Source: Pseudactinotalea terrae (GTDB lineage: Bacteria; Actinomycetota; Actinomycetes; Actinomycetales; Beutenbergiaceae). From it: DNA of 64,000 nt. Shown one piece after another: positions 1-64,000 of this stretch. Position numbers and translations under genes: made by a program. A model generated the notes under the pieces. The model did not search any database. It was not told where the DNA came from and worked only from the letters and a program-made list of their open reading frames with translations. The stretch's first letter is position 1, and each line of letters opens with the position of its first letter. The DNA lies in assembly GCF_009733845.1 (NCBI RefSeq), contig NZ_WNXZ01000001.1, positions 992,001 to 1,056,000 of the forward strand, read 5' to 3'.

Positions 1-1467
1 GCCGCGCACCCCGGTGGCCAGCAGGTCCTTGATCGCGTTCTTCTTGGCGCGGTCCACGATATTCGCGATCATCGCGCCGGAGCTGAAGTCCTTGAAGTAC
101 AGGATCTCCTTGTCGCCGCTGGCGTAGGTGACCTCGAGGAACTGGTTCTCGGCGTCCTCGGCGTACATCCGCCCGACCACGCGCTCGATCATGGCCTCGA
201 CAGCGGCACCGGCGTCGCCGTCGTGCTCGGCGAGGTCGTCCGGGTGGATCGGGAGGTCGTCGGTGAGGTACTTGGCGAAGATGTCGCGGGCAGCCTCGGC
301 GTCAGGGCGCTCGATCTTGATCTTCACGTCGAGCCGGCCGGGGCGCAGGATCGCCGGGTCGATCATGTCCTCCCGGTTGGAGGCGCCGATGACGATGACG
401 TTCTCGAGGCGCTCGACGCCGTCGATCTCGCTCAGCAGCTGAGGCACGATCGTGGTCTCGACGTCGGAGCTCACGCCGGTGCCGCGGGTGCGGAAGAGCG
501 ACTCCATCTCGTCGAAGAACACGACCACCGGGATGCCCTGGGAGGCTTTCTCGCGAGCGCGCGAGAAGATCAGTCGGATGTGCCGCTCGGTCTCGCCCAC
601 GAACTTGTTGAGCAGCTCGGGGCCCTTGATGTTGAGGAAGTAGCTCTTCGGCCTGCCGGTAGCGTCGGGCTCGACGCTCTGCCCCTCCTCCTCGGCGCGC
701 TTGGCGAGCGCGGTCGCCGCGAGCGACGTCGCGACCGCCTTCGCGATCAGCGTCTTGCCGCAGCCGGGCGGCCCGTACAGCAGCAGCCCCTTCGGGGGCT
801 TGAGGCCGTGCTCGCGGAACAGGTCGGGGTGCAGGAACGGCAGCTCGACGGCGTCGCGGATCTGCTCGATCTGCGCGGCGAGGCCACCGATGTCGGAGTA
901 GTCGACGTCGGGCACCTCCTCGAGCATGAGGTCCTCGACGTCGGAGCGCGGGATCCGCTCGAAGGTGAATCCGGTGCGGGTGTCGACCGTGAGCGCGTCG
1001 CCCACCCGGACACCGGTCTGCGCCAGCGGTCCGGAGAGCCGCAGCACCCGCTCCTCGTCGGCGCGCCCGACCGCGAGCACCCGGTCGGGGTCGAGCACCT
1101 CCTTGACGGTCACGAGCTCGCCGACCGGCTCGTAGGTGCCCGCGGAGACGACGGTCATCGCCTCGTTGAGCTGGACCTCCTGGCCCGGGCGCAGGTCGTC
1201 GATCTCGACGCTCGGCGACACCCCGACGCGCAGCTTGCGGCCCGAGGACATCACGTCGATCGAGCGGTCCTGGTGCGCGCGCACGAAGACGGCGTACGAG
1301 CCCGGCGGACGAGTCATCTCCTCGAGCTGCGCCCGCAGCTCGACGAGCTGGGTGCGAGCTGCGGTCAGCGCCGCGACCAGGCGCTCGTTCTTCGCCGAGA
1401 GGTCCACGACGCGCTTCTCCGCATCGCGGGGGGTGCCACCGACCCTGCCTGGGACCTGCTCACTCAT
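1..1467 (-). CDS. mpa: Proteasome-associated AAA ATPase (Mpa/ARC), C-terminus outside window
   Basis: Hexameric ATPase that unfolds pupylated proteins and feeds them to the 20S proteasome in the cytoplasm. The visible 489 residues run in the family order: an N-terminal coiled coil (about 15-55), an OB-type region (60-200) and an AAA domain with Walker A GPPGCGKT near residue 231 and Walker [10 protein letters not shown] near 314. The ATG at 1467 is the family start. The C-terminal end, which normally carries the proteasome-docking tail, lies beyond base 1. It reads in the same direction as trmI just upstream, a neighbour pair common near actinobacterial proteasome genes. Assignment is firm. 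Confidence 0.95.
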
Positions 1468-1482
1468 GCCATCAACGATAGG

Positions 1483-2658
<1,176 letters not shown>

Positions 2659-3756
2659 TCAGCGGGGCAGGCGACGGCTGGCCTCGACGATGTCGACCGC
2701 GCCGAGCGCACGTCCGTCGAGCCCGACCAGCACGACGAACCGCGCCCCGGCCCGTGCCGCACGCGCGAGCTGCGCGACCGCGGCCGAGCCGGTGTGGGTG
2801 AGCAGCAGCGCCTCGGGCGGCAGCGCCGTGGCCACCGCAGAGAGCGGTGTGGTCGCGATCGCGTCCTGCGGCACCGCCTGCACGGCGGCGGGCTGCACCC
2901 AGGCGACCGGCCGGCCATCGGGACCCGCGAGCAGGACCGCGGTACCGCCGTCGACCCCGCGGAGGGAGGTGATCGGGGCGAGCTGGTCGAGGACGGTCAC
3001 AGGGACCGCCCAGGCGCCGAGATCGACGTCGCGGGTGGCGCGGCGGGCGGTCGCGACCCGGGCGGCGCCGACGGCGCCCTGCCAGAGCACCGAGGCGATC
3101 ATCAGGCCCCAGATCAGGGTGAACCAGTTCTGGCCGTCCCGGAGCGCGCCGAGGTAGATGCTGACGAGCGCGACCAGGACCGCGACCCCCTGACCCACCC
3201 GGGCGGCGACGAGCGTGCCGAGGTCACGGTCGGCGCTGACACGCCAGACGAGCGCCTCGAGGAGCCGGCCGCCGTCCATGGGCAGCGCGGGGACGGCGTT
3301 GAAGACAGCGACGAAGATGTTCGTGTAGGCCACGGCCGAGAGCACGAGCGCGGCCGCGGGTGAGGTCACCGCGGACGCCGAGGCGGTGAACACCAGCGCG
3401 AGCACGCCGTTGGTCAGCGGCCCGACGGCGGCCACGAGCGCCGAGGCGCCGGGGCGCCCGATCTCGTCGTGGAAGGAGGTGTGACCGCCCCAGAGGGAGA
3501 GCACGTACTCGCGGACCGGGATGCCGAGCCGCTGGGCGGTGAGCCCGTGCGCGAGCTCGTGGGCGAGCACGCTGGCAGCGAGCAGCAGCGGGATGCCGAG
3601 GGCGACGAGCGCGGCGGGGACGAGGTCGAGCCCGAGCGCGCGCGCGACGGTGGGCGTGAAGATCACCAGGAGCACGATCGTGATGAGCGCCCACCCGGGC
3701 GTCAGGTAGATCGGGACGCCGCGGATCTTCCCGATCCGCAGCCCGGGGCTACGCAC
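2659..3756 (-). CDS. M50-family site-2-type membrane metalloprotease
   Basis: Integral-membrane zinc protease of 365 aa. Zinc motif HELAH lies near residue 66 and the second ligand motif NAVPALPMDGG near 155, both within predicted membrane segments. The C-terminal 130 residues are soluble and resemble the CBS-type tail seen in many actinobacterial members of this family. Substrate unknown; relatives cleave membrane-anchored regulators. The GTG start at 3756 overlaps the end of the HAD gene by 8 bp, indicating translational coupling. Confidence 0.9.
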   Translation of the reverse strand: MRSPGLRIGKIRGVPIYLTPGWALITIVLLVIFTPTVARALGLDLVPAALVALGIPLLLAASVLAHELAHGLTAQRLGIPVREYVLSLWGGHTSFHDEIGRPGASALVAAVGPLTNGVLALVFTASASAVTSPAAALVLSAVAYTNIFVAVFNAVPALPMDGGRLLEALVWRVSADRDLGTLVAARVGQGVAVLVALVSIYLGALRDGQNWFTLIWGLMIASVLWQGAVGAARVATARRATRDVDLGAWAVPVTVLDQLAPITSLRGVDGGTAVLLAGPDGRPVAWVQPAAVQAVPQDAIATTPLSAVATALPPEALLLTHTGSAAVAQLARAARAGARFVVLVGLDGRALGAVDIVEASRRLPR

Positions 3757-4453
3757 CGATGAGGTCCATGACCGTGCCGGCGGCGATGCGCTCGAGCTCG
3801 TCGAGGCCGATGCCCTCGAGCGTGGTCATCCGGCTGCGCCCCGGTGCGGCGGGCAGCGGCACGTGCGCCTCGACCGCGAGCACGCGTGCCCCTGCCGCCT
3901 CCGCCGACGCGACGCCCGGGGTCGAGTCCTCGATCGCGACGCAGCGAGCGATGTCGACGCCGAGGTTCGCCGCCCCGGTGAGGTAGGGCTCGGGGTGCGG
4001 CTTGCCGCGGGTGACGGCGTCGCCCGTGACGACGACGTCGAAGATCCCGTCCGGAAGCTGGTCAAGGACGACGTCGACCATGCGCTTCCAGGACATCGTC
4101 ACCAGCGCGCACGGGACGCCGGCCTGCTCGAGCTCGAGCAGCAGCTCGCGGGCACCGGGTCGCCACGGCACACCCTGGGTGTCCATGCGTCCGATCACCG
4201 CGTCGATGAGCGTGTCGACGATCTCCTGCACACCCAACGTGATCCCGAACCACTCCTGCAACAGCTGGGCGCTGTGCTCGAGCGACTGCCCGATCATCAG
4301 CGGCAGGATGGCGGGGTTCCAGGTCGCTCCCGCGGAGGTGACCAGCTCCCTCTCCGCGGCCAACCAGTAGGGCTCGGAGTCGACGAGCGTGCCGTCCATG
4401 TCCCAGAGGACGGCAGCAAGCTGGCGGGGCGGACCTGACGAATCACCATGCAC
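3749..4453 (-). CDS. HAD-superfamily phosphatase (beta-phosphoglucomutase-like)
   Basis: Cytoplasmic phosphohydrolase of 234 aa. Motif I DMDGTLVDSEPYW with the nucleophile Asp is at residues 18-30, the motif III lysine is in TRGKPHPEPY and the motif IV acidic pair is in IEDSTPGVASAEAAG. An all-helical cap lies between motifs I and II, as in the beta-phosphoglucomutase subgroup. Substrate cannot be read from sequence. The 3' end overlaps the M50 protease gene, so the two are likely one operon. Confidence 0.9.
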   Translation of the reverse strand: MHGDSSGPPRQLAAVLWDMDGTLVDSEPYWLAAERELVTSAGATWNPAILPLMIGQSLEHSAQLLQEWFGITLGVQEIVDTLIDAVIGRMDTQGVPWRPGARELLLELEQAGVPCALVTMSWKRMVDVVLDQLPDGIFDVVVTGDAVTRGKPHPEPYLTGAANLGVDIARCVAIEDSTPGVASAEAAGARVLAVEAHVPLPAAPGRSRMTTLEGIGLDELERIAAGTVMDLIGA

Positions 4454-4518
4454 CGCCCGAGGCTATCGGGGATTGTCGGCATCCGAGGTCCAGGGAGGGC
4501 CGGGCCGCTGCGGCACGG

Positions 4519-6513
4519 TCATGGAGTCGTCCGCTGCAGTGCCTGCTCGAACAGCGTGGTGGCGTGCTCGATCGCGTTGAGGAGCTTGTCGATCTGCGTC
4601 GCGTCGAGCTTCCCGAGCTGAGCGACCCGGATCATGCTGTAGAGGGCGTCCCCGACCGGCAGCAGCGCCTGCTGCGCCTGCAGCAGGGAGACGCTCTGCA
4701 TCGACGTGGCTCGACCCTCCTCGCGCTTGAGCAGGTCCATGCCGAGGTTGTAGGCGAACTCGTGCAGGGCCGCGCTGAGCTGGTCGGGCTCGACGAGGTC
4801 GATGTCGTCGGAGACGTACTCGGCGAGGACGGCGAGGAACGAGGCGGCCGGCGCGACCTGGGTCACGAAGGCGTCGCGGTGCTCCTGCCCCACCAGGGTG
4901 ACCCTGTCCACGGCCTCCCCTATCAGCGAGGCCGCATCTTCTCGCTGGATCGCCGTGCCGCTGGTGCGGATGTCCTCGGCGAGGTTGCTGAGGCCGTGCG
5001 ACATGAAACCGATGAGAACGTTCTCGGGCCCCTCGCCGGCGTTGAGGTTCGGCAGCAGGTTGTGGAGCAGCACCGCCAACAGCTGTGAGTCGCTGCCGAG
5101 GTCGTTCGACGACGCCGCGCTCGGCTCGCCCGCCAGCGGCGCTACGCGCGGCACCAGGGCGGCGACACGCTTGCCGATGCGCTCGCGCGCGGCGTCGTCC
5201 AGCTCGGCCTCACCGATCATGGCGGGCAGGGCCCGGAACCAGGAGCCCATCACGAGATGACGGAGATGGACGTCGCGGGGCGCGAGAGTGGGCCCGCCCT
5301 CGGCTCCGATCGTGCGGATCGCTCTCGCCTTGTCGAAGCTCGCCTTCACCGCCGCGGGAAAGCTCGTGCGGCTCATCAACGTGATGCGGCCGATGCTCGA
5401 GTGACCACGGTCGAGGCCGATCGAGAGCAGCCGGGTGTTGATCGGACTGGCGACCGCGCCGTTGAGCTCGTCGAACGTCAGCGCATCGAGCCCTGACGAG
5501 ACGTGGACGGCCATGTCGTTGTAGGGCGACAAGAAGCCGGCGAACCGGTCGTAGCCGTAACGGCCGCGCAGCCTGTTCTTCGAGATCGACGATGTGTACC
5601 AGCGGCGCTTGTCCGCGTTCGACCGCACCCCGAACCGCCCGAGCACGGCAAGCAGGTCCTCGGAACCGCCGCTCCGGTCGACGACCCGCACGAACCGGCG
5701 GACGACGGGCGCCTCGCCTGCCTCGGCTGTCGGCGGATCCGTGCGGCGTCGCACGGCGCCCTGCTGCAACGTGTGGGTCAGCTCGTGCGCGAGCAGATGC
5801 AGACCGGGGCCCGAGCCGGTGTCCGGGAGACCGTCACGGAAGTAGATGTCGCGGCCGTAGGTGAAGGCCGAGGCACCCATCGTGCGGTTCAGCGCCGCCG
5901 CGGTGCCGTCGGCGTGCAGACGCACGCCAGAGAAATCGGCATCGAAGGCGTCCTCGAGCCTCTCCTTGGCTTCGAGCGGGATCGGTGAGCCGGACCCGGC
6001 GCTCGCGGTCAACGTTGCCTGCGCGGTGGTGCCGAGCCGACCTCCGGCGAACCCGATCCGCTCGTCGTCGGAAGGGACGCGCCGGAGCGTATGGATGCTC
6101 TGCGCGAGTGGTCGCAGGCGCGGTGTCGGCACCACATCGGCACGGCTGCCGATCGCGACCACCGCGTGGGCGACGCGTTCCGCCTCGACCTCGGCCGGGT
6201 CGTCGACGGCGCCCACCAGTGCTCTCAGCTGGACGACGGAGCGCCGTGGGCGCGCGTGATCGTCTCGCGGATGTGGCAGCCCGGCTGCGGGCGCCTCACG
6301 CAGGTGCCCGCAGCCGGGCGTATGCCGGTGACCGCCGCGCACCCGCTCCGTCTGGTCGACCGAGCCGGCCTCGGCGTTGCTGCGGGACGTGACGGCGATC
6401 CCTGCCAGCGGCAGGGTGCCGCGCGGCGCGCTCAGCGCGCGGGTCGCAGCCGGCGCGGCGGTGGACGGCCCACGGTCGGTCGCCCCCCGGGCCCGGCGAG
6501 CAGCTGAAGTCAT
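4519..6513 (-). CDS. eCIS-core (DUF4157-like) domain protein of unknown function
   Basis: Protein of 664 aa. Residues about 185-260 match the eCIS core/DUF4157 family: GSPIPLEAKERLEDAF, then FSGVRLHADGTAA, then a metalloprotease-like LLAHELTHTLQQG with HExxH near residue 243. This domain is typical of cargo proteins of extracellular contractile injection systems and of some polymorphic toxins. The first 180 residues are low-complexity and basic; the C-terminal 380 residues are mostly helical and unrecognised. The ATG at 6513 has a GGAG Shine-Dalgarno 8 nt upstream. No contractile-sheath or baseplate gene lies nearby. It may be an orphan effector or a peptidase-like protein. Confidence 0.75.
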   Translation of the reverse strand: MTSAARRARGATDRGPSTAAPAATRALSAPRGTLPLAGIAVTSRSNAEAGSVDQTERVRGGHRHTPGCGHLREAPAAGLPHPRDDHARPRRSVVQLRALVGAVDDPAEVEAERVAHAVVAIGSRADVVPTPRLRPLAQSIHTLRRVPSDDERIGFAGGRLGTTAQATLTASAGSGSPIPLEAKERLEDAFDADFSGVRLHADGTAAALNRTMGASAFTYGRDIYFRDGLPDTGSGPGLHLLAHELTHTLQQGAVRRRTDPPTAEAGEAPVVRRFVRVVDRSGGSEDLLAVLGRFGVRSNADKRRWYTSSISKNRLRGRYGYDRFAGFLSPYNDMAVHVSSGLDALTFDELNGAVASPINTRLLSIGLDRGHSSIGRITLMSRTSFPAAVKASFDKARAIRTIGAEGGPTLAPRDVHLRHLVMGSWFRALPAMIGEAELDDAARERIGKRVAALVPRVAPLAGEPSAASSNDLGSDSQLLAVLLHNLLPNLNAGEGPENVLIGFMSHGLSNLAEDIRTSGTAIQREDAASLIGEAVDRVTLVGQEHRDAFVTQVAPAASFLAVLAEYVSDDIDLVEPDQLSAALHEFAYNLGMDLLKREEGRATSMQSVSLLQAQQALLPVGDALYSMIRVAQLGKLDATQIDKLLNAIEHATTLFEQALQRTTP

Positions 6514-6677
6514 GAGATCTCCGCAGCGCGGCGCTGGTCGGTCGCGCACCAGACAGGATGTCGGGCCTCGCGCAGGCTCACATCGGTAGTCGCTACGGAC
6601 TTGTGGCCGCCGGCCCGGCAGTCTCCCCCGCAGCGCCCCGATTCTCGGCTCGCTTTCGTACGTTCTAGTCTGGAGGG

Positions 6678-7535
6678 GTGACCACACCTCGTCACGCTGC
6701 AGAGCGTCCCGATCTCCCTCCGGCGATGATGATCGCCGCCTTCGAGGGCTGGAACGATGCCGGCTCGGCCGCGTCGTCGGCTGTCGCGACCCTCGGCGAG
6801 GCCTGGCGTGCGCGCGAGGTGCGCTCGCTCGACCCTGAGCCGTACCACGACTTCCAGGTCAACCGGCCGATCCAGAGCCGTGATGCCGATGGCAACCGCA
6901 GGCTCGAGTGGCCGGTGACCACGGTGTCGGTCGCGCTCAGCCCGCAGCTGGGTCGCAGCGTGGTGCTGGCGCAGGGCACCGAGCCCTCGATGCGCTGGCG
7001 TACCTACTGCAACGAGCTGCTCGACGCCGCCGAGGAGCTGCGGGTGGGCACGATCGTGACGGTCGGCGCCCTGCTGGCCGATGCGCCGCACACCCGCCCG
7101 ATCCCGGTGCAGACCAGCTCGGACGACCCGCAGGTGCAGGCGCTGCTGGGTGTCGAGGGCAGCGACTACGAGGGTCCGACGGGCATCGTGGGCGTGCTGG
7201 GTCACCTCGCCGCAGAGCGGGGCATGCACACCCTGTCGGTGTGGGCCGCCGTCCCCCACTACGTGGCGCAGCCCCCCTCGCCCAAGGCCACGCTGGCGCT
7301 GCTGTCCGCGCTCGAGGAGATCCTCGGCGAGCCGGTGCCCACGGGTGAGCTGGCCGAGGATGCCGAGGCCTGGCAGCGCGGGGTGGACGAGCTCGCCGCG
7401 GAGGATCCCGAGATCGCCGAGTACGTGCGTCAGCTCGAGGAGGCGAAGGACACCGTGGACCTCCCCGAGGCCAGCGGCGAGGCGATCGCCCGCGAGTTCG
7501 AGCGCTACCTGCGGCGCCGCGGCGAGACCAGCTAG
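6678..7535 (+). CDS. PAC2-family protein (proteasome-assembly-chaperone fold)
   Basis: 285 aa with the PAC2-family N-terminal signature MMIAAFEGWNDAGSAASSA and a C-terminal helical segment rich in Glu. The family is universal in actinobacteria and shares the fold of eukaryotic proteasome assembly chaperones; its biochemical role is not established. The GTG start at 6678 is divergent from the eCIS-core gene across 164 bp. Proximity to the proteasome ATPase and mshC is a familiar actinobacterial arrangement. Confidence 0.88.
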   Translation: MTTPRHAAERPDLPPAMMIAAFEGWNDAGSAASSAVATLGEAWRAREVRSLDPEPYHDFQVNRPIQSRDADGNRRLEWPVTTVSVALSPQLGRSVVLAQGTEPSMRWRTYCNELLDAAEELRVGTIVTVGALLADAPHTRPIPVQTSSDDPQVQALLGVEGSDYEGPTGIVGVLGHLAAERGMHTLSVWAAVPHYVAQPPSPKATLALLSALEEILGEPVPTGELAEDAEAWQRGVDELAAEDPEIAEYVRQLEEAKDTVDLPEASGEAIAREFERYLRRRGETS

Positions 7536-7620
7536 AGCAGCACGCGGGCGGGTGGGCTACCGGCTCGCGGGATCTGGGGCGAAGCCTCAGCGGGGGGCCA
7601 CGGTGGCGGCGCCCCGGTGT

Positions 7621-8829
7621 CTAGATCTCGATGCCCAGCAGCGCGGAGACGGCGCCGATGACGGCACGGCCACGGCGAGGCCGGCCGGCCCAGGCGTCGA
7701 CGACGGCGAGGGCTCGGGGCGTGTCGAGGTCGTCGGCGATGGCTGCGCGCAGGGCGGCGATCGTCTCGGTCTCGTCGACGTCCCGCGCCAGGTGCGCGGC
7801 GTCCTGCCACCGCTGCCAGCGACGCGCTGCCGCGTAGAGCTGCGGGGTCGTGTACTCCCAGTCCGTGCGGTAGTGCTGGGCGAGCAGGGTGAGGCGAACC
7901 ACATCGGCGGGGACGCCGTCCTGCGCCAGCTGGCTGACGAACACGAGGTTCCCGCGCGACTTGCTCATCTTGTGGCCCTGGTACCCGACCAGCCCGGTGT
8001 GCACGAACGCCTCGGCCGGGTGCTGGCGTCCCGTGACCTCGCGCAGGTGCGAGGTGGACATCTCGTGGTGCGGGTAGACGAGGTCGTAGCCGCCACCCTG
8101 CACGGTGAACGGGATGCCGAGGTTGTCCTTGGCGATCGCGGCGCACTCGATGTGCCAGCCGGGCCGCCCCTCGCCGAGGTCACCGCCTGGCCAGGAGGGC
8201 TCGCCGTCGCGGCGGCCCCGCCACAGCAGCGGGTCGCGAGGGTGCCGCTTCCCGGGGGTGTCCGGGTCTCCCCCGCGCTCGGCGAACAGCTCGTCCATCT
8301 GCGCGTCGTCGAGGTGGCCGATGCTGCCGATGAGGGTGTCGGCGGACAGATCGGCGTAGACGTCGTCACCCACCACGTAGGCGGAACCGGTGCGCAGCAT
8401 CTCGGTCACGGCAGCGGCGATGAGCCCGATCGAGTCGACGACGCTGACGTAGTGGTCGGGCGGGATCACGCGCAGTGCTTCCATGTCGCCACGGAACTTC
8501 GCGATCTCCGCCTCGGCGAGGTCGCGCCACTCGACACCGGTCTCCTTCGCGCGGTCGAGCAACGGGTCGTCGACGTCTGTGACGTTCTGCACGTACGTGA
8601 CCTTCAGGCCGTGGTCGCGCCAGGCGCGGTTGAGCGTGTCGAAGGCCACGTAGGTGGCCGCGTGCCCCAGATGGGTCGAGTCGTACGGCGTGATGCCGCA
8701 GACGTAGAGCCCCGCCCGACCATCGGAGCCGGCCAGCGCCAGCAGCTCCCCGGAGGCGGTGTCATGGAGACGGGGAACGTCGCCCGTGCCCTCGATCTCG
8801 GGGACCTCGGGGGAATTCCAGCTCTGCAC
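7621..8829 (-). CDS. mshC: Cysteine:1D-myo-inosityl 2-amino-2-deoxy-D-glucopyranoside ligase (mycothiol synthesis)
   Basis: ATP-dependent ligation of cysteine to GlcN-Ins, the third committed step of mycothiol synthesis. 402 aa of cysteinyl-tRNA-synthetase type. Zinc/cysteine site near YVCGITPYDSTHLGHAATY, which contains the HIGH-like THLGH, and the KMSKS loop GHKMSKSRGN near residue 290. The N-terminus MQSWNSPEVP is typical of MshC and separates it from CysS, which is longer. Its presence places the host in the mycothiol-producing actinobacteria. Confidence 0.94.
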   Translation of the reverse strand: MQSWNSPEVPEIEGTGDVPRLHDTASGELLALAGSDGRAGLYVCGITPYDSTHLGHAATYVAFDTLNRAWRDHGLKVTYVQNVTDVDDPLLDRAKETGVEWRDLAEAEIAKFRGDMEALRVIPPDHYVSVVDSIGLIAAAVTEMLRTGSAYVVGDDVYADLSADTLIGSIGHLDDAQMDELFAERGGDPDTPGKRHPRDPLLWRGRRDGEPSWPGGDLGEGRPGWHIECAAIAKDNLGIPFTVQGGGYDLVYPHHEMSTSHLREVTGRQHPAEAFVHTGLVGYQGHKMSKSRGNLVFVSQLAQDGVPADVVRLTLLAQHYRTDWEYTTPQLYAAARRWQRWQDAAHLARDVDETETIAALRAAIADDLDTPRALAVVDAWAGRPRRGRAVIGAVSALLGIEI

Positions 8830-8862
8830 GGCACGAGCCTAACCGGCTCCGAGGTCAGGTCG

Positions 8863-9708
8863 TCACGCGGGTGGCAGCGCCTGCAGCGTGCCGGTGACCA
8901 GCAGCACCACGACCAACGCGGCGAGTGCGATCCGGTACCAGACGAAGCCCCAGTAGGAGTAGTTCTCGACGATCTTGAGGAACGCGATGATCACGACGTA
9001 GCCGACGACGAACGCGACCAGCGTCGCCACCAACGTCGCGCCCAGGCCGGCCTCGCCGCCGGTGAAACCGCTCTTGAAGAGCTGGTAGAACCCGGAGCCG
9101 AGCACCGCGGGGATCGCGAGCAGGAACGAGTACCGGGCCGCGGCGGTCCGCGTGTAGCCGAGCAGCAGCCCCATCGTGATCGTGCCGCCCGAGCGCGACA
9201 CCCCCGGGATCAGGGCGAGCGACTGCGCCAGGCCGAACAGGATGCCGTCGCGCAGGGTCAGCTCGCGGAGCGCCTTCTTCTTCGCGCCGATCTTGTCGGC
9301 CCAGCCGAGGATCAGCGCGAACCCGGCGAGGACCGCCGCGGTGATCCACAGGTTGCGCAGGGCGTGCTCGATCGCGTCCTGGAACAGCAGCCCGAGCAGC
9401 ACGATCGGGATCGACCCGACGATCACGTACCAGCCCATCCGGGCGTCCGGGTCCGTGGTGGGCACCTGCTTGGCCCAGGGACCCATCGGCAGCGACTTCG
9501 CCCAGCGGCTGATGATCCGCGCGATGTCGCGTCGGAAGTACAGCACCACCGCCGCCTCGGTACCGATCTGCGTGATCGCCGTGAATGACGCGCCCGGGTC
9601 GGCCCCCAGCAGGTCGCCGACGATCCGCAGGTGTGCGCTCGAGGAGATCGGGAGGAACTCGGTCAGGCCCTGAAGGAGACCGAGGATCACCGCATCGAAG
9701 AATGACAC
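8863..9708 (-). CDS. uppP: Undecaprenyl-diphosphatase UppP (BacA)
   Basis: Membrane phosphatase that regenerates undecaprenyl phosphate for cell-wall synthesis. 281 aa with about eight hydrophobic segments. It carries both family signatures: LTEFLPISSSAHLRI near the N-terminus and PGVSRSGGTITMGLLLGY in the second half. The GTG at 9708 starts directly at the family N-terminus VSFFDAVILGLLQG; the open frame upstream of it is not conserved-looking. It lies 33 bp upstream of mshC and is probably in the same operon. Confidence 0.94.
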   Translation of the reverse strand: MSFFDAVILGLLQGLTEFLPISSSAHLRIVGDLLGADPGASFTAITQIGTEAAVVLYFRRDIARIISRWAKSLPMGPWAKQVPTTDPDARMGWYVIVGSIPIVLLGLLFQDAIEHALRNLWITAAVLAGFALILGWADKIGAKKKALRELTLRDGILFGLAQSLALIPGVSRSGGTITMGLLLGYTRTAAARYSFLLAIPAVLGSGFYQLFKSGFTGGEAGLGATLVATLVAFVVGYVVIIAFLKIVENYSYWGFVWYRIALAALVVVLLVTGTLQALPPA

Positions 9709-9766
9709 GGGACGCAACGGTAGCCGCTGCCCAGCCGACCCGAGGGCGAGCACTAACCTGCTGGGC

Positions 9767-10705
9767 ATGGAGCTGAGGCGGTTGGGGCGTACCGGGTTGC
9801 GCGTGTCGGCAGTGGGACTGGGCACGATGACCTGGGGCCGCGACACCGACGAGCACGAGGCGGCCGAGCAGCTCAAGGTGTTCCTGGACGCGGGCGGGTC
9901 GCTCATCGACACCGCCGCCACCTACTCCGACGGCGGCGCTCTCGACATCATCTCCTCGTTGCTCCGTGACGAGGTTCACCGCGACGACGTGGTCCTCGCC
10001 GCCCGGTCCGGTGTCGCCGACGGACGCGTGGACGCCTCGCGCCGCGCGCTGCTCAGCTCGCTGGACGAGACGCTGCGGCGCCTCGGCACCGACCACCTGG
10101 ACCTCTGGCTCGTGCAGGCACCCGACCCGGGCACCCCGGTGGCCGAGACCGCGGACACGCTCGCACACGCCGTCGGCTCCGGCAAGGTCCGTTACGTCGG
10201 GCTCGCCAACCATGCCGCGTGGCAGGTCGCCCAGATGGCGACCCTTCTCGACGGCGGGGTGGGTCTGGCCTGCACGCAGACCGAGATCTCGCTCCTCAAC
10301 CGTTCGTCCGAGCACGAGCTGATCGCGGCCAGCGACGCCCTCGGCGTCGGCGTGATCGGCTGGTCCCCGCTGGGCCGCGGCGTGCTGTCGGCGAAGTACC
10401 GGCACTCGGTCCCCGCCGACTCCCGCGCCGCGTCACCGCACCTGCGGGGCTTCGTCGAGCCGTACCTGACGGCGTCCGCGCGCAGCGTCGTCGAGGCCGT
10501 GGCCACTGCAGCTGACGGCCTGGGTCGGGCTCCGGTCGAGGTCGCCCTCGCCTGGGCGCGCGACGCCCCGGGCGTGAGCAGCGTCGTCGTCGGGGCTCGG
10601 ACGCCCGCTCAGCTGCGGGGCGCGCTCGCCGCGACCGACCTGGACCTCCCGGACGAGATCCGGGGCGCGCTCGACGAGGTCACCCAGGCCATCGCCGGGG
10701 GCTGA
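9767..10705 (+). CDS. Aldo/keto reductase-family protein with altered active-site residues
   Basis: 312 aa (beta/alpha)8 barrel of the aldo/keto reductase family. N-terminus MELRRLGRTGLRVSAVGLGTMTWG and SLIDTAATYSDGG keep the Asp and Tyr of the catalytic tetrad. The usual catalytic Lys strand reads VVLAARSGVADG (Arg where Lys is expected) and the usual His strand reads LDLWLVQAPDP (Gln in place of His). It may therefore be a weak reductase or a non-enzymatic member. It is divergent from uppP across 58 bp. Confidence 0.85.
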   Translation: MELRRLGRTGLRVSAVGLGTMTWGRDTDEHEAAEQLKVFLDAGGSLIDTAATYSDGGALDIISSLLRDEVHRDDVVLAARSGVADGRVDASRRALLSSLDETLRRLGTDHLDLWLVQAPDPGTPVAETADTLAHAVGSGKVRYVGLANHAAWQVAQMATLLDGGVGLACTQTEISLLNRSSEHELIAASDALGVGVIGWSPLGRGVLSAKYRHSVPADSRAASPHLRGFVEPYLTASARSVVEAVATAADGLGRAPVEVALAWARDAPGVSSVVVGARTPAQLRGALAATDLDLPDEIRGALDEVTQAIAGG

Positions 10706-10708
10706 CGC

Positions 10709-11050
10709 TCACCTCTCCTCGTCGCTGTCGTCCTCGTCGTCCTCGTCCTCGTCACCGTCGAGGTCGTCGTCGTCGCTCTCGTCGTCGCTGTCGTCCTCGT
10801 CACCCTCGAGGTCGTCGTCGTCGAAGTCGTCCTCGTCGTCGTCGTCGGAGTCGTCGTCGAGGTAGAGCGGCGTGTCGACACCGGTCTCCTCGTAGAGCGC
10901 CTCGTCGTAGGCGTCGAAGGCGTCCGCGAGCACGGCGGCGGCGTCGAGGACAGCGTCGGCGTCGGGGTCGTGCTCGGCCGTGGCCGCAGCAAGGTGGGAA
11001 CGGAACGCAGCGATGAGCGTGTCGAGCGCTGCACTCGGATCGGTGGCCAT
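10709..11050 (-). CDS. Small protein with poly-Asp/Glu C-terminal half
   Basis: 113 aa. The first 60 residues form a predicted helical domain (MATDPSAALDTLIAAFRSHL); residues 64-113 are almost only Asp, Glu, Ser and Gly. No function can be named. Such acidic tails often act as nucleic-acid mimics or charge spacers, but this is inference. It ends 3 bp from the aldo/keto reductase stop on the opposite strand and is divergent from the DUF5703-type gene. Confidence 0.7.
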   Translation of the reverse strand: MATDPSAALDTLIAAFRSHLAAATAEHDPDADAVLDAAAVLADAFDAYDEALYEETGVDTPLYLDDDSDDDDEDDFDDDDLEGDEDDSDDESDDDDLDGDEDEDDEDDSDEER

Positions 11051-11105
11051 GTGCGTAAACGTAGCGTCCCCGGATCGAGGTGGACAGCCCTATACAGTGA
11101 ACGCC

Positions 11106-11318
11106 ATGTCGCGTCCCAGTCACACGCGCCCTGCGCCCGCCTACGAGGTCAAGGTGCTCACCCTCCCCCGCACGACCAGCCGCAACGACGTCCGGCGTCT
11201 CCTCACCGAGGAGGCCGAGTACGGCAAGTGGGAGCTGGCGCGGTTGTGCCTGTACGTCGGCGGCCACCGCAAGGTGTGGTTGCGCCGCCGGATCATCCGG
11301 GTGCGGTCGACCCTCTGA
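11106..11318 (+). CDS. DUF5703-type small basic protein
   Basis: 70 aa starting MSRPSHTRPAPAYEVKVLTL and ending in a basic, Arg-rich tail (GGHRKVWLRRRIIRVRSTL). It matches the small actinobacterial family DUF5703, of unknown function. A TATACA hexamer lies 9 nt before the ATG at 11106, so the message may have a very short leader. It lies between the acidic protein and a peptidase, both on the other strand. Confidence 0.75.
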   Translation: MSRPSHTRPAPAYEVKVLTLPRTTSRNDVRRLLTEEAEYGKWELARLCLYVGGHRKVWLRRRIIRVRSTL

Positions 11319-11324
11319 GCTGCC

Positions 11325-12641
11325 TCAGCAGCTCTGCAGGAACCGCCGCAGCACACGCACCCCGAACTCGATCGACTCGGTCGGGACCCGCTCGTCGACG
11401 CCGTGGAACATGCCCGCGAAGTCGAGCTCAGGCGGCAGGCGCAGCGGGGCGAACCCGTAGCCGGTGATGCCGAGCCGAGCCAGCGACTTGTTGTCGGTGC
11501 CGCCCGAGAGCATGTAGGGCAGTACCCGAGCGCCCGGGTCCTCGGCATCGAGCGAGGCCACCATCGAGTCCACGAGACCACCCGTGAACGGGACCTCGAG
11601 CGCGATGTCGCGGTGGATGTCCTCGATCCGGATGCCCTCCCCCGCGAGCTCGCGGATCGTCGCCATCACCTGGTCCTCCTGACCGGGCAGGAACCGGACA
11701 TCGACGGCGGCGCTCGCCTGACCTGGGACGACGTTCGCCTTGTAGCCGGCGTCGAGCTGGGTGGGGTTGGCGTAGTTCGCCGTCGTGGACCCGACGAACT
11801 TGCTCATCGGCCCGAGGGCGGCGACGAGATCGTCGACCGTGCTCGGGTCCTCGGGGTCGAACCGCTTGCCGGTGAGGTCCGCGACGCCGGTGAGGAACTG
11901 CGTCACCGTGGTGCCGAGGGTGGTCTCGAACCGGTGCTCGCCGATGCGGGCCACGGCCTGGGCGAGGCGCGTCACCGCGTTGTCGGTGTTGACCTGCGAG
12001 CCGTGCCCGGCGGTGCCGTCGGCGACCAGCCGCAACCAGGCGATGCCCTTCTCCGCCGTCTGCAGCAGGTAGGTGCGGCGACCGTCGATCTCGACGCTGA
12101 AGCCGCCCACCTCGCTGATCGCCTCGGTGGCGCCCTCGAACCACTCGGCGTGGTTGTCGACCACCCAGCTCGCGCCCAGCTTGCCACCGGCCTCCTCGTC
12201 GGCGAAGAAGGCCACCACCAGATCCCGAGCCGGCTGCCAGCCGCTGCGCGACATGTCGCGCAGCACCGCCAGGATCATCGCGTCCATGTCCTTCATGTCC
12301 ACGGCCCCGCGGCCCCAGATCATGCCGTCCATCTCGTCGCCGCCGAACGGGTCCATCTTCCAGTCGCTGGCCTGCGCCGGGACCACGTCGGTGTGTCCGT
12401 GGACCACCAGCGCGGGCCGCGTGCTGTCCAGCCCCGGGATGCGCAGCAGCACGCTGCCTCGGGTCGGGCGCGACTCCACGTAGGTGGGGTCGTAGCCGAC
12501 CTCGGTGAGCAGCTCCATCACCTTCTCGGCCGCGGCCCGCTCTCCCGGCCCGGAGTCGTCGCCGTAGTTGGAGGAGTCGATCCGGATCAGCTCGCGGCAG
12601 ATACGGACGGCGTCTGCCTCAGGGGTCAGCTGGGTCGTCAT
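11325..12641 (-). CDS. M20-family metallopeptidase (dipeptidase/deacylase type)
   Basis: 438 aa cytoplasmic di-zinc amidohydrolase. Zinc-ligand motifs are visible in order: VVHGHTDVVP (His), GRGAVDMKD (bridging Asp) and FADEEAGG (catalytic Glu pair), then the dimerisation domain and the C-terminal SGGTDNKSLARLG His-equivalent region. Substrate unknown; close relatives release amino acids from peptides or acyl groups. The ATG at 12641 overlaps the stop of the M3 peptidase gene (ATGA), so translation is coupled. Confidence 0.9.
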   Translation of the reverse strand: MTTQLTPEADAVRICRELIRIDSSNYGDDSGPGERAAAEKVMELLTEVGYDPTYVESRPTRGSVLLRIPGLDSTRPALVVHGHTDVVPAQASDWKMDPFGGDEMDGMIWGRGAVDMKDMDAMILAVLRDMSRSGWQPARDLVVAFFADEEAGGKLGASWVVDNHAEWFEGATEAISEVGGFSVEIDGRRTYLLQTAEKGIAWLRLVADGTAGHGSQVNTDNAVTRLAQAVARIGEHRFETTLGTTVTQFLTGVADLTGKRFDPEDPSTVDDLVAALGPMSKFVGSTTANYANPTQLDAGYKANVVPGQASAAVDVRFLPGQEDQVMATIRELAGEGIRIEDIHRDIALEVPFTGGLVDSMVASLDAEDPGARVLPYMLSGGTDNKSLARLGITGYGFAPLRLPPELDFAGMFHGVDERVPTESIEFGVRVLRRFLQSC

Positions 12642-14758
12642 GTCTGGTCCTTCGACGTGCGGGGGTGGTCGGGGGCGGAGCCGACAGTCAGCTTTCGACG
12701 GCGGAGCAAGGGTGCGATGTCGGCGTCGCGACCGCGCAGATCGCGATAGGACGCGAGCGGGTCGCGCGAGTGCCCTCGCGAGAGCAGCGCCTCGGCGAAG
12801 CGCTCGCCGGCCTCACGGTTCAGCCCGCCGTCACCGTTGCGGGCGGCCTCGGTCCCGAACCACTCGACCGTGTCCGCGTCGAGCACCTCGCTCCAGATGT
12901 AGGAGTAGTAGCCCGCGTCGTATCCACCACCGAAGGCGTGGTTGAAGTAGGCGGTGCGGTAGCGCGGCGGCACCTCGGCCAGGGCGACCCCGGCGGCCGC
13001 GAGGGCACGCTCCTCGAAGGCGAGGACGTCCTCGACATCGGTCGGGACGTCGTCGGGCGCCAGGCTGTGCCAGGCCTGGTCCAGCAGGGCGGCGGCCAGG
13101 AACTCGGTGGTGCGGAACCCCTCGCCGTCGGACTGGGACCCCAGCAGCGCCTCCAGCAGCTCGCTCGGCAGCGGCTCGCCGGTGCGGTGGTGGCGCGCAT
13201 AGCCCGCGAGGATCTCGGGGTGGGTGGCCCACATCTCGTTGACCTGCGAGGGGTACTCGACGAAGTCGCGCGGCACGGCGGTGCCCGAGAGCGAGGGATA
13301 GGTGACGTTCGAGAGCAGCCCGTGCAGGGCGTGACCGAACTCGTGGAACGCGGTGTTGACCTCGTCCCAGGTCAGCAACGTGGGCTCGCCCGCCGCGGGC
13401 TGGGTGATGTTGAGGTTGTTGACGACGACGGGCAGCTCACCGGTGAGGTGGGACTGCTCCGACAGCGAGTGCATCCAGGCCCCACCGCGCTTGCCCTCCC
13501 GCGCGTAGTAGTCGGCCACGAACAGCCCGCCGGGGGTGCCGTCGGCTCGTGTCACCTCGAACACGCGGACGCCCTCGGCGTAGCCGGGCAGGTCGGGGCG
13601 CTCGGCGAACGTGAGCCCGTAGAGCCGCTCGGCCGCGACGAACACGCCGTCGCGGATCACGTTCTCGAGCTCGAGGTAGGGGCGCAGCGCTGCGGCATCC
13701 ACCTGGTACTTCTCCGCACGGACGCGGTCGGCGTAATAGCCCCAGTCCCAGGCCTGCAGGCTCTCGCCCGGGTGGTCGACGGCGAGTGCCGCCTGCAGCT
13801 CGCTCGCCTCCTCGCGGGCGTTGCGGGCAGCCGGCGCGGCCAGCTCGGTCAGCATCGCGCTGACGGCCTCGGTGGACCTCGCGGTGCCACCGGCGGCGAC
13901 GTAGGCGGCGTGGTGCGGGTAGCCGAGCAGCTGGGCACGCTCGGCGCGCAGCCGGGCGAGGCGCAGCACGAGCTCGCGGGTGTCGGTGGCGGCATCGCCA
14001 CCCCAGCCACGCGCGACGGAGGAGCGGTGGATCTGCGCGCGGAGCTCGCGCTGCGGGCTCTGGGTGACCAACGGCTGGGCGGTGGGGAGGATGAAGGTGA
14101 CCAGGGCGCCGTCGGCGCCTCGATCGGCGGCGGAGCGACGCAGACCGGAGACGGTCTCCTCGCTCAGCCCCTCGAGAAGGGTGTCGTCGGTGACCGACAC
14201 CGCGGCCGCTGCCATCCCTGCGGCCGCCCGCTGGGAGAACGCGGTCTCTCCTCGGCTGATCTCGGAGTTGTAGGCGCGCAGCCTCACGGCGTCGTCGTCG
14301 TCGAGCGTGATGCCGGCGCGCTGGAAGTCCTCGAGGTACCGGTGGAGCAGCCACCGGGTCTCCTCCTCGACGTCGGCCGGCAGGTTCTCCTGCAGGGAGA
14401 CCAGGCGGGCGTAGATCCGCTTGTCGAGGTACAGCGCGTCGCGGTGCTCGGTCATCATGGGCGCGAGCTCGGTCTCGAGGGCGCGGATCTCGTCGTCGGC
14501 TGCCGAGTTCGCCAGCGTGTACAGCGGCCAGTAGGCGTGCCGCAACGGCCCGCGGGCGCGCTCCAGCCGCTCGAGCGTGGTCGCCACCGTGGGCGCGTCG
14601 GTATCGGTCGCGACCTCCTCCCAGAGGGCCCGTTGATCGGCCATCGCGGCCAGCACCGCACTGCGCATCTGGGGCAGCGTGAGAGCCGGGAAGTCAGGGA
14701 GGCCGACGTCGAGTCGCGGTAGTGCGGGGGTCTCGGAAGAAGCGTTCACCCTCGTCAT
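12638..14758 (-). CDS. M3-family metallopeptidase (peptidyl-dipeptidase Dcp/oligopeptidase A type)
   Basis: 706 aa cytoplasmic zinc oligopeptidase. The zinc motif FHEFGHALHGLL is followed by the third-ligand region DFVEYPSQVNEMW, as in Dcp/OpdA. The ATG at 14758 begins the real N-terminus; 21 upstream codons in frame are not convincing. It forms an operon with the M20 peptidase (4-bp overlap), suggesting sequential breakdown of cytoplasmic peptides. Confidence 0.92.
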   Translation of the reverse strand: MTRVNASSETPALPRLDVGLPDFPALTLPQMRSAVLAAMADQRALWEEVATDTDAPTVATTLERLERARGPLRHAYWPLYTLANSAADDEIRALETELAPMMTEHRDALYLDKRIYARLVSLQENLPADVEEETRWLLHRYLEDFQRAGITLDDDDAVRLRAYNSEISRGETAFSQRAAAGMAAAAVSVTDDTLLEGLSEETVSGLRRSAADRGADGALVTFILPTAQPLVTQSPQRELRAQIHRSSVARGWGGDAATDTRELVLRLARLRAERAQLLGYPHHAAYVAAGGTARSTEAVSAMLTELAAPAARNAREEASELQAALAVDHPGESLQAWDWGYYADRVRAEKYQVDAAALRPYLELENVIRDGVFVAAERLYGLTFAERPDLPGYAEGVRVFEVTRADGTPGGLFVADYYAREGKRGGAWMHSLSEQSHLTGELPVVVNNLNITQPAAGEPTLLTWDEVNTAFHEFGHALHGLLSNVTYPSLSGTAVPRDFVEYPSQVNEMWATHPEILAGYARHHRTGEPLPSELLEALLGSQSDGEGFRTTEFLAAALLDQAWHSLAPDDVPTDVEDVLAFEERALAAAGVALAEVPPRYRTAYFNHAFGGGYDAGYYSYIWSEVLDADTVEWFGTEAARNGDGGLNREAGERFAEALLSRGHSRDPLASYRDLRGRDADIAPLLRRRKLTVGSAPDHPRTSKDQT

Positions 14759-15074
14759 TGTGTCTGATGACAGCCGGCCCGCCACGCGTGCGATGGCGTG
14801 GCGTTCCGATGTAGCATGCAAGGCGGTCGAGAGTCTTTCCCGTCCCCCTCGGGAACATGAGCTCGGCCGAGCAGCGATGAGTCGTCGGCCCCCCTCCGAA
14901 CGACCGTCGCGCGGTCAGCCCCGGTGCCTCAGGCACCGGGGCTGACTCGATCTGGGCGAAACCGTTGAGATTTGCTTTCGTGATGCTGTTCACATGACGG
15001 ACACATGTCCTCTACATTCTTGGGGGGTGCTTGCCGACGACGCCGGCACCGTCACAGGAAGAGGAGACCCCTTG
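14759..15074. other. Divergent intergenic region with a perfect 14-bp hairpin
   Basis: 316 bp between the M3 peptidase and subtilase starts. It holds a perfect inverted repeat at 14915-14945 (TCAGCCCCGGTGCC, 3-nt loop, complementary arm). No T-run follows on either strand, so it may be a terminator, an operator or an mRNA structure. A purine-rich ribosome site (GGAAGAGGAG) precedes the subtilase ATG. No further gene seen. Confidence 0.5.
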
Positions 15075-17936
15075 ATGAGTCGAGTCGCTCGAGAACGACG
15101 TCGCCACCCGGCGCGACGAGCCACCGTCTCTGTCGGCAGCGCAGCCGCGCTGCTGGCAGCCACGTTGGTACCGCTGAGCGGAGCGACCGCGGACAACGCG
15201 GACGTGACCGATCTAGGAGGCACCGCCGATCATGGCGTCAGTGGTGTCACCGACACCTTCATGCCGGCAGCGAGCTCGCCCACCGGCGCCTGGTTCGTGC
15301 AGCTCGAGGGCGACCCGACCACGCAGGGCGGCAGCCGCACGGCTGTGGCCAGCACCAGAACGGCGTTCGAGGAGGCTGCGGAGGCGCTCGGTGTCGATGT
15401 CGACATCCGGCAGACCTTCAGCACCCTCTGGAACGGTGTGGCGATCGACGCCAGCGACGACGAGGCCGCTGCGCTGACGAACGCCGACGAGGTCGTGGCG
15501 ATCTATCCGGTGCTCGAGGTGCAGGCACCGACCAGCCCGCCGCCGTCGGTCCCCGACATGGTGAACGCGCTCGGCATGACCGGGGCGGACATCGCGCAGA
15601 GCGAGCTCGGTTTCACGGGCGAGGGCATCCGCGTGGGTGTCATCGACACCGGCATCGACTACGACCACCCGGACCTGGGCGGCTCGGGCACTGACGACCC
15701 CGCGAACTTCCCGAACGAGCGTGTGGTGGCCGGCTACGACTTCGTGGGCGACGACTTCAACGCCGATGACACCGCAGCCGACTGGCAGCCTGTCCCCCAC
15801 CCCGACGCCGACCCCGACGACTGCCAGGGCCACGGCACGCACGTGGCGGGCATCGTGGGCGCGAGCGGCGACCCGGCGCAGGACGGGGTCCGTGGTGTCG
15901 CCCCGGACGCCCAGCTCGGCGCCTACCGGGTGTTCGGCTGCACGGGTTCGACGACGGCGGACATCATGCTCGCCGCGATGGAGCGGGCACTGGCCGACGG
16001 CATGGACGTCGTCAACCAGTCGATCGGCTCCGCGTTCTCCTCGTGGCCGCAGTACCCGACGGCGGTCGGCAGCGACAACCTGGTCGACGCCGGTGTCGTG
16101 ATGGTCGCCTCGATCGGCAACGAGGGTGACCTCGGGCTGTTCGCGGCAGGCGCTCCGGGCGTCGGCGAGAAGGTCATCGGTGTTGCCTCCTACGACAACA
16201 CGATGATGGTGGGTTCGGCCATCTCGGTCGACGACCAGCTGATGGTCTACCTGCCGGCGACGGGTGCACCGACGCCTCCGACCTCGGGGAGCCTCCCGGT
16301 CGGTCTCGCGGGTGAACCCGGTACCGATGCTGGTCGCTCGTGCGGTGGCATCGAGGCCGACCTGACCGGCACCGTGGCGCTCGTGCAGCGCGGTGCCTGC
16401 CCGGATGGCGTCGTGGGGACCAGCTTCTACGAGAAGGCTCTCAACGCCCAGGAGGCCGGCGCGGCCGCGGCGATCATCTACAACAACGTCCCCGGCCTGG
16501 TGAACCCGACGGTCGAGGGCGAGGTCGAGATCACGATCCCGGTCATCTTCATCGGCCTGGAGGACGGTCTGGCGATCGCCGCCAGCGTCGCCGACGGCGG
16601 CGCCGAGATGGTGTGGACCGACCAGACCGCGCAGGCTCCGAACCCGACCGGCGGGCTGATCAGCTCGTTCAGCTCCTACGGTCTGGCCGCTGACCTGTCG
16701 CTCAAGCCGGACATCGGTGCGCCCGGTGGTTCGATCTGGTCGACGGTGCCGATGGAGCAGGGCTCGTACGGCTCGAACTCGGGCACCTCGATGTCCGCGC
16801 CGCACGTGGCGGGTGCTGCAGCGCTGTACCTGCAGGCTCACGCGGACGCCGAGCCCGCGCAGGTGCGTGATGCGATGCTCAACTCCGCCGACCCGACCGC
16901 ATGGTCGCTGAACCCCGCGATCGGGCTGCTGGAGCCGGTCAACCACCAGGGTGCCGGCATGCTCGACATCGACGACGCGATCCTGGCCTCCACGGCTGTG
17001 TCGCCGAGCAAGCTGTCGCTCGGCGAGAGCCAGGGTGGGCCGGTCACCTCATCGATCTCGGTCACCAACAACGGCACCGCACCGGTGACGTACGAGATCG
17101 CCTACGAGGACGCGATCACGATGGGTCAGAACCCGGCCGACGGCGACTCCGTCGACGTGCCTGGCTTCTACTATGCCGACTCGATCGTGGAGGCACCCGC
17201 CTCCGTCACGGTCAACCCGGGTCACACCGAGACGTTCGACGTGACGATCAGCCCGGCCGCCGACTTCGACCTCGCTCACTACGGCGGCTACGTCTACCTG
17301 ATCGACGGCGAGGAGCAGATCTCGATCCCGTACGCGGGCTTCGCCGGCGACTACCAGTCGCTGCCGGTGCTCACGCCGGGTGACTACGGGTTCCCGGTGC
17401 TGGCCGAGCTCACCGAGTGTGAGCGCGTCGTGGGGGTCGACTGCACGATGGGTGGGGTCTGGGATCTCGTCGAGGGCGGCAACGTCTACTCGATGGCCGA
17501 CGGCGACGTGCCGACGATCCTCGCCCACCTGGACGCCCCCGCGAGCAACGTGCGCATCGACGTGTACGAGGCGAACGAGGACGGCACCCGGGGCGACCCG
17601 GTCCACCCGCGGTTCTACAACTACCTGGACACCGATCACGTCGGTCGTACCGGTGGTGGCCCCAACGTGTTCGTCCCCTACACCTGGGACGGCACGCGGA
17701 ACCACAACGGTCGCGACCGGGTGGTGCCGGATGGTGACTACGTGCTCGTGCTGTCGGTGCTGAACGCTCTGGGCAACCCGGAGAACGCCGACGACGTCGA
17801 GACGTACACCTCCCCCTCCATCACCGTCGACCGTGACGGTGACGGCAACCCCCAGCTGACACCTCTGGAGAAGCTGATCAAGCTCCTCGGGAAGGTGCTG
17901 GCGAGGATCCTCTGCAAGGTCCTCGGCATCTGCTGA
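15075..17936 (+). CDS. Secreted subtilisin-like serine protease (S8) with inhibitor and PA domains
   Basis: 953 aa. Positively charged signal sequence followed by a hydrophobic stretch (residues 15-40), I9-type propeptide (about 65-160), S8 catalytic domain with Asp in VIDTGIDYDHPDL (about 193), His in GHGTHVAGIVG (about 253) and Ser in SGTSMSAPHVAG (about 571). A PA-type insertion lies around 420-520, and a beta-rich C-terminal part ends in a short hydrophobic segment. The ATG at 15075 has the best ribosome site; a 27-codon upstream extension is unlikely. Predicted to be exported and to degrade extracellular protein. Confidence 0.92.
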   Translation: MSRVARERRRHPARRATVSVGSAAALLAATLVPLSGATADNADVTDLGGTADHGVSGVTDTFMPAASSPTGAWFVQLEGDPTTQGGSRTAVASTRTAFEEAAEALGVDVDIRQTFSTLWNGVAIDASDDEAAALTNADEVVAIYPVLEVQAPTSPPPSVPDMVNALGMTGADIAQSELGFTGEGIRVGVIDTGIDYDHPDLGGSGTDDPANFPNERVVAGYDFVGDDFNADDTAADWQPVPHPDADPDDCQGHGTHVAGIVGASGDPAQDGVRGVAPDAQLGAYRVFGCTGSTTADIMLAAMERALADGMDVVNQSIGSAFSSWPQYPTAVGSDNLVDAGVVMVASIGNEGDLGLFAAGAPGVGEKVIGVASYDNTMMVGSAISVDDQLMVYLPATGAPTPPTSGSLPVGLAGEPGTDAGRSCGGIEADLTGTVALVQRGACPDGVVGTSFYEKALNAQEAGAAAAIIYNNVPGLVNPTVEGEVEITIPVIFIGLEDGLAIAASVADGGAEMVWTDQTAQAPNPTGGLISSFSSYGLAADLSLKPDIGAPGGSIWSTVPMEQGSYGSNSGTSMSAPHVAGAAALYLQAHADAEPAQVRDAMLNSADPTAWSLNPAIGLLEPVNHQGAGMLDIDDAILASTAVSPSKLSLGESQGGPVTSSISVTNNGTAPVTYEIAYEDAITMGQNPADGDSVDVPGFYYADSIVEAPASVTVNPGHTETFDVTISPAADFDLAHYGGYVYLIDGEEQISIPYAGFAGDYQSLPVLTPGDYGFPVLAELTECERVVGVDCTMGGVWDLVEGGNVYSMADGDVPTILAHLDAPASNVRIDVYEANEDGTRGDPVHPRFYNYLDTDHVGRTGGGPNVFVPYTWDGTRNHNGRDRVVPDGDYVLVLSVLNALGNPENADDVETYTSPSITVDRDGDGNPQLTPLEKLIKLLGKVLARILCKVLGIC

Positions 17937-17949
17937 GGTAGCGGTGATC

Positions 17950-17981
17950 GAGGCCCGTCCGGCGCACGCCGGGCGGGCCTC
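17950..17981 (+). terminator. Hairpin terminator after the subtilase gene
   Basis: GAGGCCCG and CGGGCCTC arms with an inner CCGGCG/CGCCGG extension, 13 bp after the stop codon. No clear T-run follows, as is common in actinobacteria. Confidence 0.65.
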
Positions 17982-18062
17982 GTCGCATGCGGGGAAACCC
18001 CCGTTGTCGTGATATCTTTTCCGGCGTTGTCCCGAGGCCTTCCAGGCCAGGGGCATCCACTC

Positions 18063-18148
18063 GTCCGGGTGGCGGAATTGGCAGACGCGCTAGCTTGAGG
18101 TGCTAGTGCCCTTTATCGGGCGTGGGGGTTCAAGTCCCCCTCCGGACA
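18063..18148 (+). tRNA. tRNA-Leu(GAG), probable integration target
   Basis: Complete class II tRNA. Acceptor GTCCGGG pairs with TCCGGAC, the anticodon loop contains TTGAGGT, there is a long variable arm (GTGCCCTTTATCGGGC), and the T-arm is GGGGGTTCAAGTCCCCC. No CCA is encoded. Direct adjacency to an outward tyrosine recombinase and the change of gene content to the right suggest that its 3' half forms the left attachment site of the element. Confidence 0.95.
18118..18148 (+). other. Candidate attL core in the 3' end of tRNA-Leu
   Basis: Inferred only from position: tyrosine integrases of this type recombine at the T-arm and acceptor end of the target tRNA. The matching attR copy would lie beyond the right edge of the window, so the core length cannot be defined here. 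Confidence 0.45.
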
Positions 18149-18275
18149 CACATTTTCAGGCCTCTGACCAGCGCATTCGTCGCTTCGTGAGCCGCGCTTC
18201 TATGCTGTGGACACACCATGGACACACCATCGGGGGATTCCGATGGGGGTCCGGGCCACTCCGGAAGGGCGCGTA

Positions 18276-19574
18276 ATGGCAAGTTTGCAGACCCGCGTAC
18301 GGTCCGACGGAGCGCCGTCCTACCGGGTCCGGTGGCGGCTCGGCGGCGCCCGCGACGGCGAGTGGCAGAGCGAGACGTTCAGCAGCCAGGCACGCGCACT
18401 GGCCTTCAAAGAGGACGTCGAGGAGTCCGACCACATGTGGCCGCGCGGCTGGGTCAAGGGCGCCGGCTACCTCGAGAAGGACGAGGCCAAGGAGACGTTC
18501 GACGACGTCGTCGAGAGCTACTTCACCGAGCAGACCCGACGCATCGCCCGCGGCCGCGTGAAGCCCTACACGGTGCACCGCTACCGCCGCTGCGTCGAGA
18601 CCCATCTGCGTCCCGTCTTCGGCAAGCTGCCCTTCCTCGACATCGTCCCCGAGGACGTCGCCGATTGGATCGACGTCGAGCTCGACGCCGGCCACAAGCC
18701 CAAGTCCATCAAGAACTGGCACGGGGTGCTGTTCTCGGTGATGGCGCACGGGCAGAAGAAGATGGGGCTGCGCTCGGACAACCCGTGCGAGGTAACCGAG
18801 CTGCCCGAGATGAACTCCCGCGACGCGCGCCAGCTGCGGTTCTTCCAGCATCAGGAGTGGGCGCTGTTCCGGGCGTGCCTGCGCACCGACGTGCACCTAC
18901 TGGTCGACGTCATGCTGGCGACCGGGCTGCGCTGGGGTGAGGTATCGGCGCTGCGAGTCGGCGACGCCGTGGCACGCCCGGATGGCTCGGTCTCCCTGCA
19001 CATCACCCGCGCATGGTCCGAGCGAGCGCCAGATGACGAGGATCCGATCAACTCCGCCGAGGGTGAGACGGTGAAGTGGCGGCTCGGCCCGCCGAAGTCG
19101 AAGCGATCCCGCTACGTGGTGCTCACCGGGGATGTGGCCGATCGGCTGCTGACCCACATCGAGGGTGAGCCGGGGCGTGCGTACGTCTTCGTGACCGCGC
19201 GTGGCAACCCGTGGCGCTACCCCGACTTCCACACCGACCGGTGGTCGCCGGCGCGCCGAGAGGCGGCCCGGCGCGGGCTCGACAAGCACGTGACCCCGCA
19301 CATGCTGCGCCACACCACGGTGGTGTGGTCGCTGGCACAGGGGGTCCGCATCGAGGTCGTCTCGGAGATGCTGGGGCACGCAAGCATCCAGATCACCTAC
19401 GACGTCTACGGCGGCCTCATCGACCTGCACGACCCTGTGCTGGCCCGGGCTATGGCGGAGGCGATGACGGCCTCACGCGGGGCGCTGCTGCCCACGGCAC
19501 CGACGGCCGAGGAGATCGCCGCGATGCCCGTGCGACCGGGCCGTCGCGGAGAGAGGCGTACGCGCGGGGGCTAG
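18276..19574 (+). CDS. Tyrosine recombinase/integrase of the element
   Basis: 432 aa site-specific recombinase. N-terminal AP2-like arm-binding region (MASLQTRVRSDGAPSYRVRW), SAM-like core-binding domain (about 90-170), and a catalytic domain with Arg in TGLRWGEVSALRVGD, HMLRHTTVVW, and GHASIQITYDVYG with the nucleophile Tyr. The start at 18276 follows a GAAGGGCG ribosome site; an in-frame ATG at 18243 is an alternative. It lies 127 bp after the tRNA and converges with the excisionase-like gene, overlapping it by 4 bp. Confidence 0.93.
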   Translation: MASLQTRVRSDGAPSYRVRWRLGGARDGEWQSETFSSQARALAFKEDVEESDHMWPRGWVKGAGYLEKDEAKETFDDVVESYFTEQTRRIARGRVKPYTVHRYRRCVETHLRPVFGKLPFLDIVPEDVADWIDVELDAGHKPKSIKNWHGVLFSVMAHGQKKMGLRSDNPCEVTELPEMNSRDARQLRFFQHQEWALFRACLRTDVHLLVDVMLATGLRWGEVSALRVGDAVARPDGSVSLHITRAWSERAPDDEDPINSAEGETVKWRLGPPKSKRSRYVVLTGDVADRLLTHIEGEPGRAYVFVTARGNPWRYPDFHTDRWSPARREAARRGLDKHVTPHMLRHTTVVWSLAQGVRIEVVSEMLGHASIQITYDVYGGLIDLHDPVLARAMAEAMTASRGALLPTAPTAEEIAAMPVRPGRRGERRTRGG

Positions 19575-19897
19575 AGGCGCGAGCGTCCGGTGCCGCTGGA
19601 AGTGCGCGGTGGAGCGACGATCTCCTGCTCACCGGCGGCCACGATGGCCTCGATGTGGTGCGGAGCGAACCGGACGTGCTTGCCGAGCCTGGTGTGGGGG
19701 ACGCGCCGCGCTGAGACGGACTTGCGCAGCGCCCCCTCGGGGATGTTCAGCAGCTGGGCGGCCGCGGGAATGTCGAGCAGCCCGGTGCCGGCCGGGACGA
19801 TGCTGTGCGCGGACGTCGCGGGGATAGCGGGGACGGTCTTGGGGGTGGGCTGCAGCGGCTTGGCAACACCGCGGCGGCGTTCAGTGGTCCTGGTCAT
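19571..19897 (-). CDS. Excisionase-like helix-turn-helix protein
   Basis: 108 aa with a MerR/excisionase-type helix-turn-helix: LLDIPAAAQLLNIPEGALRKSV followed by the wing RRVPHTRLGKHVRFAPHHIEAIV. Probable role: directionality factor for the integrase or a regulator of it. Flanks are disordered and rich in Pro, Thr and Ser. The ATG at 19897 lies exactly 6 nt after the class A box, so the transcript is likely leaderless. Confidence 0.8.
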   Translation of the reverse strand: MTRTTERRRGVAKPLQPTPKTVPAIPATSAHSIVPAGTGLLDIPAAAQLLNIPEGALRKSVSARRVPHTRLGKHVRFAPHHIEAIVAAGEQEIVAPPRTSSGTGRSRL

Positions 19898-19903
19898 GAC
19901 CCA

Positions 19904-19917
19904 TAGATGTGCGGCAC
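19904..19917 (-). promoter_or_regulatory. Class A box (GTGCCGCACATCTA) before excisionase gene
   Basis: Full match to the element-wide motif; the CATCTA hexamer is followed by 6 nt and then the ATG at 19897. Confidence 0.7.
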
Positions 19918-19974
19918 CTGCTGCTCCTGGAGCACAACGGGTCGCAACAGGCCCGGACGGGTGCTGTGGCGCTC

Positions 19975-20637
19975 CTACCAGATGGGCGTGTCGCGCTCCC
20001 ACGAGGGGGCCGTAGCCGACGCGGCGGGCGCGGTTGCTGCCGTCGGCGCTGCCATGGGTCGGACTACCGGCTCGACGGCCGCGGCCGCAGCACGAGCTGC
20101 CGGAGCGGCGATGCCGGGCTCGCCGTAGCGTTGCCCGGCCTTGACCGGGGTGCCCGGTGGGAAGTAGCGGCGACGGCGCCGCTCGAGCGCGCGGGTCTGC
20201 CGGCCGGTGAGCAGCTTGGCGCCCTTGGAGGTGTTGTGGTGGGCGCAGGAGGCTGCACCGTTCTGCAGCGAGGTCGCCCCGCCCTTGGACCACGGCAGGA
20301 TGTGGTCGGCGTGCTCGGCCTTGGCCCGGCACCGTTGCCACGCCCACCCGGTGTACTCGCACTGCCCGCCGGCGCGAGCGAAGACCTGCGCCCGCATCAC
20401 CGAGGGGTACATACGCACCGGGTCGGTCTGCCCGTTGCCGCGGCCGCCGGCCCGCCGGGCCGCGACACCGCCGACGAGCAGCGCCACCACCGCCAGCGGC
20501 ACCCACAGCGGGACCGCGAGCACCCGGGCCGCGATGACGGCCCGCAGCTCATCCAGGCCCTCGATGCCACCGATCGCGAAGTAGACGATCGCTCCCACGA
20601 CCGCCAGCGCGATCGTCGCGCGCAACGCCTTGCTCAT
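19975..20637 (-). CDS. Membrane-anchored HNH endonuclease
   Basis: 220 aa. Two hydrophobic segments near residues 5-25 and 42-62 are followed by an HNH domain: CEYTGWAWQRCRAKAEHADHI, then LPWSKGG and SCAHHNTSKG. The C-terminus is Ala/Pro-rich and probably disordered. The Cys/His pattern suits a zinc-stabilised HNH nuclease; why it is membrane-tethered is unknown. The ATG at 20637 has AGGAG 8 nt upstream, and a class B box lies 28 bp further upstream. Confidence 0.75.
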   Translation of the reverse strand: MSKALRATIALAVVGAIVYFAIGGIEGLDELRAVIAARVLAVPLWVPLAVVALLVGGVAARRAGGRGNGQTDPVRMYPSVMRAQVFARAGGQCEYTGWAWQRCRAKAEHADHILPWSKGGATSLQNGAASCAHHNTSKGAKLLTGRQTRALERRRRRYFPPGTPVKAGQRYGEPGIAAPAARAAAAAVEPVVRPMAAPTAATAPAASATAPSWERDTPIW

Positions 20638-20664
20638 GGACCAGCTCCTTCCGGGTGCACCGAT

Positions 20665-20679
20665 CAACATGCGCCGGGA
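20665..20679 (-). promoter_or_regulatory. Class B box (CCCGGCGCATGTTG) before HNH gene
   Basis: Matches the second recurrent upstream motif of the element, 28 bp before the start at 20637. Confidence 0.6.
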
Positions 20680-20686
20680 ACGACGA

Positions 20687-20714
20687 AGGGCCCCCACCCG
20701 AAGGTGAGGGCCCT
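20687..20714 (-). terminator. Hairpin terminator after ssb
   Basis: AGGGCCC stem extended by CACC/GGTG around a CGAA tetraloop, 17 bp after the ssb stop. Confidence 0.65.
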
Positions 20715-20730
20715 GTGCGTCAGCGAGGAC

Positions 20731-21204
20731 TCAGAACTCGTCGCCGTCCTCGGCCGGGGCCGACTGCTTCGGCGCCGACTTGGCCGCGGGGCGCGACTCG
20801 CTGCCGCCGTTGCCGCCGCCACCGTTGCCGTTGCCGCCCTTGGCCGAGCGGGTGACCTTCGCCGTCGCGTAGCGCAGCGACGGGCCGATCTCGTCGACCT
20901 GGAGCTCGACGACCGTGCGCTTCTCGCCCTCGGTCGTCTCGTAGGAGCGCTGCACGAGGCGGCCCTGCGCGATGACGCGGGTGCCCTTGGTCAGCGTCTC
21001 GGCCACGTTCTCCGCAGCCTCACGCCAGATCGAGGAGCGCAGGAACAGCGTGTCGCCGTCCACCCACTCGTTCTTGTCGCGGTCGAAGGTCCGCGGGGTC
21101 GAAGCGATCGTGAAGTTCGCGACCGCCGCACCCGAGGGGGTGAAGCGAAGCTCCGGGTCGCCGGTGATGTTCCCGACGACCGTGATGACGGTCTCACCTG
21201 CCAT
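20731..21204 (-). CDS. ssb: Single-stranded DNA-binding protein
   Basis: 157 aa. N-terminal OB fold ([21 protein letters not shown] through [11 protein letters not shown]), then a Gly/Asn/Ser-rich linker and the acidic tip EDGDEF, which in SSB recruits partner proteins. Element-borne copy, presumably protecting transferred or replicating single strands together with the element's DnaE. The ATG at 21204 follows AGGAGAATCAC. The class A box lies 91 bp upstream. Confidence 0.92.
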
Positions 21205-21294
21205 GTGATTCTCCTGCTTGTCTCGTCCCGCTCGCTGCGGGCCCTGGCTGTGGGTCGTGCGTCGACCCTCCGACGGACAGATGCCCGTACTTGT

Positions 21295-21308
21295 TATATG
21301 TGCGGCAC
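21295..21308 (-). promoter_or_regulatory. Class A box (GTGCCGCACATATA) before ssb
   Basis: Full match including the GTGC-C-GCAC core palindrome, 91 bp before the ssb start. Confidence 0.65.
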
Positions 21309-21343
21309 TCGCGCCGATCCGTGCAGGTTCCCGCCACGGACTT

Positions 21344-22153
21344 TCAGGCCAGTCCGGCCACCTCGAGGTACCAGTGCGCGACCGCCGGCGCCCACAGCAG
21401 GGCGGCGAAGGTGCCGGCAAGCATGAACGGGCCGAACGGCACCCCGCTGCCCTTGCGGACCCGGCCACGCACCGCCAGCACGAGCACCGCAACGACACCG
21501 AGAAGGAACGGGGCGAACGCCCCGACCACGGCGTGAGGCAGGCCGAACCAGCCCAGCACGAACCCGAGCAGAGGGGCCAGCTTGATGTCCCCGCCGCCCA
21601 TCCCACCGGGGTAGACGACCGCCGCCCCCAGGTACAGGACGAACAGCGCCACCGCCGCCACAGTCGCGGTCAGCAGCCGCGACCAGGAACCGGTCAGCAG
21701 CGCCTCGGCCACGATCGGCAGCAGGACGAGGACACTCGTTGCCGCGGTCAGCTTGTCCGGAAGCCGGTGATGCTCAAGATCGATCAGCGACATCGCCACC
21801 CCGCCGCCGGCCAACGCCAGCACCGCGAGCAGGCTGAGCACGCTCAACCTCGGGCCCAGCAGCACGACCAGAGCAACGAACAGCACCGCGACCCCCGCCT
21901 CGACCAGCGGGTAGCGCACGCTGATACGGGTACCGCAGTCGCGGCACCGGCCACGCAGCACCAGCCACGAGAGCACCGGGACGTTGTCGAACCAGCGGAT
22001 GGCATGCCCACAGCTCGGGCAGGCCGACCGCGGCCGGGTCGTGGACTGCTCACGCGGCAGCCGCCAGACCAGCACGTTCAGGTAGGACCCGACCACCGCG
22101 CCGAGCAGGCCGACGTAGGTCAGCAGCAGCCACGACGGCAGCAGGTCGGTCAC
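21344..22153 (-). CDS. Type IV prepilin peptidase (A24 family)
   Basis: 269 aa polytopic membrane aspartic protease that cleaves and N-methylates type IV prepilins. The N-terminal cytoplasmic loop has two CxxC pairs ([10 protein letters not shown] and RCRDCG), typical of the bifunctional PilD type. Catalytic aspartates are in [12 protein letters not shown] and [15 protein letters not shown]. The ATGA overlap with the upstream gene implies coupling. The only obvious substrate in the window is the giant prepilin-like protein at 49846. Confidence 0.92.
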
Positions 22154-22674
22154 CGCTCGAACTCCCGGGCAGGGAACGGCAACCCCGCCAGCACCGCCGA
22201 GGTCGCGGCACGGGAGTGCACCACCTCGTCCAGGTCCCCGAACACCTCGGGGTTGTCCAGGTCGACCCAGCCGGCGTCAGCGACCGCGACCCGCTGAGCG
22301 GGCAGCTGCAGACCGATGCTGGCGTGACCGGTCAGGATCTTCGCCGCCGGCTCCGGGACATCGAAGGTCACCAGCGCCATACGCTCGGCCCGCGAGGCCG
22401 CCACGGCCTGACGCAGCTGCGGCAGGAACCGTGCCGCGACCTCGACGACCTGGGCGGGATCGCCGTCCTCCTCGAGCTGGCCGACGTCCATGACCTCCAA
22501 CGTGTGGTGGTCGGCCAGGTCCTCGTCACCGGCGAACATCACCGCGACGATCGTGTGGTGCGGGGCGCCGCCGCAGCGCAGCACCACGGTGGCGACGAGG
22601 TCCAGCACACCGTCGCGGTGGCGGGCGAGCTCACCTGCCTGGTCGTGGGTGTCGTCGAACGGGTCGTGGGTCAT
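22150..22674 (-). CDS. Protein of unknown function upstream of the prepilin peptidase
   Basis: 174 aa, acidic, with no recognised domain. Alternating strands and helices are suggested (LDLVATVVLRCGGAPHHTIV, then a long mixed region ending PAREFER). The ATGA overlap with the prepilin peptidase gene suggests a shared operon. The class A box lies 53 bp before the ATG at 22674. Confidence 0.75.
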   Translation of the reverse strand: MTHDPFDDTHDQAGELARHRDGVLDLVATVVLRCGGAPHHTIVAVMFAGDEDLADHHTLEVMDVGQLEEDGDPAQVVEVAARFLPQLRQAVAASRAERMALVTFDVPEPAAKILTGHASIGLQLPAQRVAVADAGWVDLDNPEVFGDLDEVVHSRAATSAVLAGLPFPAREFER

Positions 22675-22726
22675 CGTGAGGCCTCTCGGGTCATGAACGT
22701 CATCGGGATGGGTAGGTCTTCTGCTC

Positions 22727-22740
22727 CGTATGTGCGGCTC
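22727..22740 (-). promoter_or_regulatory. Class A box variant (GAGCCGCACATACG) before 22674 operon
   Basis: Keeps the CCGCACATA core; the first four bases depart from GTGC. Located between the dnaE stop and the next operon. Confidence 0.6.
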
Positions 22741-22744
22741 GCAA

Positions 22745-25700
22745 CTAGGCGGCGACCGCCAGCTCGGTACGGGTGGTCAGCGCGTCGACGTCCAGCCAGG
22801 ACGCCTGCTCGGGCTCGACCGAGCCCATGTAGGAGCGCACGGTCTCCACCAGGTGCTCGTCGCTGGCAGGACTGCGCTGCCCGGAGAGCAGGACGACGGC
22901 GCGGTGCCCGAGCACACCGACCAGCGGCTCGGCTCCCATGCGCTCCGGGGCCTCCGGGATCGTCAGCAGGGTGGTCAGCGTCTCCACCCAGCCGGGCTGC
23001 AACCGGTGCACCAGGTCGCTGCTCAGCGATACGCCCTGGTTCAGCTGCAGCACCAACGGCGCGGCAGGCGCGACCCGGTAGGCGGGAATGTCCAGCGGTT
23101 CGGTGGCGTGCACGATGTCACCCGAACGCGGGTCGTCGACCTCGATCTGCTCCAGGTCGCGGAAGGTCAGCTCGCGGCGGTCGACCACCTCGATGCTGCC
23201 GTCCTCGTGCTCGACCTCGACCGACTTCACACGCACCTGGGCGCGGGCGGCCACCAGCGACCCGACGGCGGGGACGAAGCCCAGCGCCTCCCGGTCGGAG
23301 TCCCACATGACACCGTCGACGGACATGGTCGTGCCCTCGATGACGATGTTCGCGCGGCGTCCGCCCCGGTAGGCCTTCTCCGTCCAGCCGGCCAGCAGAC
23401 CCACGATGACGACCAGGGAACCGGCCTCGACCTTGTTGACGGCGCCGACACCGCGGCCGGGCGCACCCCACTTGGTGACGTGATCGCGCAGCAGCGGACC
23501 GAACCGGCGCAGCGGGTGCTCACCGGTGATGACGCCGAGCCGGGAGCGCTGCCGACCGGCGCGCTCGAGCACACCCCACTCCATGTCGGGCACCAGGGCT
23601 GTCAGGTCGTGCTCGCTGTGGGAGGCGCGCAACGCGCGGGCCATCATCAGCTGACCCAGTCGCGGGCCCATGGAGTCCAGCGCGCCGGAGGCGATCAGGG
23701 ACTCCACGACGTTGACCGGTAGCGACGCACCACCGGTGGTGGGCTCCTCGGTCGTACCGGACTCCTCGTCGCTCTCATCTGCCGCGACGGCGCCGCGAGG
23801 GGCCGCCTTGACCCGTACCAGCAGGTCATGCAGGGAGGCGAACGGGCCGTTGGCGTCACGCTCGGTGATGATGGCTGCGGCGTTGGCGCCCACGCCCTTG
23901 ATCTCCGACAGGCCCAGGCGGACGTTGCCGCCCTCGGGGCGGGTGTCGACGCCGGAGAGGTTGATGTCCGGCGGCAGCAGCTCGATGCCCTCCTCGCGCA
24001 GTGAGGCGATGGTCGCGAGGCGCTTCTCCTCGTTCTTCTTGGTGATGGCCAAGATGGCGGCGGCGAACTCCGGCGGGTAGTTGGCCTTGAGGTAGGCGGT
24101 CACGAACGCCAGGAACCCGTAGGCGGTGGAGTGGGACTTGTTGAACGCGTACTTGGCGGCGCCCTTGATGGAGTCCCACACCTTCTGCGCCGTCGCGGCG
24201 CGGAAGGCGATCTTGGTGAGGGTGCCGTGCTCGTCGTGCTGCTCGGTGACGGCGCCGGCCATCCAGAGCTCGCCGATGGCGTCGATCTCGGACTGGATCT
24301 TCTTGGAGATCGCCTTGCGGAGGCGGTTCTTCTCGATGGGGCCGAACCCGGCGAGCACCTCCCCCATCCTCATCGCTTGCTCCTGGAAGGCCAAAATGCC
24401 CATGGACTCGTCCAGCACCGAGGCGATGACGGCCTGCTCGGCGGGGTCGGTGGTGAAGATGGAGTAGTCGACCGGTTCGGTCCCACGCTTGCGGGCCGCC
24501 CACCGGTTGTGCATGTCTTCGGCCATCGGGCCGGGCCGGTACAGGGCGGCGATGGCCGACAGGTCGTCCAGCGACTCCGGTCCGGAGTCCTGCGCCAGCG
24601 CCGTCATACCGTCGCTCTCCATCTGGAACACGCCGGCGGTGCGGCCCTCACGCAACAGCGCGAACGCCTTGCGGGTGGCCTCGTCCTGGGCGCCGGGGTC
24701 CAGGTCGTCGGGCTCGAACGGGATGCCGGACTGGGCGATGGCGTCCAGGGCGCCGCGGTACGCCTCGACTGCCTCGGCGTCGGCGGTGCGCTCCTGCTCC
24801 CGGTACCACTCAGCGACCAGGGTCATCGTGTGGGAGACCACGTCCAGGTTGCGCAGGCCGAGCACGTCGAGCTTGAGCAGCCCGTAGGCGTCGACCTCCG
24901 GTCCGGTCCACTCGGTGATCATCGGCGCGTCCGGGCCGGCGGTCTTGGACCGGTTCTTGCGCAGCGGGACCAGCGACTCCATCGGCTCATCCGAGATGAG
25001 CACACCGCAGGCGTGCACGCCCGGGGTCTTGATGGTGTTCTCGAAGATGTGGGCGAGCTCGACGATGCGCTGGGCGTCCTCTCCGCCCTTGTGCAGGGCG
25101 GCACGGAACGCCTCGGTGGACTTGTCGTCGGCGTCGGCCAGCCGCTCGAAGGACGCCGCGGTGCCACCCTCGGTCGGCACCAGCGTGGAGAGCTTGTCAC
25201 CCAGCGAGGACAGGTTCAGCACCCGGGCGGCGTCGTTGATGGCGGCCTTGGTGCGGGCGATGCCGTAGGTGCCGATCTGCGCGACCCGCTCCGAGCCCCA
25301 CCGGCGCACCAGGTAGGAGAGCACCTCCTGGCGCCGGCCCTGCTCGAAGTCGACGTCGATGTCGGGCATGCCGATGCGCTGCGGGTCCAGGAACCGCTCG
25401 AACAGCAGCCCGTTCTCGATGGGTGCGACCCCGACGATGCGCAGGTCGTAGGAGACCTCCGAACCGGCGGCCGAACCACGGCCGGGACCCACCCGGATGG
25501 GCTTCTTCTTGCCGGGCTCACCGAGTGGGTGCTTCTCGGTCGGCAGCCCGCGGTCGGAACGGGCCCACTCGATGACGTCGCGCACGTTGAGGAAGTAGTC
25601 GGCGATGCCGAGGTCCTTGATGACCTTGAACTCCCAGGCCAGGCGGGCGTTGACCTCTTCCGGCAGCCGGTCGGTCGGTGCCAGGCCGCGTCGTTCGCGG

Positions 25701-26872
25701 GCGCCGATGCCGACCAGGTGCTTGAGGTAACGCTCCGAGAGGGTCTTGTCGTCCAGGTCGGGCCCGAACTGGGCGGCGAAGTCGGGGGCGTTGGTGCGCA
25801 CGTCGAAGGACGGCAACCGCATGGGGGTGGGCCCGAACACGTCGGCCTCGGCACGCTCGGCGATCGCGACGGTGTTGTCGCAGGCCTCCTGCCACCAGTC
25901 GGCCCCGTCGAACAGGGCCCGCATCTGGGCCTCGGTGCGCAGGTGGTAGCCCTGCCCGTGGAACTTGAACCGGTCGGTGTCGGACAGCTTGGCCTTGGTG
26001 CCGACGGCCAGCCACGCCTCGTGGGCGTGGTCGTGGTCCTCGTCGACGAAGTGGGAGTCGTTGGTGGCGACCAGCGGCAGGTCGAGCTCGCGGGCCAGCT
26101 TGACCAGCTCGAGGACGGCGGGGCGCTCGACGGCGATGTTGTGGTCCATCACCTCGACGTAGACGTTGTCCTTGCCGACTGCCCCCTTCGCGGCCTCCAG
26201 GTGGTTGCGGGAGCGCTGCCGTTCGCGGTGCGCGGTCTCGAGCTCGCTGGCGGCGATGTCCTCGCGGCCGGCCTGACGTGCGGCAACGGCTCGGGCCTCG
26301 GCGGCGACGGCTCGTGACATGGACCCGAGCACGGCGGAGCCGAGGCACCCGGTCAGGATGATGATGCCCTCGGCGTGCTGACGCAGCAGCGTGTAGTCCA
26401 TCAGCGGCTGGGGCTTGCCGCGGCCCTTGGTGGAGTAGGTGTCCTGGGCCAGGTTGTGCATCGTGACCAGGTTGCGCCACCCGGCCTGGTTGATGGCCAG
26501 GACGGTCAGGTGCTCATACCCGCGCTCCTTGGTGCGGACCTCGTCGTGGGCGCCGCGGGTGGGCTTGTCGGCGTCGATCGCGTCGCCGGAGTCCTCATCG
26601 GCGGGCACCCGGATGGAGCGCTGCTCCTCGGGGCCACGGCCACCGATGGCCATGTAGACCTCTTCGCCGATGATCGCCTTGATGCCGGCGGCCTGGGCGA
26701 GCTTGTTCAGCCGCCAGGCGGCGCCGAGGCTGCCGTGGTCGGTGCAGGCGATGGCGGGCTGACCGTCGGCGACAGCGGTATCGACGAGCCGGTCAAGGAT
26801 GGCCATGCCGTCCAGCGGGCTGTACTCGGTGTGCACGTGCAGGTGCACGAACCCGCGGGTGGTCTTGGTCAT
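22745..26872 (-). CDS. dnaE: Element-encoded DNA polymerase III alpha subunit (DnaE type)
   Basis: 1375 aa family C replicative polymerase, longer than common DnaE1 (about 1160-1190 aa). PHP domain at the N-terminus with the metal motif FVHLHVHTEYSPLDG and ACTDHGSLG; catalytic aspartates in MPDIDVDFEQGRR (about residue 502) and LLKLDVLGLRNLD (about 668); HhH motif around ELLPPDINLSGV to LGLSEIKGVG; OB region near the C-terminus. No intein blocks seen; the extra length is spread over helical insertions. The ATG at 26872 has AAGGA 9 nt upstream. The class A box lies 30 bp before it. It is a second polymerase beyond the chromosomal one and probably serves element replication. Confidence 0.94.
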   Translation of the reverse strand: MTKTTRGFVHLHVHTEYSPLDGMAILDRLVDTAVADGQPAIACTDHGSLGAAWRLNKLAQAAGIKAIIGEEVYMAIGGRGPEEQRSIRVPADEDSGDAIDADKPTRGAHDEVRTKERGYEHLTVLAINQAGWRNLVTMHNLAQDTYSTKGRGKPQPLMDYTLLRQHAEGIIILTGCLGSAVLGSMSRAVAAEARAVAARQAGREDIAASELETAHRERQRSRNHLEAAKGAVGKDNVYVEVMDHNIAVERPAVLELVKLARELDLPLVATNDSHFVDEDHDHAHEAWLAVGTKAKLSDTDRFKFHGQGYHLRTEAQMRALFDGADWWQEACDNTVAIAERAEADVFGPTPMRLPSFDVRTNAPDFAAQFGPDLDDKTLSERYLKHLVGIGARERRGLAPTDRLPEEVNARLAWEFKVIKDLGIADYFLNVRDVIEWARSDRGLPTEKHPLGEPGKKKPIRVGPGRGSAAGSEVSYDLRIVGVAPIENGLLFERFLDPQRIGMPDIDVDFEQGRRQEVLSYLVRRWGSERVAQIGTYGIARTKAAINDAARVLNLSSLGDKLSTLVPTEGGTAASFERLADADDKSTEAFRAALHKGGEDAQRIVELAHIFENTIKTPGVHACGVLISDEPMESLVPLRKNRSKTAGPDAPMITEWTGPEVDAYGLLKLDVLGLRNLDVVSHTMTLVAEWYREQERTADAEAVEAYRGALDAIAQSGIPFEPDDLDPGAQDEATRKAFALLREGRTAGVFQMESDGMTALAQDSGPESLDDLSAIAALYRPGPMAEDMHNRWAARKRGTEPVDYSIFTTDPAEQAVIASVLDESMGILAFQEQAMRMGEVLAGFGPIEKNRLRKAISKKIQSEIDAIGELWMAGAVTEQHDEHGTLTKIAFRAATAQKVWDSIKGAAKYAFNKSHSTAYGFLAFVTAYLKANYPPEFAAAILAITKKNEEKRLATIASLREEGIELLPPDINLSGVDTRPEGGNVRLGLSEIKGVGANAAAIITERDANGPFASLHDLLVRVKAAPRGAVAADESDEESGTTEEPTTGGASLPVNVVESLIASGALDSMGPRLGQLMMARALRASHSEHDLTALVPDMEWGVLERAGRQRSRLGVITGEHPLRRFGPLLRDHVTKWGAPGRGVGAVNKVEAGSLVVIVGLLAGWTEKAYRGGRRANIVIEGTTMSVDGVMWDSDREALGFVPAVGSLVAARAQVRVKSVEVEHEDGSIEVVDRRELTFRDLEQIEVDDPRSGDIVHATEPLDIPAYRVAPAAPLVLQLNQGVSLSSDLVHRLQPGWVETLTTLLTIPEAPERMGAEPLVGVLGHRAVVLLSGQRSPASDEHLVETVRSYMGSVEPEQASWLDVDALTTRTELAVAA

Positions 26873-26902
26873 GGCGTCGTCCTTCACAGTCGTTCCCTTC
26901 TG

Positions 26903-26916
26903 GGTATGTGCGGCAC
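26903..26916 (-). promoter_or_regulatory. Class A box (GTGCCGCACATACC) before dnaE
   Basis: Strong match, 30 bp upstream of the dnaE start. Confidence 0.65.
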
Positions 26917-26934
26917 CTGCCGCTGACTGGGCGC

Positions 26935-27228
26935 TCAGAGCTCGAGGGCCCCGCGCACGCGGTCACGCACGGCGGCGGCCTGGGCTTCATCGAGCAGGCC
27001 GGGGGTGTTCAGAGCTGCCAGGTCGTTGGCGACCTCGGCGGCGCCTGCGTTCCGCAGGGTGGAGTGCGCAAGCGAGAGCAGTGCCCGCAGACGTGCCGTC
27101 TCCGGTCCGCGGCGCAGGTTGTTCCGCACCGCGATGTCGTAGTCGTCCTCAGCGCCGGTCAGGTGGTCGCGACCGGCCCGGGTGCCGGTGACCTCGGCGG
27201 GGCGGGTGTCTTCGCGCGGGCTCGCCAT
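26935..27228 (-). CDS. Small helical protein of unknown function
   Basis: 97 aa, charged and Ala/Leu-rich, predicted all-helical (ETARLRALLSLAHSTLRNAG, then TPGLLDEAQAAAVRDRVRGA). No family recognised. The ATG at 27228 starts 3 bp after the stop of the nuclease-like gene, so it is the second gene of that operon. Confidence 0.7.
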   Translation of the reverse strand: MASPREDTRPAEVTGTRAGRDHLTGAEDDYDIAVRNNLRRGPETARLRALLSLAHSTLRNAGAAEVANDLAALNTPGLLDEAQAAAVRDRVRGALEL

Positions 27229-27230
27229 GG

Positions 27231-27764
27231 TCAGGCTGCCTCGGTGTCCCGGACGGACCGGTAGGCGGCCAGCCACGCCTCCCAGGGCCCGACCAGGTAC
27301 GGGGCGGCGCCACGACCAGAGACCCGGCTGATGCGTTCGGTCAGCGGCAGGGACTCGTCCCGGGCGCGAGCGATCGCGACCGCCACGGCCGACTTCGCCT
27401 CGAACGGGTCGATCGTGGTGGGCCAGGTGAGGGCGGTGGCCAGCCACTTGGTGCCCTTGCGGACGTTGTGAAGCTTGACCATGCCGACGTGGTGCGGGAA
27501 CAGGGCCCGGCCGGCCTGCACGTGGGCGCTGACGGCTGCCTCCCGGCAGCGGGCGGTCACCGTGGTCGGGACGGACGCCTTGACCTGCACGGCACAGTCG
27601 GGGAAGACGTGCAGGTCGCCGATGTCGTCCTTGCGGCCGGCGCCGAGCTGACGCATCGCGTTGCGCACCAGCAGCTCGGGTGTCGTTTCCAGCAGCAGCG
27701 CCAGCGCCTCCCGTTCGGTGCGGTCGCCGCGGTCCTTCATCCGGTTAACCACCAGGTACTCCAT
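27231..27764 (-). CDS. Putative PD-(D/E)XK-fold nuclease or resolvase
   Basis: 177 aa from the ATG at 27764. The segment GRKDDIGDLHVFPDCAVQVKA fits a PD-(D/E)XK active site (Asp in GDL, then QVK), as in Holliday-junction-resolvase-like and VRR-type nucleases. A helix (DRTEREALALLLETTPELLVRNA) precedes it, as in that fold. Start uncertain: GTG at 27752 and ATG at 27740 are in frame. The class A box is about 50 bp upstream. It is divergent from the 27896 gene. Confidence 0.6.
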   Translation of the reverse strand: MEYLVVNRMKDRGDRTEREALALLLETTPELLVRNAMRQLGAGRKDDIGDLHVFPDCAVQVKASVPTTVTARCREAAVSAHVQAGRALFPHHVGMVKLHNVRKGTKWLATALTWPTTIDPFEAKSAVAVAIARARDESLPLTERISRVSGRGAAPYLVGPWEAWLAAYRSVRDTEAA

Positions 27765-27812
27765 CCCTGTTGACCCGGCCCGGGCGGGCTGGGCTTGTTC
27801 CTCCGGTGGGGG

Positions 27813-27826
27813 TAGATGTGCGGCTG
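27813..27826 (-). promoter_or_regulatory. Class A box (CAGCCGCACATCTA) before nuclease-like gene
   Basis: CCGCACATCTA core intact. It faces left while a class B box at 27843 faces right, forming a divergent promoter pair. Confidence 0.62.
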
Positions 27827-27842
27827 GTGCTGGCGCTGGCTT

Positions 27843-27857
27843 TCCGGCGCATGTTGG
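27843..27857 (+). promoter_or_regulatory. Class B box (TTCCGGCGCATGTTG) before 27896 gene
   Basis: The only plus-strand class B copy seen, 38 bp before the ATG at 27896. Confidence 0.6.
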
Positions 27858-27895
27858 ATGTTGACCGTGACAACCGACCGATGACGGAGTGAGAG

Positions 27896-28906
27896 ATGGC
27901 AGAGCAGCACCGGTGCGTGTTCCTGACAGCACCAGGAGAATCGCTGCTGACCGTGCGCGCACCGCACGCCGTGGAGGACCTGGTGCTCTCGCGCCGGCTG
28001 CGCTGGTGTGCCGCCACGGGACAGTCCCTGGCTGACCTGGTCACCACTCCCCTGGTCGGTGTGCCGATCCCGGTCTACCGCGAGCTCGAGGGGCCCGAAC
28101 CGACCGACGGGGCTTACGACCCGCGCCGGCAGTTCCCCCGGGTGCACCCCTCGGCGTTGCGGCACCCGCTGTTCTGGCTGCCGATGCGGCTGGCTGCGCG
28201 TCAGCTGTTCAGCGACGGCACCGCGGAGACCGGTGAGGAGTGGGCGCTGCGGGTCGCGATCGAGTGCACCGAGTCGGGCCTGTACGACGAGGCCACCGGG
28301 TCCTGGTTCGACGTGCTCGCCGCGGCCGGGCTCGACGTCGACGACCCGGTCGACGAGGCGCGCATCGAGTCCTGGCAGCGGGGTCAGGCCGACCCGGTGC
28401 TGGATGGCATCGACCTGGGCGAGGCCCTGGAGATTGTGGACCGGGACTGGGCGATGGTCTTCGCCGCCGAACTGCTGCCGGCGTTGCGGCAGGCGACGTG
28501 GGCGCGGCTCTCGCGTGACCTGCGCCGCGACTTCGAGTTCCTGACCGCCCCCGACCTGCACATCGAGATCACAACGCTGCTGCGGGAGACGAAGATCCTG
28601 GCCGACCTGGCGTTGTCGAGCGTGGCCGAGGCCCCCCGACCGGACACCCTGCACGACCGGGTGCAGGAGTGGTCGCAGGTGCGGGCCGCGCTGCAGGCCG
28701 CCGGCACCGAGGACCGTGAGGCGCTGCTCGCCGGTCCTGTGACGGACGCGCTGTCGCTGCTGGATGAGACCTACGAGGACTACGAGGACGTGCTCGAGCT
28801 CATCCTGCAGGCCGCGGGTCAGTCGTTGGCCGAGGAGCTGGAGCTCTACGCCGAGGACGAGCAGGTAGCTGGGACCGCGCCGTTGGCGCAGCCTGTCGCC
28901 TGGTGA
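27896..28906 (+). CDS. Protein of unknown function, acidic
   Basis: 336 aa, strongly acidic, no recognised domain. The N-terminal part (HRCVFLTAPGESLLTVRAPH) looks like a small beta domain; the rest is helical with a Glu/Asp-rich tail. A GGAGTGAGAG ribosome site precedes the ATG. It is the sole plus-strand gene with a class B box, divergent from the putative nuclease. Confidence 0.75.
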   Translation: MAEQHRCVFLTAPGESLLTVRAPHAVEDLVLSRRLRWCAATGQSLADLVTTPLVGVPIPVYRELEGPEPTDGAYDPRRQFPRVHPSALRHPLFWLPMRLAARQLFSDGTAETGEEWALRVAIECTESGLYDEATGSWFDVLAAAGLDVDDPVDEARIESWQRGQADPVLDGIDLGEALEIVDRDWAMVFAAELLPALRQATWARLSRDLRRDFEFLTAPDLHIEITTLLRETKILADLALSSVAEAPRPDTLHDRVQEWSQVRAALQAAGTEDREALLAGPVTDALSLLDETYEDYEDVLELILQAAGQSLAEELELYAEDEQVAGTAPLAQPVAW

Positions 28907-29052
28907 CTTCTGCTCTGACAGAACCGGCCCAAGACCGTGCAGACAACGCGAGGTTGGCTCCCGGTGGCACCGCTCAGCACGGCGCCGAGGCCGCTCACCT
29001 CCCCGGTGAACGCTGACGGCAGATGTCTGAACCATCAACTACTCTTCGGGCC

Positions 29053-29640
29053 ATGACATCTGTTGTTCGGGCGGCGATCGCGCTCTGTGTCGTTGGCGGT
29101 GGCCTCCTCCTGGCGAGTTGCTCTGCGACCACGGAGGGAGCGGACATCCCGTCCGCGCCGGAGGCTTCGCGATCCTCGGTGTCGAAAGCTCCCGCCGAGC
29201 TGTCGCCGCAGCAGACAGAAGAGGAAGCCGAGGCCTACGACCGGATCGGCATGCTCGGGATGGCTGGACCACTGGTGATTGGCACCTCCTCAGACGAGCA
29301 GGGCGCAGGCGGCATGTGCATGCTCGCGCAGCCCGAGGCGGTCATCAGCTTCAACGATGACGAGCAGCTGCTGCTGAAATCTGATGATGGAGCGACCGTG
29401 GGAATCGCGGAACTTGGCACCGTGACGTTCTCCGAAAGTGATGGCTCGCGGATGTGCCTGAGGTCATTCCAGGTGCCTGCAGTGGTCGTGGATCGCGACT
29501 TCTACTTCTTCGCCTGGGGCGACCGCACGTCTCCGGTTTTCTCCGCCGAGCTGCTCGATGCGGGCATCGCGCTGTGGGACGTTCCGCAGGACAGCATCAG
29601 CAATGCGCTCGACCTCATGGGTGAGGACGCGGGCACCTGA
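29053..29640 (+). CDS. Putative lipoprotein
   Basis: 195 aa. Signal peptide with lipobox (VRAAIALCVVGGGLLLASCS); the lipidated Cys is near residue 23. The mature part is acidic with no known domain. Upstream GC content and the lack of a class A or B box set it apart from neighbours. The ATG at 29053 is chosen because the signal peptide begins there; an in-frame ATG at 29023 exists. Confidence 0.7.
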   Translation: MTSVVRAAIALCVVGGGLLLASCSATTEGADIPSAPEASRSSVSKAPAELSPQQTEEEAEAYDRIGMLGMAGPLVIGTSSDEQGAGGMCMLAQPEAVISFNDDEQLLLKSDDGATVGIAELGTVTFSESDGSRMCLRSFQVPAVVVDRDFYFFAWGDRTSPVFSAELLDAGIALWDVPQDSISNALDLMGEDAGT

Positions 29641-29702
29641 GCTCTTGGGACGATCAGGCCGACCGTTAGCGACAAGCACCTGGCCGTGGCCTGAACAGAG
29701 CA

Positions 29703-29730
29703 AGGCCCCCACCGGTGATGGTTGGGGCCT
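29703..29730. terminator. Hairpin between convergent genes
   Basis: AGGCCCC and GGGGCCT arms extended by ACC/GGT pairing, between the lipoprotein stop (29640) and the metalloprotease-like stop (29743). It could end transcription from both sides. Confidence 0.6.
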
Positions 29731-29742
29731 CTCGCCTGCGTT

Positions 29743-30774
29743 CTAGGGCTTGTGGCCGGCGGCGATAGCGGCCGCGGCGTCACCGCGGGCCCCACCGCAG
29801 GAGGTCGTGTAGTTGTACGTCGAGATGCCCCACCGCTGCGTCACGCAGTCGGCGTTCTGCTCGAGCCCGGAGAACCCGGACCCGCCGTAGATGCGGTTCA
29901 TGTCCGCGGCCAGGGCGTCGACGTTGCCGCCGTAGACCCGGTACTGGATCAGGTGCACGCACTCGTGCGCGATCACGTAGGTGAACCGGGACGAAGGCAT
30001 CGCTGAGCGCAGCAGGATGGTGTTGTGGTACCAGTCGGCCTTGCCGTTGGCCCATCCGCCCAGGCGTGAGTCGTCCCACCGGATGCCGGCCGACCCGCAG
30101 CCGTACCGGGACAGCACCGCGCGGGCCTGGTCGGTCTTGCCGCCGGTGCTCGCGCTGCTGGTCGAGCTCGACGAACCGCCGCTCCCGGAGCCGCTGGTCG
30201 AGGTGGACTCGGTGCGCTGCTGCGCGCGTCGTTGCCGCTCCAGCTCCGCCTGCCGCGCCCGCTCGGCCGCTGCCTTGGCCCGTTCAGCGGCCAGACGCTC
30301 CTGCTCGGCCGTCCAGTCCGCGTGGGACTTCTCAACCGCTGCGACCTCGGCGTCGACACCGTACTGGAGGGCACGCAGCTGGGCCGGCAGCGCCTGCGGC
30401 ACCGCCTCCGCAGCGTCTCGCAGCATGGCCTCCAGAGCGGCGGTATGCGCGTCGTCGGTGACCTTGCCCACGGCTGCCTCCAGGACCGCACGAGCCGCCA
30501 GCACACCCTTCGCGGTGTCGGCGCGGTGTCGCTGGAGGTTGTGCTGGATGCCGGCACGGTTGACCGCGACGGCACGGCCGGTCACGAACGCCTCATCGGC
30601 GGCGGCTGAACGGGCATCGGCCAAGACCCGGGCGTGCGCCTGGGCGGCCAGCTGCTCCTGCTCACGATGCTCGGCGAGCTGGACCAGCCCGATCGTCACC
30701 ACCAGGGCGAACGCGAGTACGGCGCCGAGGATGATGTGCAACCTCCGCGATCGGCGGAGACCAGTGGTGCTCAC
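29743..30774 (-). CDS. Membrane-anchored, secreted protein with HExxH motif
   Basis: 343 aa. N-terminal transmembrane anchor (RLHIILGAVLAFALVVTIGL), long coiled coil (about 40-190) ending in RQAELERQRRAQQR, a Ser/Gly-rich linker, then a C-terminal domain with VIAHECVHLIQYRVYGG and a downstream EQNADCVTQRWG. HExxH plus a later Glu fits a zinc peptidase fold of secreted type. The GTG at 30774 lies just after the redoxin gene, so it is probably co-transcribed. Target may be the cell wall or a surface protein. Confidence 0.7.
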   Translation of the reverse strand: MSTTGLRRSRRLHIILGAVLAFALVVTIGLVQLAEHREQEQLAAQAHARVLADARSAAADEAFVTGRAVAVNRAGIQHNLQRHRADTAKGVLAARAVLEAAVGKVTDDAHTAALEAMLRDAAEAVPQALPAQLRALQYGVDAEVAAVEKSHADWTAEQERLAAERAKAAAERARQAELERQRRAQQRTESTSTSGSGSGGSSSSTSSASTGGKTDQARAVLSRYGCGSAGIRWDDSRLGGWANGKADWYHNTILLRSAMPSSRFTYVIAHECVHLIQYRVYGGNVDALAADMNRIYGGSGFSGLEQNADCVTQRWGISTYNYTTSCGGARGDAAAAIAAGHKP

Positions 30775-30786
30775 GTGCGTGCCTTC

Positions 30787-31038
30787 CTAGGCCGGGGACG
30801 GCTGGGCGAGCTTGACGCTCAGCGCCTTGATGAGGTCGGGACGGAACCCCGACCAGTGCTCCTCGCCGGCCACGACCACCGGTGCCTGCTGGTGACCCAG
30901 GGAGCGGACGTAGTCGAGCGCGGCGGCGTCCCGGGAGATGTCGACGACCTCGTGCTCGAGGCCGAACTTGTTCAGCGCGCGGTAGGTCGCCACGCACTGC
31001 ACGCAGTCGGGCTTGGAGTAGACGGTCATGGCGGGCAT
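30787..31038 (-). CDS. NrdH-type glutaredoxin-like redoxin
   Basis: 83 aa thioredoxin-fold protein with active site CVQC in MTVYSKPDCVQCVATYRAL, as in NrdH, which donates electrons to class Ib ribonucleotide reductase. Ends with GFRPDLIKAL, typical of the family. The ATG at 31038 follows AAGGAG. No ribonucleotide reductase is in the window, so it may work with the host enzyme to support dNTP supply. Confidence 0.88.
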   Translation of the reverse strand: MPAMTVYSKPDCVQCVATYRALNKFGLEHEVVDISRDAAALDYVRSLGHQQAPVVVAGEEHWSGFRPDLIKALSVKLAQPSPA

Positions 31039-31090
31039 GCGGAAGCTCTCCTTCGGGAAGGGATGTAAGGGGTCCTGCGGGGGTGAGAAG

Positions 31091-31105
31091 TACATGTGCG
31101 GGCAC
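31091..31105 (-). promoter_or_regulatory. Class A box variant (GTGCCCGCACATGTA) before redoxin gene
   Basis: One extra C in the centre of the core; 52 bp before the start at 31038. Confidence 0.58.
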
Positions 31106-31167
31106 CGAGCGTGCTGGCCCACCTGCGGCAGCACCACGGGTGCCGGCGGCCCAGGCCAGGGCGGGGG

Positions 31168-32178
31168 TCAGCAGGCGAGCTGGCGCGGCGCCAACATCTC
31201 CTCCACGATCGTGCGGGCACGAACCCGGTGCGCGGACGGGGCGAGGCCCGCGTCGTGGTGGCGGCGTGCCATGACAGCCAGGGCGTCGGCGATCTCGTTC
31301 AGCGGGTCGCCGCGGTGACCCTTGACCCACTCCAGCCGGACCTGACCCCGCAGCCGGCTGTCAGCGATGGTGCGCTGGTAGCGGCGAGCCAAGGCGGAGC
31401 GGGCGTCGATCTGACCTTCCAGCGCGGACCGAGCCATGCTCAGCGCGTCCTGGGAGTCGGTCTTGACCAGCACCCGGCCGCGGTGACGGTGATGGGCTTC
31501 CAGTGCCATCGCGACGGCGGCGAGCTCGGCGGTGGAGATGTCGGCGGTCTCGATCACCTCGGTGGCGAACACCCCGTCCTGACGGACCCAGGCGGCGGCG
31601 GCCGGTGCGGTGCCGCGACGTGCGGAGGTATCGGTGGCGACCACAACCTCCCGGCCGGCCTCGGCAGCCTCCCGGTCGGCTTCGACGTTCACCTGACCGG
31701 CGAGCAGCGCGGCGTACATGGCGTCGGCGTCCGCGACCGCTCTGTCCACGGCAGGCAGTCGCACGAGCGCGTTGGAGGGCAGCACCTGGGCCGGGCCGAG
31801 CTGGTCGGCAAGCTCAGCGGTGACCGCCCGCAGGGTGGCGTTGGGGACCGCCAGCTCGATGAACCCCGCCGCCGTGGCGGCAGCGGCCTGACGTAGCTGC
31901 GGGGCGATCTCGGGCAGCACCTGAACGGCGGCGAGGCTGAACGCGGCACCGGGGGCGAGCTCGCCGTCGTGGGGCAGGTCGTCGATGCGTCCGCTGGTGC
32001 ACCTGACCTGCTGGCCGTCATCAATGCACAGCGTCCACAGCAGGACCTGGTCGAAGGCCACACGCATGACCAGCGCCGCCAGCGGTGGGCGCGCCACCGG
32101 GGCGACCGGGGCGGCCAGCGGGCGGCGCACGACGCGCGCCAGACCCAACGGTGTCGGGGGCAGGGGTGGGGTGCTCAT
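31168..32178 (-). CDS. RNase H-fold protein with N-terminal extension
   Basis: 336 aa. The C-terminal half is an RNase H domain with the catalytic acids in VVVATDTSA, STAELAAVAMAL, VKTDSQDAL and WVKGHRGDPLNEIADALA. It should degrade RNA in RNA-DNA hybrids. The N-terminal 190 residues are Ala-rich and unrecognised. No box of either class directly upstream; it follows the exonuclease gene and may be read from that promoter. Start chosen at the ATG at 32178; a longer in-frame start exists. Confidence 0.85.
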   Translation of the reverse strand: MSTPPLPPTPLGLARVVRRPLAAPVAPVARPPLAALVMRVAFDQVLLWTLCIDDGQQVRCTSGRIDDLPHDGELAPGAAFSLAAVQVLPEIAPQLRQAAAATAAGFIELAVPNATLRAVTAELADQLGPAQVLPSNALVRLPAVDRAVADADAMYAALLAGQVNVEADREAAEAGREVVVATDTSARRGTAPAAAAWVRQDGVFATEVIETADISTAELAAVAMALEAHHRHRGRVLVKTDSQDALSMARSALEGQIDARSALARRYQRTIADSRLRGQVRLEWVKGHRGDPLNEIADALAVMARRHHDAGLAPSAHRVRARTIVEEMLAPRQLAC

Positions 32179-32227
32179 GGTGGGTTCTCGTCGGCGAAGC
32201 CAGTCCGGGTGCGGGCGCAATCGGGGT

Positions 32228-32245
32228 CTCACGCAGCTGCGTGAG
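32228..32245. repeat. Perfect 18-bp palindrome
   Basis: CTCACGCAGCTGCGTGAG between the exonuclease stop and the RNase H start. Possibly an operator or an attenuating hairpin. Confidence 0.45.
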
Positions 32246-32275
32246 GCTCACGGGTGGTCCGGCCCGGGTCGAAGC

Positions 32276-33196
32276 TCAGCTGCCAACCGGGCTCGGCTCG
32301 TCGGCGCCCACAACGGTCAGACCCCACCGGTGCAGCTGTCGGTGGTTGATGCCTCCGGAGCCGTACTGGCTCCACAGCCAGTCGTCCTTGGGGGTGCCGT
32401 AGGCGTGCAGGTGGGACTCGAGGAAGACCACCATGAAGGAGTCGGGCTGGTCCCGCTGCCCCTGCAGGGCGGCGGTCACCTGCACCTGGTCCGGGCCGCA
32501 CGTCCAGGACTTCCACTTCATCGCGGCGGTGTCCACCACGTGCCCGGCGTCGGCCAGCTGGTCGCGGACGGCCCCGGTCAGCAACCGGTGTGCGAACCAG
32601 TCGGCCATCGGGTCGGACCGCTTGACCAGGCCCTCGTGCATGCGCTCGCGCAGCCAGCGGGCCTCGGCCAGCGACTCGCGGATGTCGTCCATGGCGGCGT
32701 GCCGCTTGCGCTTGGGGTAGAAGTCCTCTTCGTACCACCACTGCACGGCACCGGCGACCGAGGACATGTCACCCATGCGGTAGTGCAGGAAGGCGTAGCT
32801 CTGCGGCAGGTGAGCCTCGATGAAGTTCAGGTCCAGGCGGACGCTGTTGCCGGCCAGCCGGGCGGTGCGCGGGTCGGTGATGTGGCGCTGCAGGTAGGCG
32901 AGCACCTCGGTGTCGATGACCTCCAGCGGCTTGGCGATCGCCGGGTCGCTGACCTTGTCCCACAGGCCGGTCTCGGTGTGCATCTGCTGCACGAACGGGA
33001 CCGCACGTTCCCGGGCCGCGGCCACCGTCTGCGGGTCGTGGTAGACGACGGCCTGGTAGCCCTCGCCGTCCAGCAGGTTCAGGTGCACGTCGGTCACCAG
33101 GACCGCGACCTCGAGCAGCAGGTCGGTGGCGTAGTCCAGGCCGGTCGTCTCGGTGTCCGTCCAGGCCAACGCCTTCTCGGGGTACTTCATGCTCAC
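32276..33196 (-). CDS. DEDDh 3'-5' exonuclease (oligoribonuclease/DnaQ-like)
   Basis: 306 aa. Exonuclease motifs: Exo I WTDTETTGLDY, Exo II GNSVRLDLNFIEAHLP and Exo III HAAMDDIRESLAEARW, the arrangement of oligoribonuclease (Orn). It is longer than Orn (about 200 aa) by a C-terminal domain with GLTVVGADEP near its end. Possible roles are nanoRNA turnover or proofreading for the element's DnaE. The GTG at 33196 has AGGTGAG upstream; the class A box lies 50 bp further. Confidence 0.85.
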   Translation of the reverse strand: MSMKYPEKALAWTDTETTGLDYATDLLLEVAVLVTDVHLNLLDGEGYQAVVYHDPQTVAAARERAVPFVQQMHTETGLWDKVSDPAIAKPLEVIDTEVLAYLQRHITDPRTARLAGNSVRLDLNFIEAHLPQSYAFLHYRMGDMSSVAGAVQWWYEEDFYPKRKRHAAMDDIRESLAEARWLRERMHEGLVKRSDPMADWFAHRLLTGAVRDQLADAGHVVDTAAMKWKSWTCGPDQVQVTAALQGQRDQPDSFMVVFLESHLHAYGTPKDDWLWSQYGSGGINHRQLHRWGLTVVGADEPSPVGS

Positions 33197-33246
33197 GGGT
33201 CGCTCACCTCAACGGTCGGGGTGGGCGCGGCTCGCGCCCTCCTCTT

Positions 33247-33260
33247 GCGTATGTGCGGCA
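33247..33260 (-). promoter_or_regulatory. Class A box (CTGCCGCACATACG) before exonuclease gene
   Basis: Core TGCCGCACATA intact, 50 bp before the start at 33196. Confidence 0.62.
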
Positions 33261-33320
33261 GCCCGAGGGTCGTGGGTTCGAGCCTCGCGGGCGTCGTGCT
33301 GAGGTGCCAGCATTGGGCTC

Positions 33321-33566
33321 GTGGCGCGCGCGTGGTACGACGGTCAGGAACAGCTCCTGAACATGCTCCCGGTGCCGCCCCGGTACACCGAAGCCGGGTG
33401 GCCCTCGATCCCTGTGCGCGCTCGGCTCGAGTGGGAGTCGGGCGTCGTGGTCGTCGACACCGTCGCCGAGGCGTGGACCCGCGACGCGGTGCTTGTCGAG
33501 CAGCTGGACCCCCGCTCCCCGTTCCGAGGGGTGTGGGTCCCGGCGCGGGACGTCGCCCGGCGGTGA
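33321..33566 (+). CDS. Small protein of unknown function
   Basis: 81 aa, GTG start. Predicted beta-rich (PVRARLEWESGVVVVDTVAEAW, then FRGVWVPARDVARR), possibly a small barrel. It stands alone on the plus strand between two minus-strand operons and has no class A or B box and only a weak ribosome site, so it could be spurious. Confidence 0.5.
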   Translation: MARAWYDGQEQLLNMLPVPPRYTEAGWPSIPVRARLEWESGVVVVDTVAEAWTRDAVLVEQLDPRSPFRGVWVPARDVARR

Positions 33567-33593
33567 GCGCAGAACTCGCTGCTCCGGAGCCAA

Positions 33594-34433
33594 CTAGAGC
33601 TGCAACGTGTCGCTGCTCTCGGCCGGCGTCCGTTCAGGCCCCCGGACGAACAGGTGCACCTGCCCCAGGCCACCCAGGCCCTCGACCAGGCGGGTGCCCT
33701 TGGTGCCGGCGCCCATACGGTCGGTCTTGCGGACCGGGGATCCGTCGGCCACCAGGGCGGCCAGGTCGTCGACGAACATGTCGACCTGGGCCAGGCTGCG
33801 GGTCTTGGTCGAGTCGGCGTACAGGACGATGCTGTTCGGGGTGTCCTGTTCCGGGGTGGGCAGCGGCTCACCACCGGTGGTGGCCCACCCGTACCCGACC
33901 AGGCCGGCCAGGTGCTGTGCTTCCTGCTCAGTGAGGCCGCGACCGACCTGCACCCGGAGCGCGTCGAACTGTGCCGGCAGCTGCTCCGGCTCCTCGATCC
34001 GGTCGAACGTCCCCCAGCCGGGGACCTCCACCTGGTCGGCGACCGCGGTCTCGGCGTACTGGGCGGCGGCAGCTTCCCGCAGCGTCTTGTCTGCCGCCTC
34101 CAGGGCACGCTCCGCGTCGCGGTAGGTGTCGTGCGCGTTCTCGTGCCGTTCCTCGGCGTGCGCAAGGAGGTCGCCGGACCGGTCGAGCTCGGCGCGTGCG
34201 GCGGCATGGCGTTCCACGGCCGCCGTGTGTGCGGCCTGCGCGCGTTCGAACGCCGACGGGCTCGCGGGGGTGCCGCTGCGGGCCAGGTCAGCCTCGACGA
34301 GCTCACGCACCTGCGGGGACAGCGCAGCCAGCGACACCGCGGTCTCGGGGCGGGACTGGACGGCGAACTGGCCGCCACCGCTCACCCCGGGCTGGACGCG
34401 GCGGACACGGGTCTCATCGAACGTGGTCGTCAT
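33594..34433 (-). CDS. Coiled-coil protein with N-terminal GGQFA peptide
   Basis: 279 aa, unknown. The N-terminus RRVQPGVSGGGQFAVQSRPE continues into TAVSL and matches the peptide shared by three other element proteins. Residues 50-125 form a strong coiled coil (AERHAAARAELDRSGDLLAH type); the C-terminal part is mixed alpha/beta. The ATG at 34433 lies exactly 6 nt after a class A box, so it is probably leaderless. Confidence 0.75.
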   Translation of the reverse strand: MTTTFDETRVRRVQPGVSGGGQFAVQSRPETAVSLAALSPQVRELVEADLARSGTPASPSAFERAQAAHTAAVERHAAARAELDRSGDLLAHAEERHENAHDTYRDAERALEAADKTLREAAAAQYAETAVADQVEVPGWGTFDRIEEPEQLPAQFDALRVQVGRGLTEQEAQHLAGLVGYGWATTGGEPLPTPEQDTPNSIVLYADSTKTRSLAQVDMFVDDLAALVADGSPVRKTDRMGAGTKGTRLVEGLGGLGQVHLFVRGPERTPAESSDTLQL

Positions 34434-34439
34434 GCCAGG

Positions 34440-34454
34440 TAGATGTGCGGGCAC
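34440..34454 (-). promoter_or_regulatory. Class A box (GTGCCCGCACATCTA) before 34433 gene
   Basis: CATCTA followed by 6 nt and the ATG; the same spacing as at 19904, 43886 and 58348. Confidence 0.7.
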
Positions 34455-34474
34455 CCGCTGCCCGGGCCTGGGTG

Positions 34475-34519
34475 GAGCCGCGAGGCGAAGGACCCTGTCG
34501 TCACCTCGCCTCGCGGCTC
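34475..34519 (-). terminator. 14-bp perfect hairpin between two class A boxes
   Basis: GAGCCGCGAGGCGA and its exact complement around a 17-nt loop. It lies between the boxes at 34440 and 34529 and could end the HNH operon or a very short RNA from the 34529 box. Confidence 0.6.
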
Positions 34520-34528
34520 GTTGCCCGG

Positions 34529-34542
34529 TAGATGTGCGGCGC
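34529..34542 (-). promoter_or_regulatory. Class A box (GCGCCGCACATCTA) without an adjacent start codon
   Basis: It lies between the HNH stop (34560) and a strong hairpin (34475-34519), so no protein can be made from it before the hairpin. Confidence 0.55.
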
Positions 34543-34559
34543 GTCCCACACGCCTCGGT

Positions 34560-35015
34560 TCAGACCGCCAGGGCGAGCCGCGGCAGCGAGGCCGGCTCGG
34601 CCGGCTTGACCCGCAGCGTCCAACCGAGCTCGGCCAGCGACCGGTCGGCCTTGCACTGGTTGCACCGGCGGCACGCCGTCACGCAGTTCGTCCAGGACGT
34701 GGCACCACCCCGCGACTGCGGGACGACGTGGTCGATCGTGTCGCCGGGCTTGCCGCAGTACACGCACCGGTAGCCGTCGCGGACCTTGACGCCCTCACGG
34801 GAGAACACCATCCGCCCGGTGCGCCGGTACTTCCACGCCATCTTGACGTACCGGACCAGCCGCAGCACCCGCGGCCGCGGGAACGGCCCGAACATCGAGT
34901 CCTCGTCGGCCTCGTGGACCTCGGCGACCCCTCGCAGCAGCATCTTGACGGCGTGCTGGAGGGAGACGCGGTGCATCGGCTCGAAGCCGGCGTTGAGCAC
35001 CAGGACCGTGGTCAC
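34560..35015 (-). CDS. HNH endonuclease
   Basis: 151 aa, a common phage/actinobacterial HNH family. N-terminal MTTVLVLNAGFEPMHRVSLQ, then a zinc-stabilised HNH: CVYCGKPGDTIDHVVPQSRGG with NCVTACRRCNQCKADRSL. Probably nicks or cleaves DNA. It lies at the left border of the RNA-gene block. The GTG at 35015 follows AAGGAG; the class A box is about 70 bp upstream. Confidence 0.88.
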   Translation of the reverse strand: MTTVLVLNAGFEPMHRVSLQHAVKMLLRGVAEVHEADEDSMFGPFPRPRVLRLVRYVKMAWKYRRTGRMVFSREGVKVRDGYRCVYCGKPGDTIDHVVPQSRGGATSWTNCVTACRRCNQCKADRSLAELGWTLRVKPAEPASLPRLALAV

Positions 35016-35083
35016 GGTCGTCTCCTTCCTGCAAGCCGTGGTGGCCTGCTCTCGTGCCCGCGTGCGCGAGCTGCTGCTGCTGT

Positions 35084-35097
35084 GAAGATGTGCGGGG
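35084..35097 (-). promoter_or_regulatory. Class A box variant (CCCCGCACATCTTC) before HNH gene
   Basis: CCGCACATCT core kept; it directly joins the 29-bp inverted repeat at 35097-35125. Confidence 0.52.
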
Positions 35098-35125
35098 AGA
35101 ACAGCACGGCGGATGAGAAGTAGGC
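35097..35125. repeat. 29-bp inverted repeat, left copy
   Basis: Matches the reverse complement of 42690-42718 with two mismatches. The two copies enclose nearly the whole tRNA array. Confidence 0.75.
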
Positions 35126-35138
35126 GGGTCGGCCCTGG

Positions 35139-35212
35139 TCGGGATGGCGGGACTCGAACCCGCGGCCCCTCGGCCCCCAGCCGAGTGCGCTACCAAGCTG
35201 CGCCACATCCCG
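35139..35212 (-). tRNA. tRNA-Pro(GGG)
   Basis: Cloverleaf with 7-bp acceptor (CGGGATG), anticodon loop CTGGGGG, T-arm GCGGGTTCGAGTCCCGC, encoded CCA. Confidence 0.93.
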
Positions 35213-35245
35213 TTGGCGGCCCGCCGCACGTGACGGCGGGCCTGG

Positions 35246-35319
35246 TCGGACTGGCGGGAGTTGAACCCGCGACCTCTCGCTCCCGAAGCGAGCGCGCTAC
35301 CAAGCTGCGCCACAGTCCG
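35246..35319 (-). tRNA. tRNA-Pro(CGG)
   Basis: Acceptor CGGACTG, anticodon loop TTCGGGA, encoded CCA; sequence similar to tRNA-Pro(GGG). Confidence 0.93.
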
Positions 35320-35338
35320 CTGTGCCTCTCGGCACGAG

Positions 35339-35412
35339 CTCGGGGTGCAGGGATCGAACCTGCGTAGGCGAGATTCAGAGTCTCGTTGGCGAGCCAGCAC
35401 ACCAACCCCCGA
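35339..35412 (-). tRNA. tRNA-Gln(CTG), divergent copy
   Basis: Anticodon loop CTCTGAA; U1-A72 pair and G73 agree with Gln identity. The seventh acceptor pair is mismatched. One of two Gln(CTG) genes in the array. Confidence 0.78.
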
Positions 35413-35501
35413 TCGCTCGCGGTTTGCTCGACGACCATGTCGTCACCGGCTCGGTGGCCGGAGGGTCAGCCCTTGCGGGCTCCGCGAATCCCTATGCTCT
35501 G

Positions 35502-36728
35502 TCAGCCCTTCACGCACACGATGGTGCGCAGCCGGGCGACGACCTCGACCAGGTCGACCTGGGCCTCGATGATCGACTCGAGGTCCTTGTACGCGCCGGG
35601 GATCTCATCCAGCACGCCGCCGTCCTTGCGGCACTCCACGCCCGCGGTCTGCGCCGCCAGGTCCTCCAGGCTGAATCGCCGCTTGGCCTCACCGCGCGAC
35701 ATCCGCCGGCCGGCGCCGTGTGACGCTGACCAGTACGACTCCGGGTTGCCCCGGCCCCGCACGATGAAGGACCCGGTGCCCATCGACCCCGGGATCAGCC
35801 CCAGGTCGCCGCGGCCGGCGCGGATGGCGCCCTTGCGGGTCACGATCAGCTCCTGGCCCTCGATCTGCTCGGTCGCCACATAGTTGTGGTGAACGTTGGC
35901 GACCTCCTCGAAGGTGATGTCCCGGTCCGGGAAGGTGGCTCGGACCGCGTCGACGAACAGCGTCATCATCACCGCGCGGGAGCGGGCCGCGTACTCCTGC
36001 GCCCAGGTCAAGTCGCGCAGGTAGGCATCCATCTGCGGTGTCCCGGCCAGCAGCACCGCCAGGTCACGGTCGACGATGCCCTGGTTGTGCGGCAGGTCCT
36101 TGGCGATGGCGACGTGCACCTCGGCCAGCGACTTGCCGATGTTGCGTGAGCCGGAGTGCAGCTGCAGCCACACCTGGTCGTCCTGGTCCAGGCACACCTC
36201 GAGGAAGTGGTTGCCGCCGCCCAAGGTGCCGAGCTGGCGGCGCGCTCGACCCTCCAGGTCACGCACCTGTGGGGTGAGCCGGTCGAACGCGTCCCAGAAC
36301 CGGTCGGTGCCGCGCAGCACCTCCGCGGTATGGGCCCTGTCAGACAGGGGCCGCAGCCGACGCAGGTCGACCGGGTCGTCGTGGGAGTTGAACCCGACCG
36401 GGATGCGTGTCTCGACCGCGGTGCGCAGCCCGTGCAGGTCCTCGGGCAGGTCGGCGGCGCTCAGGGACGTCCGCACGCCGATCATGCCGCAGCCGATGTC
36501 GACGCCGACCGCGTTCGGGGAGACGGCGTCCCGCATGGCGATGACCGACCCGATGGTGGCGCCCTTGCCCAGGTGCACATCGGGCATGACACGTACCCCG
36601 TGCACCCACGGCAGTGCGGCGATGTTGCGCAGCTGGGCCAGGGCGGCCGGCTCGACGTCGTGCTCGTGCGCCCACATCAGGGTGCTCGCCTTCGCGCCGC
36701 TCAGCGGCACCGGGTAGTGCTCGTGCAT
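35502..36728 (-). CDS. rtcB: RNA-splicing ligase RtcB
   Basis: 408 aa GTP/Mn-dependent ligase joining 2',3'-cyclic-phosphate and 5'-OH RNA ends, as made by anticodon nucleases. Motifs: MPDVHLGKGATIGSV, VDIGCGMIGVRT with the metal-binding Cys, LGTLGGGNHFLEV, LQLHSGSRNIG, and the SASHGAGRRMSR region with the guanylylated His. The ATG at 36728 follows GGAGGC; the reading frame upstream runs through tRNA genes and is not used. Its place inside a tRNA array suggests repair of cut tRNAs. Confidence 0.95.
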   Translation of the reverse strand: MHEHYPVPLSGAKASTLMWAHEHDVEPAALAQLRNIAALPWVHGVRVMPDVHLGKGATIGSVIAMRDAVSPNAVGVDIGCGMIGVRTSLSAADLPEDLHGLRTAVETRIPVGFNSHDDPVDLRRLRPLSDRAHTAEVLRGTDRFWDAFDRLTPQVRDLEGRARRQLGTLGGGNHFLEVCLDQDDQVWLQLHSGSRNIGKSLAEVHVAIAKDLPHNQGIVDRDLAVLLAGTPQMDAYLRDLTWAQEYAARSRAVMMTLFVDAVRATFPDRDITFEEVANVHHNYVATEQIEGQELIVTRKGAIRAGRGDLGLIPGSMGTGSFIVRGRGNPESYWSASHGAGRRMSRGEAKRRFSLEDLAAQTAGVECRKDGGVLDEIPGAYKDLESIIEAQVDLVEVVARLRTIVCVKG

Positions 36729-36776
36729 GGTGGTGCCTCCTGGTGTCGGTGCGCGCGCGGGGTGCGCTCGCTCTTC

Positions 36777-36790
36777 ATGATGTGCGGCGC
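36777..36790 (-). promoter_or_regulatory. Class A box (GCGCCGCACATCAT) before rtcB
   Basis: 49 bp before the rtcB start, between rtcB and tRNA-Gly(TCC). Confidence 0.6.
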
Positions 36791-36803
36791 TGCGGCCGCG
36801 TGG

Positions 36804-36876
36804 AGCGGATGGCGGGAGTCGAACCCGCGCCCGTCCGGGTGGAAGCCGGATGCTCGGCCTGCTGAGCTTCATCCGC
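36804..36876 (-). tRNA. tRNA-Gly(TCC)
   Basis: Acceptor GCGGATG, anticodon loop CTTCCAC, encoded CCA. Confidence 0.92.
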
Positions 36877-36904
36877 GAGGCGGCACCGCTGCGGTGCCGC
36901 TCAG

Positions 36905-36976
36905 ACGTACTGGCGGGACTCGAACCCGCGTCTCCGGTTTTGCAGACCGGCGCCTCGACCACTCGGCCACAGCACG
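36905..36976 (-). tRNA. tRNA-Cys(GCA)
   Basis: Acceptor CGTGCTG, anticodon loop CTGCAAA, U73 as expected for Cys; no CCA. Confidence 0.92.
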
Positions 36977-37013
36977 CAGCGGTCCGGCCACAGGTCGCGG
37001 CCGGACCGGTGTG

Positions 37014-37340
37014 TCAGTCGACGCCGCAGCCCTCGCACAGGCAGAAGATCAGCGGGTCGGGCATGACGTCGGCGAGCACCGGCCCGGTGGTGCGGTACTC
37101 GCGTGCGGCCGCACGCAGGCGGTCGCGGACAGCGGCGCGCCGCTCGATGACGGCAGAACCGCGGCGGGTCCACGGCTGGGAGGACGCCCAGCGGGCGACC
37201 ACACCCGGGCAGCCGACCTGGTCGCAGCTGATGCTGCCGACACGGGGAACCCAGTGGCCGTAGCGGTGGGGAACGAGCGTGCCGGGGTCGGCGCGCTGCT
37301 GCTCGACGTGAGCCGGGACGTGTGCGTGAGTGCGGGACAT
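37014..37340 (-). CDS. Small Cys-containing protein inside the tRNA array
   Basis: 108 aa, unknown. Basic, with VGSISCDQVGCPGVVARWAS and a C-terminal LIFCLCEGCGVD that could bind a metal with the first Cys pair. A central Arg-rich helix (AVRDRLRAAAREY) might contact RNA. Position between tRNA-Cys and tRNA-His suggests a link to the array but proves nothing. The ATG at 37340 is preferred over upstream options. Confidence 0.65.
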   Translation of the reverse strand: MSRTHAHVPAHVEQQRADPGTLVPHRYGHWVPRVGSISCDQVGCPGVVARWASSQPWTRRGSAVIERRAAVRDRLRAAAREYRTTGPVLADVMPDPLIFCLCEGCGVD

Positions 37341-37452
37341 GATGGCCCGTCTCCTTCTGCACACCGGTGGCGGCGGGATGCCGCACGGGGTGTCGGTGCG
37401 CGTCTACCTCATGGCGACCGCCTCCTCTCGGGTCGTGCAGCGGGCAAGTGGG

Positions 37453-37527
37453 GTGTCCGACGGGATTTGAACCCGCGACCTCCTGGACCACAACCAGGCG
37501 CTCTTCACCAGACCGAGCTCCGGACAC
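37453..37527 (-). tRNA. tRNA-His(GTG)
   Basis: Anticodon loop TTGTGGT; encoded G-1 opposite C73, the His identity feature. Confidence 0.93.
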
Positions 37528-37529
37528 AG

Positions 37530-37602
37530 TGCACGCGGCAGGGATCGAACCTGCGGCCGCCCGCGTGTGAAACGGGTGCTCTACCGCTGAGCTACACGTG
37601 CG
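37530..37602 (-). tRNA. tRNA-Val(CAC)
   Basis: Acceptor GCACGTG, anticodon loop TTCACAC, 2 bp from tRNA-His. Confidence 0.92.
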
Positions 37603-37645
37603 TGGACGGCTGACGCGCCGCCGGGCGACCCGCGAACGGGCAACG

Positions 37646-37717
37646 CTCCCCACCCAGGACTCGAACCTGGACTACCCGGGCCAGAACCGGGCGGGCTGCC
37701 AACTACCCCAGCGAGGA
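37646..37717 (-). tRNA. tRNA-Gln(CTG)
   Basis: Acceptor TCCTCGC with U1-A72 and G73 (Gln type), anticodon loop TTCTGGC. Confidence 0.9.
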
Positions 37718-37894
37718 TCGATCGACCAGGACGTGCATCAGACGCCACCCCTCGGGGACGGCGGCCTGCACCTGCTCGAGCGCAAGCTCGTAGCTCTCCG
37801 CCGTCGCGGACACCTGGTCGGTGCGCCGGTCGGGAGCCGGGCCCGTGTCGTCGGGCGGGATGGTCTCGATCCGGGCGTTGATGGTCACGGGCAT
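37703..37894 (-). CDS. Small ORF in the tRNA array
   Basis: 63 aa (MPVTINARIETIPPDDTGPA to LMHVLVDRSSLG) with a plausible beta-alpha-beta pattern; unknown. The stop lies inside the tRNA-Gln gene (15-bp overlap) and there is no strong ribosome site, so it may not be expressed. Confidence 0.45.
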   Translation of the reverse strand: MPVTINARIETIPPDDTGPAPDRRTDQVSATAESYELALEQVQAAVPEGWRLMHVLVDRSSLG

Positions 37895-37904
37895 GCCGTG
37901 ATCG

Positions 37905-37977
37905 TAGAGGCGGAGGGACTCGAACCCCCGACCACCTGCGCGTCATGCAGGTGCGCTACCAGCTGCGCCACACCTCC
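37905..37977 (-). tRNA. tRNA-Val(GAC)
   Basis: Anticodon loop ATGACGC; acceptor GGAGGTG closed by a G1-U72 wobble. Confidence 0.9.
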
Positions 37978-38002
37978 TCGGCGACGCGTGCGCGTCGCGC
38001 CG

Positions 38003-38075
38003 AGCGGACGGCGGGGATCGAACCCGCGACCTGCCGGTTGGGAACCGGCCGCTCTGCCTGCTGAGCTACGTCCAC
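38003..38075 (-). tRNA. tRNA-Gly(CCC)
   Basis: Acceptor GTGGACG, anticodon loop TTCCCAA. Confidence 0.92.
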
Positions 38076-38125
38076 GCCGGGGCGCACCGGGTGCGTCCCG
38101 CGCCCGTGACGTGGGCGAGCCGTGG

Positions 38126-38198
38126 AGCGGATGACGGGGATCGAACCCGCGACCTTCTCGTTGGCAACGAGACGCTCTACCTGCTGAGCTACATCCAC
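38126..38198 (-). tRNA. tRNA-Gly(GCC)
   Basis: Acceptor GTGGATG, anticodon loop TTGCCAA, encoded CCA. Confidence 0.92.
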
Positions 38199-38334
38199 AG
38201 GTGCCTCAGGGTGATCCCTCGCGCTGAGACGCCGCGTCCCGCCTGTCCCGGTGGTCTGCCGGGGAAGTTCGGGACCACCATCGCCCTGGACCGCGGCACG
38301 AGGTCCGCAGCGGAAACGAGAGGGTGGAGGTGAG

Positions 38335-38419
38335 CGGAGAGTCAGGGATTCGAACCCTGGTGGCTGTGACACCGCGACGCGTTCCAGGCGTGCCCGATAG
38401 ACCTCTCTGGCAACTCTCC
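38335..38419 (-). tRNA. tRNA-Ser(GGA)
   Basis: Class II with long variable arm; anticodon loop CTGGAAC; acceptor GGAGAGT, G73. Confidence 0.92.
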
Positions 38420-38446
38420 ATCAGCCCGTCACGTGGGCCAGCCGTG

Positions 38447-38521
38447 CTCCCCGACCAGGGCTCGAACCTGGGACGGACAGTGGGTAACAACCACCCGCTC
38501 TGCCAACTGAGCTACCGGGGA
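38447..38521 (-). tRNA. tRNA-Asn(GTT)
   Basis: Acceptor TCCCCGG, anticodon loop TTGTTAC, G73 as in Asn. Confidence 0.92.
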
Positions 38522-38552
38522 AGGTGCGCGATCGCAGCTCGCGCGGGCTGTG

Positions 38553-38625
38553 AGCCTCCTGCCGGAGTCGAACCGGCGACGCGCCGCTTACAGGGCGGCC
38601 GCTCTGACCTCTGAGCTAAGGAGGC
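38553..38625 (-). tRNA. tRNA-Thr(TGT) with C33
   Basis: Perfect anticodon stem GCCGC/GCGGC encloses CCTGTAA, so position 33 is C rather than the nearly universal U. All other arms are normal. Confidence 0.8.
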
Positions 38626-38631
38626 GCTGCG

Positions 38632-38704
38632 TCCGGATGGCGGGGCTCGAACCCGCGACCTCCCGCTCCCAAAGCGGGCGCGCTTCCAGCTGCGCCACAT
38701 CCGG
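38632..38704 (-). tRNA. tRNA-Pro(TGG)
   Basis: Acceptor CCGGATG, anticodon loop TTTGGGA. Confidence 0.92.
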
Positions 38705-38729
38705 TCGGCGTGATTTTCCGGGTCCTGAG

Positions 38730-39080
38730 TGGAGGTGGCGGGAGTCGAACCCGCGTCTCAGACACGAACTGACAGAAGGGGATCCCTACGAGCGTTGCCT
38801 GGCCAGGTACCGCGACGTCGCGAGGGCCAGGGCCGACGTCGTGGGTGCCGCGCGGAAGTGTCCCGGACCTCCCCGAGCGTGACGCGGGAGGAACGGCGAG
38901 CCCTGCTGCGACGCCCACATGACCGAGGCAGGGCCTCCCGGTCGGGGCGCTCGTCACGCGACGAGAGCGAAGTCGGACTTGGCGACTATTCCGTGCGGCG
39001 CATGATTTACGAGGTGACGTCGCGTGCCTCGGCTCGACTCGTTCTGCCATCGGCTGCCTGATCGAAACCATGACACCCCC
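38730..39080 (-). ncRNA. ssrA: tmRNA with a tag ending FALVA
   Basis: 351-nt transfer-messenger RNA. The tRNA-like ends pair (5' GGGGGTG with 3' CACCTCC), the 5' part has the conserved ATGGTTTCGA, and the 3' part has the T-arm GCGGGTTCGACTCCCGC. The tag frame can be read from 39001 (GCG resume codon) to the TGA at 38954, giving APHGIVAKSDFALVA, preceded by GTAAATCAT. Rescues stalled ribosomes by adding a degradation tag. A tmRNA inside a mobile tRNA array is unusual, and LVA replaces the common LAA end. Confidence 0.88.
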
Positions 39081-39112
39081 GATGGGTACTGCTCGAGCAC
39101 CGGAGTGCTCCG

Positions 39113-39185
39113 TGGACCTGGCGGGACTCGAACCCGCGACCCCCTCCATGCCATGGAGGTGCGCTACCAGCTGCGCTACAAGCCC
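39113..39185 (-). tRNA. tRNA-Ala(GGC)
   Basis: Acceptor GGGCTTG, anticodon loop ATGGCAT. Confidence 0.92.
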
Positions 39186-39252
39186 GCGCCTGGCTGACCA
39201 ACACACGGCTTCACCCCGTCGGGTGCCCGCACCGACCCGTCGGTCGTGCTGT

Positions 39253-39285
39253 GAGCCGCGCCCGGGCTCGAACCGGGACCAGCAG
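39253..39285 (-). pseudogene. 3' tRNA remnant
   Basis: T-arm-like CCCGGTTCGAGCCCGGG and acceptor-like tail without a 5' half, next to tRNA-Ala(TGC). Confidence 0.4.
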
Positions 39286-39358
39286 TGGAGTCACGGGGAC
39301 TCGAACCCCGAACCTTGTGCTTGCAAAGCACCTGCGCTACCAGTTGCGCCATGACCCC
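39286..39358 (-). tRNA. tRNA-Ala(TGC)
   Basis: Acceptor GGGGTCA, anticodon loop TTTGCAA. Confidence 0.92.
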
Positions 39359-39392
39359 GGATGCTGGTGTCGGTCCGGCCGCGCGCCGGCCA

Positions 39393-39464
39393 AGGAGAGC
39401 GGGACTCGAACCCGCCGTCGCCTGACCCCAAGGGGGCAGGTGCACACGCCCGTGTGCTGTCTCC
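39393..39464 (-). ncRNA. tRNA-like RNA without a normal anticodon arm
   Basis: Right length (72 nt), a perfect T-arm (GCGGGTTCGAGTCCCGC) and a 5-bp acceptor (GGAGA/TCTCC). The D-region is a 6-bp hairpin GCACAC/GTGTGC and the anticodon region is CCTGCCCCCTTGGGGTCAGG, a near-perfect hairpin with no 7-nt loop. Either a decayed tRNA or a specialised tRNA mimic. Confidence 0.5.
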
Positions 39465-39664
39465 CGTTCCGCTCGGAACCTCGGCCGGTCCCGACACCTG
39501 CTGATCGTCGGCGGGCTGCAGTCCCACCGGCTTCGAACCTCATGAGCGTCGCTGGTTCGCTTCGCTTCCGGCTTCATGTGGCCGGCTCGCCCGGCTACCG
39601 TTTCGGCCGGGTCTCTCGCTCATCTGCTTCATGTGCGGCACGAGCTCGTTTCGTGCACGCAGCG
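39465..39664. other. Spacer in the array with one class A box
   Basis: Between the tRNA-like RNA and tRNA-Ser(GCT). It holds the box at 39628 and a 30-codon frame starting at the ATG within that box (39632) and ending at 39540. I do not call the frame a gene. Confidence 0.4.
39628..39641 (-). promoter_or_regulatory. Class A box (GTGCCGCACATGAA) inside the tRNA array
   Basis: Full GTGCCGCACAT core; it could re-initiate transcription of the distal half of the array. Confidence 0.6.
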
Positions 39665-39750
39665 CGGAGGGTGCGGGATTCGAACCCGCGTGAGACTTAC
39701 GCCTCTGCCGCTTAGCAGGCGGCCGCCATCGTCCTCTCGGCCAACCCTCC
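39665..39750 (-). tRNA. tRNA-Ser(GCT)
   Basis: Class II; acceptor GGAGGGT, anticodon loop CTGCTAA, G73. Confidence 0.93.
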
Positions 39751-39898
39751 ATCGACACATGCCGCCAGCCCAGGTGACGTCCCCCGGGCTGACGGCGAGC
39801 CCGTGCACCGACGGAAGGGCGCCGCTACCGGTCCGTCCGGGCGGCGCTTTGCTCCTCATCGGTGTCATGGGCTGCTGGCGCGTGCCGTGCGCCAGACG

Positions 39899-39983
39899 CG
39901 GAAGGTGAGGGAGTCGAACCCCCGTGGCTGTGACGCCGCACCGTTTTCGAAACGGGCCCGATAGGCCTCTCTGGCAACCTTCC
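39899..39983 (-). tRNA. tRNA-Ser(CGA)
   Basis: Class II; acceptor GGAAGGT, anticodon loop TTCGAAA, G73. Confidence 0.93.
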
Positions 39984-40011
39984 ATGCTGTGCCGCGATCG
40001 CGCGGCGCGCG

Positions 40012-40085
40012 TACCCCCGGGAGGACTCGAACCTCCACTGAACGGGACTTGAATCCGCTGCCTCTGCCGGCTGGGCTACGGGGGC
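40012..40085 (-). tRNA. tRNA-Leu(CAA) with short variable arm
   Basis: Anticodon loop TTCAAGT; acceptor GCCCCCG. Only 74 nt, lacking the long variable arm expected for Leu, and with an A-C mismatch closing the anticodon loop. Possibly impaired or charged differently. Confidence 0.72.
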
Positions 40086-40197
40086 GTGTTGCGCGGCAGG
40101 TGCGGCTCGGCCTGATAGGAAGTGGCCGTCGTGCTCCGCACCTTCGATCCGCCTCGCGCGGTGCACCATCGCGCGGGCGGTGACGTTGACCGCGTCG

Positions 40198-40282
40198 TAC
40201 CCTCGGCCGGACTTGAACCGGCACGCTCGCTGGGGAGCACCAGCTCCTCAAGCTGGCGTGTCTGCCATTCCACCACGAGGGC
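40198..40282 (-). tRNA. tRNA-Leu(GAG)
   Basis: Class II; acceptor GCCCTCG, anticodon loop TTGAGGA. Same anticodon as the chromosomal attB tRNA but different body. Confidence 0.92.
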
Positions 40283-40306
40283 GAGTGCGCGCCGGGGCGC
40301 GCTGCG

Positions 40307-40378
40307 TGGGACCGAGCGGGATCGAACCGCTGCCTGTCGGGCTTCAACCGACTGCTCTGCCTGCTGAGCTACAGTCCC
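40307..40378 (-). tRNA. tRNA-Phe(GAA)
   Basis: Acceptor GGGACTG, anticodon loop TTGAAGC. Confidence 0.92.
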
Positions 40379-40380
40379 GG

Positions 40381-40453
40381 AGCCACCACCGGGAATCGAA
40401 CCCGGGACCTCACCCGTACCAGGGGTGCGCTCTTCCAGCTGAGCTACGGCGGC
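40381..40453 (-). tRNA. tRNA-Thr(GGT)
   Basis: Acceptor GCCGCCG, anticodon loop CTGGTAC; 2 bp from tRNA-Phe. Confidence 0.92.
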
Positions 40454-40475
40454 GTGATGGGTGCTGGTGCGCCGG

Positions 40476-40549
40476 AGCCCTCCCGGGGATTCGAACCCCG
40501 CACCTCCCGTTTACGAGACGGGCGCTCGAACCGGCCGAGCTCGGAGGGC
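40476..40549 (-). tRNA. tRNA-Thr(CGT)
   Basis: Acceptor GCCCTCC, anticodon loop CTCGTAA. Confidence 0.92.
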
Positions 40550-40576
40550 GTGCTGCTCGCCGATCGGGCGAGCTCG

Positions 40577-40661
40577 TACTCTCTGCGGGACTTGAACCCG
40601 CACGCCCGCGAAGGGCACCAGGACCTGAGCCTGGCGTGTCTGCCATTCCACCAAGAGAGCT
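40577..40661 (-). tRNA. tRNA-Leu(CAG)
   Basis: Class II; acceptor GCTCTCT, anticodon loop CTCAGGT. Confidence 0.92.
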
Positions 40662-40693
40662 TGTGCGCGACTCGCGTCGTCGCGCTGACGGTG

Positions 40694-40766
40694 TGCCTCC
40701 GGCAGGGCTCGAACCTGCGGCCTTCCGCTCCGGAGGCGGACGCTCTGTCCTCTGAGCTACGGGGGC
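40694..40766 (-). tRNA. tRNA-Arg(CCG)
   Basis: Acceptor GCCCCCG, anticodon loop CTCCGGA. Confidence 0.92.
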
Positions 40767-40772
40767 TCGTGG

Positions 40773-40845
40773 TGCCTTCGGCAGGGATCGAACCTGCGGC
40801 CCTCCGCTCCGTAGGCGGATGCTCTGTCCTCTGAGCTACGAAGGC
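40773..40845 (-). tRNA. tRNA-Arg(ACG)
   Basis: Acceptor GCCTTCG, anticodon loop CTACGGA (A34 needs conversion to inosine), encoded CCA. Confidence 0.92.
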
Positions 40846-40853
40846 GCCGGCCG

Positions 40854-41162
40854 TCACTGCCGCAGCAGGACGGCCTGGTCGCGGGCCTGCTCGACGAGCA
40901 GGAACGGTGCGCCGGCCTTCTCGACCGCGGCGCGCACTCGCGCCCCGACGGTCTCGTTGGCGTTGACGAGCACGACGTGCTCGACCTGGCGGCTGGTCAG
41001 GACCTCCACGGCAGCCGCGGCGGCGACCGGGGAGATCGACTCGGCGTCGGTGGCGTTGACGGCGACCTGGACGGTGCCGGCCCGCACCGAGCGGGACACG
41101 AGGTCACACGCGCTGCGCGGCGACCCCAGGGACTGTGGCAGCGAGAACGCGGCTGCTCGCAT
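40854..41162 (-). CDS. Small protein inside the tRNA array, possibly STAS-like
   Basis: 102 aa. Pattern of strands and helices (AGTVQVAVNATDAESISPVA, then RQVEHVVLVNANETVGARVR and AGAPFLLVEQ) recalls STAS or STAS-like (DUF4325) domains, but similarity is weak. AGGAAGGAG precedes the ATG at 41162, so it is probably translated. It lies between tRNA-Arg(ACG) and tRNA-Glu(TTC). Confidence 0.68.
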   Translation of the reverse strand: MRAAAFSLPQSLGSPRSACDLVSRSVRAGTVQVAVNATDAESISPVAAAAAVEVLTSRQVEHVVLVNANETVGARVRAAVEKAGAPFLLVEQARDQAVLLRQ

Positions 41163-41191
41163 GGCGTGCTCCTTCCTCTGGTTGGTTTGGG

Positions 41192-41265
41192 TACCCCCAG
41201 CGGGACTCGAACCCGCGTCCTCCGATGTGAAAGATCGGCGTCCATGGCCTCTAGACCGTGGGGGC
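41192..41265 (-). tRNA. tRNA-Glu(TTC)
   Basis: Acceptor GCCCCCA, anticodon loop CTTTCAC. Confidence 0.92.
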
Positions 41266-41478
41266 GTGGCCCGCGTTGCCGCAGCAGCACCGGCTGCGGC
41301 CCGCGCGGGCGCGGTGGGCACTCGAGACCGACGAGTGCATGGCTTTGCGGACCATGTCGACGCCCTGGGCGTCAGCCTTGCGGCGCCGCCGCACAGCGGG
41401 GTGCTCGCCGGTTGACCGGGCTGGCAGGGGCCACCGGTCGTGCTGTTCGGGCTGTGTGCGTCCCGTCCCTGCGTTGCG

Positions 41479-41549
41479 TACCCCGCAAGGGGATCGAACC
41501 CTTGCCGTCCGACTGAGAATCGGAGGTGCTGCCACTACACCAGCGGGGC
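41479..41549 (-). tRNA. tRNA-Glu(CTC)
   Basis: Acceptor GCCCCGC, anticodon loop TTCTCAG. The 213-bp spacer to tRNA-Glu(TTC) holds no gene I can support. Confidence 0.92.
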
Positions 41550-41590
41550 GTGCGGCCCGGCGAGCCGTGTCGGCTGGCGCCAGGTGTGCG

Positions 41591-41664
41591 TCGGCTCGGG
41601 AGGATTCGAACCTCCTACCTCGTCTGTATCAGAGACGCGCCCATACCGGATGGGCCTCAAGCCG
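41591..41664 (-). tRNA. tRNA-Ile(GAT)
   Basis: Acceptor CGGCTTG, anticodon loop CTGATAC. Confidence 0.92.
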
Positions 41665-41733
41665 GGGTGCTCGTACGCTCCCGTCCTGCTGCGCTACGAG
41701 CCACTGGGCGCCGCGGGTTGCGGCGCCGGTGCG

Positions 41734-41806
41734 CGATCCTGGCCGGTTTCGATCCGGCTACCTCCACCGTGACAGGGTGACGCTCTCCCGATTGAGCTAC
41801 AGGACC
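41734..41806 (-). tRNA. tRNA-Asp(GTC)
   Basis: Acceptor GGTCCTG, anticodon loop CTGTCAC, G73 as in Asp. Confidence 0.92.
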
Positions 41807-41838
41807 AAGTCGCGCCCGGGGTGACCCCGGGCACGTGG

Positions 41839-41910
41839 TTGCGGCGGCGGGACTCGAACCCGCGCACGCTGGCTTATGAGACCAGGGCTCTACCACTGAG
41901 CTACGCCGCT
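41839..41910 (-). tRNA. tRNA-Met(CAT), elongator-like with A1-A72 mismatch
   Basis: Anticodon loop CTCATAA, encoded CCA. The first acceptor pair is A1-A72, unpaired as in initiators, but the anticodon stem CTGGT/GCCAG lacks the three G-C pairs of an initiator. Could also be an Ile tRNA read after lysidine modification. Confidence 0.8.
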
Positions 41911-42013
41911 AGGACGGCCCGGTCAGGGGCACGGACTGCGATCCGCCGCGAGCACGTGTCGCAGCATGCGCCCGCGTCAGCACCTCCGCGGTACTGGACC
42001 TGACCCGACCTGG

Positions 42014-42086
42014 TGCCCCGCGCTGGATTCGAACCAGCGGCACGCCGCGTAGGAGGCGGCTGCTCTGTCCTCTGAGCTAGCAGGGC
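42014..42086 (-). tRNA. tRNA-Arg(CCT)
   Basis: Acceptor GCCCTGC, anticodon loop CTCCTAC, encoded CCA. Confidence 0.92.
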
Positions 42087-42102
42087 GATGCTGTTCGGCT
42101 GC

Positions 42103-42194
42103 GGCCCGCCCCGAGGACTCGAACCTCGCGTCGGCACACCGTCCTGGGTGCGCAGCCTCCGCCGAACCTGTCACCGGCGAGTCCCTGTGCGGGC
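42103..42194 (-). ncRNA. tRNA-like RNA with abnormal D and anticodon arms
   Basis: Acceptor GCCCGC/GCGGGC and T-arm CGAGGTTCGAGTCCTCG are intact over about 91 nt, but the interior folds as two other hairpins (CGCCG/CGGCG and GCGCACC/GGTGTGC) without a 7-nt anticodon loop. Confidence 0.45.
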
Positions 42195-42199
42195 GTTCC

Positions 42200-42294
42200 A
42201 TCGTCGCGGGAGTCGAACCTGCGCGGCGAGCCGTGCTCACCTCACCTCATCCGAGGCCGGCCTGCGAGAGGTGCTCGCCCACCGGGTGCACGAT
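42200..42294 (-). pseudogene. Degenerate tRNA-like remnant
   Basis: Imperfect T-arm (GCAGGTTCGACTCCCGC) and ATCGT/ACGAT ends about 95 nt apart; no anticodon arm recognised. Confidence 0.35.
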
Positions 42295-42324
42295 CGCGAG
42301 CCTTGCTTCCCGCTTCGTGCGTGG

Positions 42325-42397
42325 TGCCTCGCCTGGGATTCGAACCCAGAGCCCATCGAGTAAGAGTCGATTGCACAGCCAGTCGTGCTCGCGAGGC
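42325..42397 (-). tRNA. tRNA-Lys(CTT)
   Basis: Acceptor GCCTCGC, anticodon loop CTCTTAC, encoded CCA. Confidence 0.92.
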
Positions 42398-42401
42398 GTG
42401 G

Positions 42402-42484
42402 TGGGAGCGGCAGGATTCGAACCTGCGGAGTCCGGAGACGGCTGATTTACAGTCAGCTGCGATTGGCCGCTACGCGACACTCCC
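42402..42484 (-). tRNA. tRNA-Tyr(GTA)
   Basis: Class II variable arm; acceptor GGGAGTG, anticodon loop CTGTAAA, encoded CCA. Confidence 0.93.
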
Positions 42485-42801
42485 AAGAGGCACGGACCCG
42501 ACACCGGCCATGCCCTTGCGGGACGACCGGGGACGCTCGAACGCGGAGCCCCGGCGCGCGTGGCGCCGGCTCCGTGCCATGTGGGGCCACCGACCCTCCC
42601 AGGGTTGGCGCGTCCGGCAGTCGCACTCCCCCGCGTCGTGCGGGTTCCTCATGCGACGGGTCGCCGGACGCACCGCCTGCGAGGCGGTGGCCTACTTCTC
42701 ATCCACTGTGCTGTTCTCAAATGAGCACCCGGAGGTGCTCTGCATGTCCACCGAGGCCCACCCCGACTGGTATCGGGGTCGTCCACCAAGGGGAGCTACG
42801 C
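42485..42801. other. 317-bp spacer between tRNA-Tyr and tRNA-Trp
   Basis: No convincing gene. It contains the right copy of the 29-bp inverted repeat (42690-42718) and a GAGCACC-CGGA-GGTGCTC hairpin just after it. Confidence 0.5.
42690..42718. repeat. 29-bp inverted repeat, right copy
   Basis: Reverse complement of 35097-35125 with two mismatches. Confidence 0.75.
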
Positions 42802-42872
42802 ACGGGCGGAGGGGTTCGAACCCCCGTTTGACGGGTTGGAGCCGTCTGCACTAGGCCGCTGTACTACGCCCG
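42802..42872 (-). tRNA. tRNA-Trp(CCA), first gene of the array
   Basis: Anticodon loop CTCCAAC; acceptor CGGGCGT with a mismatch at pair 7. Nearest to the array promoter. Confidence 0.88.
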
Positions 42873-42911
42873 CTCGATGTTCTGTTGTCCTGCCGGTCCT
42901 GCTGGTAGTGC

Positions 42912-42925
42912 CTGATGTGCGGCAC
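42912..42925 (-). promoter_or_regulatory. Class A box (GTGCCGCACATCAG) before the tRNA array
   Basis: 40 bp upstream of tRNA-Trp and downstream of a terminator, so it is the likely array promoter. Confidence 0.68.
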
Positions 42926-42940
42926 CGGGTCCTGATACGA

Positions 42941-42971
42941 CGAAAGCCGCCCCGTTGGAGTTCGGAGCGGC
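42941..42971 (-). terminator. Rho-independent terminator after the 47-aa gene
   Basis: GCCGCTCCG and CGGGGCGGC pair over 9 bp, followed by TTTCG on the minus strand. Insulates the array promoter from upstream transcription. Confidence 0.75.
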
Positions 42972-42993
42972 CTGTGCTGGTGCGGTGCTGAGG

Positions 42994-43137
42994 TCAGATG
43001 ACCCCTGCTCCGCGCCTGGCCGCCGCCGACTCCGTACCCAGCCACTGGTGACGCGGGTACAGGAAGGAGGCTTCGGGCTTCGAGACGTTCATGGGCATGA
43101 CGGTGTTGCGACGGGTCGCGGTGATATTCGCGTCCAT
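42994..43137 (-). CDS. 47-aa protein with an exceptionally strong ribosome site
   Basis: Starts MDANITATRRNTVMPMNVSK and ends ARRGAGVI; no family recognised. The leader holds GGAGGTGACC, a 10-nt perfect match to the expected anti-Shine-Dalgarno, 3 nt before the ATG at 43137. Two class A boxes (43272, 43325) and a repeated 10-mer GTGTCGTACA (43181, 43246) lie in the 235-bp leader; a terminator follows. This suggests a highly expressed small protein or a regulated leader. Confidence 0.7.
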   Translation of the reverse strand: MDANITATRRNTVMPMNVSKPEASFLYPRHQWLGTESAAARRGAGVI

Positions 43138-43180
43138 CAAGGTCACCTCCATGCTCAGGGTTGTCTGTCGTGTGTGCCTA

Positions 43181-43255
43181 GTGTCGTACATCCGTGCGGG
43201 ATAGTCCAGCATTTACCCGCCTTGCGGCGTGTCGTTGTGCTGCTGGTGTCGTACA
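43181..43255. repeat. Two copies of GTGTCGTACA in the leader
   Basis: Copies at 43181-43190 and 43246-43255, 65 bp apart, with similar flanks. Candidate binding sites. Confidence 0.5.
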
Positions 43256-43271
43256 CCGCGCCTGCTGCTAG

Positions 43272-43286
43272 TACATGTGCTGCGGG
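43272..43286 (-). promoter_or_regulatory. Degenerate class A box (CCCGCAGCACATGTA)
   Basis: One insertion in the core; the CTAGTACATGTGC context is shared with 57264. Confidence 0.42.
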
Positions 43287-43324
43287 AGGTGTTCGCCCTA
43301 CGGCGGCTACCTGCCCACACCACC

Positions 43325-43338
43325 TATATGTGCGGCAC
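43325..43338 (-). promoter_or_regulatory. Class A box (GTGCCGCACATATA) upstream of the 47-aa gene
   Basis: Exact copy of the ssb box; about 190 bp before the start codon. Confidence 0.63.
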
Positions 43339-43372
43339 CGGCCGCGACCGTGCAAGGTGTTTTCGTCAGCGC

Positions 43373-43879
43373 TCAGCTGGCGAGGCGAACCCCGGACAGT
43401 GCCTGCTCGGCCAGCCGGGTGCGGTGCTCGAGCTCGGTGCGCCAGGCGTCGGCGAGGGCGTCGGCGTAGCCGCGGAAGTCGTACCCGAGGTAGCCGTCCT
43501 CGTCGTGGCGGTCGGCCTCGTTCCAGCCGGCGAAGTCCTCCAGATCGACGTCGAGCTTGGTCTCCTCCTCCAGGAGCTCACCGGCCCGCTCGTCGCCGTA
43601 GTCCTCGTCCTCGAACCACACCCACCGCTCAGCAGCGGTGCGGATGCCGTCCCAGACCTGCTCCGCGTCGGGCAGCTCACCCAGCACCTCCATCGCCTTG
43701 GCCTTGGCGGTGGCCGTGTCGGTCTCGCCCATCTGCGTGGTCGTCACCAGGTCGCTGGCGAGCTCGTACAGCTTGAGGGAGGTGGGGCCGTCCTGGAGCC
43801 GGACCGGGGTCTCCAGGCGGGTCACCGTCGCGAACCGGCCGTCGGTGTGGCGGGGCTGGGTGATGGGTGTGAGGGTCAT
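43373..43879 (-). CDS. Acidic protein with N-terminal GRFA peptide
   Basis: 168 aa, unknown, acidic and helical. Its N-terminus TQPRHTDGRFATVTRLETPV aligns with the GGQFA peptide of three other element proteins. The ATG at 43879 lies exactly 6 nt after the class A box, pointing to a leaderless message. Confidence 0.75.
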   Translation of the reverse strand: MTLTPITQPRHTDGRFATVTRLETPVRLQDGPTSLKLYELASDLVTTTQMGETDTATAKAKAMEVLGELPDAEQVWDGIRTAAERWVWFEDEDYGDERAGELLEEETKLDVDLEDFAGWNEADRHDEDGYLGYDFRGYADALADAWRTELEHRTRLAEQALSGVRLAS

Positions 43880-43885
43880 GCCTGG

Positions 43886-43899
43886 TAGATGTGCGGGTC
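43886..43899 (-). promoter_or_regulatory. Class A box variant (GACCCGCACATCTA)
   Basis: CCGCACATCTA with 6 nt to the ATG at 43879. Confidence 0.66.
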
Positions 43900-43941
43900 C
43901 TCACCTGCTCCCCGCGCTCCGGGCGGGGTGATGACGGGATG

Positions 43942-44589
43942 TCAGGGCGCCTCGACCGAGGTGATCTCCCACCCGCTGGGGGTGCTCAGCGACGGTCCGA
44001 CGGTCAGGTACATGTCCATGCGGAAGTTCTCGAACCGGACCAGGACCCGGCCGGTGGTCTCACCGGTGTAGACCAGCAGCACCTCATCGACCACGGTCGA
44101 GGTGAACGTCGCCTGGGTGTAGGGGTCGGCGTAGGCCTCGGCGAGCCGGTCGGACAGGTACGGGGCGATGGCCTGATGCCACTGCTCGTGGGGGCGGTCG
44201 ACGTCGGCCAGCTCAGCGGCGAACCCTTCCACCACCGGCATCCACTGCTCGGTGGTGTCCTCGGCGTGCTCGTGGTTGTCGAGCTCGCGCACGGGGCCCT
44301 CGTGCTCGGCCTCGACCCAGACCGACTCCGGCAGGTACTCCTCGGCGTCACCGTCACCGGAGGCCTCCAGGTCACGTTCCTCCAACGGGTCCTGCGTCGG
44401 CTCCACGCTCGGGTCGGTCGTGGGGTCAGGCTCGACCGGGGTGACCACCACCGGTTCGGTGACACCGGGGTCGGTCGGGGTCGGGTCCGGGTCGAGGTCG
44501 TCCCGGCCGCCGATCGTGACCGCGACGACCACCCCTGCGGTGACGGCGAGGGCGGCGACCGCCGCGACGACCTTGGTTCGCTGCTGCAT
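43942..44589 (-). CDS. Membrane-anchored extracytoplasmic protein of the conjugation-type module
   Basis: 215 aa. One N-terminal transmembrane helix (TKVVAAVAALAVTAGVVVAV), a Pro/Thr/Asp-rich linker, and a C-terminal alpha/beta domain (YLSDRLAEAYADPYTQATF, VDEVLLVYTGETTGRVLV). The layout recalls VirB8/TcpC-type periplasmic-like domains of Gram-positive T4SS, but similarity is only architectural. The ATG at 44589 overlaps the stop of the M23 gene (TGATG). Confidence 0.68.
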   Translation of the reverse strand: MQQRTKVVAAVAALAVTAGVVVAVTIGGRDDLDPDPTPTDPGVTEPVVVTPVEPDPTTDPSVEPTQDPLEERDLEASGDGDAEEYLPESVWVEAEHEGPVRELDNHEHAEDTTEQWMPVVEGFAAELADVDRPHEQWHQAIAPYLSDRLAEAYADPYTQATFTSTVVDEVLLVYTGETTGRVLVRFENFRMDMYLTVGPSLSTPSGWEITSVEAP

Positions 44590-46436
44590 CACATGACTCC
44601 GCGGGCTTGCAGGAATGGGACCGGGTCGACGACCGACCCGTTGATCTCCACCTCGAAGTGCAGGTGGGGGCCGGTGACCCGGCCGGTGGCGCCGACCAGG
44701 CCGATGAGCTCACCGGCCTGCACCTGCTGACCGACGGTGGTCTGGTACTGGGACAGGTGCAGGTAGTGGGTGATCAGGCCGTTGCCGTGGTCGACGAAGA
44801 TGGTCTGCCCGCCGGTGCCCCACAGCCCGACCTTGGTGACCGTGCCGGCCGCCGCGGCGTAGACCGGTGCGCCGGTCGGTGCGGCCAGGTCGATACCGGC
44901 GTGCATCTTGCCCAGCTCACCGGTCACCGGGTGGGTACGCGGCCCGAACGGGGAGGTCAGCTTGGCGCCGGGGTCCATCGGGAACGCCCACCCACCAACG
45001 ACGTCACCACCGGGGTCGCCGCCGTCGGGGTTGTACCCGGTGCCGGCGGTGCCGTGAACCGAGACGTGCACGTGGTCCAGGTGCATGTTGGTCGGGTCGG
45101 TGGCACCGGAGGGGTGGGAGTAGGCCTCCCACTGCCCCGTGCTGGCCAGCCAGACCCGGGCGTCCCAGATGACGTACTTGACGCCGAAGGCGGCAGCGTT
45201 GTCGATGGCGAACTGGGCCCACTCGTCCCCGGTGGTGGATGTGGTGCGCCAGTCGGGGACCATGAGGTCGATGGCGCGCCCGTTGGGGTGGTCGGACTTG
45301 GGGTTCGCGGCCCGGTTGCCGACGCCGAGGATGTTGCCGGTGGCGATGCCGAACTGGGCTGCGGCGCAGCGGGCGAAGTTGAGCGCGTCGGGGGTCAGGC
45401 CCTGCTCGACGGTGTTCGGCTCGAGCGGGACGCACTCGAAGGAGGCGTCGGTGCAGCCGCCGACGGTGGGTCCGCCGGTGATGGCGGAGACGATCTGGCG
45501 GGCCTTGGTCTCATGCTTGGCGTAGGCGTCCGGGAACCCGGAACGCTGCACCTTCTGGGCGGCCACGGTCACCGGCATCTGCTCCCAGCCGGTGACGGTG
45601 ACCAGGACGTCGTAGAACTTCCCGGAGGAGTAGACCGGGTCCATGATCTGGTCGACGGTCCCCCACCCCTGGGAGGTCCGCTGCTGGAACAGGCCGACGG
45701 AGTCACGGTCGCCGTAGTCGATGTTGCGCAGGCCGGACTCCTGCATGGCGGTGGCGATCGCGACGACGTAGGCGTACTCGGGCAGCTGCCGGTCCTGGCC
45801 GACCTGGACGATGACGCGGGCGTTGTCCCACTGCTCGTCGGTCAGCAGGTCGGCGGGCGCGTCGGCGGGAGGTGGGGCGAGGTTGGCGCTGCACTGGTCC
45901 TGGTCGCTGGGAACGGTGCGGGAGTGCTCGTCCTCGTCGACCAGGGCGCCGGCCAGCTGGGTGAGCGTGACCGACCAGATGACGATGACGGTGAGCAGGG
46001 TGAGCAGCGCTCCACCGGCGAAGAACTTGAACGCTCGCTGGCCGGTGCGGGAGCGGGCGACCTTGCCGACGACGGCGCCGGCGACCTTCCCGGCGACGGG
46101 CGTGGCGACTGCGGTGGCGGCTGCGGTGGCGGCGACCTCGAGCCCGCCGGCGACGGCGGCCTGGGCCTTCTCACCCTTGGTGGCGTTGGGGTCGGTGAGG
46201 GTGGCGGCTGCGGTGGCGGCACCGCCGAGGGTCTTCTTGCCCGCGAGGGAGGCCGCGGCACCCGCAGTGGTGGCCCCGGTGGCGGCGGCGTTGCGGGCGC
46301 GGTGCGCGGGCGGCGGGGCTACCTGCCCGGCAGCTGGCGAGCTGGTCTCGGTGCGGGGAGCGCGGGCCGGCTGCGGCGGCGTGCTGGGGCCCGGGTCGTC
46401 GCCGGTGCGGCGGCGGGGCGTGGGGACGTCGCTCAT
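44589..46436 (-). CDS. Membrane-anchored cell-wall hydrolase with M23 peptidase domain
   Basis: 615 aa. Low-complexity Ala/Thr-rich cytoplasmic part (1-130), one transmembrane helix (FFAGGALLTLLTVIVIW), an extracytoplasmic lysozyme-like region (AIATAMQESGLRNIDYGDRD, QQRTSQGWG), a middle domain, and a C-terminal M23/LytM peptidase with HAGIDLAAPTGAPVYAAAAG and HLHFEVEING. Such VirB1-type enzymes open the peptidoglycan for conjugation machinery. The ATG at 46436 lies 7 nt after the class B hexamer CATGTT. Confidence 0.87.
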   Translation of the reverse strand: MSDVPTPRRRTGDDPGPSTPPQPARAPRTETSSPAAGQVAPPPAHRARNAAATGATTAGAAASLAGKKTLGGAATAAATLTDPNATKGEKAQAAVAGGLEVAATAAATAVATPVAGKVAGAVVGKVARSRTGQRAFKFFAGGALLTLLTVIVIWSVTLTQLAGALVDEDEHSRTVPSDQDQCSANLAPPPADAPADLLTDEQWDNARVIVQVGQDRQLPEYAYVVAIATAMQESGLRNIDYGDRDSVGLFQQRTSQGWGTVDQIMDPVYSSGKFYDVLVTVTGWEQMPVTVAAQKVQRSGFPDAYAKHETKARQIVSAITGGPTVGGCTDASFECVPLEPNTVEQGLTPDALNFARCAAAQFGIATGNILGVGNRAANPKSDHPNGRAIDLMVPDWRTTSTTGDEWAQFAIDNAAAFGVKYVIWDARVWLASTGQWEAYSHPSGATDPTNMHLDHVHVSVHGTAGTGYNPDGGDPGGDVVGGWAFPMDPGAKLTSPFGPRTHPVTGELGKMHAGIDLAAPTGAPVYAAAAGTVTKVGLWGTGGQTIFVDHGNGLITHYLHLSQYQTTVGQQVQAGELIGLVGATGRVTGPHLHFEVEINGSVVDPVPFLQARGVM

Positions 46437-46442
46437 ACCGGT

Positions 46443-46457
46443 CAACATGCGCCGGAA
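46443..46457 (-). promoter_or_regulatory. Class B box (TTCCGGCGCATGTTG) before the M23 gene
   Basis: Start codon only 7 nt after CATGTT, so probably leaderless. Confidence 0.63.
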
Positions 46458-46562
46458 CCGAAACCGCCTCCCCCGACCGGCAGCGGTGCGCGAGCTCGAC
46501 GGCGACCATGTCGTACCCGGCGGCTAGCATGCGCTGACGCCCCTGTTCGAAGGACCCTCATC

Positions 46563-47558
46563 GTGCCCACGCCACCAAAGCCCCTGGGTCAGCTGCAGCA
46601 GGATGCCGCGGAGTCGCTCGGTTGGCTGAATCCCGACTGCGCGCAGTCCGGGCCAGGCCCTGAGCTCGACCAGCAGCTCGACGCACTCATCGCGCCAGCG
46701 GTGCCGCGGCACGTGCAGGTCCGCGACGAACCCACCCCGATCGAGCGGTACGCGATGATCGGGGCCAGCGTGCTGCTGGGGATCTGGTGCGGTGTCGTCG
46801 TCGTGGGGATCGGCCCGGGGTGGCTCGAGAGCATCCAGGTGCTCGTACCGATCCTGATGAGCGTGGTGATCTATTACGGCCTGTTGCGCCACATCTATCC
46901 CCGGCGGCTGGTCTGGCAGCAGTCACCGCAGTACCTGGCTGCCCGCCGCGAGCAGTGGAAACACGTCCTACGCGGCGCCAGCACTCGTCGGATGCAGCTC
47001 GAGGAGGAGGCTCGACAGGCCGCCAAGGTTGAGGCAGAGCAACGGCGGGCGCGGGACGCCGAGCAGCAGCGCGAACGTGAAGCCGCCCTGCGCGCTGCTG
47101 GCAAGCTCACCGGCGGTGAGAGGTGGACACCCCTGGTCCCGCTCCCGCGCCCAGGTGCGATCGCCAACGCGACTGTCCCGCACCAGATGGCGGAGGAGAT
47201 CGCCAGCGAGTGGCTGATGTGGCTCGGACGTCCGCGGGCGTTCGCGACCACCCCCACACGGGATGGCGGCATCGACGTCGAGGCCGACGGCATTGTCGCG
47301 CAGGTCAAGTGGCAGGCGAAGCCCGTTCCACCCGCCCACGTCCAACAGATATACGGTGTGGCGCACCTGCGTGGCGACAAGGCCGCGTTCTTCGCAGGGC
47401 CCGCTGGTTACAGCGCGGCCGCCCGGCAGGTCGCCGACCAAGCCGGCGTGCTGCTGTTCGTGATGGATGACATCGACGGCACCTTGCGAGGCGCCACGAA
47501 GGCATCCCGGCAGGCACTGATCGACGGCCTCGCAGACCTCGGCGGGGCCCGCCGGTAG
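46563..47558 (+). CDS. Membrane protein with Mrr-like restriction nuclease domain
   Basis: 331 aa. Two membrane helices (about 65-110), a basic coiled coil (about 125-180), and a C-terminal Mrr_cat-type PD-(D/E)XK domain: TPTRDGGIDVEADGIVAQVK with Asp and QxK, preceded by ANATVPHQMAEEIASEWLMW. Such nucleases cut foreign or modified DNA, and membrane forms could act on incoming DNA. GTG start at 46563. It is the only plus-strand gene in this module and lacks both boxes. Confidence 0.75.
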   Translation: MPTPPKPLGQLQQDAAESLGWLNPDCAQSGPGPELDQQLDALIAPAVPRHVQVRDEPTPIERYAMIGASVLLGIWCGVVVVGIGPGWLESIQVLVPILMSVVIYYGLLRHIYPRRLVWQQSPQYLAARREQWKHVLRGASTRRMQLEEEARQAAKVEAEQRRARDAEQQREREAALRAAGKLTGGERWTPLVPLPRPGAIANATVPHQMAEEIASEWLMWLGRPRAFATTPTRDGGIDVEADGIVAQVKWQAKPVPPAHVQQIYGVAHLRGDKAAFFAGPAGYSAAARQVADQAGVLLFVMDDIDGTLRGATKASRQALIDGLADLGGARR

Positions 47559-47594
47559 TCAGCACCACGACAGGCAAAGAGCAGGCGTCTCGGC

Positions 47595-48203
47595 TCAGTC
47601 GGTCAGATCCACGATCGTGGTGCCGGGGTTGGCGGCGGCGTGCGCCTGCGCGGCCGCGAGCACCTCACCCTTGGCGCCCCTGACAGTGAACTTGCCGGTC
47701 GCGGCGCTGCCGACTGCGACGTAACCGGTAATCTCCGCCGAGTTGCCGGTCACCTCGGCGAACCCGATGATCGCGATGACCTGGGTGCCGGCGTCGTCAT
47801 GGGCGTCCAGCACGTCCCCCAGCAGACCCAGGTGCTCGGCGTGCTGGGTCGCGTTCTGCGGCATGCCCTCCACCGTCTCGACCTCGGCGATGAGCTCCTC
47901 GGGGAGCGTGGCGTCGGGGTCGACGACGATGCCGTTGCCATCACCATTCGGGGAGACGTAGACCGTCACGCCAGCCTCGCGGGCAGCGTCGATCTGGTCC
48001 GCCGGAACGAGGTCGCCGGGCTCGGTGGGGATGACGACCTCGGGGGTAGCCGGCTCGGTCGGCTCCGGAGCTGCGGGCTCGGGCTGTGTGCTGTTCGTTG
48101 TCGCAGTGGGCTCCGGTGGCGCATCGGCACTGCTGCACGATGAGACCCCGAGCACGGCAGTCAGGCACAGCGCTGCAGCGGTCACCCTGCTTGCGGTGGT
48201 CAC
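47595..48203 (-). CDS. Tandem lipoprotein paralogue 1
   Basis: 202 aa. Lipobox in LCLTAVLGVSSCSS, a Pro/Thr/Glu-rich linker with PEVVIPTEPGDLVPADQID, then a conserved domain ending AAANPGTTIVDLTD. No known family. The GTG at 48203 follows GGAGCGCATC. Same operon as paralogue 2, 10 bp downstream of it. Confidence 0.82.
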   Translation of the reverse strand: MTTASRVTAAALCLTAVLGVSSCSSADAPPEPTATTNSTQPEPAAPEPTEPATPEVVIPTEPGDLVPADQIDAAREAGVTVYVSPNGDGNGIVVDPDATLPEELIAEVETVEGMPQNATQHAEHLGLLGDVLDAHDDAGTQVIAIIGFAEVTGNSAEITGYVAVGSAATGKFTVRGAKGEVLAAAQAHAAANPGTTIVDLTD

Positions 48204-48213
48204 GATGCGCTCC

Positions 48214-48834
48214 TCAGTCGGTCAGGTCGACGATCGTGGTGCCAGGGTTGGCAGCCGCGTATGCCTGCGCCGCGGCGAGAACCTCAGCCTTACCACCGGA
48301 GGCGTCGAAGGTGCCGGTCGCCGCGCTGCCAATCGCGCTGTAACCAATGATCTCTGCGGAACTACCCGTCACATTCGCCATCGCGGCGATCGCGATGAGC
48401 TTGGTACCAGCATCGTCGTGCGCGTAGAGGATCTCCGTGAGCAAGCCGAGCTGCTCGGCGAGATGCCCAGCGTCGGTCGGGACACCCTCGACAGTCTCGA
48501 CCTCGTTGATGAGCTCCTCGGGGAGCGTGGCGTCAGGGTCGACGACGATGCCGTTGCCGTCGCCCGTAGGCGAGACGTAGAGCGCGACGCCAGCGTCACG
48601 TGCCTGCTCGACGAGCTCGGGTGCCACTACCGCACCCGCCTCGCTCGGGATGACCACCTCTGGTGTCGGCTCCTGGGTGGGCTCGGGGGTCTCGGTTGCT
48701 TCCGCGGATGGTGCGGCCTGCGGGACAGCTGATGTGGTCGGGTCCGGTTCCTGGGTGGTGCTGCTGCACGCGGAGGCTGCCAGCAGGGCGGTCAGGCACA
48801 CGACTGCAGCGGTGGCTTTGCGTGTGGTGCTCAT
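48214..48834 (-). CDS. Tandem lipoprotein paralogue 2
   Basis: 206 aa; lipobox LTALLAASACSS. The mature domain matches paralogues 1 and 3 over VVDPDATLPEELI, VETVEGVPTDAGHLAEQLG and the C-terminal AAANPGTTIVDLTD. Linker sequence and length vary. AAGGAG precedes the ATG; the class A box lies 93 bp upstream. Confidence 0.83.
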   Translation of the reverse strand: MSTTRKATAAVVCLTALLAASACSSTTQEPDPTTSAVPQAAPSAEATETPEPTQEPTPEVVIPSEAGAVVAPELVEQARDAGVALYVSPTGDGNGIVVDPDATLPEELINEVETVEGVPTDAGHLAEQLGLLTEILYAHDDAGTKLIAIAAMANVTGSSAEIIGYSAIGSAATGTFDASGGKAEVLAAAQAYAAANPGTTIVDLTD

Positions 48835-48927
48835 GGTGCTCTCCTTGGGTTCCGTTCAAGAGGTGACATCGACGACGGGCGCACCCTGGTAAGCGACCGT
48901 GGACGCCGTGTGCTGCTTCTTGGCGCC

Positions 48928-48941
48928 TGAATGTGCGGCAC
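48928..48941 (-). promoter_or_regulatory. Class A box (GTGCCGCACATTCA) before lipoprotein 2
   Basis: Full GTGCCGCACAT core, 93 bp before the start at 48834. Confidence 0.63.
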
Positions 48942-49019
48942 GAGGAGAGTTCCGGGCTGCCGCTGGGCAGGCGATTTCGCCCCTCAGCGGGCCGATTCGG
49001 GTGCACGTTTCCGTGTCCC

Positions 49020-49033
49020 TGCCGCACATCTGA
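49020..49033 (+). promoter_or_regulatory. Class A box (CTGCCGCACATCTGA) facing a terminator
   Basis: Plus-strand copy with no gene ahead; 18 bp later comes the 49052-49090 hairpin. Confidence 0.55.
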
Positions 49034-49051
49034 AAGACATGCAAAACAGCA

Positions 49052-49090
49052 CGAACCCCTCCCCCAGGAAGGGCCCAGGGAAGGGGTTCG
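49052..49090. terminator. Terminator hairpin after lipoprotein 3
   Basis: CGAACCCCT and AGGGGTTCG arms with an inner CCC/GGG; 10 bp after the lipoprotein 3 stop. Confidence 0.68.
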
Positions 49091-49100
49091 GCGGTCCGGC

Positions 49101-49727
49101 TCAGTCGGTCAGGTCGACGATTGTGGTGCCAGGGTTGGCAGCCGCGTACGCCTCGGCAGCAGCGAGCGCCTCAGCCTTGGTGTCGCCAGTAGCCTGGAAC
49201 ATCCCGGTGGCCTCCGTGCCCACCGCGTTGTAGCCGATGATCTCTGCGGAAGAGCTCGTGACATTCGCCATTGCGGCAATCGCGATGACCTTGGTCCCGG
49301 CCTCGTTGTGCGCCGTCAAGATGTCGTCCAGAGAACCGAGCTGCTCAGCGAGATGCCCAGCGTCGGTCGGGATGCCTTCGACAGTCTCGACCTCAGCGAT
49401 GAGCTCCTCGGGGAGCTCAGCGTCGGGGTCGACGACGATGCCGCTGCCGTCGCCCGTCGGGGACACGTAGACCGCCACGCCTGCCTCTCGGGCTGCGTCG
49501 ATCTGGTCTGCCGGGACGATGTCGCCGGGCTCGGTGGGGATGACGACCTCGGGAGTGGCGGGCTCGGTCGGTGCCGGGGTCGTCGGGTCCGCGGCCGGCT
49601 CGGTGGTCGGCTCGACCGTCGCCGTGGGGCTGCTGGGCGGCTCCGGGTCCGGCGAGCTGGAGCATGCCGCCAGAGTCGCGGCGACTGCGAGACCGAGGAC
49701 CGTGGCGATGGTCTTCTTGGCGTTCAT
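49101..49727 (-). CDS. Tandem lipoprotein paralogue 3
   Basis: 208 aa; lipobox VAATLAACSSS, Pro/Thr-rich linker, conserved domain IVVDPDAELPEELIAEVETV and the shared C-terminus AAANPGTTIVDLTD. It has its own class A box (49778) and terminator, so it is a separate unit from paralogues 1 and 2. The ATG at 49727 follows AAGGAGAAGAAG. Confidence 0.83.
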   Translation of the reverse strand: MNAKKTIATVLGLAVAATLAACSSSPDPEPPSSPTATVEPTTEPAADPTTPAPTEPATPEVVIPTEPGDIVPADQIDAAREAGVAVYVSPTGDGSGIVVDPDAELPEELIAEVETVEGIPTDAGHLAEQLGSLDDILTAHNEAGTKVIAIAAMANVTSSSAEIIGYNAVGTEATGMFQATGDTKAEALAAAEAYAAANPGTTIVDLTD

Positions 49728-49777
49728 CTTCTTCTCCTTGCGCTTCGGCTGGAAGCCCTTCTCCCTGCCGGTGCGCC

Positions 49778-49791
49778 TAAATGTGCGGCAC
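49778..49791 (-). promoter_or_regulatory. Class A box (GTGCCGCACATTTA) before lipoprotein 3
   Basis: Full consensus, 51 bp before the start at 49727. Confidence 0.66.
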
Positions 49792-49845
49792 ATGGCCGAA
49801 ACTCGACCACCAGTTCCATTCTGACCCGCTTCGGCGGGGGCGCGG

Positions 49846-52515
49846 TCACACGCCACCGGAACCGCCCATGCTCCAGCGAGCCGCGACCAGGTACTCGCCC
49901 CAGTACATGTTGTTGAAGGAGAAGTAGATGGGGTGGCTGCGGTAGAACATGCAGGACAGGTTGCCCTCGCTGATCGAGCCGCTCAAGAGCGAGCCGTAGT
50001 CAGCCGCGAAGGAGCCTGACGACGGGCTACCGGTGTAGAAGCCCGAGCCGGGCTGGGTGCCTGCCGCGTTGAGCAGCGAGGCCACCGCGCCGTTACTCCG
50101 GTACAGGGCGCAGCTCCCGTTCGGGATGCCGCCGCTGGAGCCGGTGTTCGGGCTCAGCATGGTCAGCACGGACGCGCCACAAGAGCTGGAGGCGCTGTCG
50201 GAGGCGGTGTTGAAGCCGTCGGTGTTGGTGTGGGTGATGGTGGCGGTGGCGCTGTAGTAGCCGCCGGAGTAGACCGACAGCGCGGTGCGCGACAGGGTGC
50301 CGTTGGAGCTCCACCTCACCGTGGTCGGGGCGTAGGTGTCATCGGCCCATGCCGAGCAGGTGGGGGCGGGGGCCGGGGTGACGGTCAGGTCCTTGGTACT
50401 GACGCTGCCGGAGTGGGACACGTGGTTGACGCCGTCGCTGTTGCGGGCGGTGATGGCGAAGCCGGTGTTGTCGCGCAGCGGCTCCCAGGTGCCAGTCACG
50501 CCGTTGACGGGGTTGAGCCCTTCCAGGGTGATGGTGCGGGTGGTGCCTTCGGTCGCGGTGGCGGTGACGCTGACGGCCTTGGTGGTGGAGGAGGTGGCGC
50601 TGATGCGGATCGCCAGGGTGCGGGTGCTGGAGGAGCAGGTCGCGTTGTCCGACCAGCCGCCGTTGACGGGCGAGCCGTTCCGGTTCGCGACCGTGAAGGT
50701 GTGGGTGGTGCCGTGGCGGAGCCGGTCGATCGGCCAGGTCACCATGTTGTTGTCGCCGAGCCCGCCGACGGTGTTGCCGACGGCGGCGGTGCCGCCGTTG
50801 ACCCGGGTGGAGGTGTACGTCGAGGGCATCGAGGGGCGCGCCACGGTGACCGTGCCGGAACGGGTCGAACCGGTCATGACGGCGGTGCAGGTGGGCACGT
50901 GCGGGCGCTGCAGGACAGTGCGGACGCTCGACCATGGAGAGCACCCGACCGCGTTGCAGGTGCGGATCTGGTAGTGGCGGTACTGGCCGGCGACGGCGGC
51001 CTGGGTGAGGGCGTGGGCGCGGGCGGTGGTGCCGCGGGCGGTCTCGGCGCCGGACCAGACGTTCTGGTTGGTCGGCCAGGTGCCGGGTGCGGTGCCGGTG
51101 CCGGGGGCGACGCGGGCGACCCAGCCGCGGTCGCGGTGGCCGTCCTTGCTGGTGGGTCCGTTGCCGGTCCAGGAGGGGTTGACGGCCCAGGTCAGGGTGT
51201 TGGACCAGTTGCTGTTGGGGGTGACGGTCAGGGTCGGTGCGAGCGGGCTGGTGAAGGCGCCGGCAGCGGCGGTGACGGTGGAGATGCGGCGGGCGGCGGT
51301 GGTGGCGCCGCCGGGCATGGTGAGGGTGTCGGCGGTCCCGAGGGCTACCTGGTAGGACTGGAACGCCTCGGTGCAGGTGGCGGCGCGGGTGGCGCACCGC
51401 TCCCACCGGTTGATGGGCACGACACGGTAGGTGTGGGTGTGGCCGCGGCCGGTGGGGTCGGTCCAGGTGGTCCCGGTCAGGGAGGTCTGGTAGAGGGTGC
51501 CGTCGCGGTACAGGTCGTAGGCGACGGCGCCGGTGGCGGCGGGCCAGGACAGGCGGATGCTGGCGTCCTGTCCGGTGGCGGTCAGGGTGACGGGTGCGGG
51601 CCGGATTCCGGTGGCGACCTGGTTGCTGGTGGGGCCGGGCCGGTTGTCGGTGAGGGTGGCGCGCAGGAGGTAGCGGGCGGTGTGACCGGCGGGCAGCCCG
51701 GTGTCGGTGTAGGTGAGCTGGGTGCCGGGCAGGGTGATGAGCGCCGCCCAGGACCCGTTGGCGGTGCCGCCTTCGGGGTAGGCGATGCGGAACACGGTCC
51801 AGGTCTGGGTGAGCTCGGTGGTGGGGTCCTGCCAGGTGAGGACCGGCTGGTTGACGCCTTCGTGGGCGGTGGTGACGTCCAGGAGCGGGGCGAGGGCGTC
51901 GCCGACGACGCCGTCGCCGGAGGTGCCGGTGCGCTGGGCGAGGGCGGCTCCGGAGGTGACGGTGCGGGGGTCGGCGTCCTCGGGGTAGGACGGGGTGGCG
52001 GTCAGCTGCCAGGTGACACGGGCGACCTCGTCGGCGGGGACCGGGACGGTCAGCGGGGTGGAGGTGGAGGAGCGGGCGAAGTAGGCGAACGGTTCGGTCT
52101 CGGTGAACCGGTCGACGACGTCGAGGGTGGCGCGTTCGCCGCCGGTGTCGGCGCAGGCGGGTTCGGCGGCGGCGGTGTCGGCCTGGGTGAAGGTGACTCG
52201 TTCGACGTTCAGGGTGGCGTCGTCGGTGACGGTCCAGGTGGTGAGCACGCAGGCGGAGTCGCGCAGGACCTCGAGCTGGAGGGTGTCGGGTGTGGCGTCC
52301 AAGATGCGGCGGGCGTCCTGGACGTCGCGCTGCAGCTGGGAGGAGGCGGACTCGAGGTCGCTCATGGTCTGCGCGGAGGCCTGGGAGCTGTGCATGAGCC
52401 GGCCGGTGAAGGAGACCAGGGTGGTGCCGATGAGCACGACGGCGGCCAGGATGACCATGGCGACCAGCAGCTCGGGCAGGGTGATGCCGTGCTGGTTGCG
52501 GAGCTTGTGGAGCAC
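49846..52515 (-). CDS. Giant type IV prepilin-like protein with fibronectin-type repeats
   Basis: 889 aa, several times the length of a usual pilin. Class III-type leader with cleavage before the helix: HGITLPELLVAMVILAAVV, with the Glu at mature position 5, then a minor-pilin-like region (to about 200). Two or more fibronectin III-like modules follow (around ATGIRPAPVTLTATGQDASI and DLYRDGTLYQTS) and a Thr/Ser-rich C-terminus. Probably an adhesin-tipped pilus subunit processed by the prepilin peptidase at 21344. The GTG at 52515 follows GGAGG. Confidence 0.83.
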   Translation of the reverse strand: MLHKLRNQHGITLPELLVAMVILAAVVLIGTTLVSFTGRLMHSSQASAQTMSDLESASSQLQRDVQDARRILDATPDTLQLEVLRDSACVLTTWTVTDDATLNVERVTFTQADTAAAEPACADTGGERATLDVVDRFTETEPFAYFARSSTSTPLTVPVPADEVARVTWQLTATPSYPEDADPRTVTSGAALAQRTGTSGDGVVGDALAPLLDVTTAHEGVNQPVLTWQDPTTELTQTWTVFRIAYPEGGTANGSWAALITLPGTQLTYTDTGLPAGHTARYLLRATLTDNRPGPTSNQVATGIRPAPVTLTATGQDASIRLSWPAATGAVAYDLYRDGTLYQTSLTGTTWTDPTGRGHTHTYRVVPINRWERCATRAATCTEAFQSYQVALGTADTLTMPGGATTAARRISTVTAAAGAFTSPLAPTLTVTPNSNWSNTLTWAVNPSWTGNGPTSKDGHRDRGWVARVAPGTGTAPGTWPTNQNVWSGAETARGTTARAHALTQAAVAGQYRHYQIRTCNAVGCSPWSSVRTVLQRPHVPTCTAVMTGSTRSGTVTVARPSMPSTYTSTRVNGGTAAVGNTVGGLGDNNMVTWPIDRLRHGTTHTFTVANRNGSPVNGGWSDNATCSSSTRTLAIRISATSSTTKAVSVTATATEGTTRTITLEGLNPVNGVTGTWEPLRDNTGFAITARNSDGVNHVSHSGSVSTKDLTVTPAPAPTCSAWADDTYAPTTVRWSSNGTLSRTALSVYSGGYYSATATITHTNTDGFNTASDSASSSCGASVLTMLSPNTGSSGGIPNGSCALYRSNGAVASLLNAAGTQPGSGFYTGSPSSGSFAADYGSLLSGSISEGNLSCMFYRSHPIYFSFNNMYWGEYLVAARWSMGGSGGV

Positions 52516-52564
52516 CGGGTCCTCCGTGGTTGAGGTTGTGTGGGCGGCGTGTGCCGCTGCACCT

Positions 52565-52579
52565 CAACATGCGCCGGAA
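52565..52579 (-). promoter_or_regulatory. Class B box (TTCCGGCGCATGTTG) before the prepilin gene
   Basis: 50 bp before the start at 52515, between it and the 53297 gene. Confidence 0.62.
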
Positions 52580-52595
52580 ATCGGTGCGGTCCGGA

Positions 52596-53297
52596 TCAGG
52601 GCTGTGCGGGGTCCTCGGGTTCGGTCTGCCGGACGAGCTGGTCGAGCTTCTCAGCGATGAAGATGACGTGCTCGGCGGTCTGGTCGCGCCAGACGGCGTC
52701 GTCGAGCTGGTCGACCCGGTAGGCGTCCAGGAGCGCTCCGATGGGGACACCGTCGGGGTCGGCGCCGGCGATCTCGATGCGGGTCTCTTCGACTGCCTGG
52801 GTGATGCCGGGCAGCCATTCTTCGGACCGGCGGGCCTGCCAGCGCATGCGGTGGACGCGGGCGAGGTCGCGCGCGATGGTGGGGTCGATGTCGATGGGGT
52901 GGGCGTCCTCGTACCGGGCTTGCAGCTCCTGGTAGGCGGCGCTCCACCTCTCGTACTCGGGGTTGAGCTCCTCGGGGCGGCCGCGGCGGCTCTTGAGGTG
53001 CATGGCCGGCGGGTCGTTGTCGGCGATCCAGGCCTGGTAGTGCGCGACCGAGGTCTCGTAGGCGTACTGCACGTAGCCGATCTGCATCTGCCGGATGACG
53101 GTGTCGGGCACCCGGCAGTTCATCCAGAATGCGACGAGCTGGTCGTAGGAGCGGGCCGGCGGCGGGAACTCGAAGGTGCCGTCAGCGTTGTAGGTCGCGT
53201 CGTCGGCGGGGGCGGCGATGGGATCCAGGCTCACCTCAGCCTCCGATCGCTTGAAGGGAGCGAACTCCCCGTTGGGCTGGCGCGGCGGCTCGTACAT
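52596..53297 (-). CDS. Protein with N-terminal GEFA peptide, conjugation module
   Basis: 233 aa, unknown, mostly helical. The N-terminus PPRQPNGEFAPFKRSEAEVS followed by LDP matches the GGQFA-type peptide of three other element proteins. The ATG at 53297 overlaps the VirB6-like stop (TGATG), so it is translated with the secretion gene and may serve transfer. Confidence 0.75.
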   Translation of the reverse strand: MYEPPRQPNGEFAPFKRSEAEVSLDPIAAPADDATYNADGTFEFPPPARSYDQLVAFWMNCRVPDTVIRQMQIGYVQYAYETSVAHYQAWIADNDPPAMHLKSRRGRPEELNPEYERWSAAYQELQARYEDAHPIDIDPTIARDLARVHRMRWQARRSEEWLPGITQAVEETRIEIAGADPDGVPIGALLDAYRVDQLDDAVWRDQTAEHVIFIAEKLDQLVRQTEPEDPAQP

Positions 53298-56200
53298 CAC
53301 TGACCTCCGGTCGGCAGGGCCGGTCGACGGTTCGCAGCGGGTGCTGCGGGACGCGGAGTCGCGGTGCGGGCACCGGCGACCTTCGGGGTGGCGCGGACGC
53401 TGTTCTTGGCACCCGGCGATGCTACGCCAGGGGCACGGGAGGGGGCCCGGCGGGTCGGGGCGGTGCGCCGCTCGACGGCGGTCCGGGTGCCGGAGCGCAG
53501 GACGCCGGCACGCTGGACGCCGCCCGGTGCGGCCTTGGCAGCCTCCGCAGGGGCGCCGCGCTCGGCCGCCTTGCGCTCGGTGGCCTTGCGCTCGGCGGCC
53601 TCCTTGGCGGCCACCTCGACCTGGCGGCGCTCCTGGTGGTTCTCGATGAGGCGGCGGCGGTCGGCGCGAGCCTTGTGCGCCTGGCTGAGCCCGGTGACAC
53701 CCGCGACCGCGGCCAGCCCGGCACCGCCGGTGGCGACCGTGACCAGGGCCAGGCCACCGACCGCGCCCGCCGTGCGCAGCGAGCTCACGACTGGCTTCTC
53801 GGCGAACTGCTCGCGCACGCTCTGCAGCCGGGCCGAGAACGCCTCCCGGGCATCACCGATCGCACGGGTGTGGGGCTTGTCACCGTAGCCGCGGCGCGTC
53901 GCGTTGTCCGCGAGCTGCTGCTCACGGTCGGTGGCGGCCTGCGCGCGTCGCTGCGCCCGGGTGGCGGGCTGGGCGTCGGCGGGGGCCTGCAGCTCCTCGG
54001 GCGTGGGGCCCTCGCCGGACGTCTTGGCACCCTCGACGCGGGTGGGCTCCCCCGCCCGCGCACGACCACGCGGGGCGCCGCCCTCAGCGGAGGCAGCGGC
54101 AGCCGAGCCGGTCGCGCGACCGGAGCGGCCACCCTCGGCGGGCGTCAGTCGTCCGCTACGGGCAGCCAGAGCACCCGCGGCAGCAGCGCCACCGGCCACG
54201 CCCAGGGCACCGGCGGCTGCGGCCGACCCGACCCCGGAACCGGTCCGCTTGACCGGGGCGCCGCCGAGACGACCACCGGTGGTGCGGCGCAGCATCTCGC
54301 TACCGGCGGCACGCGCACCCTGGCGGGCGAACCCGGTCGCGGCACGACCAGCGGCCTGGGCGCGGGAGCTGACAGCATCGGTGAAGGACCCACCGATGGC
54401 GCCGGAGTTGATGCGGTCACCCCAGGCCTTCGCGCCACGGACCGTCAGCGGCGAGGGCATCTTGAGGATCTTGGTGAACAGCAGGTGGATGGACAGCAGC
54501 GCCACCAGCGGTGCCGCCCCGGTCCACACGATCGCCATGATGGAGGACCCGCCGAACCAGTCGGTGGCGGCCTGCACCAGGAACCCGGTCACGACCGCGA
54601 CCAGGGCCAGCAGCAGCGACAGGGCGAACGTGGCGAAGGCGATACCGATGAACGCCTTGGCGACCTTGGCGGCCGAGGAGTTGCCCTCCTGGCCGGGCAG
54701 CAGGTCCTTGAGCAGCAGCAGGAAGATGGCCAGCGCCATCACGACGGCGGCGACCTTGGCGATCAGGACGGCACCGGCCAGGACGAGGAAGACCAGCAGC
54801 ACCGCCAGCGAGCTGGCGAAGTAGGCGATCACCATGACGGTGTTGCCGCCGGCGTTGGAACCGCCGCCGTGCAGCGAGAGCAGGAAGTCACGCGCCTCGG
54901 GTGCGGAGCGGGTGTCGTTGCGGGTGTCGGAGGCCTTGCCGGAGAACTCGAGGTTGTTGGTGTCGCCGGCGATCCAGCCGTTGGGTCCGGCGTCGGTGTA
55001 GTAGTCCTCGGCCCACCACTTGGCGCAGTCGTCGGCGCTGACGGCGCCACGGCCGCCGGAGCGGGTGATGTCCGACCAGTCACCGGCCACCGTCCAGGAC
55101 CCGTTGCTGCCCAGGCGGCAGGCGCCCCAGGCGATGAGGGAACGGTCGCGGGACTCGACGTCGCCGCCGGTGCCCCAGGGTGCGGCGTTCAGGTTGGGGT
55201 TGGCGGCCCCGGAAATGGGGGTGCCGGCGCGGGTGGCGGCCTGGCTGGTCAGCATCATCTGCACGACCTCGGCCTGGCCGGCGCGTTCCTCGAGCAGGCG
55301 GCAGTACATGTAGTCGCCGTAGCTGTTGCTGGACCCGAACTGGGCGGTCTTCCAGACCTCCAGGCCGGTCTGCTCCCACATGCGGGAGAGCAGCATGGGG
55401 ACCGAGGCCTCGAGCTTGTTCGCCAGGGCGTTGGTGCCGCCGGCGGACTGGGCGTACTGGGCGGCGAGCTCGGCGGTGTAGGCGTCGCAGGACAGGATGC
55501 CGGTCTGCCCGGTGTCGGTGTCGGGGGTGTAGGTGGTCATCTCGTTGCTCAGGGCCAGTGCGGGTGCGGAGGCCAGCGAGGAGACGATGCTGTTGGTCTT
55601 GGTGGCGAGCCAGCCGGGCGACATGAGGCCGGGGCGGTACTCGCCGCCGGAGACGGTGGAGGCGGTGGCGCCGGCGAACATGACGGTCAGCAGGGCGAGC
55701 ACGATGCTGGCGCGGGCGATGTAGCGCCACGGGTTGGTCCGGCCGCGGGCGGCGCGCCAGAGCACCACGATGATGCCGATGCCGATGAGGGCGCCCAGGA
55801 TTGCGGAGTCGGCGATGGCGGTGCCGAGCTTGGCGGCGATCTGGTCGACCTGCAGGCCGACGGACTTCATGAGGTCGAGGCTGACAGCCCAGGAGGTCAG
55901 GTTGGTGGACAGGCTCCACATCCAGTTGCCCATGGACATCCACATGGGGAAGGTGGCTTCGCGCTGCAGGCGGGTGGAGAGGTCCTCGAGGAACCCGTCG
56001 CCGGTGCGCAGGTGCAGCCCGGAGGCGGCCTGGGCCCACCGCTGGGCGGGCAGGTAGTTGCTGTTGGCGCTGATGCGGTCGTCGTAGCAGCCCATGGCGC
56101 GCTTGTCGGCTTCGGGCAGCTGCGGGTTGCTGCACATGTCGGCCGGGGCCTTGGCGACGATGACGGGTGCAGCGCTGATGGGGGCGGCGCTGACGGGCGT

Positions 56201-56302
56201 GCTGACGGGTGCGGCGGTGGCGGCGACGGCTGCCGGACCGGCCAGCAGCGCGGTCGCGACCGCTGCCGCGGCGAGGAACCTGCCGATGACGTGCTTCACC
56301 AT
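53297..56302 (-). CDS. VirB6/TrbL-like polytopic membrane protein
   Basis: 1001 aa. Signal peptide (FLAAAAVATALLAGPAAVAA), an extracytoplasmic Cys-containing region, several transmembrane helices (first group about 145-205; second group about 480-610 with VMVIAYFASSLAVLLVFLVL), and a long Ala/Gly/Arg-rich cytoplasmic tail (650-1001). This matches the VirB6/TrbL channel component of Gram-positive conjugative T4SS in layout. The ATG at 56302 lies within the end of the upstream gene. Likely part of the DNA-transfer channel. Confidence 0.75.
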   Translation of the reverse strand: MVKHVIGRFLAAAAVATALLAGPAAVAATAAPVSTPVSAAPISAAPVIVAKAPADMCSNPQLPEADKRAMGCYDDRISANSNYLPAQRWAQAASGLHLRTGDGFLEDLSTRLQREATFPMWMSMGNWMWSLSTNLTSWAVSLDLMKSVGLQVDQIAAKLGTAIADSAILGALIGIGIIVVLWRAARGRTNPWRYIARASIVLALLTVMFAGATASTVSGGEYRPGLMSPGWLATKTNSIVSSLASAPALALSNEMTTYTPDTDTGQTGILSCDAYTAELAAQYAQSAGGTNALANKLEASVPMLLSRMWEQTGLEVWKTAQFGSSNSYGDYMYCRLLEERAGQAEVVQMMLTSQAATRAGTPISGAANPNLNAAPWGTGGDVESRDRSLIAWGACRLGSNGSWTVAGDWSDITRSGGRGAVSADDCAKWWAEDYYTDAGPNGWIAGDTNNLEFSGKASDTRNDTRSAPEARDFLLSLHGGGSNAGGNTVMVIAYFASSLAVLLVFLVLAGAVLIAKVAAVVMALAIFLLLLKDLLPGQEGNSSAAKVAKAFIGIAFATFALSLLLALVAVVTGFLVQAATDWFGGSSIMAIVWTGAAPLVALLSIHLLFTKILKMPSPLTVRGAKAWGDRINSGAIGGSFTDAVSSRAQAAGRAATGFARQGARAAGSEMLRRTTGGRLGGAPVKRTGSGVGSAAAAGALGVAGGAAAAGALAARSGRLTPAEGGRSGRATGSAAAASAEGGAPRGRARAGEPTRVEGAKTSGEGPTPEELQAPADAQPATRAQRRAQAATDREQQLADNATRRGYGDKPHTRAIGDAREAFSARLQSVREQFAEKPVVSSLRTAGAVGGLALVTVATGGAGLAAVAGVTGLSQAHKARADRRRLIENHQERRQVEVAAKEAAERKATERKAAERGAPAEAAKAAPGGVQRAGVLRSGTRTAVERRTAPTRRAPSRAPGVASPGAKNSVRATPKVAGARTATPRPAAPAANRRPALPTGGQ

Positions 56303-56769
56303 GGGGTCCTGTCGTTGGTGGTCTGCGGCGCGCGCGGGGAGGCGTGGGGGGAGGCCGCGCGCGCCGCAGAGTCTGTGGGGTCCTCGTCTGCGCGAGGGCC
56401 GGGAACGGTGGATGCGGCCAGGACGTAGGCCTGCACCCGCAGCGGGTCGACGAGCTGACCGGCGACGAAGAAGTGACCGGCGTCGGAACGGACCTGGTCG
56501 TGACGGACCTGCACCCACAGCCGGGCGGGGTCCTGGGTGGAGCGCACCATCATGGCCGCGTAACCGGCGCCGCCGGTCACCAGGCCGAGCAGGATGCCGA
56601 CCGCGTCCAGGAAGATCCAGCCGAGGGCGCTGCCGATGAGGAAGGCGCCGGCCGCGACGATGACGGCCTTCCAGGTGCGGGCCTTGGCCTCGAACCCTGC
56701 GAAGACCTGGACCCGGTTGTTCTGGACGCGCTTGCCGGTCAGACCGGTCAGCGTGAACACGCTCATCAT
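56296..56769 (-). CDS. Small membrane protein, VirB3/PrgI-like
   Basis: 157 aa with two adjacent transmembrane helices (KAVIVAAGAFLIGSALGWIF and AVGILLGLVTGGAGYAAMM) followed by a soluble C-terminus. Size, topology and position next to the VirB6-like gene suit PrgI/VirB3-type T4SS components. Overlaps the VirB6-like start by 7 bp. A GGGGAGGTGAGG ribosome site precedes the ATG at 56769. Confidence 0.65.
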   Translation of the reverse strand: MMSVFTLTGLTGKRVQNNRVQVFAGFEAKARTWKAVIVAAGAFLIGSALGWIFLDAVGILLGLVTGGAGYAAMMVRSTQDPARLWVQVRHDQVRSDAGHFFVAGQLVDPLRVQAYVLAASTVPGPRADEDPTDSAARAASPHASPRAPQTTNDRTPW

Positions 56770-56795
56770 GACGACCTCACCTCCCCTCACCTGTG

Positions 56796-56810
56796 CAACG
56801 TGCGCCGGAC
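56796..56810 (-). promoter_or_regulatory. Class B box variant (GTCCGGCGCACGTTG)
   Basis: One change (ATG to ACG) relative to the other class B copies; 27 bp before the start at 56769. Confidence 0.55.
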
Positions 56811-56859
56811 CACGTCACGTGCAGGCGCCGCCCGAGGGCGGACCGGCACGTGACGGGGG

Positions 56860-57159
56860 TCAGGACAGGCCGCGGATGATGTTGGCCAGGACGTTGACGA
56901 CGATGTCGACCAGGCGCAGGATCAGCGGGATGAACAGGTTCGGCCCCGCGAGCACGGCGCCGGCGATGATGGTCCAGATGAGGGCCTTGGAGTTGGCTCC
57001 GCCGCCGCGGCGCTTGTCCCAGAGGAACTTGATGCCGGAACCGACGATGAGGAGCACACCGACGACGGCCAGGATCGTGAAGAGGGTGCCCACGCCGTTC
57101 GCGCCGGACAGCACGCCCCAGAACCGCTCCCAGGCGCCCAGGAGGTTGGATGTCTGCAT
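56860..57159 (-). CDS. Small membrane protein, VirB2/pilin-like
   Basis: 99 aa with two transmembrane helices (GTLFTILAVVGVLLIVGSGI and ALIWTIIAGAVLAGPNLFIP) separated by a basic loop (KFLWDKRRGGGANSK), the topology of VirB2/TrbC-type pilins and related T4SS components. First gene of the T4SS run. The ATG at 57159 follows AGGAAGGGAAC; class A and class B boxes both precede it. Confidence 0.65.
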   Translation of the reverse strand: MQTSNLLGAWERFWGVLSGANGVGTLFTILAVVGVLLIVGSGIKFLWDKRRGGGANSKALIWTIIAGAVLAGPNLFIPLILRLVDIVVNVLANIIRGLS

Positions 57160-57230
57160 GATGTTCCCTTCCTCCCCCACTCAGGGAAGTCAGTCGAGTG
57201 ATGAGCCGGTGCTGAGCGCCGGTTGACGTT

Positions 57231-57245
57231 CAACATGCGCCGGAG
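57231..57245 (-). promoter_or_regulatory. Class B box (CTCCGGCGCATGTTG) before the VirB2-like gene
   Basis: 72 bp before the start at 57159; a class A box follows upstream at 57264. Confidence 0.6.
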
Positions 57246-57263
57246 CTGCTCCGGTACGGCTAG

Positions 57264-57277
57264 TACATGTGCGGGGC
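57264..57277 (-). promoter_or_regulatory. Class A box variant (GCCCCGCACATGTA)
   Basis: CCGCACATGTA core; tandem with the class B box at 57231. Confidence 0.53.
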
Positions 57278-57351
57278 CGTTCGCCCTGACCGACGGGGGC
57301 CCGGCCGTGGTGGTTGGTCACCTCGACCGGGCCCCTGCCGGACTGGTCAGC

Positions 57352-58341
57352 TCAGCGGGTGGCCGCCCGCATGGCCTCCTTGTGGAGGTCCTCGGCGTAG
57401 GCGGAGTGGGCGACCAGGACCGCGACGATGTCGTCCTTGTCGTCGGGCGACAGGTCGGGCCCGAACGGGGCGAACAGCGCCGCGGTGGCGGGGGTGTCCT
57501 CGTTGCGGTTCCAGTCGCGCACGGCCTCGCGCACGCCGCCAGCCGAGGCCAGGGCGTCCTTGTGGGTCTTGGCGCTCTGGCGGGACAGGCTGTCGGCTGC
57601 GACGTCGGCGACGCCGGCGCTCTCGGCGATCGCGGTCCATGCGGAGCGGCGCGCCTCGGCCTTGCGGCCGTTGGTGGCGGCGATCAGGGCCTGCCCGAGG
57701 GCGGAGTCGGCGTCCACGGCGATGTCGTCGTCGCTGCTGCCCTGCTGCTCGGCGACGATGTCGCCCAGGGTCTGCTCACCGTCACCGATGGGCCGGTCCA
57801 GGGAGACGAACCGCATCTCGGCGAGCACGACGAAGTCCTTCGACGGCTTGTGCCGCTGGTCCTCCCAGGTGTCGCGGATCTCGGTGGCCAGGGCCTTGCG
57901 CTCCTGGCTGGAGGTCCTGCGGCCGAGCTCGTCCTCCAGCTCGGTGACGCGACGGTTGTAGATGCCCATGGCCTTGCGGTCCTCGGGGCGCAGCGTGCCG
58001 CGCAGCGCGATGGCGACGTGCCCGCTGGTGACCCGGTCGACGTAGGCGCGGGTGACCACGGTGCTGGCGTTGCGCTGGCGTGCCTGCAGCACGGTGGCCA
58101 TGGTGTCCTGGGCGATGTCCTCGGGCGAGACGTAACGCAGGCCGCGGACCCGGCTGTGGTGACGGGCCGACATGAGGGCGACCTTGACCAGGCCCTCGGC
58201 GTCGAGCTCCTCGACGGGGGGCTTGGCGGTGGCCTCGGGGCGCTCGAGGAGGCTGACCGAGGTCTCGGTGCGCTGCTCGACGGCGAACTGTCCGCCGTCG
58301 CGAACTCCTCGGGCGACGCGCTTGCGTGGGGTGATCGTCAT
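57352..58341 (-). CDS. Sigma-70-family-like protein with N-terminal GGQFA peptide
   Basis: 329 aa. After RGVRDGGQFAVEQRTETSVS comes a region resembling sigma region 2 (YVSPEDIAQDTMATVLQAR near residue 71, then AYVDRVTSGHVAIALRG), then region 3-like LEDELGRRTSSQERKALATE and VSLDRPIGDGEQTLGDIVAE near 180, and a possible region 4 helix-turn-helix (AGVADVAADSLSRQSAKTHK). It may direct RNA polymerase to the class A boxes. The ATG at 58341 is 6 nt after such a box, so it may control itself. Similarity is by eye, not search. Confidence 0.6.
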   Translation of the reverse strand: MTITPRKRVARGVRDGGQFAVEQRTETSVSLLERPEATAKPPVEELDAEGLVKVALMSARHHSRVRGLRYVSPEDIAQDTMATVLQARQRNASTVVTRAYVDRVTSGHVAIALRGTLRPEDRKAMGIYNRRVTELEDELGRRTSSQERKALATEIRDTWEDQRHKPSKDFVVLAEMRFVSLDRPIGDGEQTLGDIVAEQQGSSDDDIAVDADSALGQALIAATNGRKAEARRSAWTAIAESAGVADVAADSLSRQSAKTHKDALASAGGVREAVRDWNRNEDTPATAALFAPFGPDLSPDDKDDIVAVLVAHSAYAEDLHKEAMRAATR

Positions 58342-58347
58342 AGCCGG

Positions 58348-58361
58348 TAGATGTGCGGGCT
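58348..58361 (-). promoter_or_regulatory. Class A box variant (CAGCCCGCACATCTA) before the sigma-like gene
   Basis: CATCTA followed by 6 nt and the ATG at 58341. Confidence 0.66.
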
Positions 58362-58386
58362 GTTTCAGCCCTACCGGCGGGTCACC

Positions 58387-59007
58387 TCAGCGTGGCGTCA
58401 GCAAGGTGGTGGCGAGGTCGCAGTAGTCGCGCAGGATGGCGGGCACGTCGGCCTCGGTGAGGTCGGTGTCCAGCAGGTCGCGCAACGGGCCGAGGGTGCC
58501 GGGCAGCTGGCCGGCGCAGATGCGCACGAGCCGGGCACCGGCGCTGGCCTGGCCGTGGGCGGCGGCGATCTCGCCACTGAGGGCGTGCGCCTGCATGGAG
58601 CGGGCCAGGTCGATGAGGTGGGCGGGCAGGCTCTGCGGGCGGGTGATGACGTGCTCGGGCAGGGCGCCGGCGGTGCCGGTCAGCTGCGGGGTGAGCAGCT
58701 GCAGGGAGTCGGTGTCGGCGGCCAGGCGCAGCAGGGCGGCACCCACGCTTAGCACGTGGGCCAGGAAGGTGGACAGAAGGGTGTGCGGGCCGCCGGGTGG
58801 CCGCTCTTGCAGGAGCCGGGCCAGCAGGTTGAGGTTGGCACCGTCGAACAGTCGGCGCAGCGTGTCCTGGTCGGTGTGCTGGGCGTAGGGGCCGGCGACA
58901 AGGGCGCGGAGCACCGCTTCGGACAGACGGGCTCGTTCGTGGTCATCGGTCATGGTGCCGGCGACGAACCGGGTCACGGCGGCAGGCTCGAGGTGGACAG
59001 CCGTCAA
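58387..59007 (-). CDS. Helical protein of unknown function behind a possible SOS box
   Basis: 206 aa from a TTG at 59007 (AGGAG 5 nt upstream); an ATG at 58953 would give 188 aa. All-helical, Leu/Ala-rich (LSEAVLRALVAG, LNLLARLLQERPPGG, LSTFLAHVLSVGAALLRLA). No domain recognised. It lies between the sigma-like gene and the HTH gene. The candidate LexA box at 59079 is 72 bp upstream. Confidence 0.65.
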   Translation of the reverse strand: MTAVHLEPAAVTRFVAGTMTDDHERARLSEAVLRALVAGPYAQHTDQDTLRRLFDGANLNLLARLLQERPPGGPHTLLSTFLAHVLSVGAALLRLAADTDSLQLLTPQLTGTAGALPEHVITRPQSLPAHLIDLARSMQAHALSGEIAAAHGQASAGARLVRICAGQLPGTLGPLRDLLDTDLTEADVPAILRDYCDLATTLLTPR

Positions 59008-59078
59008 AGAGGCTCCTGGGTCGGGTCGATGGTTCGAGGCGCGGGGTCGTTCTCGGGCCCACGCACCCGCCACACCTC

Positions 59079-59092
59079 CGAACACATGTTCG
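59079..59092. promoter_or_regulatory. Candidate LexA/SOS box
   Basis: CGAACACATGTTCG, a perfect palindrome with the CGAAC-N4-GTTCG core of actinobacterial SOS boxes; the outer bases differ from the ideal TCGAAC/GTTCGA. Confidence 0.55.
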
Positions 59093-59173
59093 CATGACGG
59101 CGCAGCGGTGTCACCTCGGCCCACCGGGCGCACGTGGTGCCCGCGCTCTGGCGGCGGTGCGCGCGAACCGCGA

Positions 59174-59217
59174 TGTCACGACACCATGAGAGTCCAAGAT
59201 GTCACGGTATCATGACA
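59174..59217 (+). promoter_or_regulatory. Operator repeats before the HTH gene
   Basis: TGTCACGGTATCATGACA (59200-59217) is an inverted repeat overlapping a TATCAT hexamer. The upstream segment at 59174 repeats TGTCACG and GACACCATG. TATCAT lies 6 nt before the ATG at 59220. Confidence 0.6.
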
Positions 59218-59219
59218 CC

Positions 59220-59483
59220 ATGCGATCGATCCGGAACGCCGGCGAGCTCGGCGCCGCGCTGCGAGAACGTCGCCTACGGGCTGGCCTGACCCAGGCCCAG
59301 GTTGCCGAACGGGCCGAGGTCTCCCGCGCGTTCGTCACCGAGCTCGAACGGGGCCGCCGCCCCCGCGCAGAGCTGATGCGGGTCTTCATGGTCATGCGGG
59401 CCCTGGAAACCGGCCTCGAGCTGGTCGACGCCCCGACCAAGACGGCCGATCAGGCCCTCAGCGAGCTGCTCGGGTTCGCCTGA
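59220..59483 (+). CDS. HipB/XRE-type helix-turn-helix regulator
   Basis: 87 aa with an XRE helix-turn-helix: LGAALRERRLRAGLTQAQVA and ERAEVSRAFVTELERG. Small repressor or antitoxin-like; no toxin is adjacent (the next gene is convergent). The ATG at 59220 overlaps the end of an operator-like repeat, suggesting self-repression, and the message is probably leaderless. It is divergent from the 59007 gene, so it may switch both. Confidence 0.85.
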   Translation: MRSIRNAGELGAALRERRLRAGLTQAQVAERAEVSRAFVTELERGRRPRAELMRVFMVMRALETGLELVDAPTKTADQALSELLGFA

Positions 59484-59524
59484 GCGGCACCGCTGCCCCA
59501 CGGCCGGGGACGCTCTCGGGCACC

Positions 59525-59968
59525 TCAGTCCGTGGTCCGCTCCTCGATCAGTGGGGCGTTCGCGGCAGCGGCGAGGCTGTAGGCCACCGGCACCTGCAGC
59601 GGGTCGGGCACCACCTCCCACAGATCGAACCAACGTGCCTGGGCGTTCCCCTGCATGCCGGCGGCGGCGGCCGCGACCAGTCGCGCGCCGTGCTGCTCGC
59701 ACCAGGTGGCCTCCGGGTCGCTGCGAAACGTCAACACCCCGGTGCCCGGGTCGACGCTCCACTGGCATCGGTCGATACGCACCGGCGCGGCGGCGACGGC
59801 CCGCAACCCGGTCAGCACCGACAACGCCAGCGCGACATGACGCACCACACCGGCAGGCTGAACGGTCAGGTCGACCGGCAACCCGGCGGCGGCGTCCACG
59901 GCAAGCAGCCGCACCGCAGGGTCGCTCCCGTAGCGGGCGTTGTCCTCCTCCCGGGGATCTCGACTCAT
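59525..59968 (-). CDS. Protein of unknown function
   Basis: 147 aa, no recognised domain. Beta-rich centre (LTVQPAGVVRHVALALSVLT, DPGTGVLTFRSDPEATW). It overlaps the stop of the secreted nuclease gene (ATGA type), so it is the third gene of the 61067 operon. Confidence 0.72.
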   Translation of the reverse strand: MSRDPREEDNARYGSDPAVRLLAVDAAAGLPVDLTVQPAGVVRHVALALSVLTGLRAVAAAPVRIDRCQWSVDPGTGVLTFRSDPEATWCEQHGARLVAAAAAGMQGNAQARWFDLWEVVPDPLQVPVAYSLAAAANAPLIEERTTD

Positions 59969-60591
59969 GCGCATCCCTGCTGGACCTGCTCGGCGACCTC
60001 CCGGTCGGCCTGCGACAGCGTCAGCGCATAGGTCTGCGCGACCTGCACGTAGGTGGTCACGTACTCGCACAACGCCAGCCCGGACAGCTGCGGGGCGTAC
60101 TCGGCCAGGGTGGCGTCGGACTTGGAGGCGTTCACCGACCCGGCCGCGGCCAGCAGGTTCACCTCGTCGTTGGCGAAGGCGACCCGCTGCTCATAGGTCC
60201 AGGCGTACGCGCCGGCGTCCCAGGCCTGCGCCAACGGCAGCACATGGTCGATCTGCACCTGCTGGCTGGTCGTGGTGCCGCGCTCGAACCTCACCCGCTG
60301 CCCGGTGTAGGGGTCCACCAGGACCCCGGAGATCACGACGCAGTCCGAGCCCGGCGCGTGCTGCACCTGGGTCAGGTCCCGGGCCAGCACCCGGTTGCGG
60401 GTGTCGCAGCCGTTGCTGCTGGCCCAGCCGTCGCCGAACTCCTCCCGCACGTAGTCGGGCACCGCGTCGGGGCGTACCTGCGTGCGGGTGAGCTCGGGAG
60501 CCGGCTCGGTGAACGCTGAGCTTCCCTGGACGTAGCCGAGCCCGGCGAGCACCACGACCGCCAGCCCGGCCAGCAGCCGGCGCCGGGTCAC
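59965..60591 (-). CDS. Secreted HNH nuclease-like protein (GmrSD C-terminal/DUF1524 type)
   Basis: 208 aa. N-terminal signal/anchor (LLAGLAVVVLAGLGYVQG), then an HNH domain with CDTRNRVLARDLTQV, VQIDHVLPLAQAWDAGAYAW and LLAAAGSVNASKSDATLAEY, the pattern of exported HNH nucleases common in actinobacteria. It may degrade extracellular DNA or take part in DNA entry. GTG at 60591 overlaps the upstream stop. Confidence 0.83.
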   Translation of the reverse strand: MTRRRLLAGLAVVVLAGLGYVQGSSAFTEPAPELTRTQVRPDAVPDYVREEFGDGWASSNGCDTRNRVLARDLTQVQHAPGSDCVVISGVLVDPYTGQRVRFERGTTTSQQVQIDHVLPLAQAWDAGAYAWTYEQRVAFANDEVNLLAAAGSVNASKSDATLAEYAPQLSGLALCEYVTTYVQVAQTYALTLSQADREVAEQVQQGCA

Positions 60592-61067
60592 CCCTGCTCC
60601 CCCGGGTCGGTGTCCAGCACAGTGGCGGGCCTCGGGTCGGGCAGCAGTTTGGGCGCGGGGCGCGGTCCCCCGGCCGGGGCCTTGACCATGACACCGGTGC
60701 AGCCCAGGGTCAGCGGGCACTTGGACGGGACCGTGGTGCCGGAGGCGGCCGCCATCCAGGAGCCGCAGCCCCGGCAGGCGGCGATCGCGACGGCCTGCGC
60801 GTCTGGGCCCTCTCCGGTGAGCTTGACCCGCAGCACGTGCAGCACGTCGTCGTGCTCGGCCAGCAGCTCGACCTGCCACGGCTCGAGAAGCACGTTGCCC
60901 GGCAGGCCGGACAGGTCGCGGCCGAGCTCGGCCCAGGTGTGACGCTTGGCCCGCTTGATCAGGTACATGGCCAGGCTCGCCGCGGTCAGCAGACGGACAG
61001 TGGGGTCGGTGGCGACCTCCTCGGGGGTGAATCCGCCCTTGGGGTCGACGTAGAACGGTGCTGCCAT
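60588..61067 (-). CDS. Putative zinc-ribbon-containing protein
   Basis: 159 aa, unknown. N-terminal MAAPFYVDPKGGFTPEEVAT, a helical region, then a Cys cluster CRGCGSWMAAASGTTVPSKC with CPLTLGC that could bind zinc, and a disordered Pro-rich tail. The ATG at 61067 is 6 nt after CATAAG of the class A box: probable leaderless first gene of a three-gene operon. Confidence 0.72.
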   Translation of the reverse strand: MAAPFYVDPKGGFTPEEVATDPTVRLLTAASLAMYLIKRAKRHTWAELGRDLSGLPGNVLLEPWQVELLAEHDDVLHVLRVKLTGEGPDAQAVAIAACRGCGSWMAAASGTTVPSKCPLTLGCTGVMVKAPAGGPRPAPKLLPDPRPATVLDTDPGEQG

Positions 61068-61073
61068 GGCTGC

Positions 61074-61087
61074 CTTATGTGCGGCAC
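61074..61087 (-). promoter_or_regulatory. Class A box (GTGCCGCACATAAG), minus-strand half of a divergent pair
   Basis: Six nt before the ATG at 61067; it faces away from the copy at 61121. Confidence 0.7.
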
Positions 61088-61120
61088 CCGCCGCCGCCGC
61101 GACCCGACACCCGGACCGGG

Positions 61121-61134
61121 GTGCCGCACATAGG
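61121..61134 (+). promoter_or_regulatory. Class A box (GTGCCGCACATAGG), plus-strand half of a divergent pair
   Basis: Six nt before the GTG at 61141. With 61074 it proves that motif direction follows gene direction. Confidence 0.72.
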
Positions 61135-61140
61135 CAGGAC

Positions 61141-61530
61141 GTGACCACCACCGCTTCCCCCACCGCCGCCCGACGTGACCCCGACAAGCCCGCCAGGGCC
61201 ACCCGTACCCGGCGGACCTTGCGCTGGGCCGGTGCCCTGGGCGCCGCCCTGGTGTGGGTGTCGGTGATGACCACCGCCCAGCTGGCGGGTGCACCGCTGT
61301 GGGTGGTGTACCTGCTGCTGACGGTTCCCGCCCTGATCTGCATGCTGGCGCTGCGTGGTGGGTGGCCGCTGACGCGCCGGTGGCTGGTCGTGCTCGTCCT
61401 GGCGCTGGTTGTGGATCAGAGCCTGCTGTCGGCCTACCTGCTCGTCGCGTTGACCTGGGCGCTGCACCGCACCTGGGTCACCGACCGTGCACCGCTGCGA
61501 TTCTCCAAGGAGCCCACCCGTGACCGCTGA
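61141..61530 (+). CDS. Small polytopic membrane protein
   Basis: 129 aa with three to four hydrophobic segments (WAGALGAALVWVSVMTTAQL, PLWVVYLLLTVPALICML, RWLVVLVLALVVDQSLLSAY). No family recognised. The GTG at 61141 follows the class A box by 6 nt (leaderless). It overlaps the WhiB-like start by 11 bp. Confidence 0.72.
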   Translation: MTTTASPTAARRDPDKPARATRTRRTLRWAGALGAALVWVSVMTTAQLAGAPLWVVYLLLTVPALICMLALRGGWPLTRRWLVVLVLALVVDQSLLSAYLLVALTWALHRTWVTDRAPLRFSKEPTRDR

Positions 61531-61918
61531 CCTGAACCTGCTGCAGCTGCTGGCCGGTGTGCCCGCGGACGGCGCCGCCTACGACTGGCGTGACGAGGCC
61601 CAGTGCGCCCAGACCGACCCGGAGGCGTTCTTCCCCGACAAGGGCGGCTCCACCCGTGAGGCCAAGATGGTGTGCGCGACCTGCCCGGTGCTCCAGGAGT
61701 GCCTGGAATGGGCGATCCAGACCGGTGAGACGTTCGGTGTCTGGGGTGGACTCACCGAGCGTGAACGGCGCGCCTACGCCAGGCAGCACGGGCTGGCGTT
61801 CGGGTCGCGTCGGCTGCCCAGCGCGGACCGCGACTTCGAGGACTACGACGACCTTGACGGCCTCCAGGACAGTGACGAGGCGGGCGACCTCGAGCCGCCC
61901 GACCAGGTCGCGGCGTGA
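61520..61918 (+). CDS. WhiB-like iron-sulfur transcription factor
   Basis: 132 aa WhiB family regulator, unique to actinobacteria and their phages/plasmids. [4Fe-4S] ligands Cys near 28 (EAQCAQTDPEAFFP), and CATCPVLQEC with C-x2-C-x5-C near 52-61, then the family turn GVWGGLTERERR. The acidic tail (FEDYDDLDGLQDSDEAGDLE) is extra. GTG at 61520 with AAGGAG upstream. WhiB proteins usually bind the primary sigma factor, so it could tune element promoters. Confidence 0.93.
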   Translation: MTADLNLLQLLAGVPADGAAYDWRDEAQCAQTDPEAFFPDKGGSTREAKMVCATCPVLQECLEWAIQTGETFGVWGGLTERERRAYARQHGLAFGSRRLPSADRDFEDYDDLDGLQDSDEAGDLEPPDQVAA

Positions 61919-64000
61919 GCGAGCCCGACGTCCAGAAGGTCCTGACCGACGCCGTCCGCAAGGCCACCGGGCTGCCGCACGCGCGGCCGCGCCCGGGTCA
62001 GGACGAGCTGACGCAGCAGGTCTGGGAGGCGCTGACCGCCACCGGTGGTGAGGTGGTCGCGACCGCGCCGACCGGGTTAGGCAAGTCCATGGCATACGGC
62101 GTGCCGGCGATGCTGCTCAACGCCACCACCGGCAAGCGGGTCGTCATCTCCACCGAGTCCCTCGCGCTGCAGGCCCAGATCGTCGACAAGGACGCCCCCG
62201 TGGCCGCCGCCGCGGTCCGGGACGCCACCGGCGTCGTGGTACGCACCGCTGTCCTCAAGGGCTGGTCCAACTACACCTGCCTGCGGACCACCTTGTCCAG
62301 CGCGCACGAGCTGCTCGGCCAGGCCTTCGAGCCCGGCGAGCACGTCCCCACCGACGATGACCTGCGGGCGTTGACCTCCCAGCTGCTGCCCATGGTGGCC
62401 GCCACCGACACCGTCGAGCTCGGCGGCGGACGCTACCCCCACGGAGAGGCCGCCCAGCTCGTCGTGTGGGCGTTGCAGCAGCACCTGTCCGAGACCGGCG
62501 GCACCGGCGACAAGCACTCCTACTCCGGGTCCACCGCCAACGGCGCCTGGGACCTGGTCTCGGTCACCCCGAACGAGTGCGTCGGCATGGACCAGTGCCC
62601 GTTCGCCTCGGTGTGCAAGCCGGCCATGGCCAAGCAGCGCGCAGCCGACGCCGACGTCGTGGTCACCAACCACGCCCTGCTGGCCACCCAGGCCGCCAAG
62701 TCCATCGGGGCGGTGATCGGATCCAAGAAGCTGGGCCGCTTCGACGCCATCATCGTCGACGAGGCTCACGCGTTGCCCGACCAGGTCCGCAACCAGGGAG
62801 CCAGCGAGGTGGCCTCGCGTCGCATCCTGTCCACCACCCGGGCGTTGCGCACCGTGCTGGAGGAGGCCGACCCGACGGTCAAGACGCTGCTGTCCGACGG
62901 TCAGTCGATCGCCGAGGCGGTCGAGGCGGAGCTGGCCGCCCAGATGGGCAAGGCCGACAAGTCCTCCGGGGTGGTGCGCCTGGGCAAGGAGGACGACCCC
63001 ATCCTGGGGTCCGGTGTGATGCTCGAGGCCTGGCTCACGCGCGCCCAGACCGTCCTGGCCAAGGTCGCCAAGAAGGCCGCCGGTGACGCCGAGGTGCGGG
63101 TGCGGCGGGTGCGGGCCCGGGTGGACAGCCTCAAGGCCGACATGTCCTCGGTCTGCGAGCACCGCACCGGGGTGGCCCGCTGGGTGGAGGCCGACGACCG
63201 GGGCGAACGCATCACGCACGCGGCTCGGTCCACCCCGGTCGACGTGTCCTCGATGCTACAGTCGAACCTGTGGTCGGCACCCGAGGACGACCCGGACGCG
63301 ATCGAGGCCGCCGCCGCCGCCGAGGACCAGGACGGGCCGCAGGACCTGTCCGCTGACCCGCCGCTGCGCGGCGCCGACGGCAAGCCGCGGTACAAGCTGT
63401 CGGTGGTGACGGTCTCGGCGACGTTGCCGCGCGGGTTCCCCGCCCAGGTGGGGCTGCGGACGCAGACCACCAAGTACGCCTCCCCGTTCCGGGACGCCTA
63501 CCGGGAGTCGGTGCTGTTCATCCCGCGCGCCGACGACCCGGCCGCCATCGCGGCGCTGTCGCGGGATCCGGGACGCCCGCGCCTGGATGTCGGGATGCAC
63601 CGCGAGTGGGCCAAGGCGCTGATGGTCGCCCTGGTGGAGGCCAACCAGGGGCACGCCCTGATCCTGTCGGCGACCGCGGCGGCGGGTCGGGAGTACGCGC
63701 AGGCGTTGCGCACCGCGGCGGCGAACCGGTGGGCGGTCCACTCCCAGTGGGACGGCCCGGCGCTACGGCATCTGACCGGCCGCTGGAAGGATGACGTCCC
63801 CTCGGTGATGGTCGGCACCCGCTCCATGATGACCGGGGTGGACGCCCCAGGCTCGACGTGCTCGCTGGTGGTCATCGATCGGGTACCCCGCTCGCCGGCC
63901 AACCCGGTGGACGACGCCCGGGTGGAGGACCTGATGGAGCGGGCGGACATGGACCGCTGGGCCGCCACCAGGTTGATCTACAGTGCCAGTGCCAGCCTGC
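61915..64000 (+). CDS. dinG: DinG/XPD-like helicase, C-terminus outside window
   Basis: At least 695 aa visible. Walker A VVATAPTGLGKSMAYGVPA near residue 52, iron-sulfur Cys cluster from YTCLRT (121) and NECVGMDQCPFASVCKP, DEAH box IIVDEAHALPD near 282, and motifs IV-VI to the right edge (VMVGTRSMMTGVDAPG). 5'-3' helicase family able to unwind R-loops and D-loops. The GTG at 61915 overlaps the WhiB-like stop (GTGA). Probably part of element replication or transfer. Confidence 0.92.
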   Translation, partial: MSEPDVQKVLTDAVRKATGLPHARPRPGQDELTQQVWEALTATGGEVVATAPTGLGKSMAYGVPAMLLNATTGKRVVISTESLALQAQIVDKDAPVAAAAVRDATGVVVRTAVLKGWSNYTCLRTTLSSAHELLGQAFEPGEHVPTDDDLRALTSQLLPMVAATDTVELGGGRYPHGEAAQLVVWALQQHLSETGGTGDKHSYSGSTANGAWDLVSVTPNECVGMDQCPFASVCKPAMAKQRAADADVVVTNHALLATQAAKSIGAVIGSKKLGRFDAIIVDEAHALPDQVRNQGASEVASRRILSTTRALRTVLEEADPTVKTLLSDGQSIAEAVEAELAAQMGKADKSSGVVRLGKEDDPILGSGVMLEAWLTRAQTVLAKVAKKAAGDAEVRVRRVRARVDSLKADMSSVCEHRTGVARWVEADDRGERITHAARSTPVDVSSMLQSNLWSAPEDDPDAIEAAAAAEDQDGPQDLSADPPLRGADGKPRYKLSVVTVSATLPRGFPAQVGLRTQTTKYASPFRDAYRESVLFIPRADDPAAIAALSRDPGRPRLDVGMHREWAKALMVALVEANQGHALILSATAAAGREYAQALRTAAANRWAVHSQWDGPALRHLTGRWKDDVPSVMVGTRSMMTGVDAPGSTCSLVVIDRVPRSPANPVDDARVEDLMERADMDRWAATRLIYSASASL

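What the first reader, a model, noticed from the sequence alone, without database searches (positions are those of the whole stretch)
19904..61134. Element-wide upstream motif GTGCCGCACATNTA before almost every operon
I found about 22 copies (19904, 21295, 22727, 26903, 27813, 31091, 33247, 34440, 34529, 35084, 36777, 39628, 42912, 43272, 43325, 43886, 48928, 49020, 49778, 57264, 58348, 61074, 61121), and none in the 18-kb chromosomal arm. Direction follows gene direction, shown by the divergent pair at 61074/61121. It precedes ssb, dnaE, redoxin, exonuclease, HNH, rtcB, the tRNA array, lipoproteins, sigma-like and other genes. This looks like one regulon-wide promoter or operator family private to the element.
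Basis: seen in the sequence. Interest (0 to 1): 0.86.

Follow-up and report, generated by a model that had tools for sequence, protein, structure and literature searches.

The report
Mobile element's private promoter system
A 260-kilobase mobile DNA element appears to start about half of its operons from its own kind of promoter, probably read by an overlooked switch protein (a sigma factor) that the element carries, and relatives of this system occur on giant plasmids of other actinobacteria.

Summary
The motif is real and larger than reported. The window holds the first 46 kb of a ~259-kb element in tRNA-Leu. The core octamer CCGCACAT occurs 136 times there (17-fold denser than elsewhere in the genome); all 61 genomic copies of CCGCACATNTA lie inside.

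It looks like a promoter: 88 of 136 octamers have a start codon 16-18 nt downstream, so most of these genes would be leaderless, with the motif at -17 to -10. Host genes carry TANNNT there (32 of 176), element genes rarely (5 of 267). Eight actinobacterial megaplasmids, Cellulosimicrobium contigs and Actinomyces vulturis have the same or diverged versions; two plasmids add a sharp -35 box.

The likely reader is an unannotated, divergent sigma-70-like protein, window 57352-58341 (-), found on exactly the 8 plasmids that carry the element's VirB4-like ATPase at 45% identity or more. Sigma homology is plausible, not proven.

Unexpectedly, two promoter subclasses split genes by protein: in element and Cellulosimicrobium 86 of 86 class-A leaderless genes lack, and 80 of 89 class-B genes carry, a shared N-terminal 'PAGV..GGQFA' tag, as does the sigma-like protein. 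Transcript starts and binding are untested.

The parts
18063..18149 (+). tRNA-Leu(GAG), left attachment site; a similar 3' end stands at C7:1269522 (element ~259 kb)
   Evidence: right copy imperfect, no exact 18-mer shared
18276..19574 (+). tyrosine integrase (g108)
   Evidence: Pfam PF00589 E 4e-17
57352..58341 (-). g143: divergent sigma-70-like protein, 329 aa, candidate reader; N-terminal GGQF tag; class-B site 17 nt before its ATG
19907..19914 (-). octamer, both TG and NTA; leaderless g109
21298..21305 (-). octamer, both TG and NTA; leadered g111
22730..22737 (-). octamer, neither; before g113
26906..26913 (-). octamer class A; before dnaE (g114)
27816..27823 (-). octamer class B; leadered, before g116
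31094..31101 (-). octamer class B; leadered, before g120 (redoxin-like)
33251..33258 (-). octamer class A; before g122
34443..34450 (-). octamer class B; leaderless tagged g124
34532..34539 (-). octamer class B; second site upstream of g124
35088..35095 (-). octamer, neither; before g125
36780..36787 (-). octamer, neither; before g126
39631..39638 (-). octamer class A; inside the tRNA array
42915..42922 (-). octamer class A; head of the tRNA array
43328..43335 (-). octamer, both TG and NTA; before g130
43889..43896 (-). octamer class B; leaderless g131 (untagged by the regex)
48931..48938 (-). octamer class A; before g136
49022..49029 (+). octamer class A; leaderless ORF at 49039 (+), not among my called genes
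49781..49788 (-). octamer, both TG and NTA; before g137
57267..57274 (-). octamer class B; before g142
58351..58358 (-). octamer class B; leaderless site of g143
61077..61084 (-). octamer class A; leaderless g148, divergent pair
61124..61131 (+). octamer class A; leaderless g149, divergent pair
35136..42873 (-). region with 36 tRNA genes by ARAGORN (33 above Rfam's threshold) and one tmRNA, with class-A octamers at its head and inside

Best explanation
The motif is the -10 region of a private sigma-70-type promoter. Transcription would start at the A of the start codon for most genes, giving leaderless mRNAs, with C C G at -17 to -15 and C A at -12/-11 as the most fixed positions. Two subclasses exist: A (TG-CCGCACAT; in the two Micrococcaceae plasmids tested, a site with a -35 box CGGTGAG) for ordinary genes, and B (CCGCACATCTAC; no -35 box) for proteins with a shared N-terminal tag. 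Shown by sequence statistics: motif, position, subclass split, private distribution, co-occurrence with g143. Inferred: transcript starts, that g143 is a sigma factor, that it reads the motif, that one factor serves both subclasses.
For: Start-codon offset peaks at 17/18 in the element (28 and 19 of 61; background 1.1 per offset), and at 17 in zg-Y1110 (58 of 121), pACHL01 (65 of 130) and pS16 (39 of 100). SD-like sequence before 6 of 88 leaderless but 26 of 38 leadered starts. TANNNT beginning at -14 to -12: 32 of 176 chromosomal against 5 of 267 element gene starts. Unbiased 9-mer counts put a word of this class first in element, zg-Y1110, pACHL01 and pS16. -35 box: G 98% and A 91% at fixed positions of 121 sites in zg-Y1110; 97% and 87% of 130 in pACHL01. 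Family pattern CCGNNCA-N10-ATGA: 46-79 hits (control 0-3) in 8 of 8 plasmids with g143 against 12 (control 4), 9 (1) and 3 (0) in 3 plasmids without it. g143 is found on 8 plasmids, exactly those with the VirB4-like ATPase at 45.4-48.5% identity. A FliA-type sigma, g180, was not found on 2 of these 8. Of 14 g143-family genes, 10 have CCGNNCA 16-17 nt before the ATG. Profile against PDB: 9 of 10 hits are sigma factors, region 2, though three are one SigE family. Motif types agree with the sigma tree: element and Cellulosimicrobium group together and share CCGCACATCTAC.
Against: Sigma homology is weak: for g143 itself Pfam Sigma70_r2 E 0.14 and r3 E 0.094, both below the cut-offs; r2 matched in 5 of 9 homologues, best 3e-4; PDB hits E 0.06-0.96; hhalign against FliA-type sigmas probability 3%, E 0.014; AlphaFold pLDDT 68, pTM 0.37, mostly helical; no fold search possible. 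Micrococcaceae plasmids also carry another, stronger-scoring sigma gene, an alternative reader there. Two subclasses may mean two readers. Of 14 family genes, pS16 and pCPAA3 have only a looser site (CCGCATACATA) and A. vulturis none; for the Nocardioides MAG only 26 nt upstream are held and its 11-kb locus shows no motif. Co-occurrence cannot separate g143 from other core genes of these plasmids; of the three negative plasmids one (ERGS1:01) lacks the VirB4 relative too.
Confidence: 0.68

Rival explanations
1. The motif is a promoter read by a host sigma factor together with an element-encoded activator that binds CCGCACA; g143 is such an activator or something unrelated.
For: The -10 sequence is unlike the host's own box; the classes differ in flanking elements, as activator-dependent promoters can. 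On pMP7017 a plasmid-private motif overlaps a normal -10 and was read as a transcription factor site (PMC10832533, passages).
Against: Two Micrococcaceae plasmids have a complete bipartite promoter at fixed spacing. Little TANNNT remains at element starts. Among genes shared by the element and three near-complete plasmids I recognised no other DNA-binding regulator except an Lsr2-like one (named's annotation of its zg-Y1110 relative), but many of these genes are of unknown function.
Confidence: 0.17
2. Another element-borne sigma reads it: the FliA-type g180, an ECF-like sigma, or the primary-type sigma of the Micrococcaceae plasmids.
For: g180 is a clear sigma with regions 2, 3 and 4 and has relatives on 6 of the 8 plasmids.
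Against: g180 was not found on pACHL01 and pYJN5-1, which have the family pattern, and its relatives sit in flagellar clusters in 4 of the 6 records opened around them. No primary-type match was seen in the element or on pS16. g162 had no match in the three plasmids compared (400 of 401, 400 of 427 and 440 of 546 kb).
Confidence: 0.08
3. The motif is an operator for an element-wide repressor, like the stoperators of cluster A mycobacteriophages (recalled).
For: Many dispersed, oriented, intergenic copies; GTGCCGCAC in class A is nearly palindromic.
Against: It replaces the -10 box at its position and comes with a -35 box in two plasmids; class B is not palindromic.
Confidence: 0.05
4. The motif is a DNA-level signal (segregation, replication or transfer), not a promoter.
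For: Element-wide, many copies.
Against: For 88 of 136 copies the position is locked to a start codon to within 1-2 nt, in the orientation of the gene.
Confidence: 0.02

Closest known systems
pMP7017 megaplasmid 34-bp motif, Bifidobacterium breve (PMC10832533; abstract, outline and passages seen)
   Same: Plasmid-private motif at 19 places predicted to drive 56 genes, reported absent from bifidobacterial chromosomes; the plasmid also carries a tRNA array and tmRNA, and a distant VirB4 relative (28% identity).
   Different: There it overlaps a canonical TATACT -10 with ribosome binding sites downstream and was read as a transcription factor site; no g143 relative was found on it and the family pattern gives 3 hits.
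Leaderless sigma-A promoters of Actinobacteria, TANNNT (PMC3160421; passages seen)
   Same: Same position about 12 nt before the start codon, no ribosome binding site.
   Different: Different sequence; TANNNT is rare at element starts and CCGCACATNTA absent from the rest of the genome.
Phage sigma factors that redirect host RNA polymerase (T4 gp55, SPO1 gp28; recalled)
   Different: Here on an integrated conjugative-type element and megaplasmids, at about half of putative operon heads (102 of 183), and linked to a protein tag.
Polyvalent proteins of conjugative elements and phages (PMC5512222; passages seen)
   Same: One tagged class-B protein has LPD29 (E 3e-11) and one a weak LPD39 match (E 0.007).
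   Different: Most of the 43 tagged proteins show no such domain; delivery is untested.

Membership tests
Sigma-70 family (for g143) | Region 2 homology | tested here: inconclusive
   Weak Pfam matches in 5 of 9 homologues; 9 of 10 PDB profile hits are sigma factors at this region, E 0.06-0.96
Sigma-70 family (for g143) | Regions 3 and 4 in order | tested here: inconclusive
   'LGR..S..E' and 'SLD.P.GE' stretches look like regions 3.0 and 3.2 to my eye (recalled); Sigma70_r3 E 0.094; helices at 214-266 in a low-confidence model; no region 4 match reported
Sigma-70 family (for g143) | Binds RNA polymerase core, initiates transcription | not testable with these tools
   needs biochemistry
Sigma-70-type promoter | -10 element at fixed distance before the start, with a -35 element | tested here: met
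   Start-codon position in four replicons; -35 clear in zg-Y1110 and pACHL01; no -35 seen in the element; transcript starts themselves not measured
Leaderless sigma-A promoter | TANNNT at about -12 | tested here: not met
   The element's motif reads CATNTA there; TANNNT at 5 of 267 element starts
Integrative conjugative element | Integrase, att repeats, conjugation genes | tested here: inconclusive
   Integrase, tRNA site, imperfect right copy, VirB4-like and TraB-like genes; relaxase not sought, transfer not testable
pMP7017 34-bp motif | Motif overlapping TATACT | tested here: not met
   sequence differs
Polyvalent proteins (tagged set) | Multidomain effectors delivered with DNA | tested here: inconclusive
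   LPD29 in 1 of 43, LPD39 weak in 1; delivery not testable

The most novel reading that the evidence does not exclude
Class-B promoters and the N-terminal tag define one delivery package: tagged proteins, the sigma-like factor among them, pass with the element's DNA into the recipient, where the delivered sigma switches on the private promoters before the newcomer has made any protein of its own. The element would bring its own start signal for gene expression, as phage N4 brings its polymerase.
Probability: 0.18. Interest if true: 0.95.

Novelty: new variant of a known kind. Interest (0 to 1): 0.86.

Why it matters
If right, a family of giant actinobacterial plasmids and integrated elements runs much of its own transcription programme in parallel to the host's, with a promoter that differs between lineages in step with its likely reader. 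That makes sigma-promoter co-evolution testable in a natural series, gives a marker for finding such elements, and may offer an orthogonal expression system. The tight link between promoter subclass and an N-terminal protein tag, seen in four replicons, points to a coordinated set of proteins with perhaps a shared destination; I met no name for it in the nine literature searches I made.

Tried and rejected
Phage origin: first suspected from the tRNA array and tmRNA; set aside because the proteins found are VirB4-like, TraB/FtsK-like, pilus and type I-E Cas, and no capsid or terminase turned up among those scanned. Of 267 called genes 50 were scanned one by one with Pfam (one of them, g276, cut short), 18 more within the tagged set and 4 more with NCBIfam only, so 72 in all. 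IMG/VR gave no g143 relative and no match to two promoter patterns (one search used a wrong spacer).

FliA-type sigma g180 as reader: dropped when pACHL01 proved to have the motif without it. Exact motif in other genomes: CCGCACATCTAC in 396 genomes of the order gave at most 3 matches in any genome but our own (43); the Cellulosimicrobium genome was reached later by protein. NCBIfam gave nothing for g143. Structure comparison was not possible.

Literature: 9 searches in open PMC papers only; titles and abstract starts listed there did not describe this promoter or g143, which cannot prove absence.
Full report
OBSERVATION. The core of the motif is the octamer CCGCACAT. It stands at 22 of the 23 coordinates given and nowhere in the 18-kb chromosomal arm. 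The whole genome (4.76 Mb, 15 contigs) has 61 exact CCGCACATNTA, all 61 between C7:1011904 and C7:1269210, and 274 octamers, 136 of them in the element. It runs from a tRNA-Leu (C7:1010063) with an integrase beside it to an imperfect copy of the tRNA 3' end at C7:1269522, about 259 kb.

WHAT THE ELEMENT IS. My gene calls (267 genes) include DNA polymerase III alpha, NAD-dependent DNA ligase, a VirB4-like ATPase, FtsK/TraB-like proteins, type IV pilus ATPases, a penicillin-binding protein, type I-E Cas proteins and sigma factors, beside 36 tRNAs and a tmRNA. 72 of the 267 were scanned against a family library. By tblastn the VirB4-like protein is on 16 plasmid records, 8 of them Micrococcaceae or Curtobacterium plasmids of 375-607 kb at 45.4-48.5% identity. 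Many further genes are shared with these plasmids. It is best called a giant integrative element of a megaplasmid family; transfer itself is not shown.

IT IS A PROMOTER. Without using gene calls, I asked where ATG or GTG codons opening at least 50 codons fall after the motif. In the element 28 of 61 CCGCACATNTA sites have one at offset 17 and 19 of 61 at 18, against 1.1 expected per offset; in zg-Y1110 58 of 121, pACHL01 65 of 130 and pS16 39 of 100 at offset 17 for their own versions. Of 136 octamers 88 are leaderless by this test (ORF of at least 40 codons, offsets 16-18), and only 6 of the 88 have an SD-like sequence, against 26 of 38 leadered intergenic ones. With the A of ATG as +1 at offset 17 the octamer spans -17 to -10. 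The host gives the control: in the flanking chromosome 32 of 176 gene starts have TANNNT beginning at -14 to -12, the known leaderless sigma-A box (PMC3160421, passages seen); in the element 5 of 267. Caution: my caller favoured starts behind the motif, not starts behind TANNNT. The element has put another sequence where the host has its -10 box.

THE FAMILY. De novo 9-mer counting, with no motif supplied, gave a word of this class first in four replicons: CCGCACATCTAC (element), CCGCACACATAGG (Arthrobacter zg-Y1110), CCGCACACATG (pACHL01), CCGCGCATAGG (Curtobacterium pS16) (400 kb of each plasmid read). In zg-Y1110 (121 sites) and pACHL01 (130) an ungapped alignment shows a second block, CGGTGAG, 15-21 nt upstream of the octamer, with G at 98/97% and A at 91/87% of sites: a -35 box. 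The element shows none, pS16 only a weak C (70%) at -16. Cellulosimicrobium contigs have the same motif as ours (170 octamers in 320 kb read) and Actinomyces vulturis has NCGACCAT (27 sites in 58 kb). The words share CG at -16/-15, usually C at -17, and CA at -12/-11; sites were picked by these words, so the invariance within each set is by construction. The pattern CCGNNCA-N10-ATGA gives 78, 67, 60, 73, 46, 70, 55 and 79 hits in the eight plasmids that carry g143 (controls 0-3), and 12 (control 4), 9 (control 1) and 3 (control 0) in three that do not; the whole Cellulosimicrobium genome gives 103 (control 9) and the whole A. vulturis genome 32 (control 12).

g143 (window 57352-58341, minus) has relatives annotated as hypothetical in the 7 of 8 plasmid records that have annotation. 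tblastn finds it on 8 plasmids (E up to 0.01), the same 8 as above, and the search for related loci adds five further genomes besides C. pusillum. Weak but consistent signals point to a sigma factor: Pfam Sigma70_r2 in zg-Y1110 (23.5 bits, 24.1 with neighbours, cut-off 24) and pACHL01 (E 0.001, below it), in 5 of 9 homologues; 9 of 10 PDB profile hits are sigma factors over the same stretch, E 0.06-0.96. Against: g143 itself scores E 0.14, hhalign with FliA-type sigmas gives probability 3%, and the AlphaFold model, made from 6 sequences, is mostly helical but of low confidence (pLDDT 68, pTM 0.37); no fold search was available. Of 14 family genes, 10 have CCGNNCA 16-17 nt before the ATG, among them the element's own; pS16 and pCPAA3 have CCGCATACATA at 17, A. 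vulturis has none, and the Nocardioides contig holds only 26 nt upstream. Other sigma genes fit worse: g180 was not found on pACHL01 and pYJN5-1, and strong primary-type matches were seen only on Micrococcaceae plasmids.

TWO SUBCLASSES AND A TAG. TG just before the octamer and NTA just after it tend to exclude each other: 55 TG only, 52 TA only, 9 both, 20 neither in the element (p 4e-12), and likewise in Cellulosimicrobium (82, 59, 10, 19; p 1e-18). The split follows the protein made. Among leaderless genes of the two pure classes, class A has 31 of 31 untagged and class B 38 of 43 tagged in the element; 55 of 55 and 42 of 46 in Cellulosimicrobium. In zg-Y1110 (28 tagged of 106) and pACHL01 (29 of 111) the untagged genes mostly have the -35 box and the tagged ones mostly do not (A at -16: 82% against 4%, and 90% against 10%). 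The tag is R.PAG(V/I)..GGQFA......E..V.L in the first ~45 residues; 43 of 267 element proteins have it by regex against 1 of 177 chromosomal ones; 38 of the 43 sit right behind an octamer, as do 44 of the 224 untagged. Across the 43, M1, R8, G12, G16, G17 and E26 are invariant in the alignment (the glycines were part of the regex). g143 carries it. pS16 and A. vulturis gave no tagged leaderless proteins by this regex (50 and 14 examined). Fisher p-values treat genes as independent, though promoter and N terminus may have been duplicated together; that would be another cause of the link.

MECHANISM. Most likely g143 directs host RNA polymerase to these promoters, including its own, so that the element's expression depends on its own factor. 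A few genes keep host-like boxes, among them the HTH regulator at window 59220. Why there are two subclasses is open: timing, a second factor, or a package of proteins with one destination. One tagged protein has an LPD29 domain and one a weak LPD39 match, domains of the polyvalent proteins thought to travel with DNA (PMC5512222, passages seen); this is the basis of the bold reading and is thin.

NOVELTY. pMP7017 is the closest precedent I found: a plasmid-private 34-bp motif at 19 places, but over a canonical -10 (PMC10832533, abstract and passages seen). Nine literature searches of open papers did not show this system in their listings.

Noticed in passing
43 genes of the element, e.g. window 33597-34433 (-), 57355-58341 (-): Shared N-terminal tag R.PAG[VI]..GGQFA......E..V.L on otherwise different proteins, among them one with poly(A) polymerase/CCA-adding and HD domains and the sigma-like protein.
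   Followed up: partly
L061, L085, L138-L140, L144, L146 upstream of the g143 homologues: A separate conserved box, TGCGCGTTT (TGCGCATTT in L140) with GAA or AAA after it, lies before the sigma-like gene in these seven Micrococcaceae loci, near where the -35 box would be.
   Followed up: no
pACHL01 (L068-L087): A second enriched word, around TCTACGCATG (23-29 copies of its 9-mers in 400 kb), unexplained.
   Followed up: no
C7:1143044-1143460 and L008:11795-12322 (-): Two further small sigma-like genes in the element; the second, g162, looks ECF-like.
   Followed up: no
C7:1247276-1255306 (L017): Type I-E cas genes inside the element (for two of them); repeated words such as ACGGAGAAA in the element might be CRISPR repeats, not checked.
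   Followed up: no
window 59175-59219 (+): HTH regulator g145 has a host-type TANNNT box within repeated GTCACG/ATGACACC-like words, possibly its operator.
   Followed up: no
W01:378959, W02:355549, W04:186273, L139:40346: Micrococcaceae megaplasmids carry a strong-scoring, probably primary-type sigma gene, in two cases within a frame or annotated gene of about 1000 codons.
   Followed up: no
L042, L043, L045, L046: Large flagellar gene clusters with a FliA-type sigma on four of the plasmid records opened.
   Followed up: no
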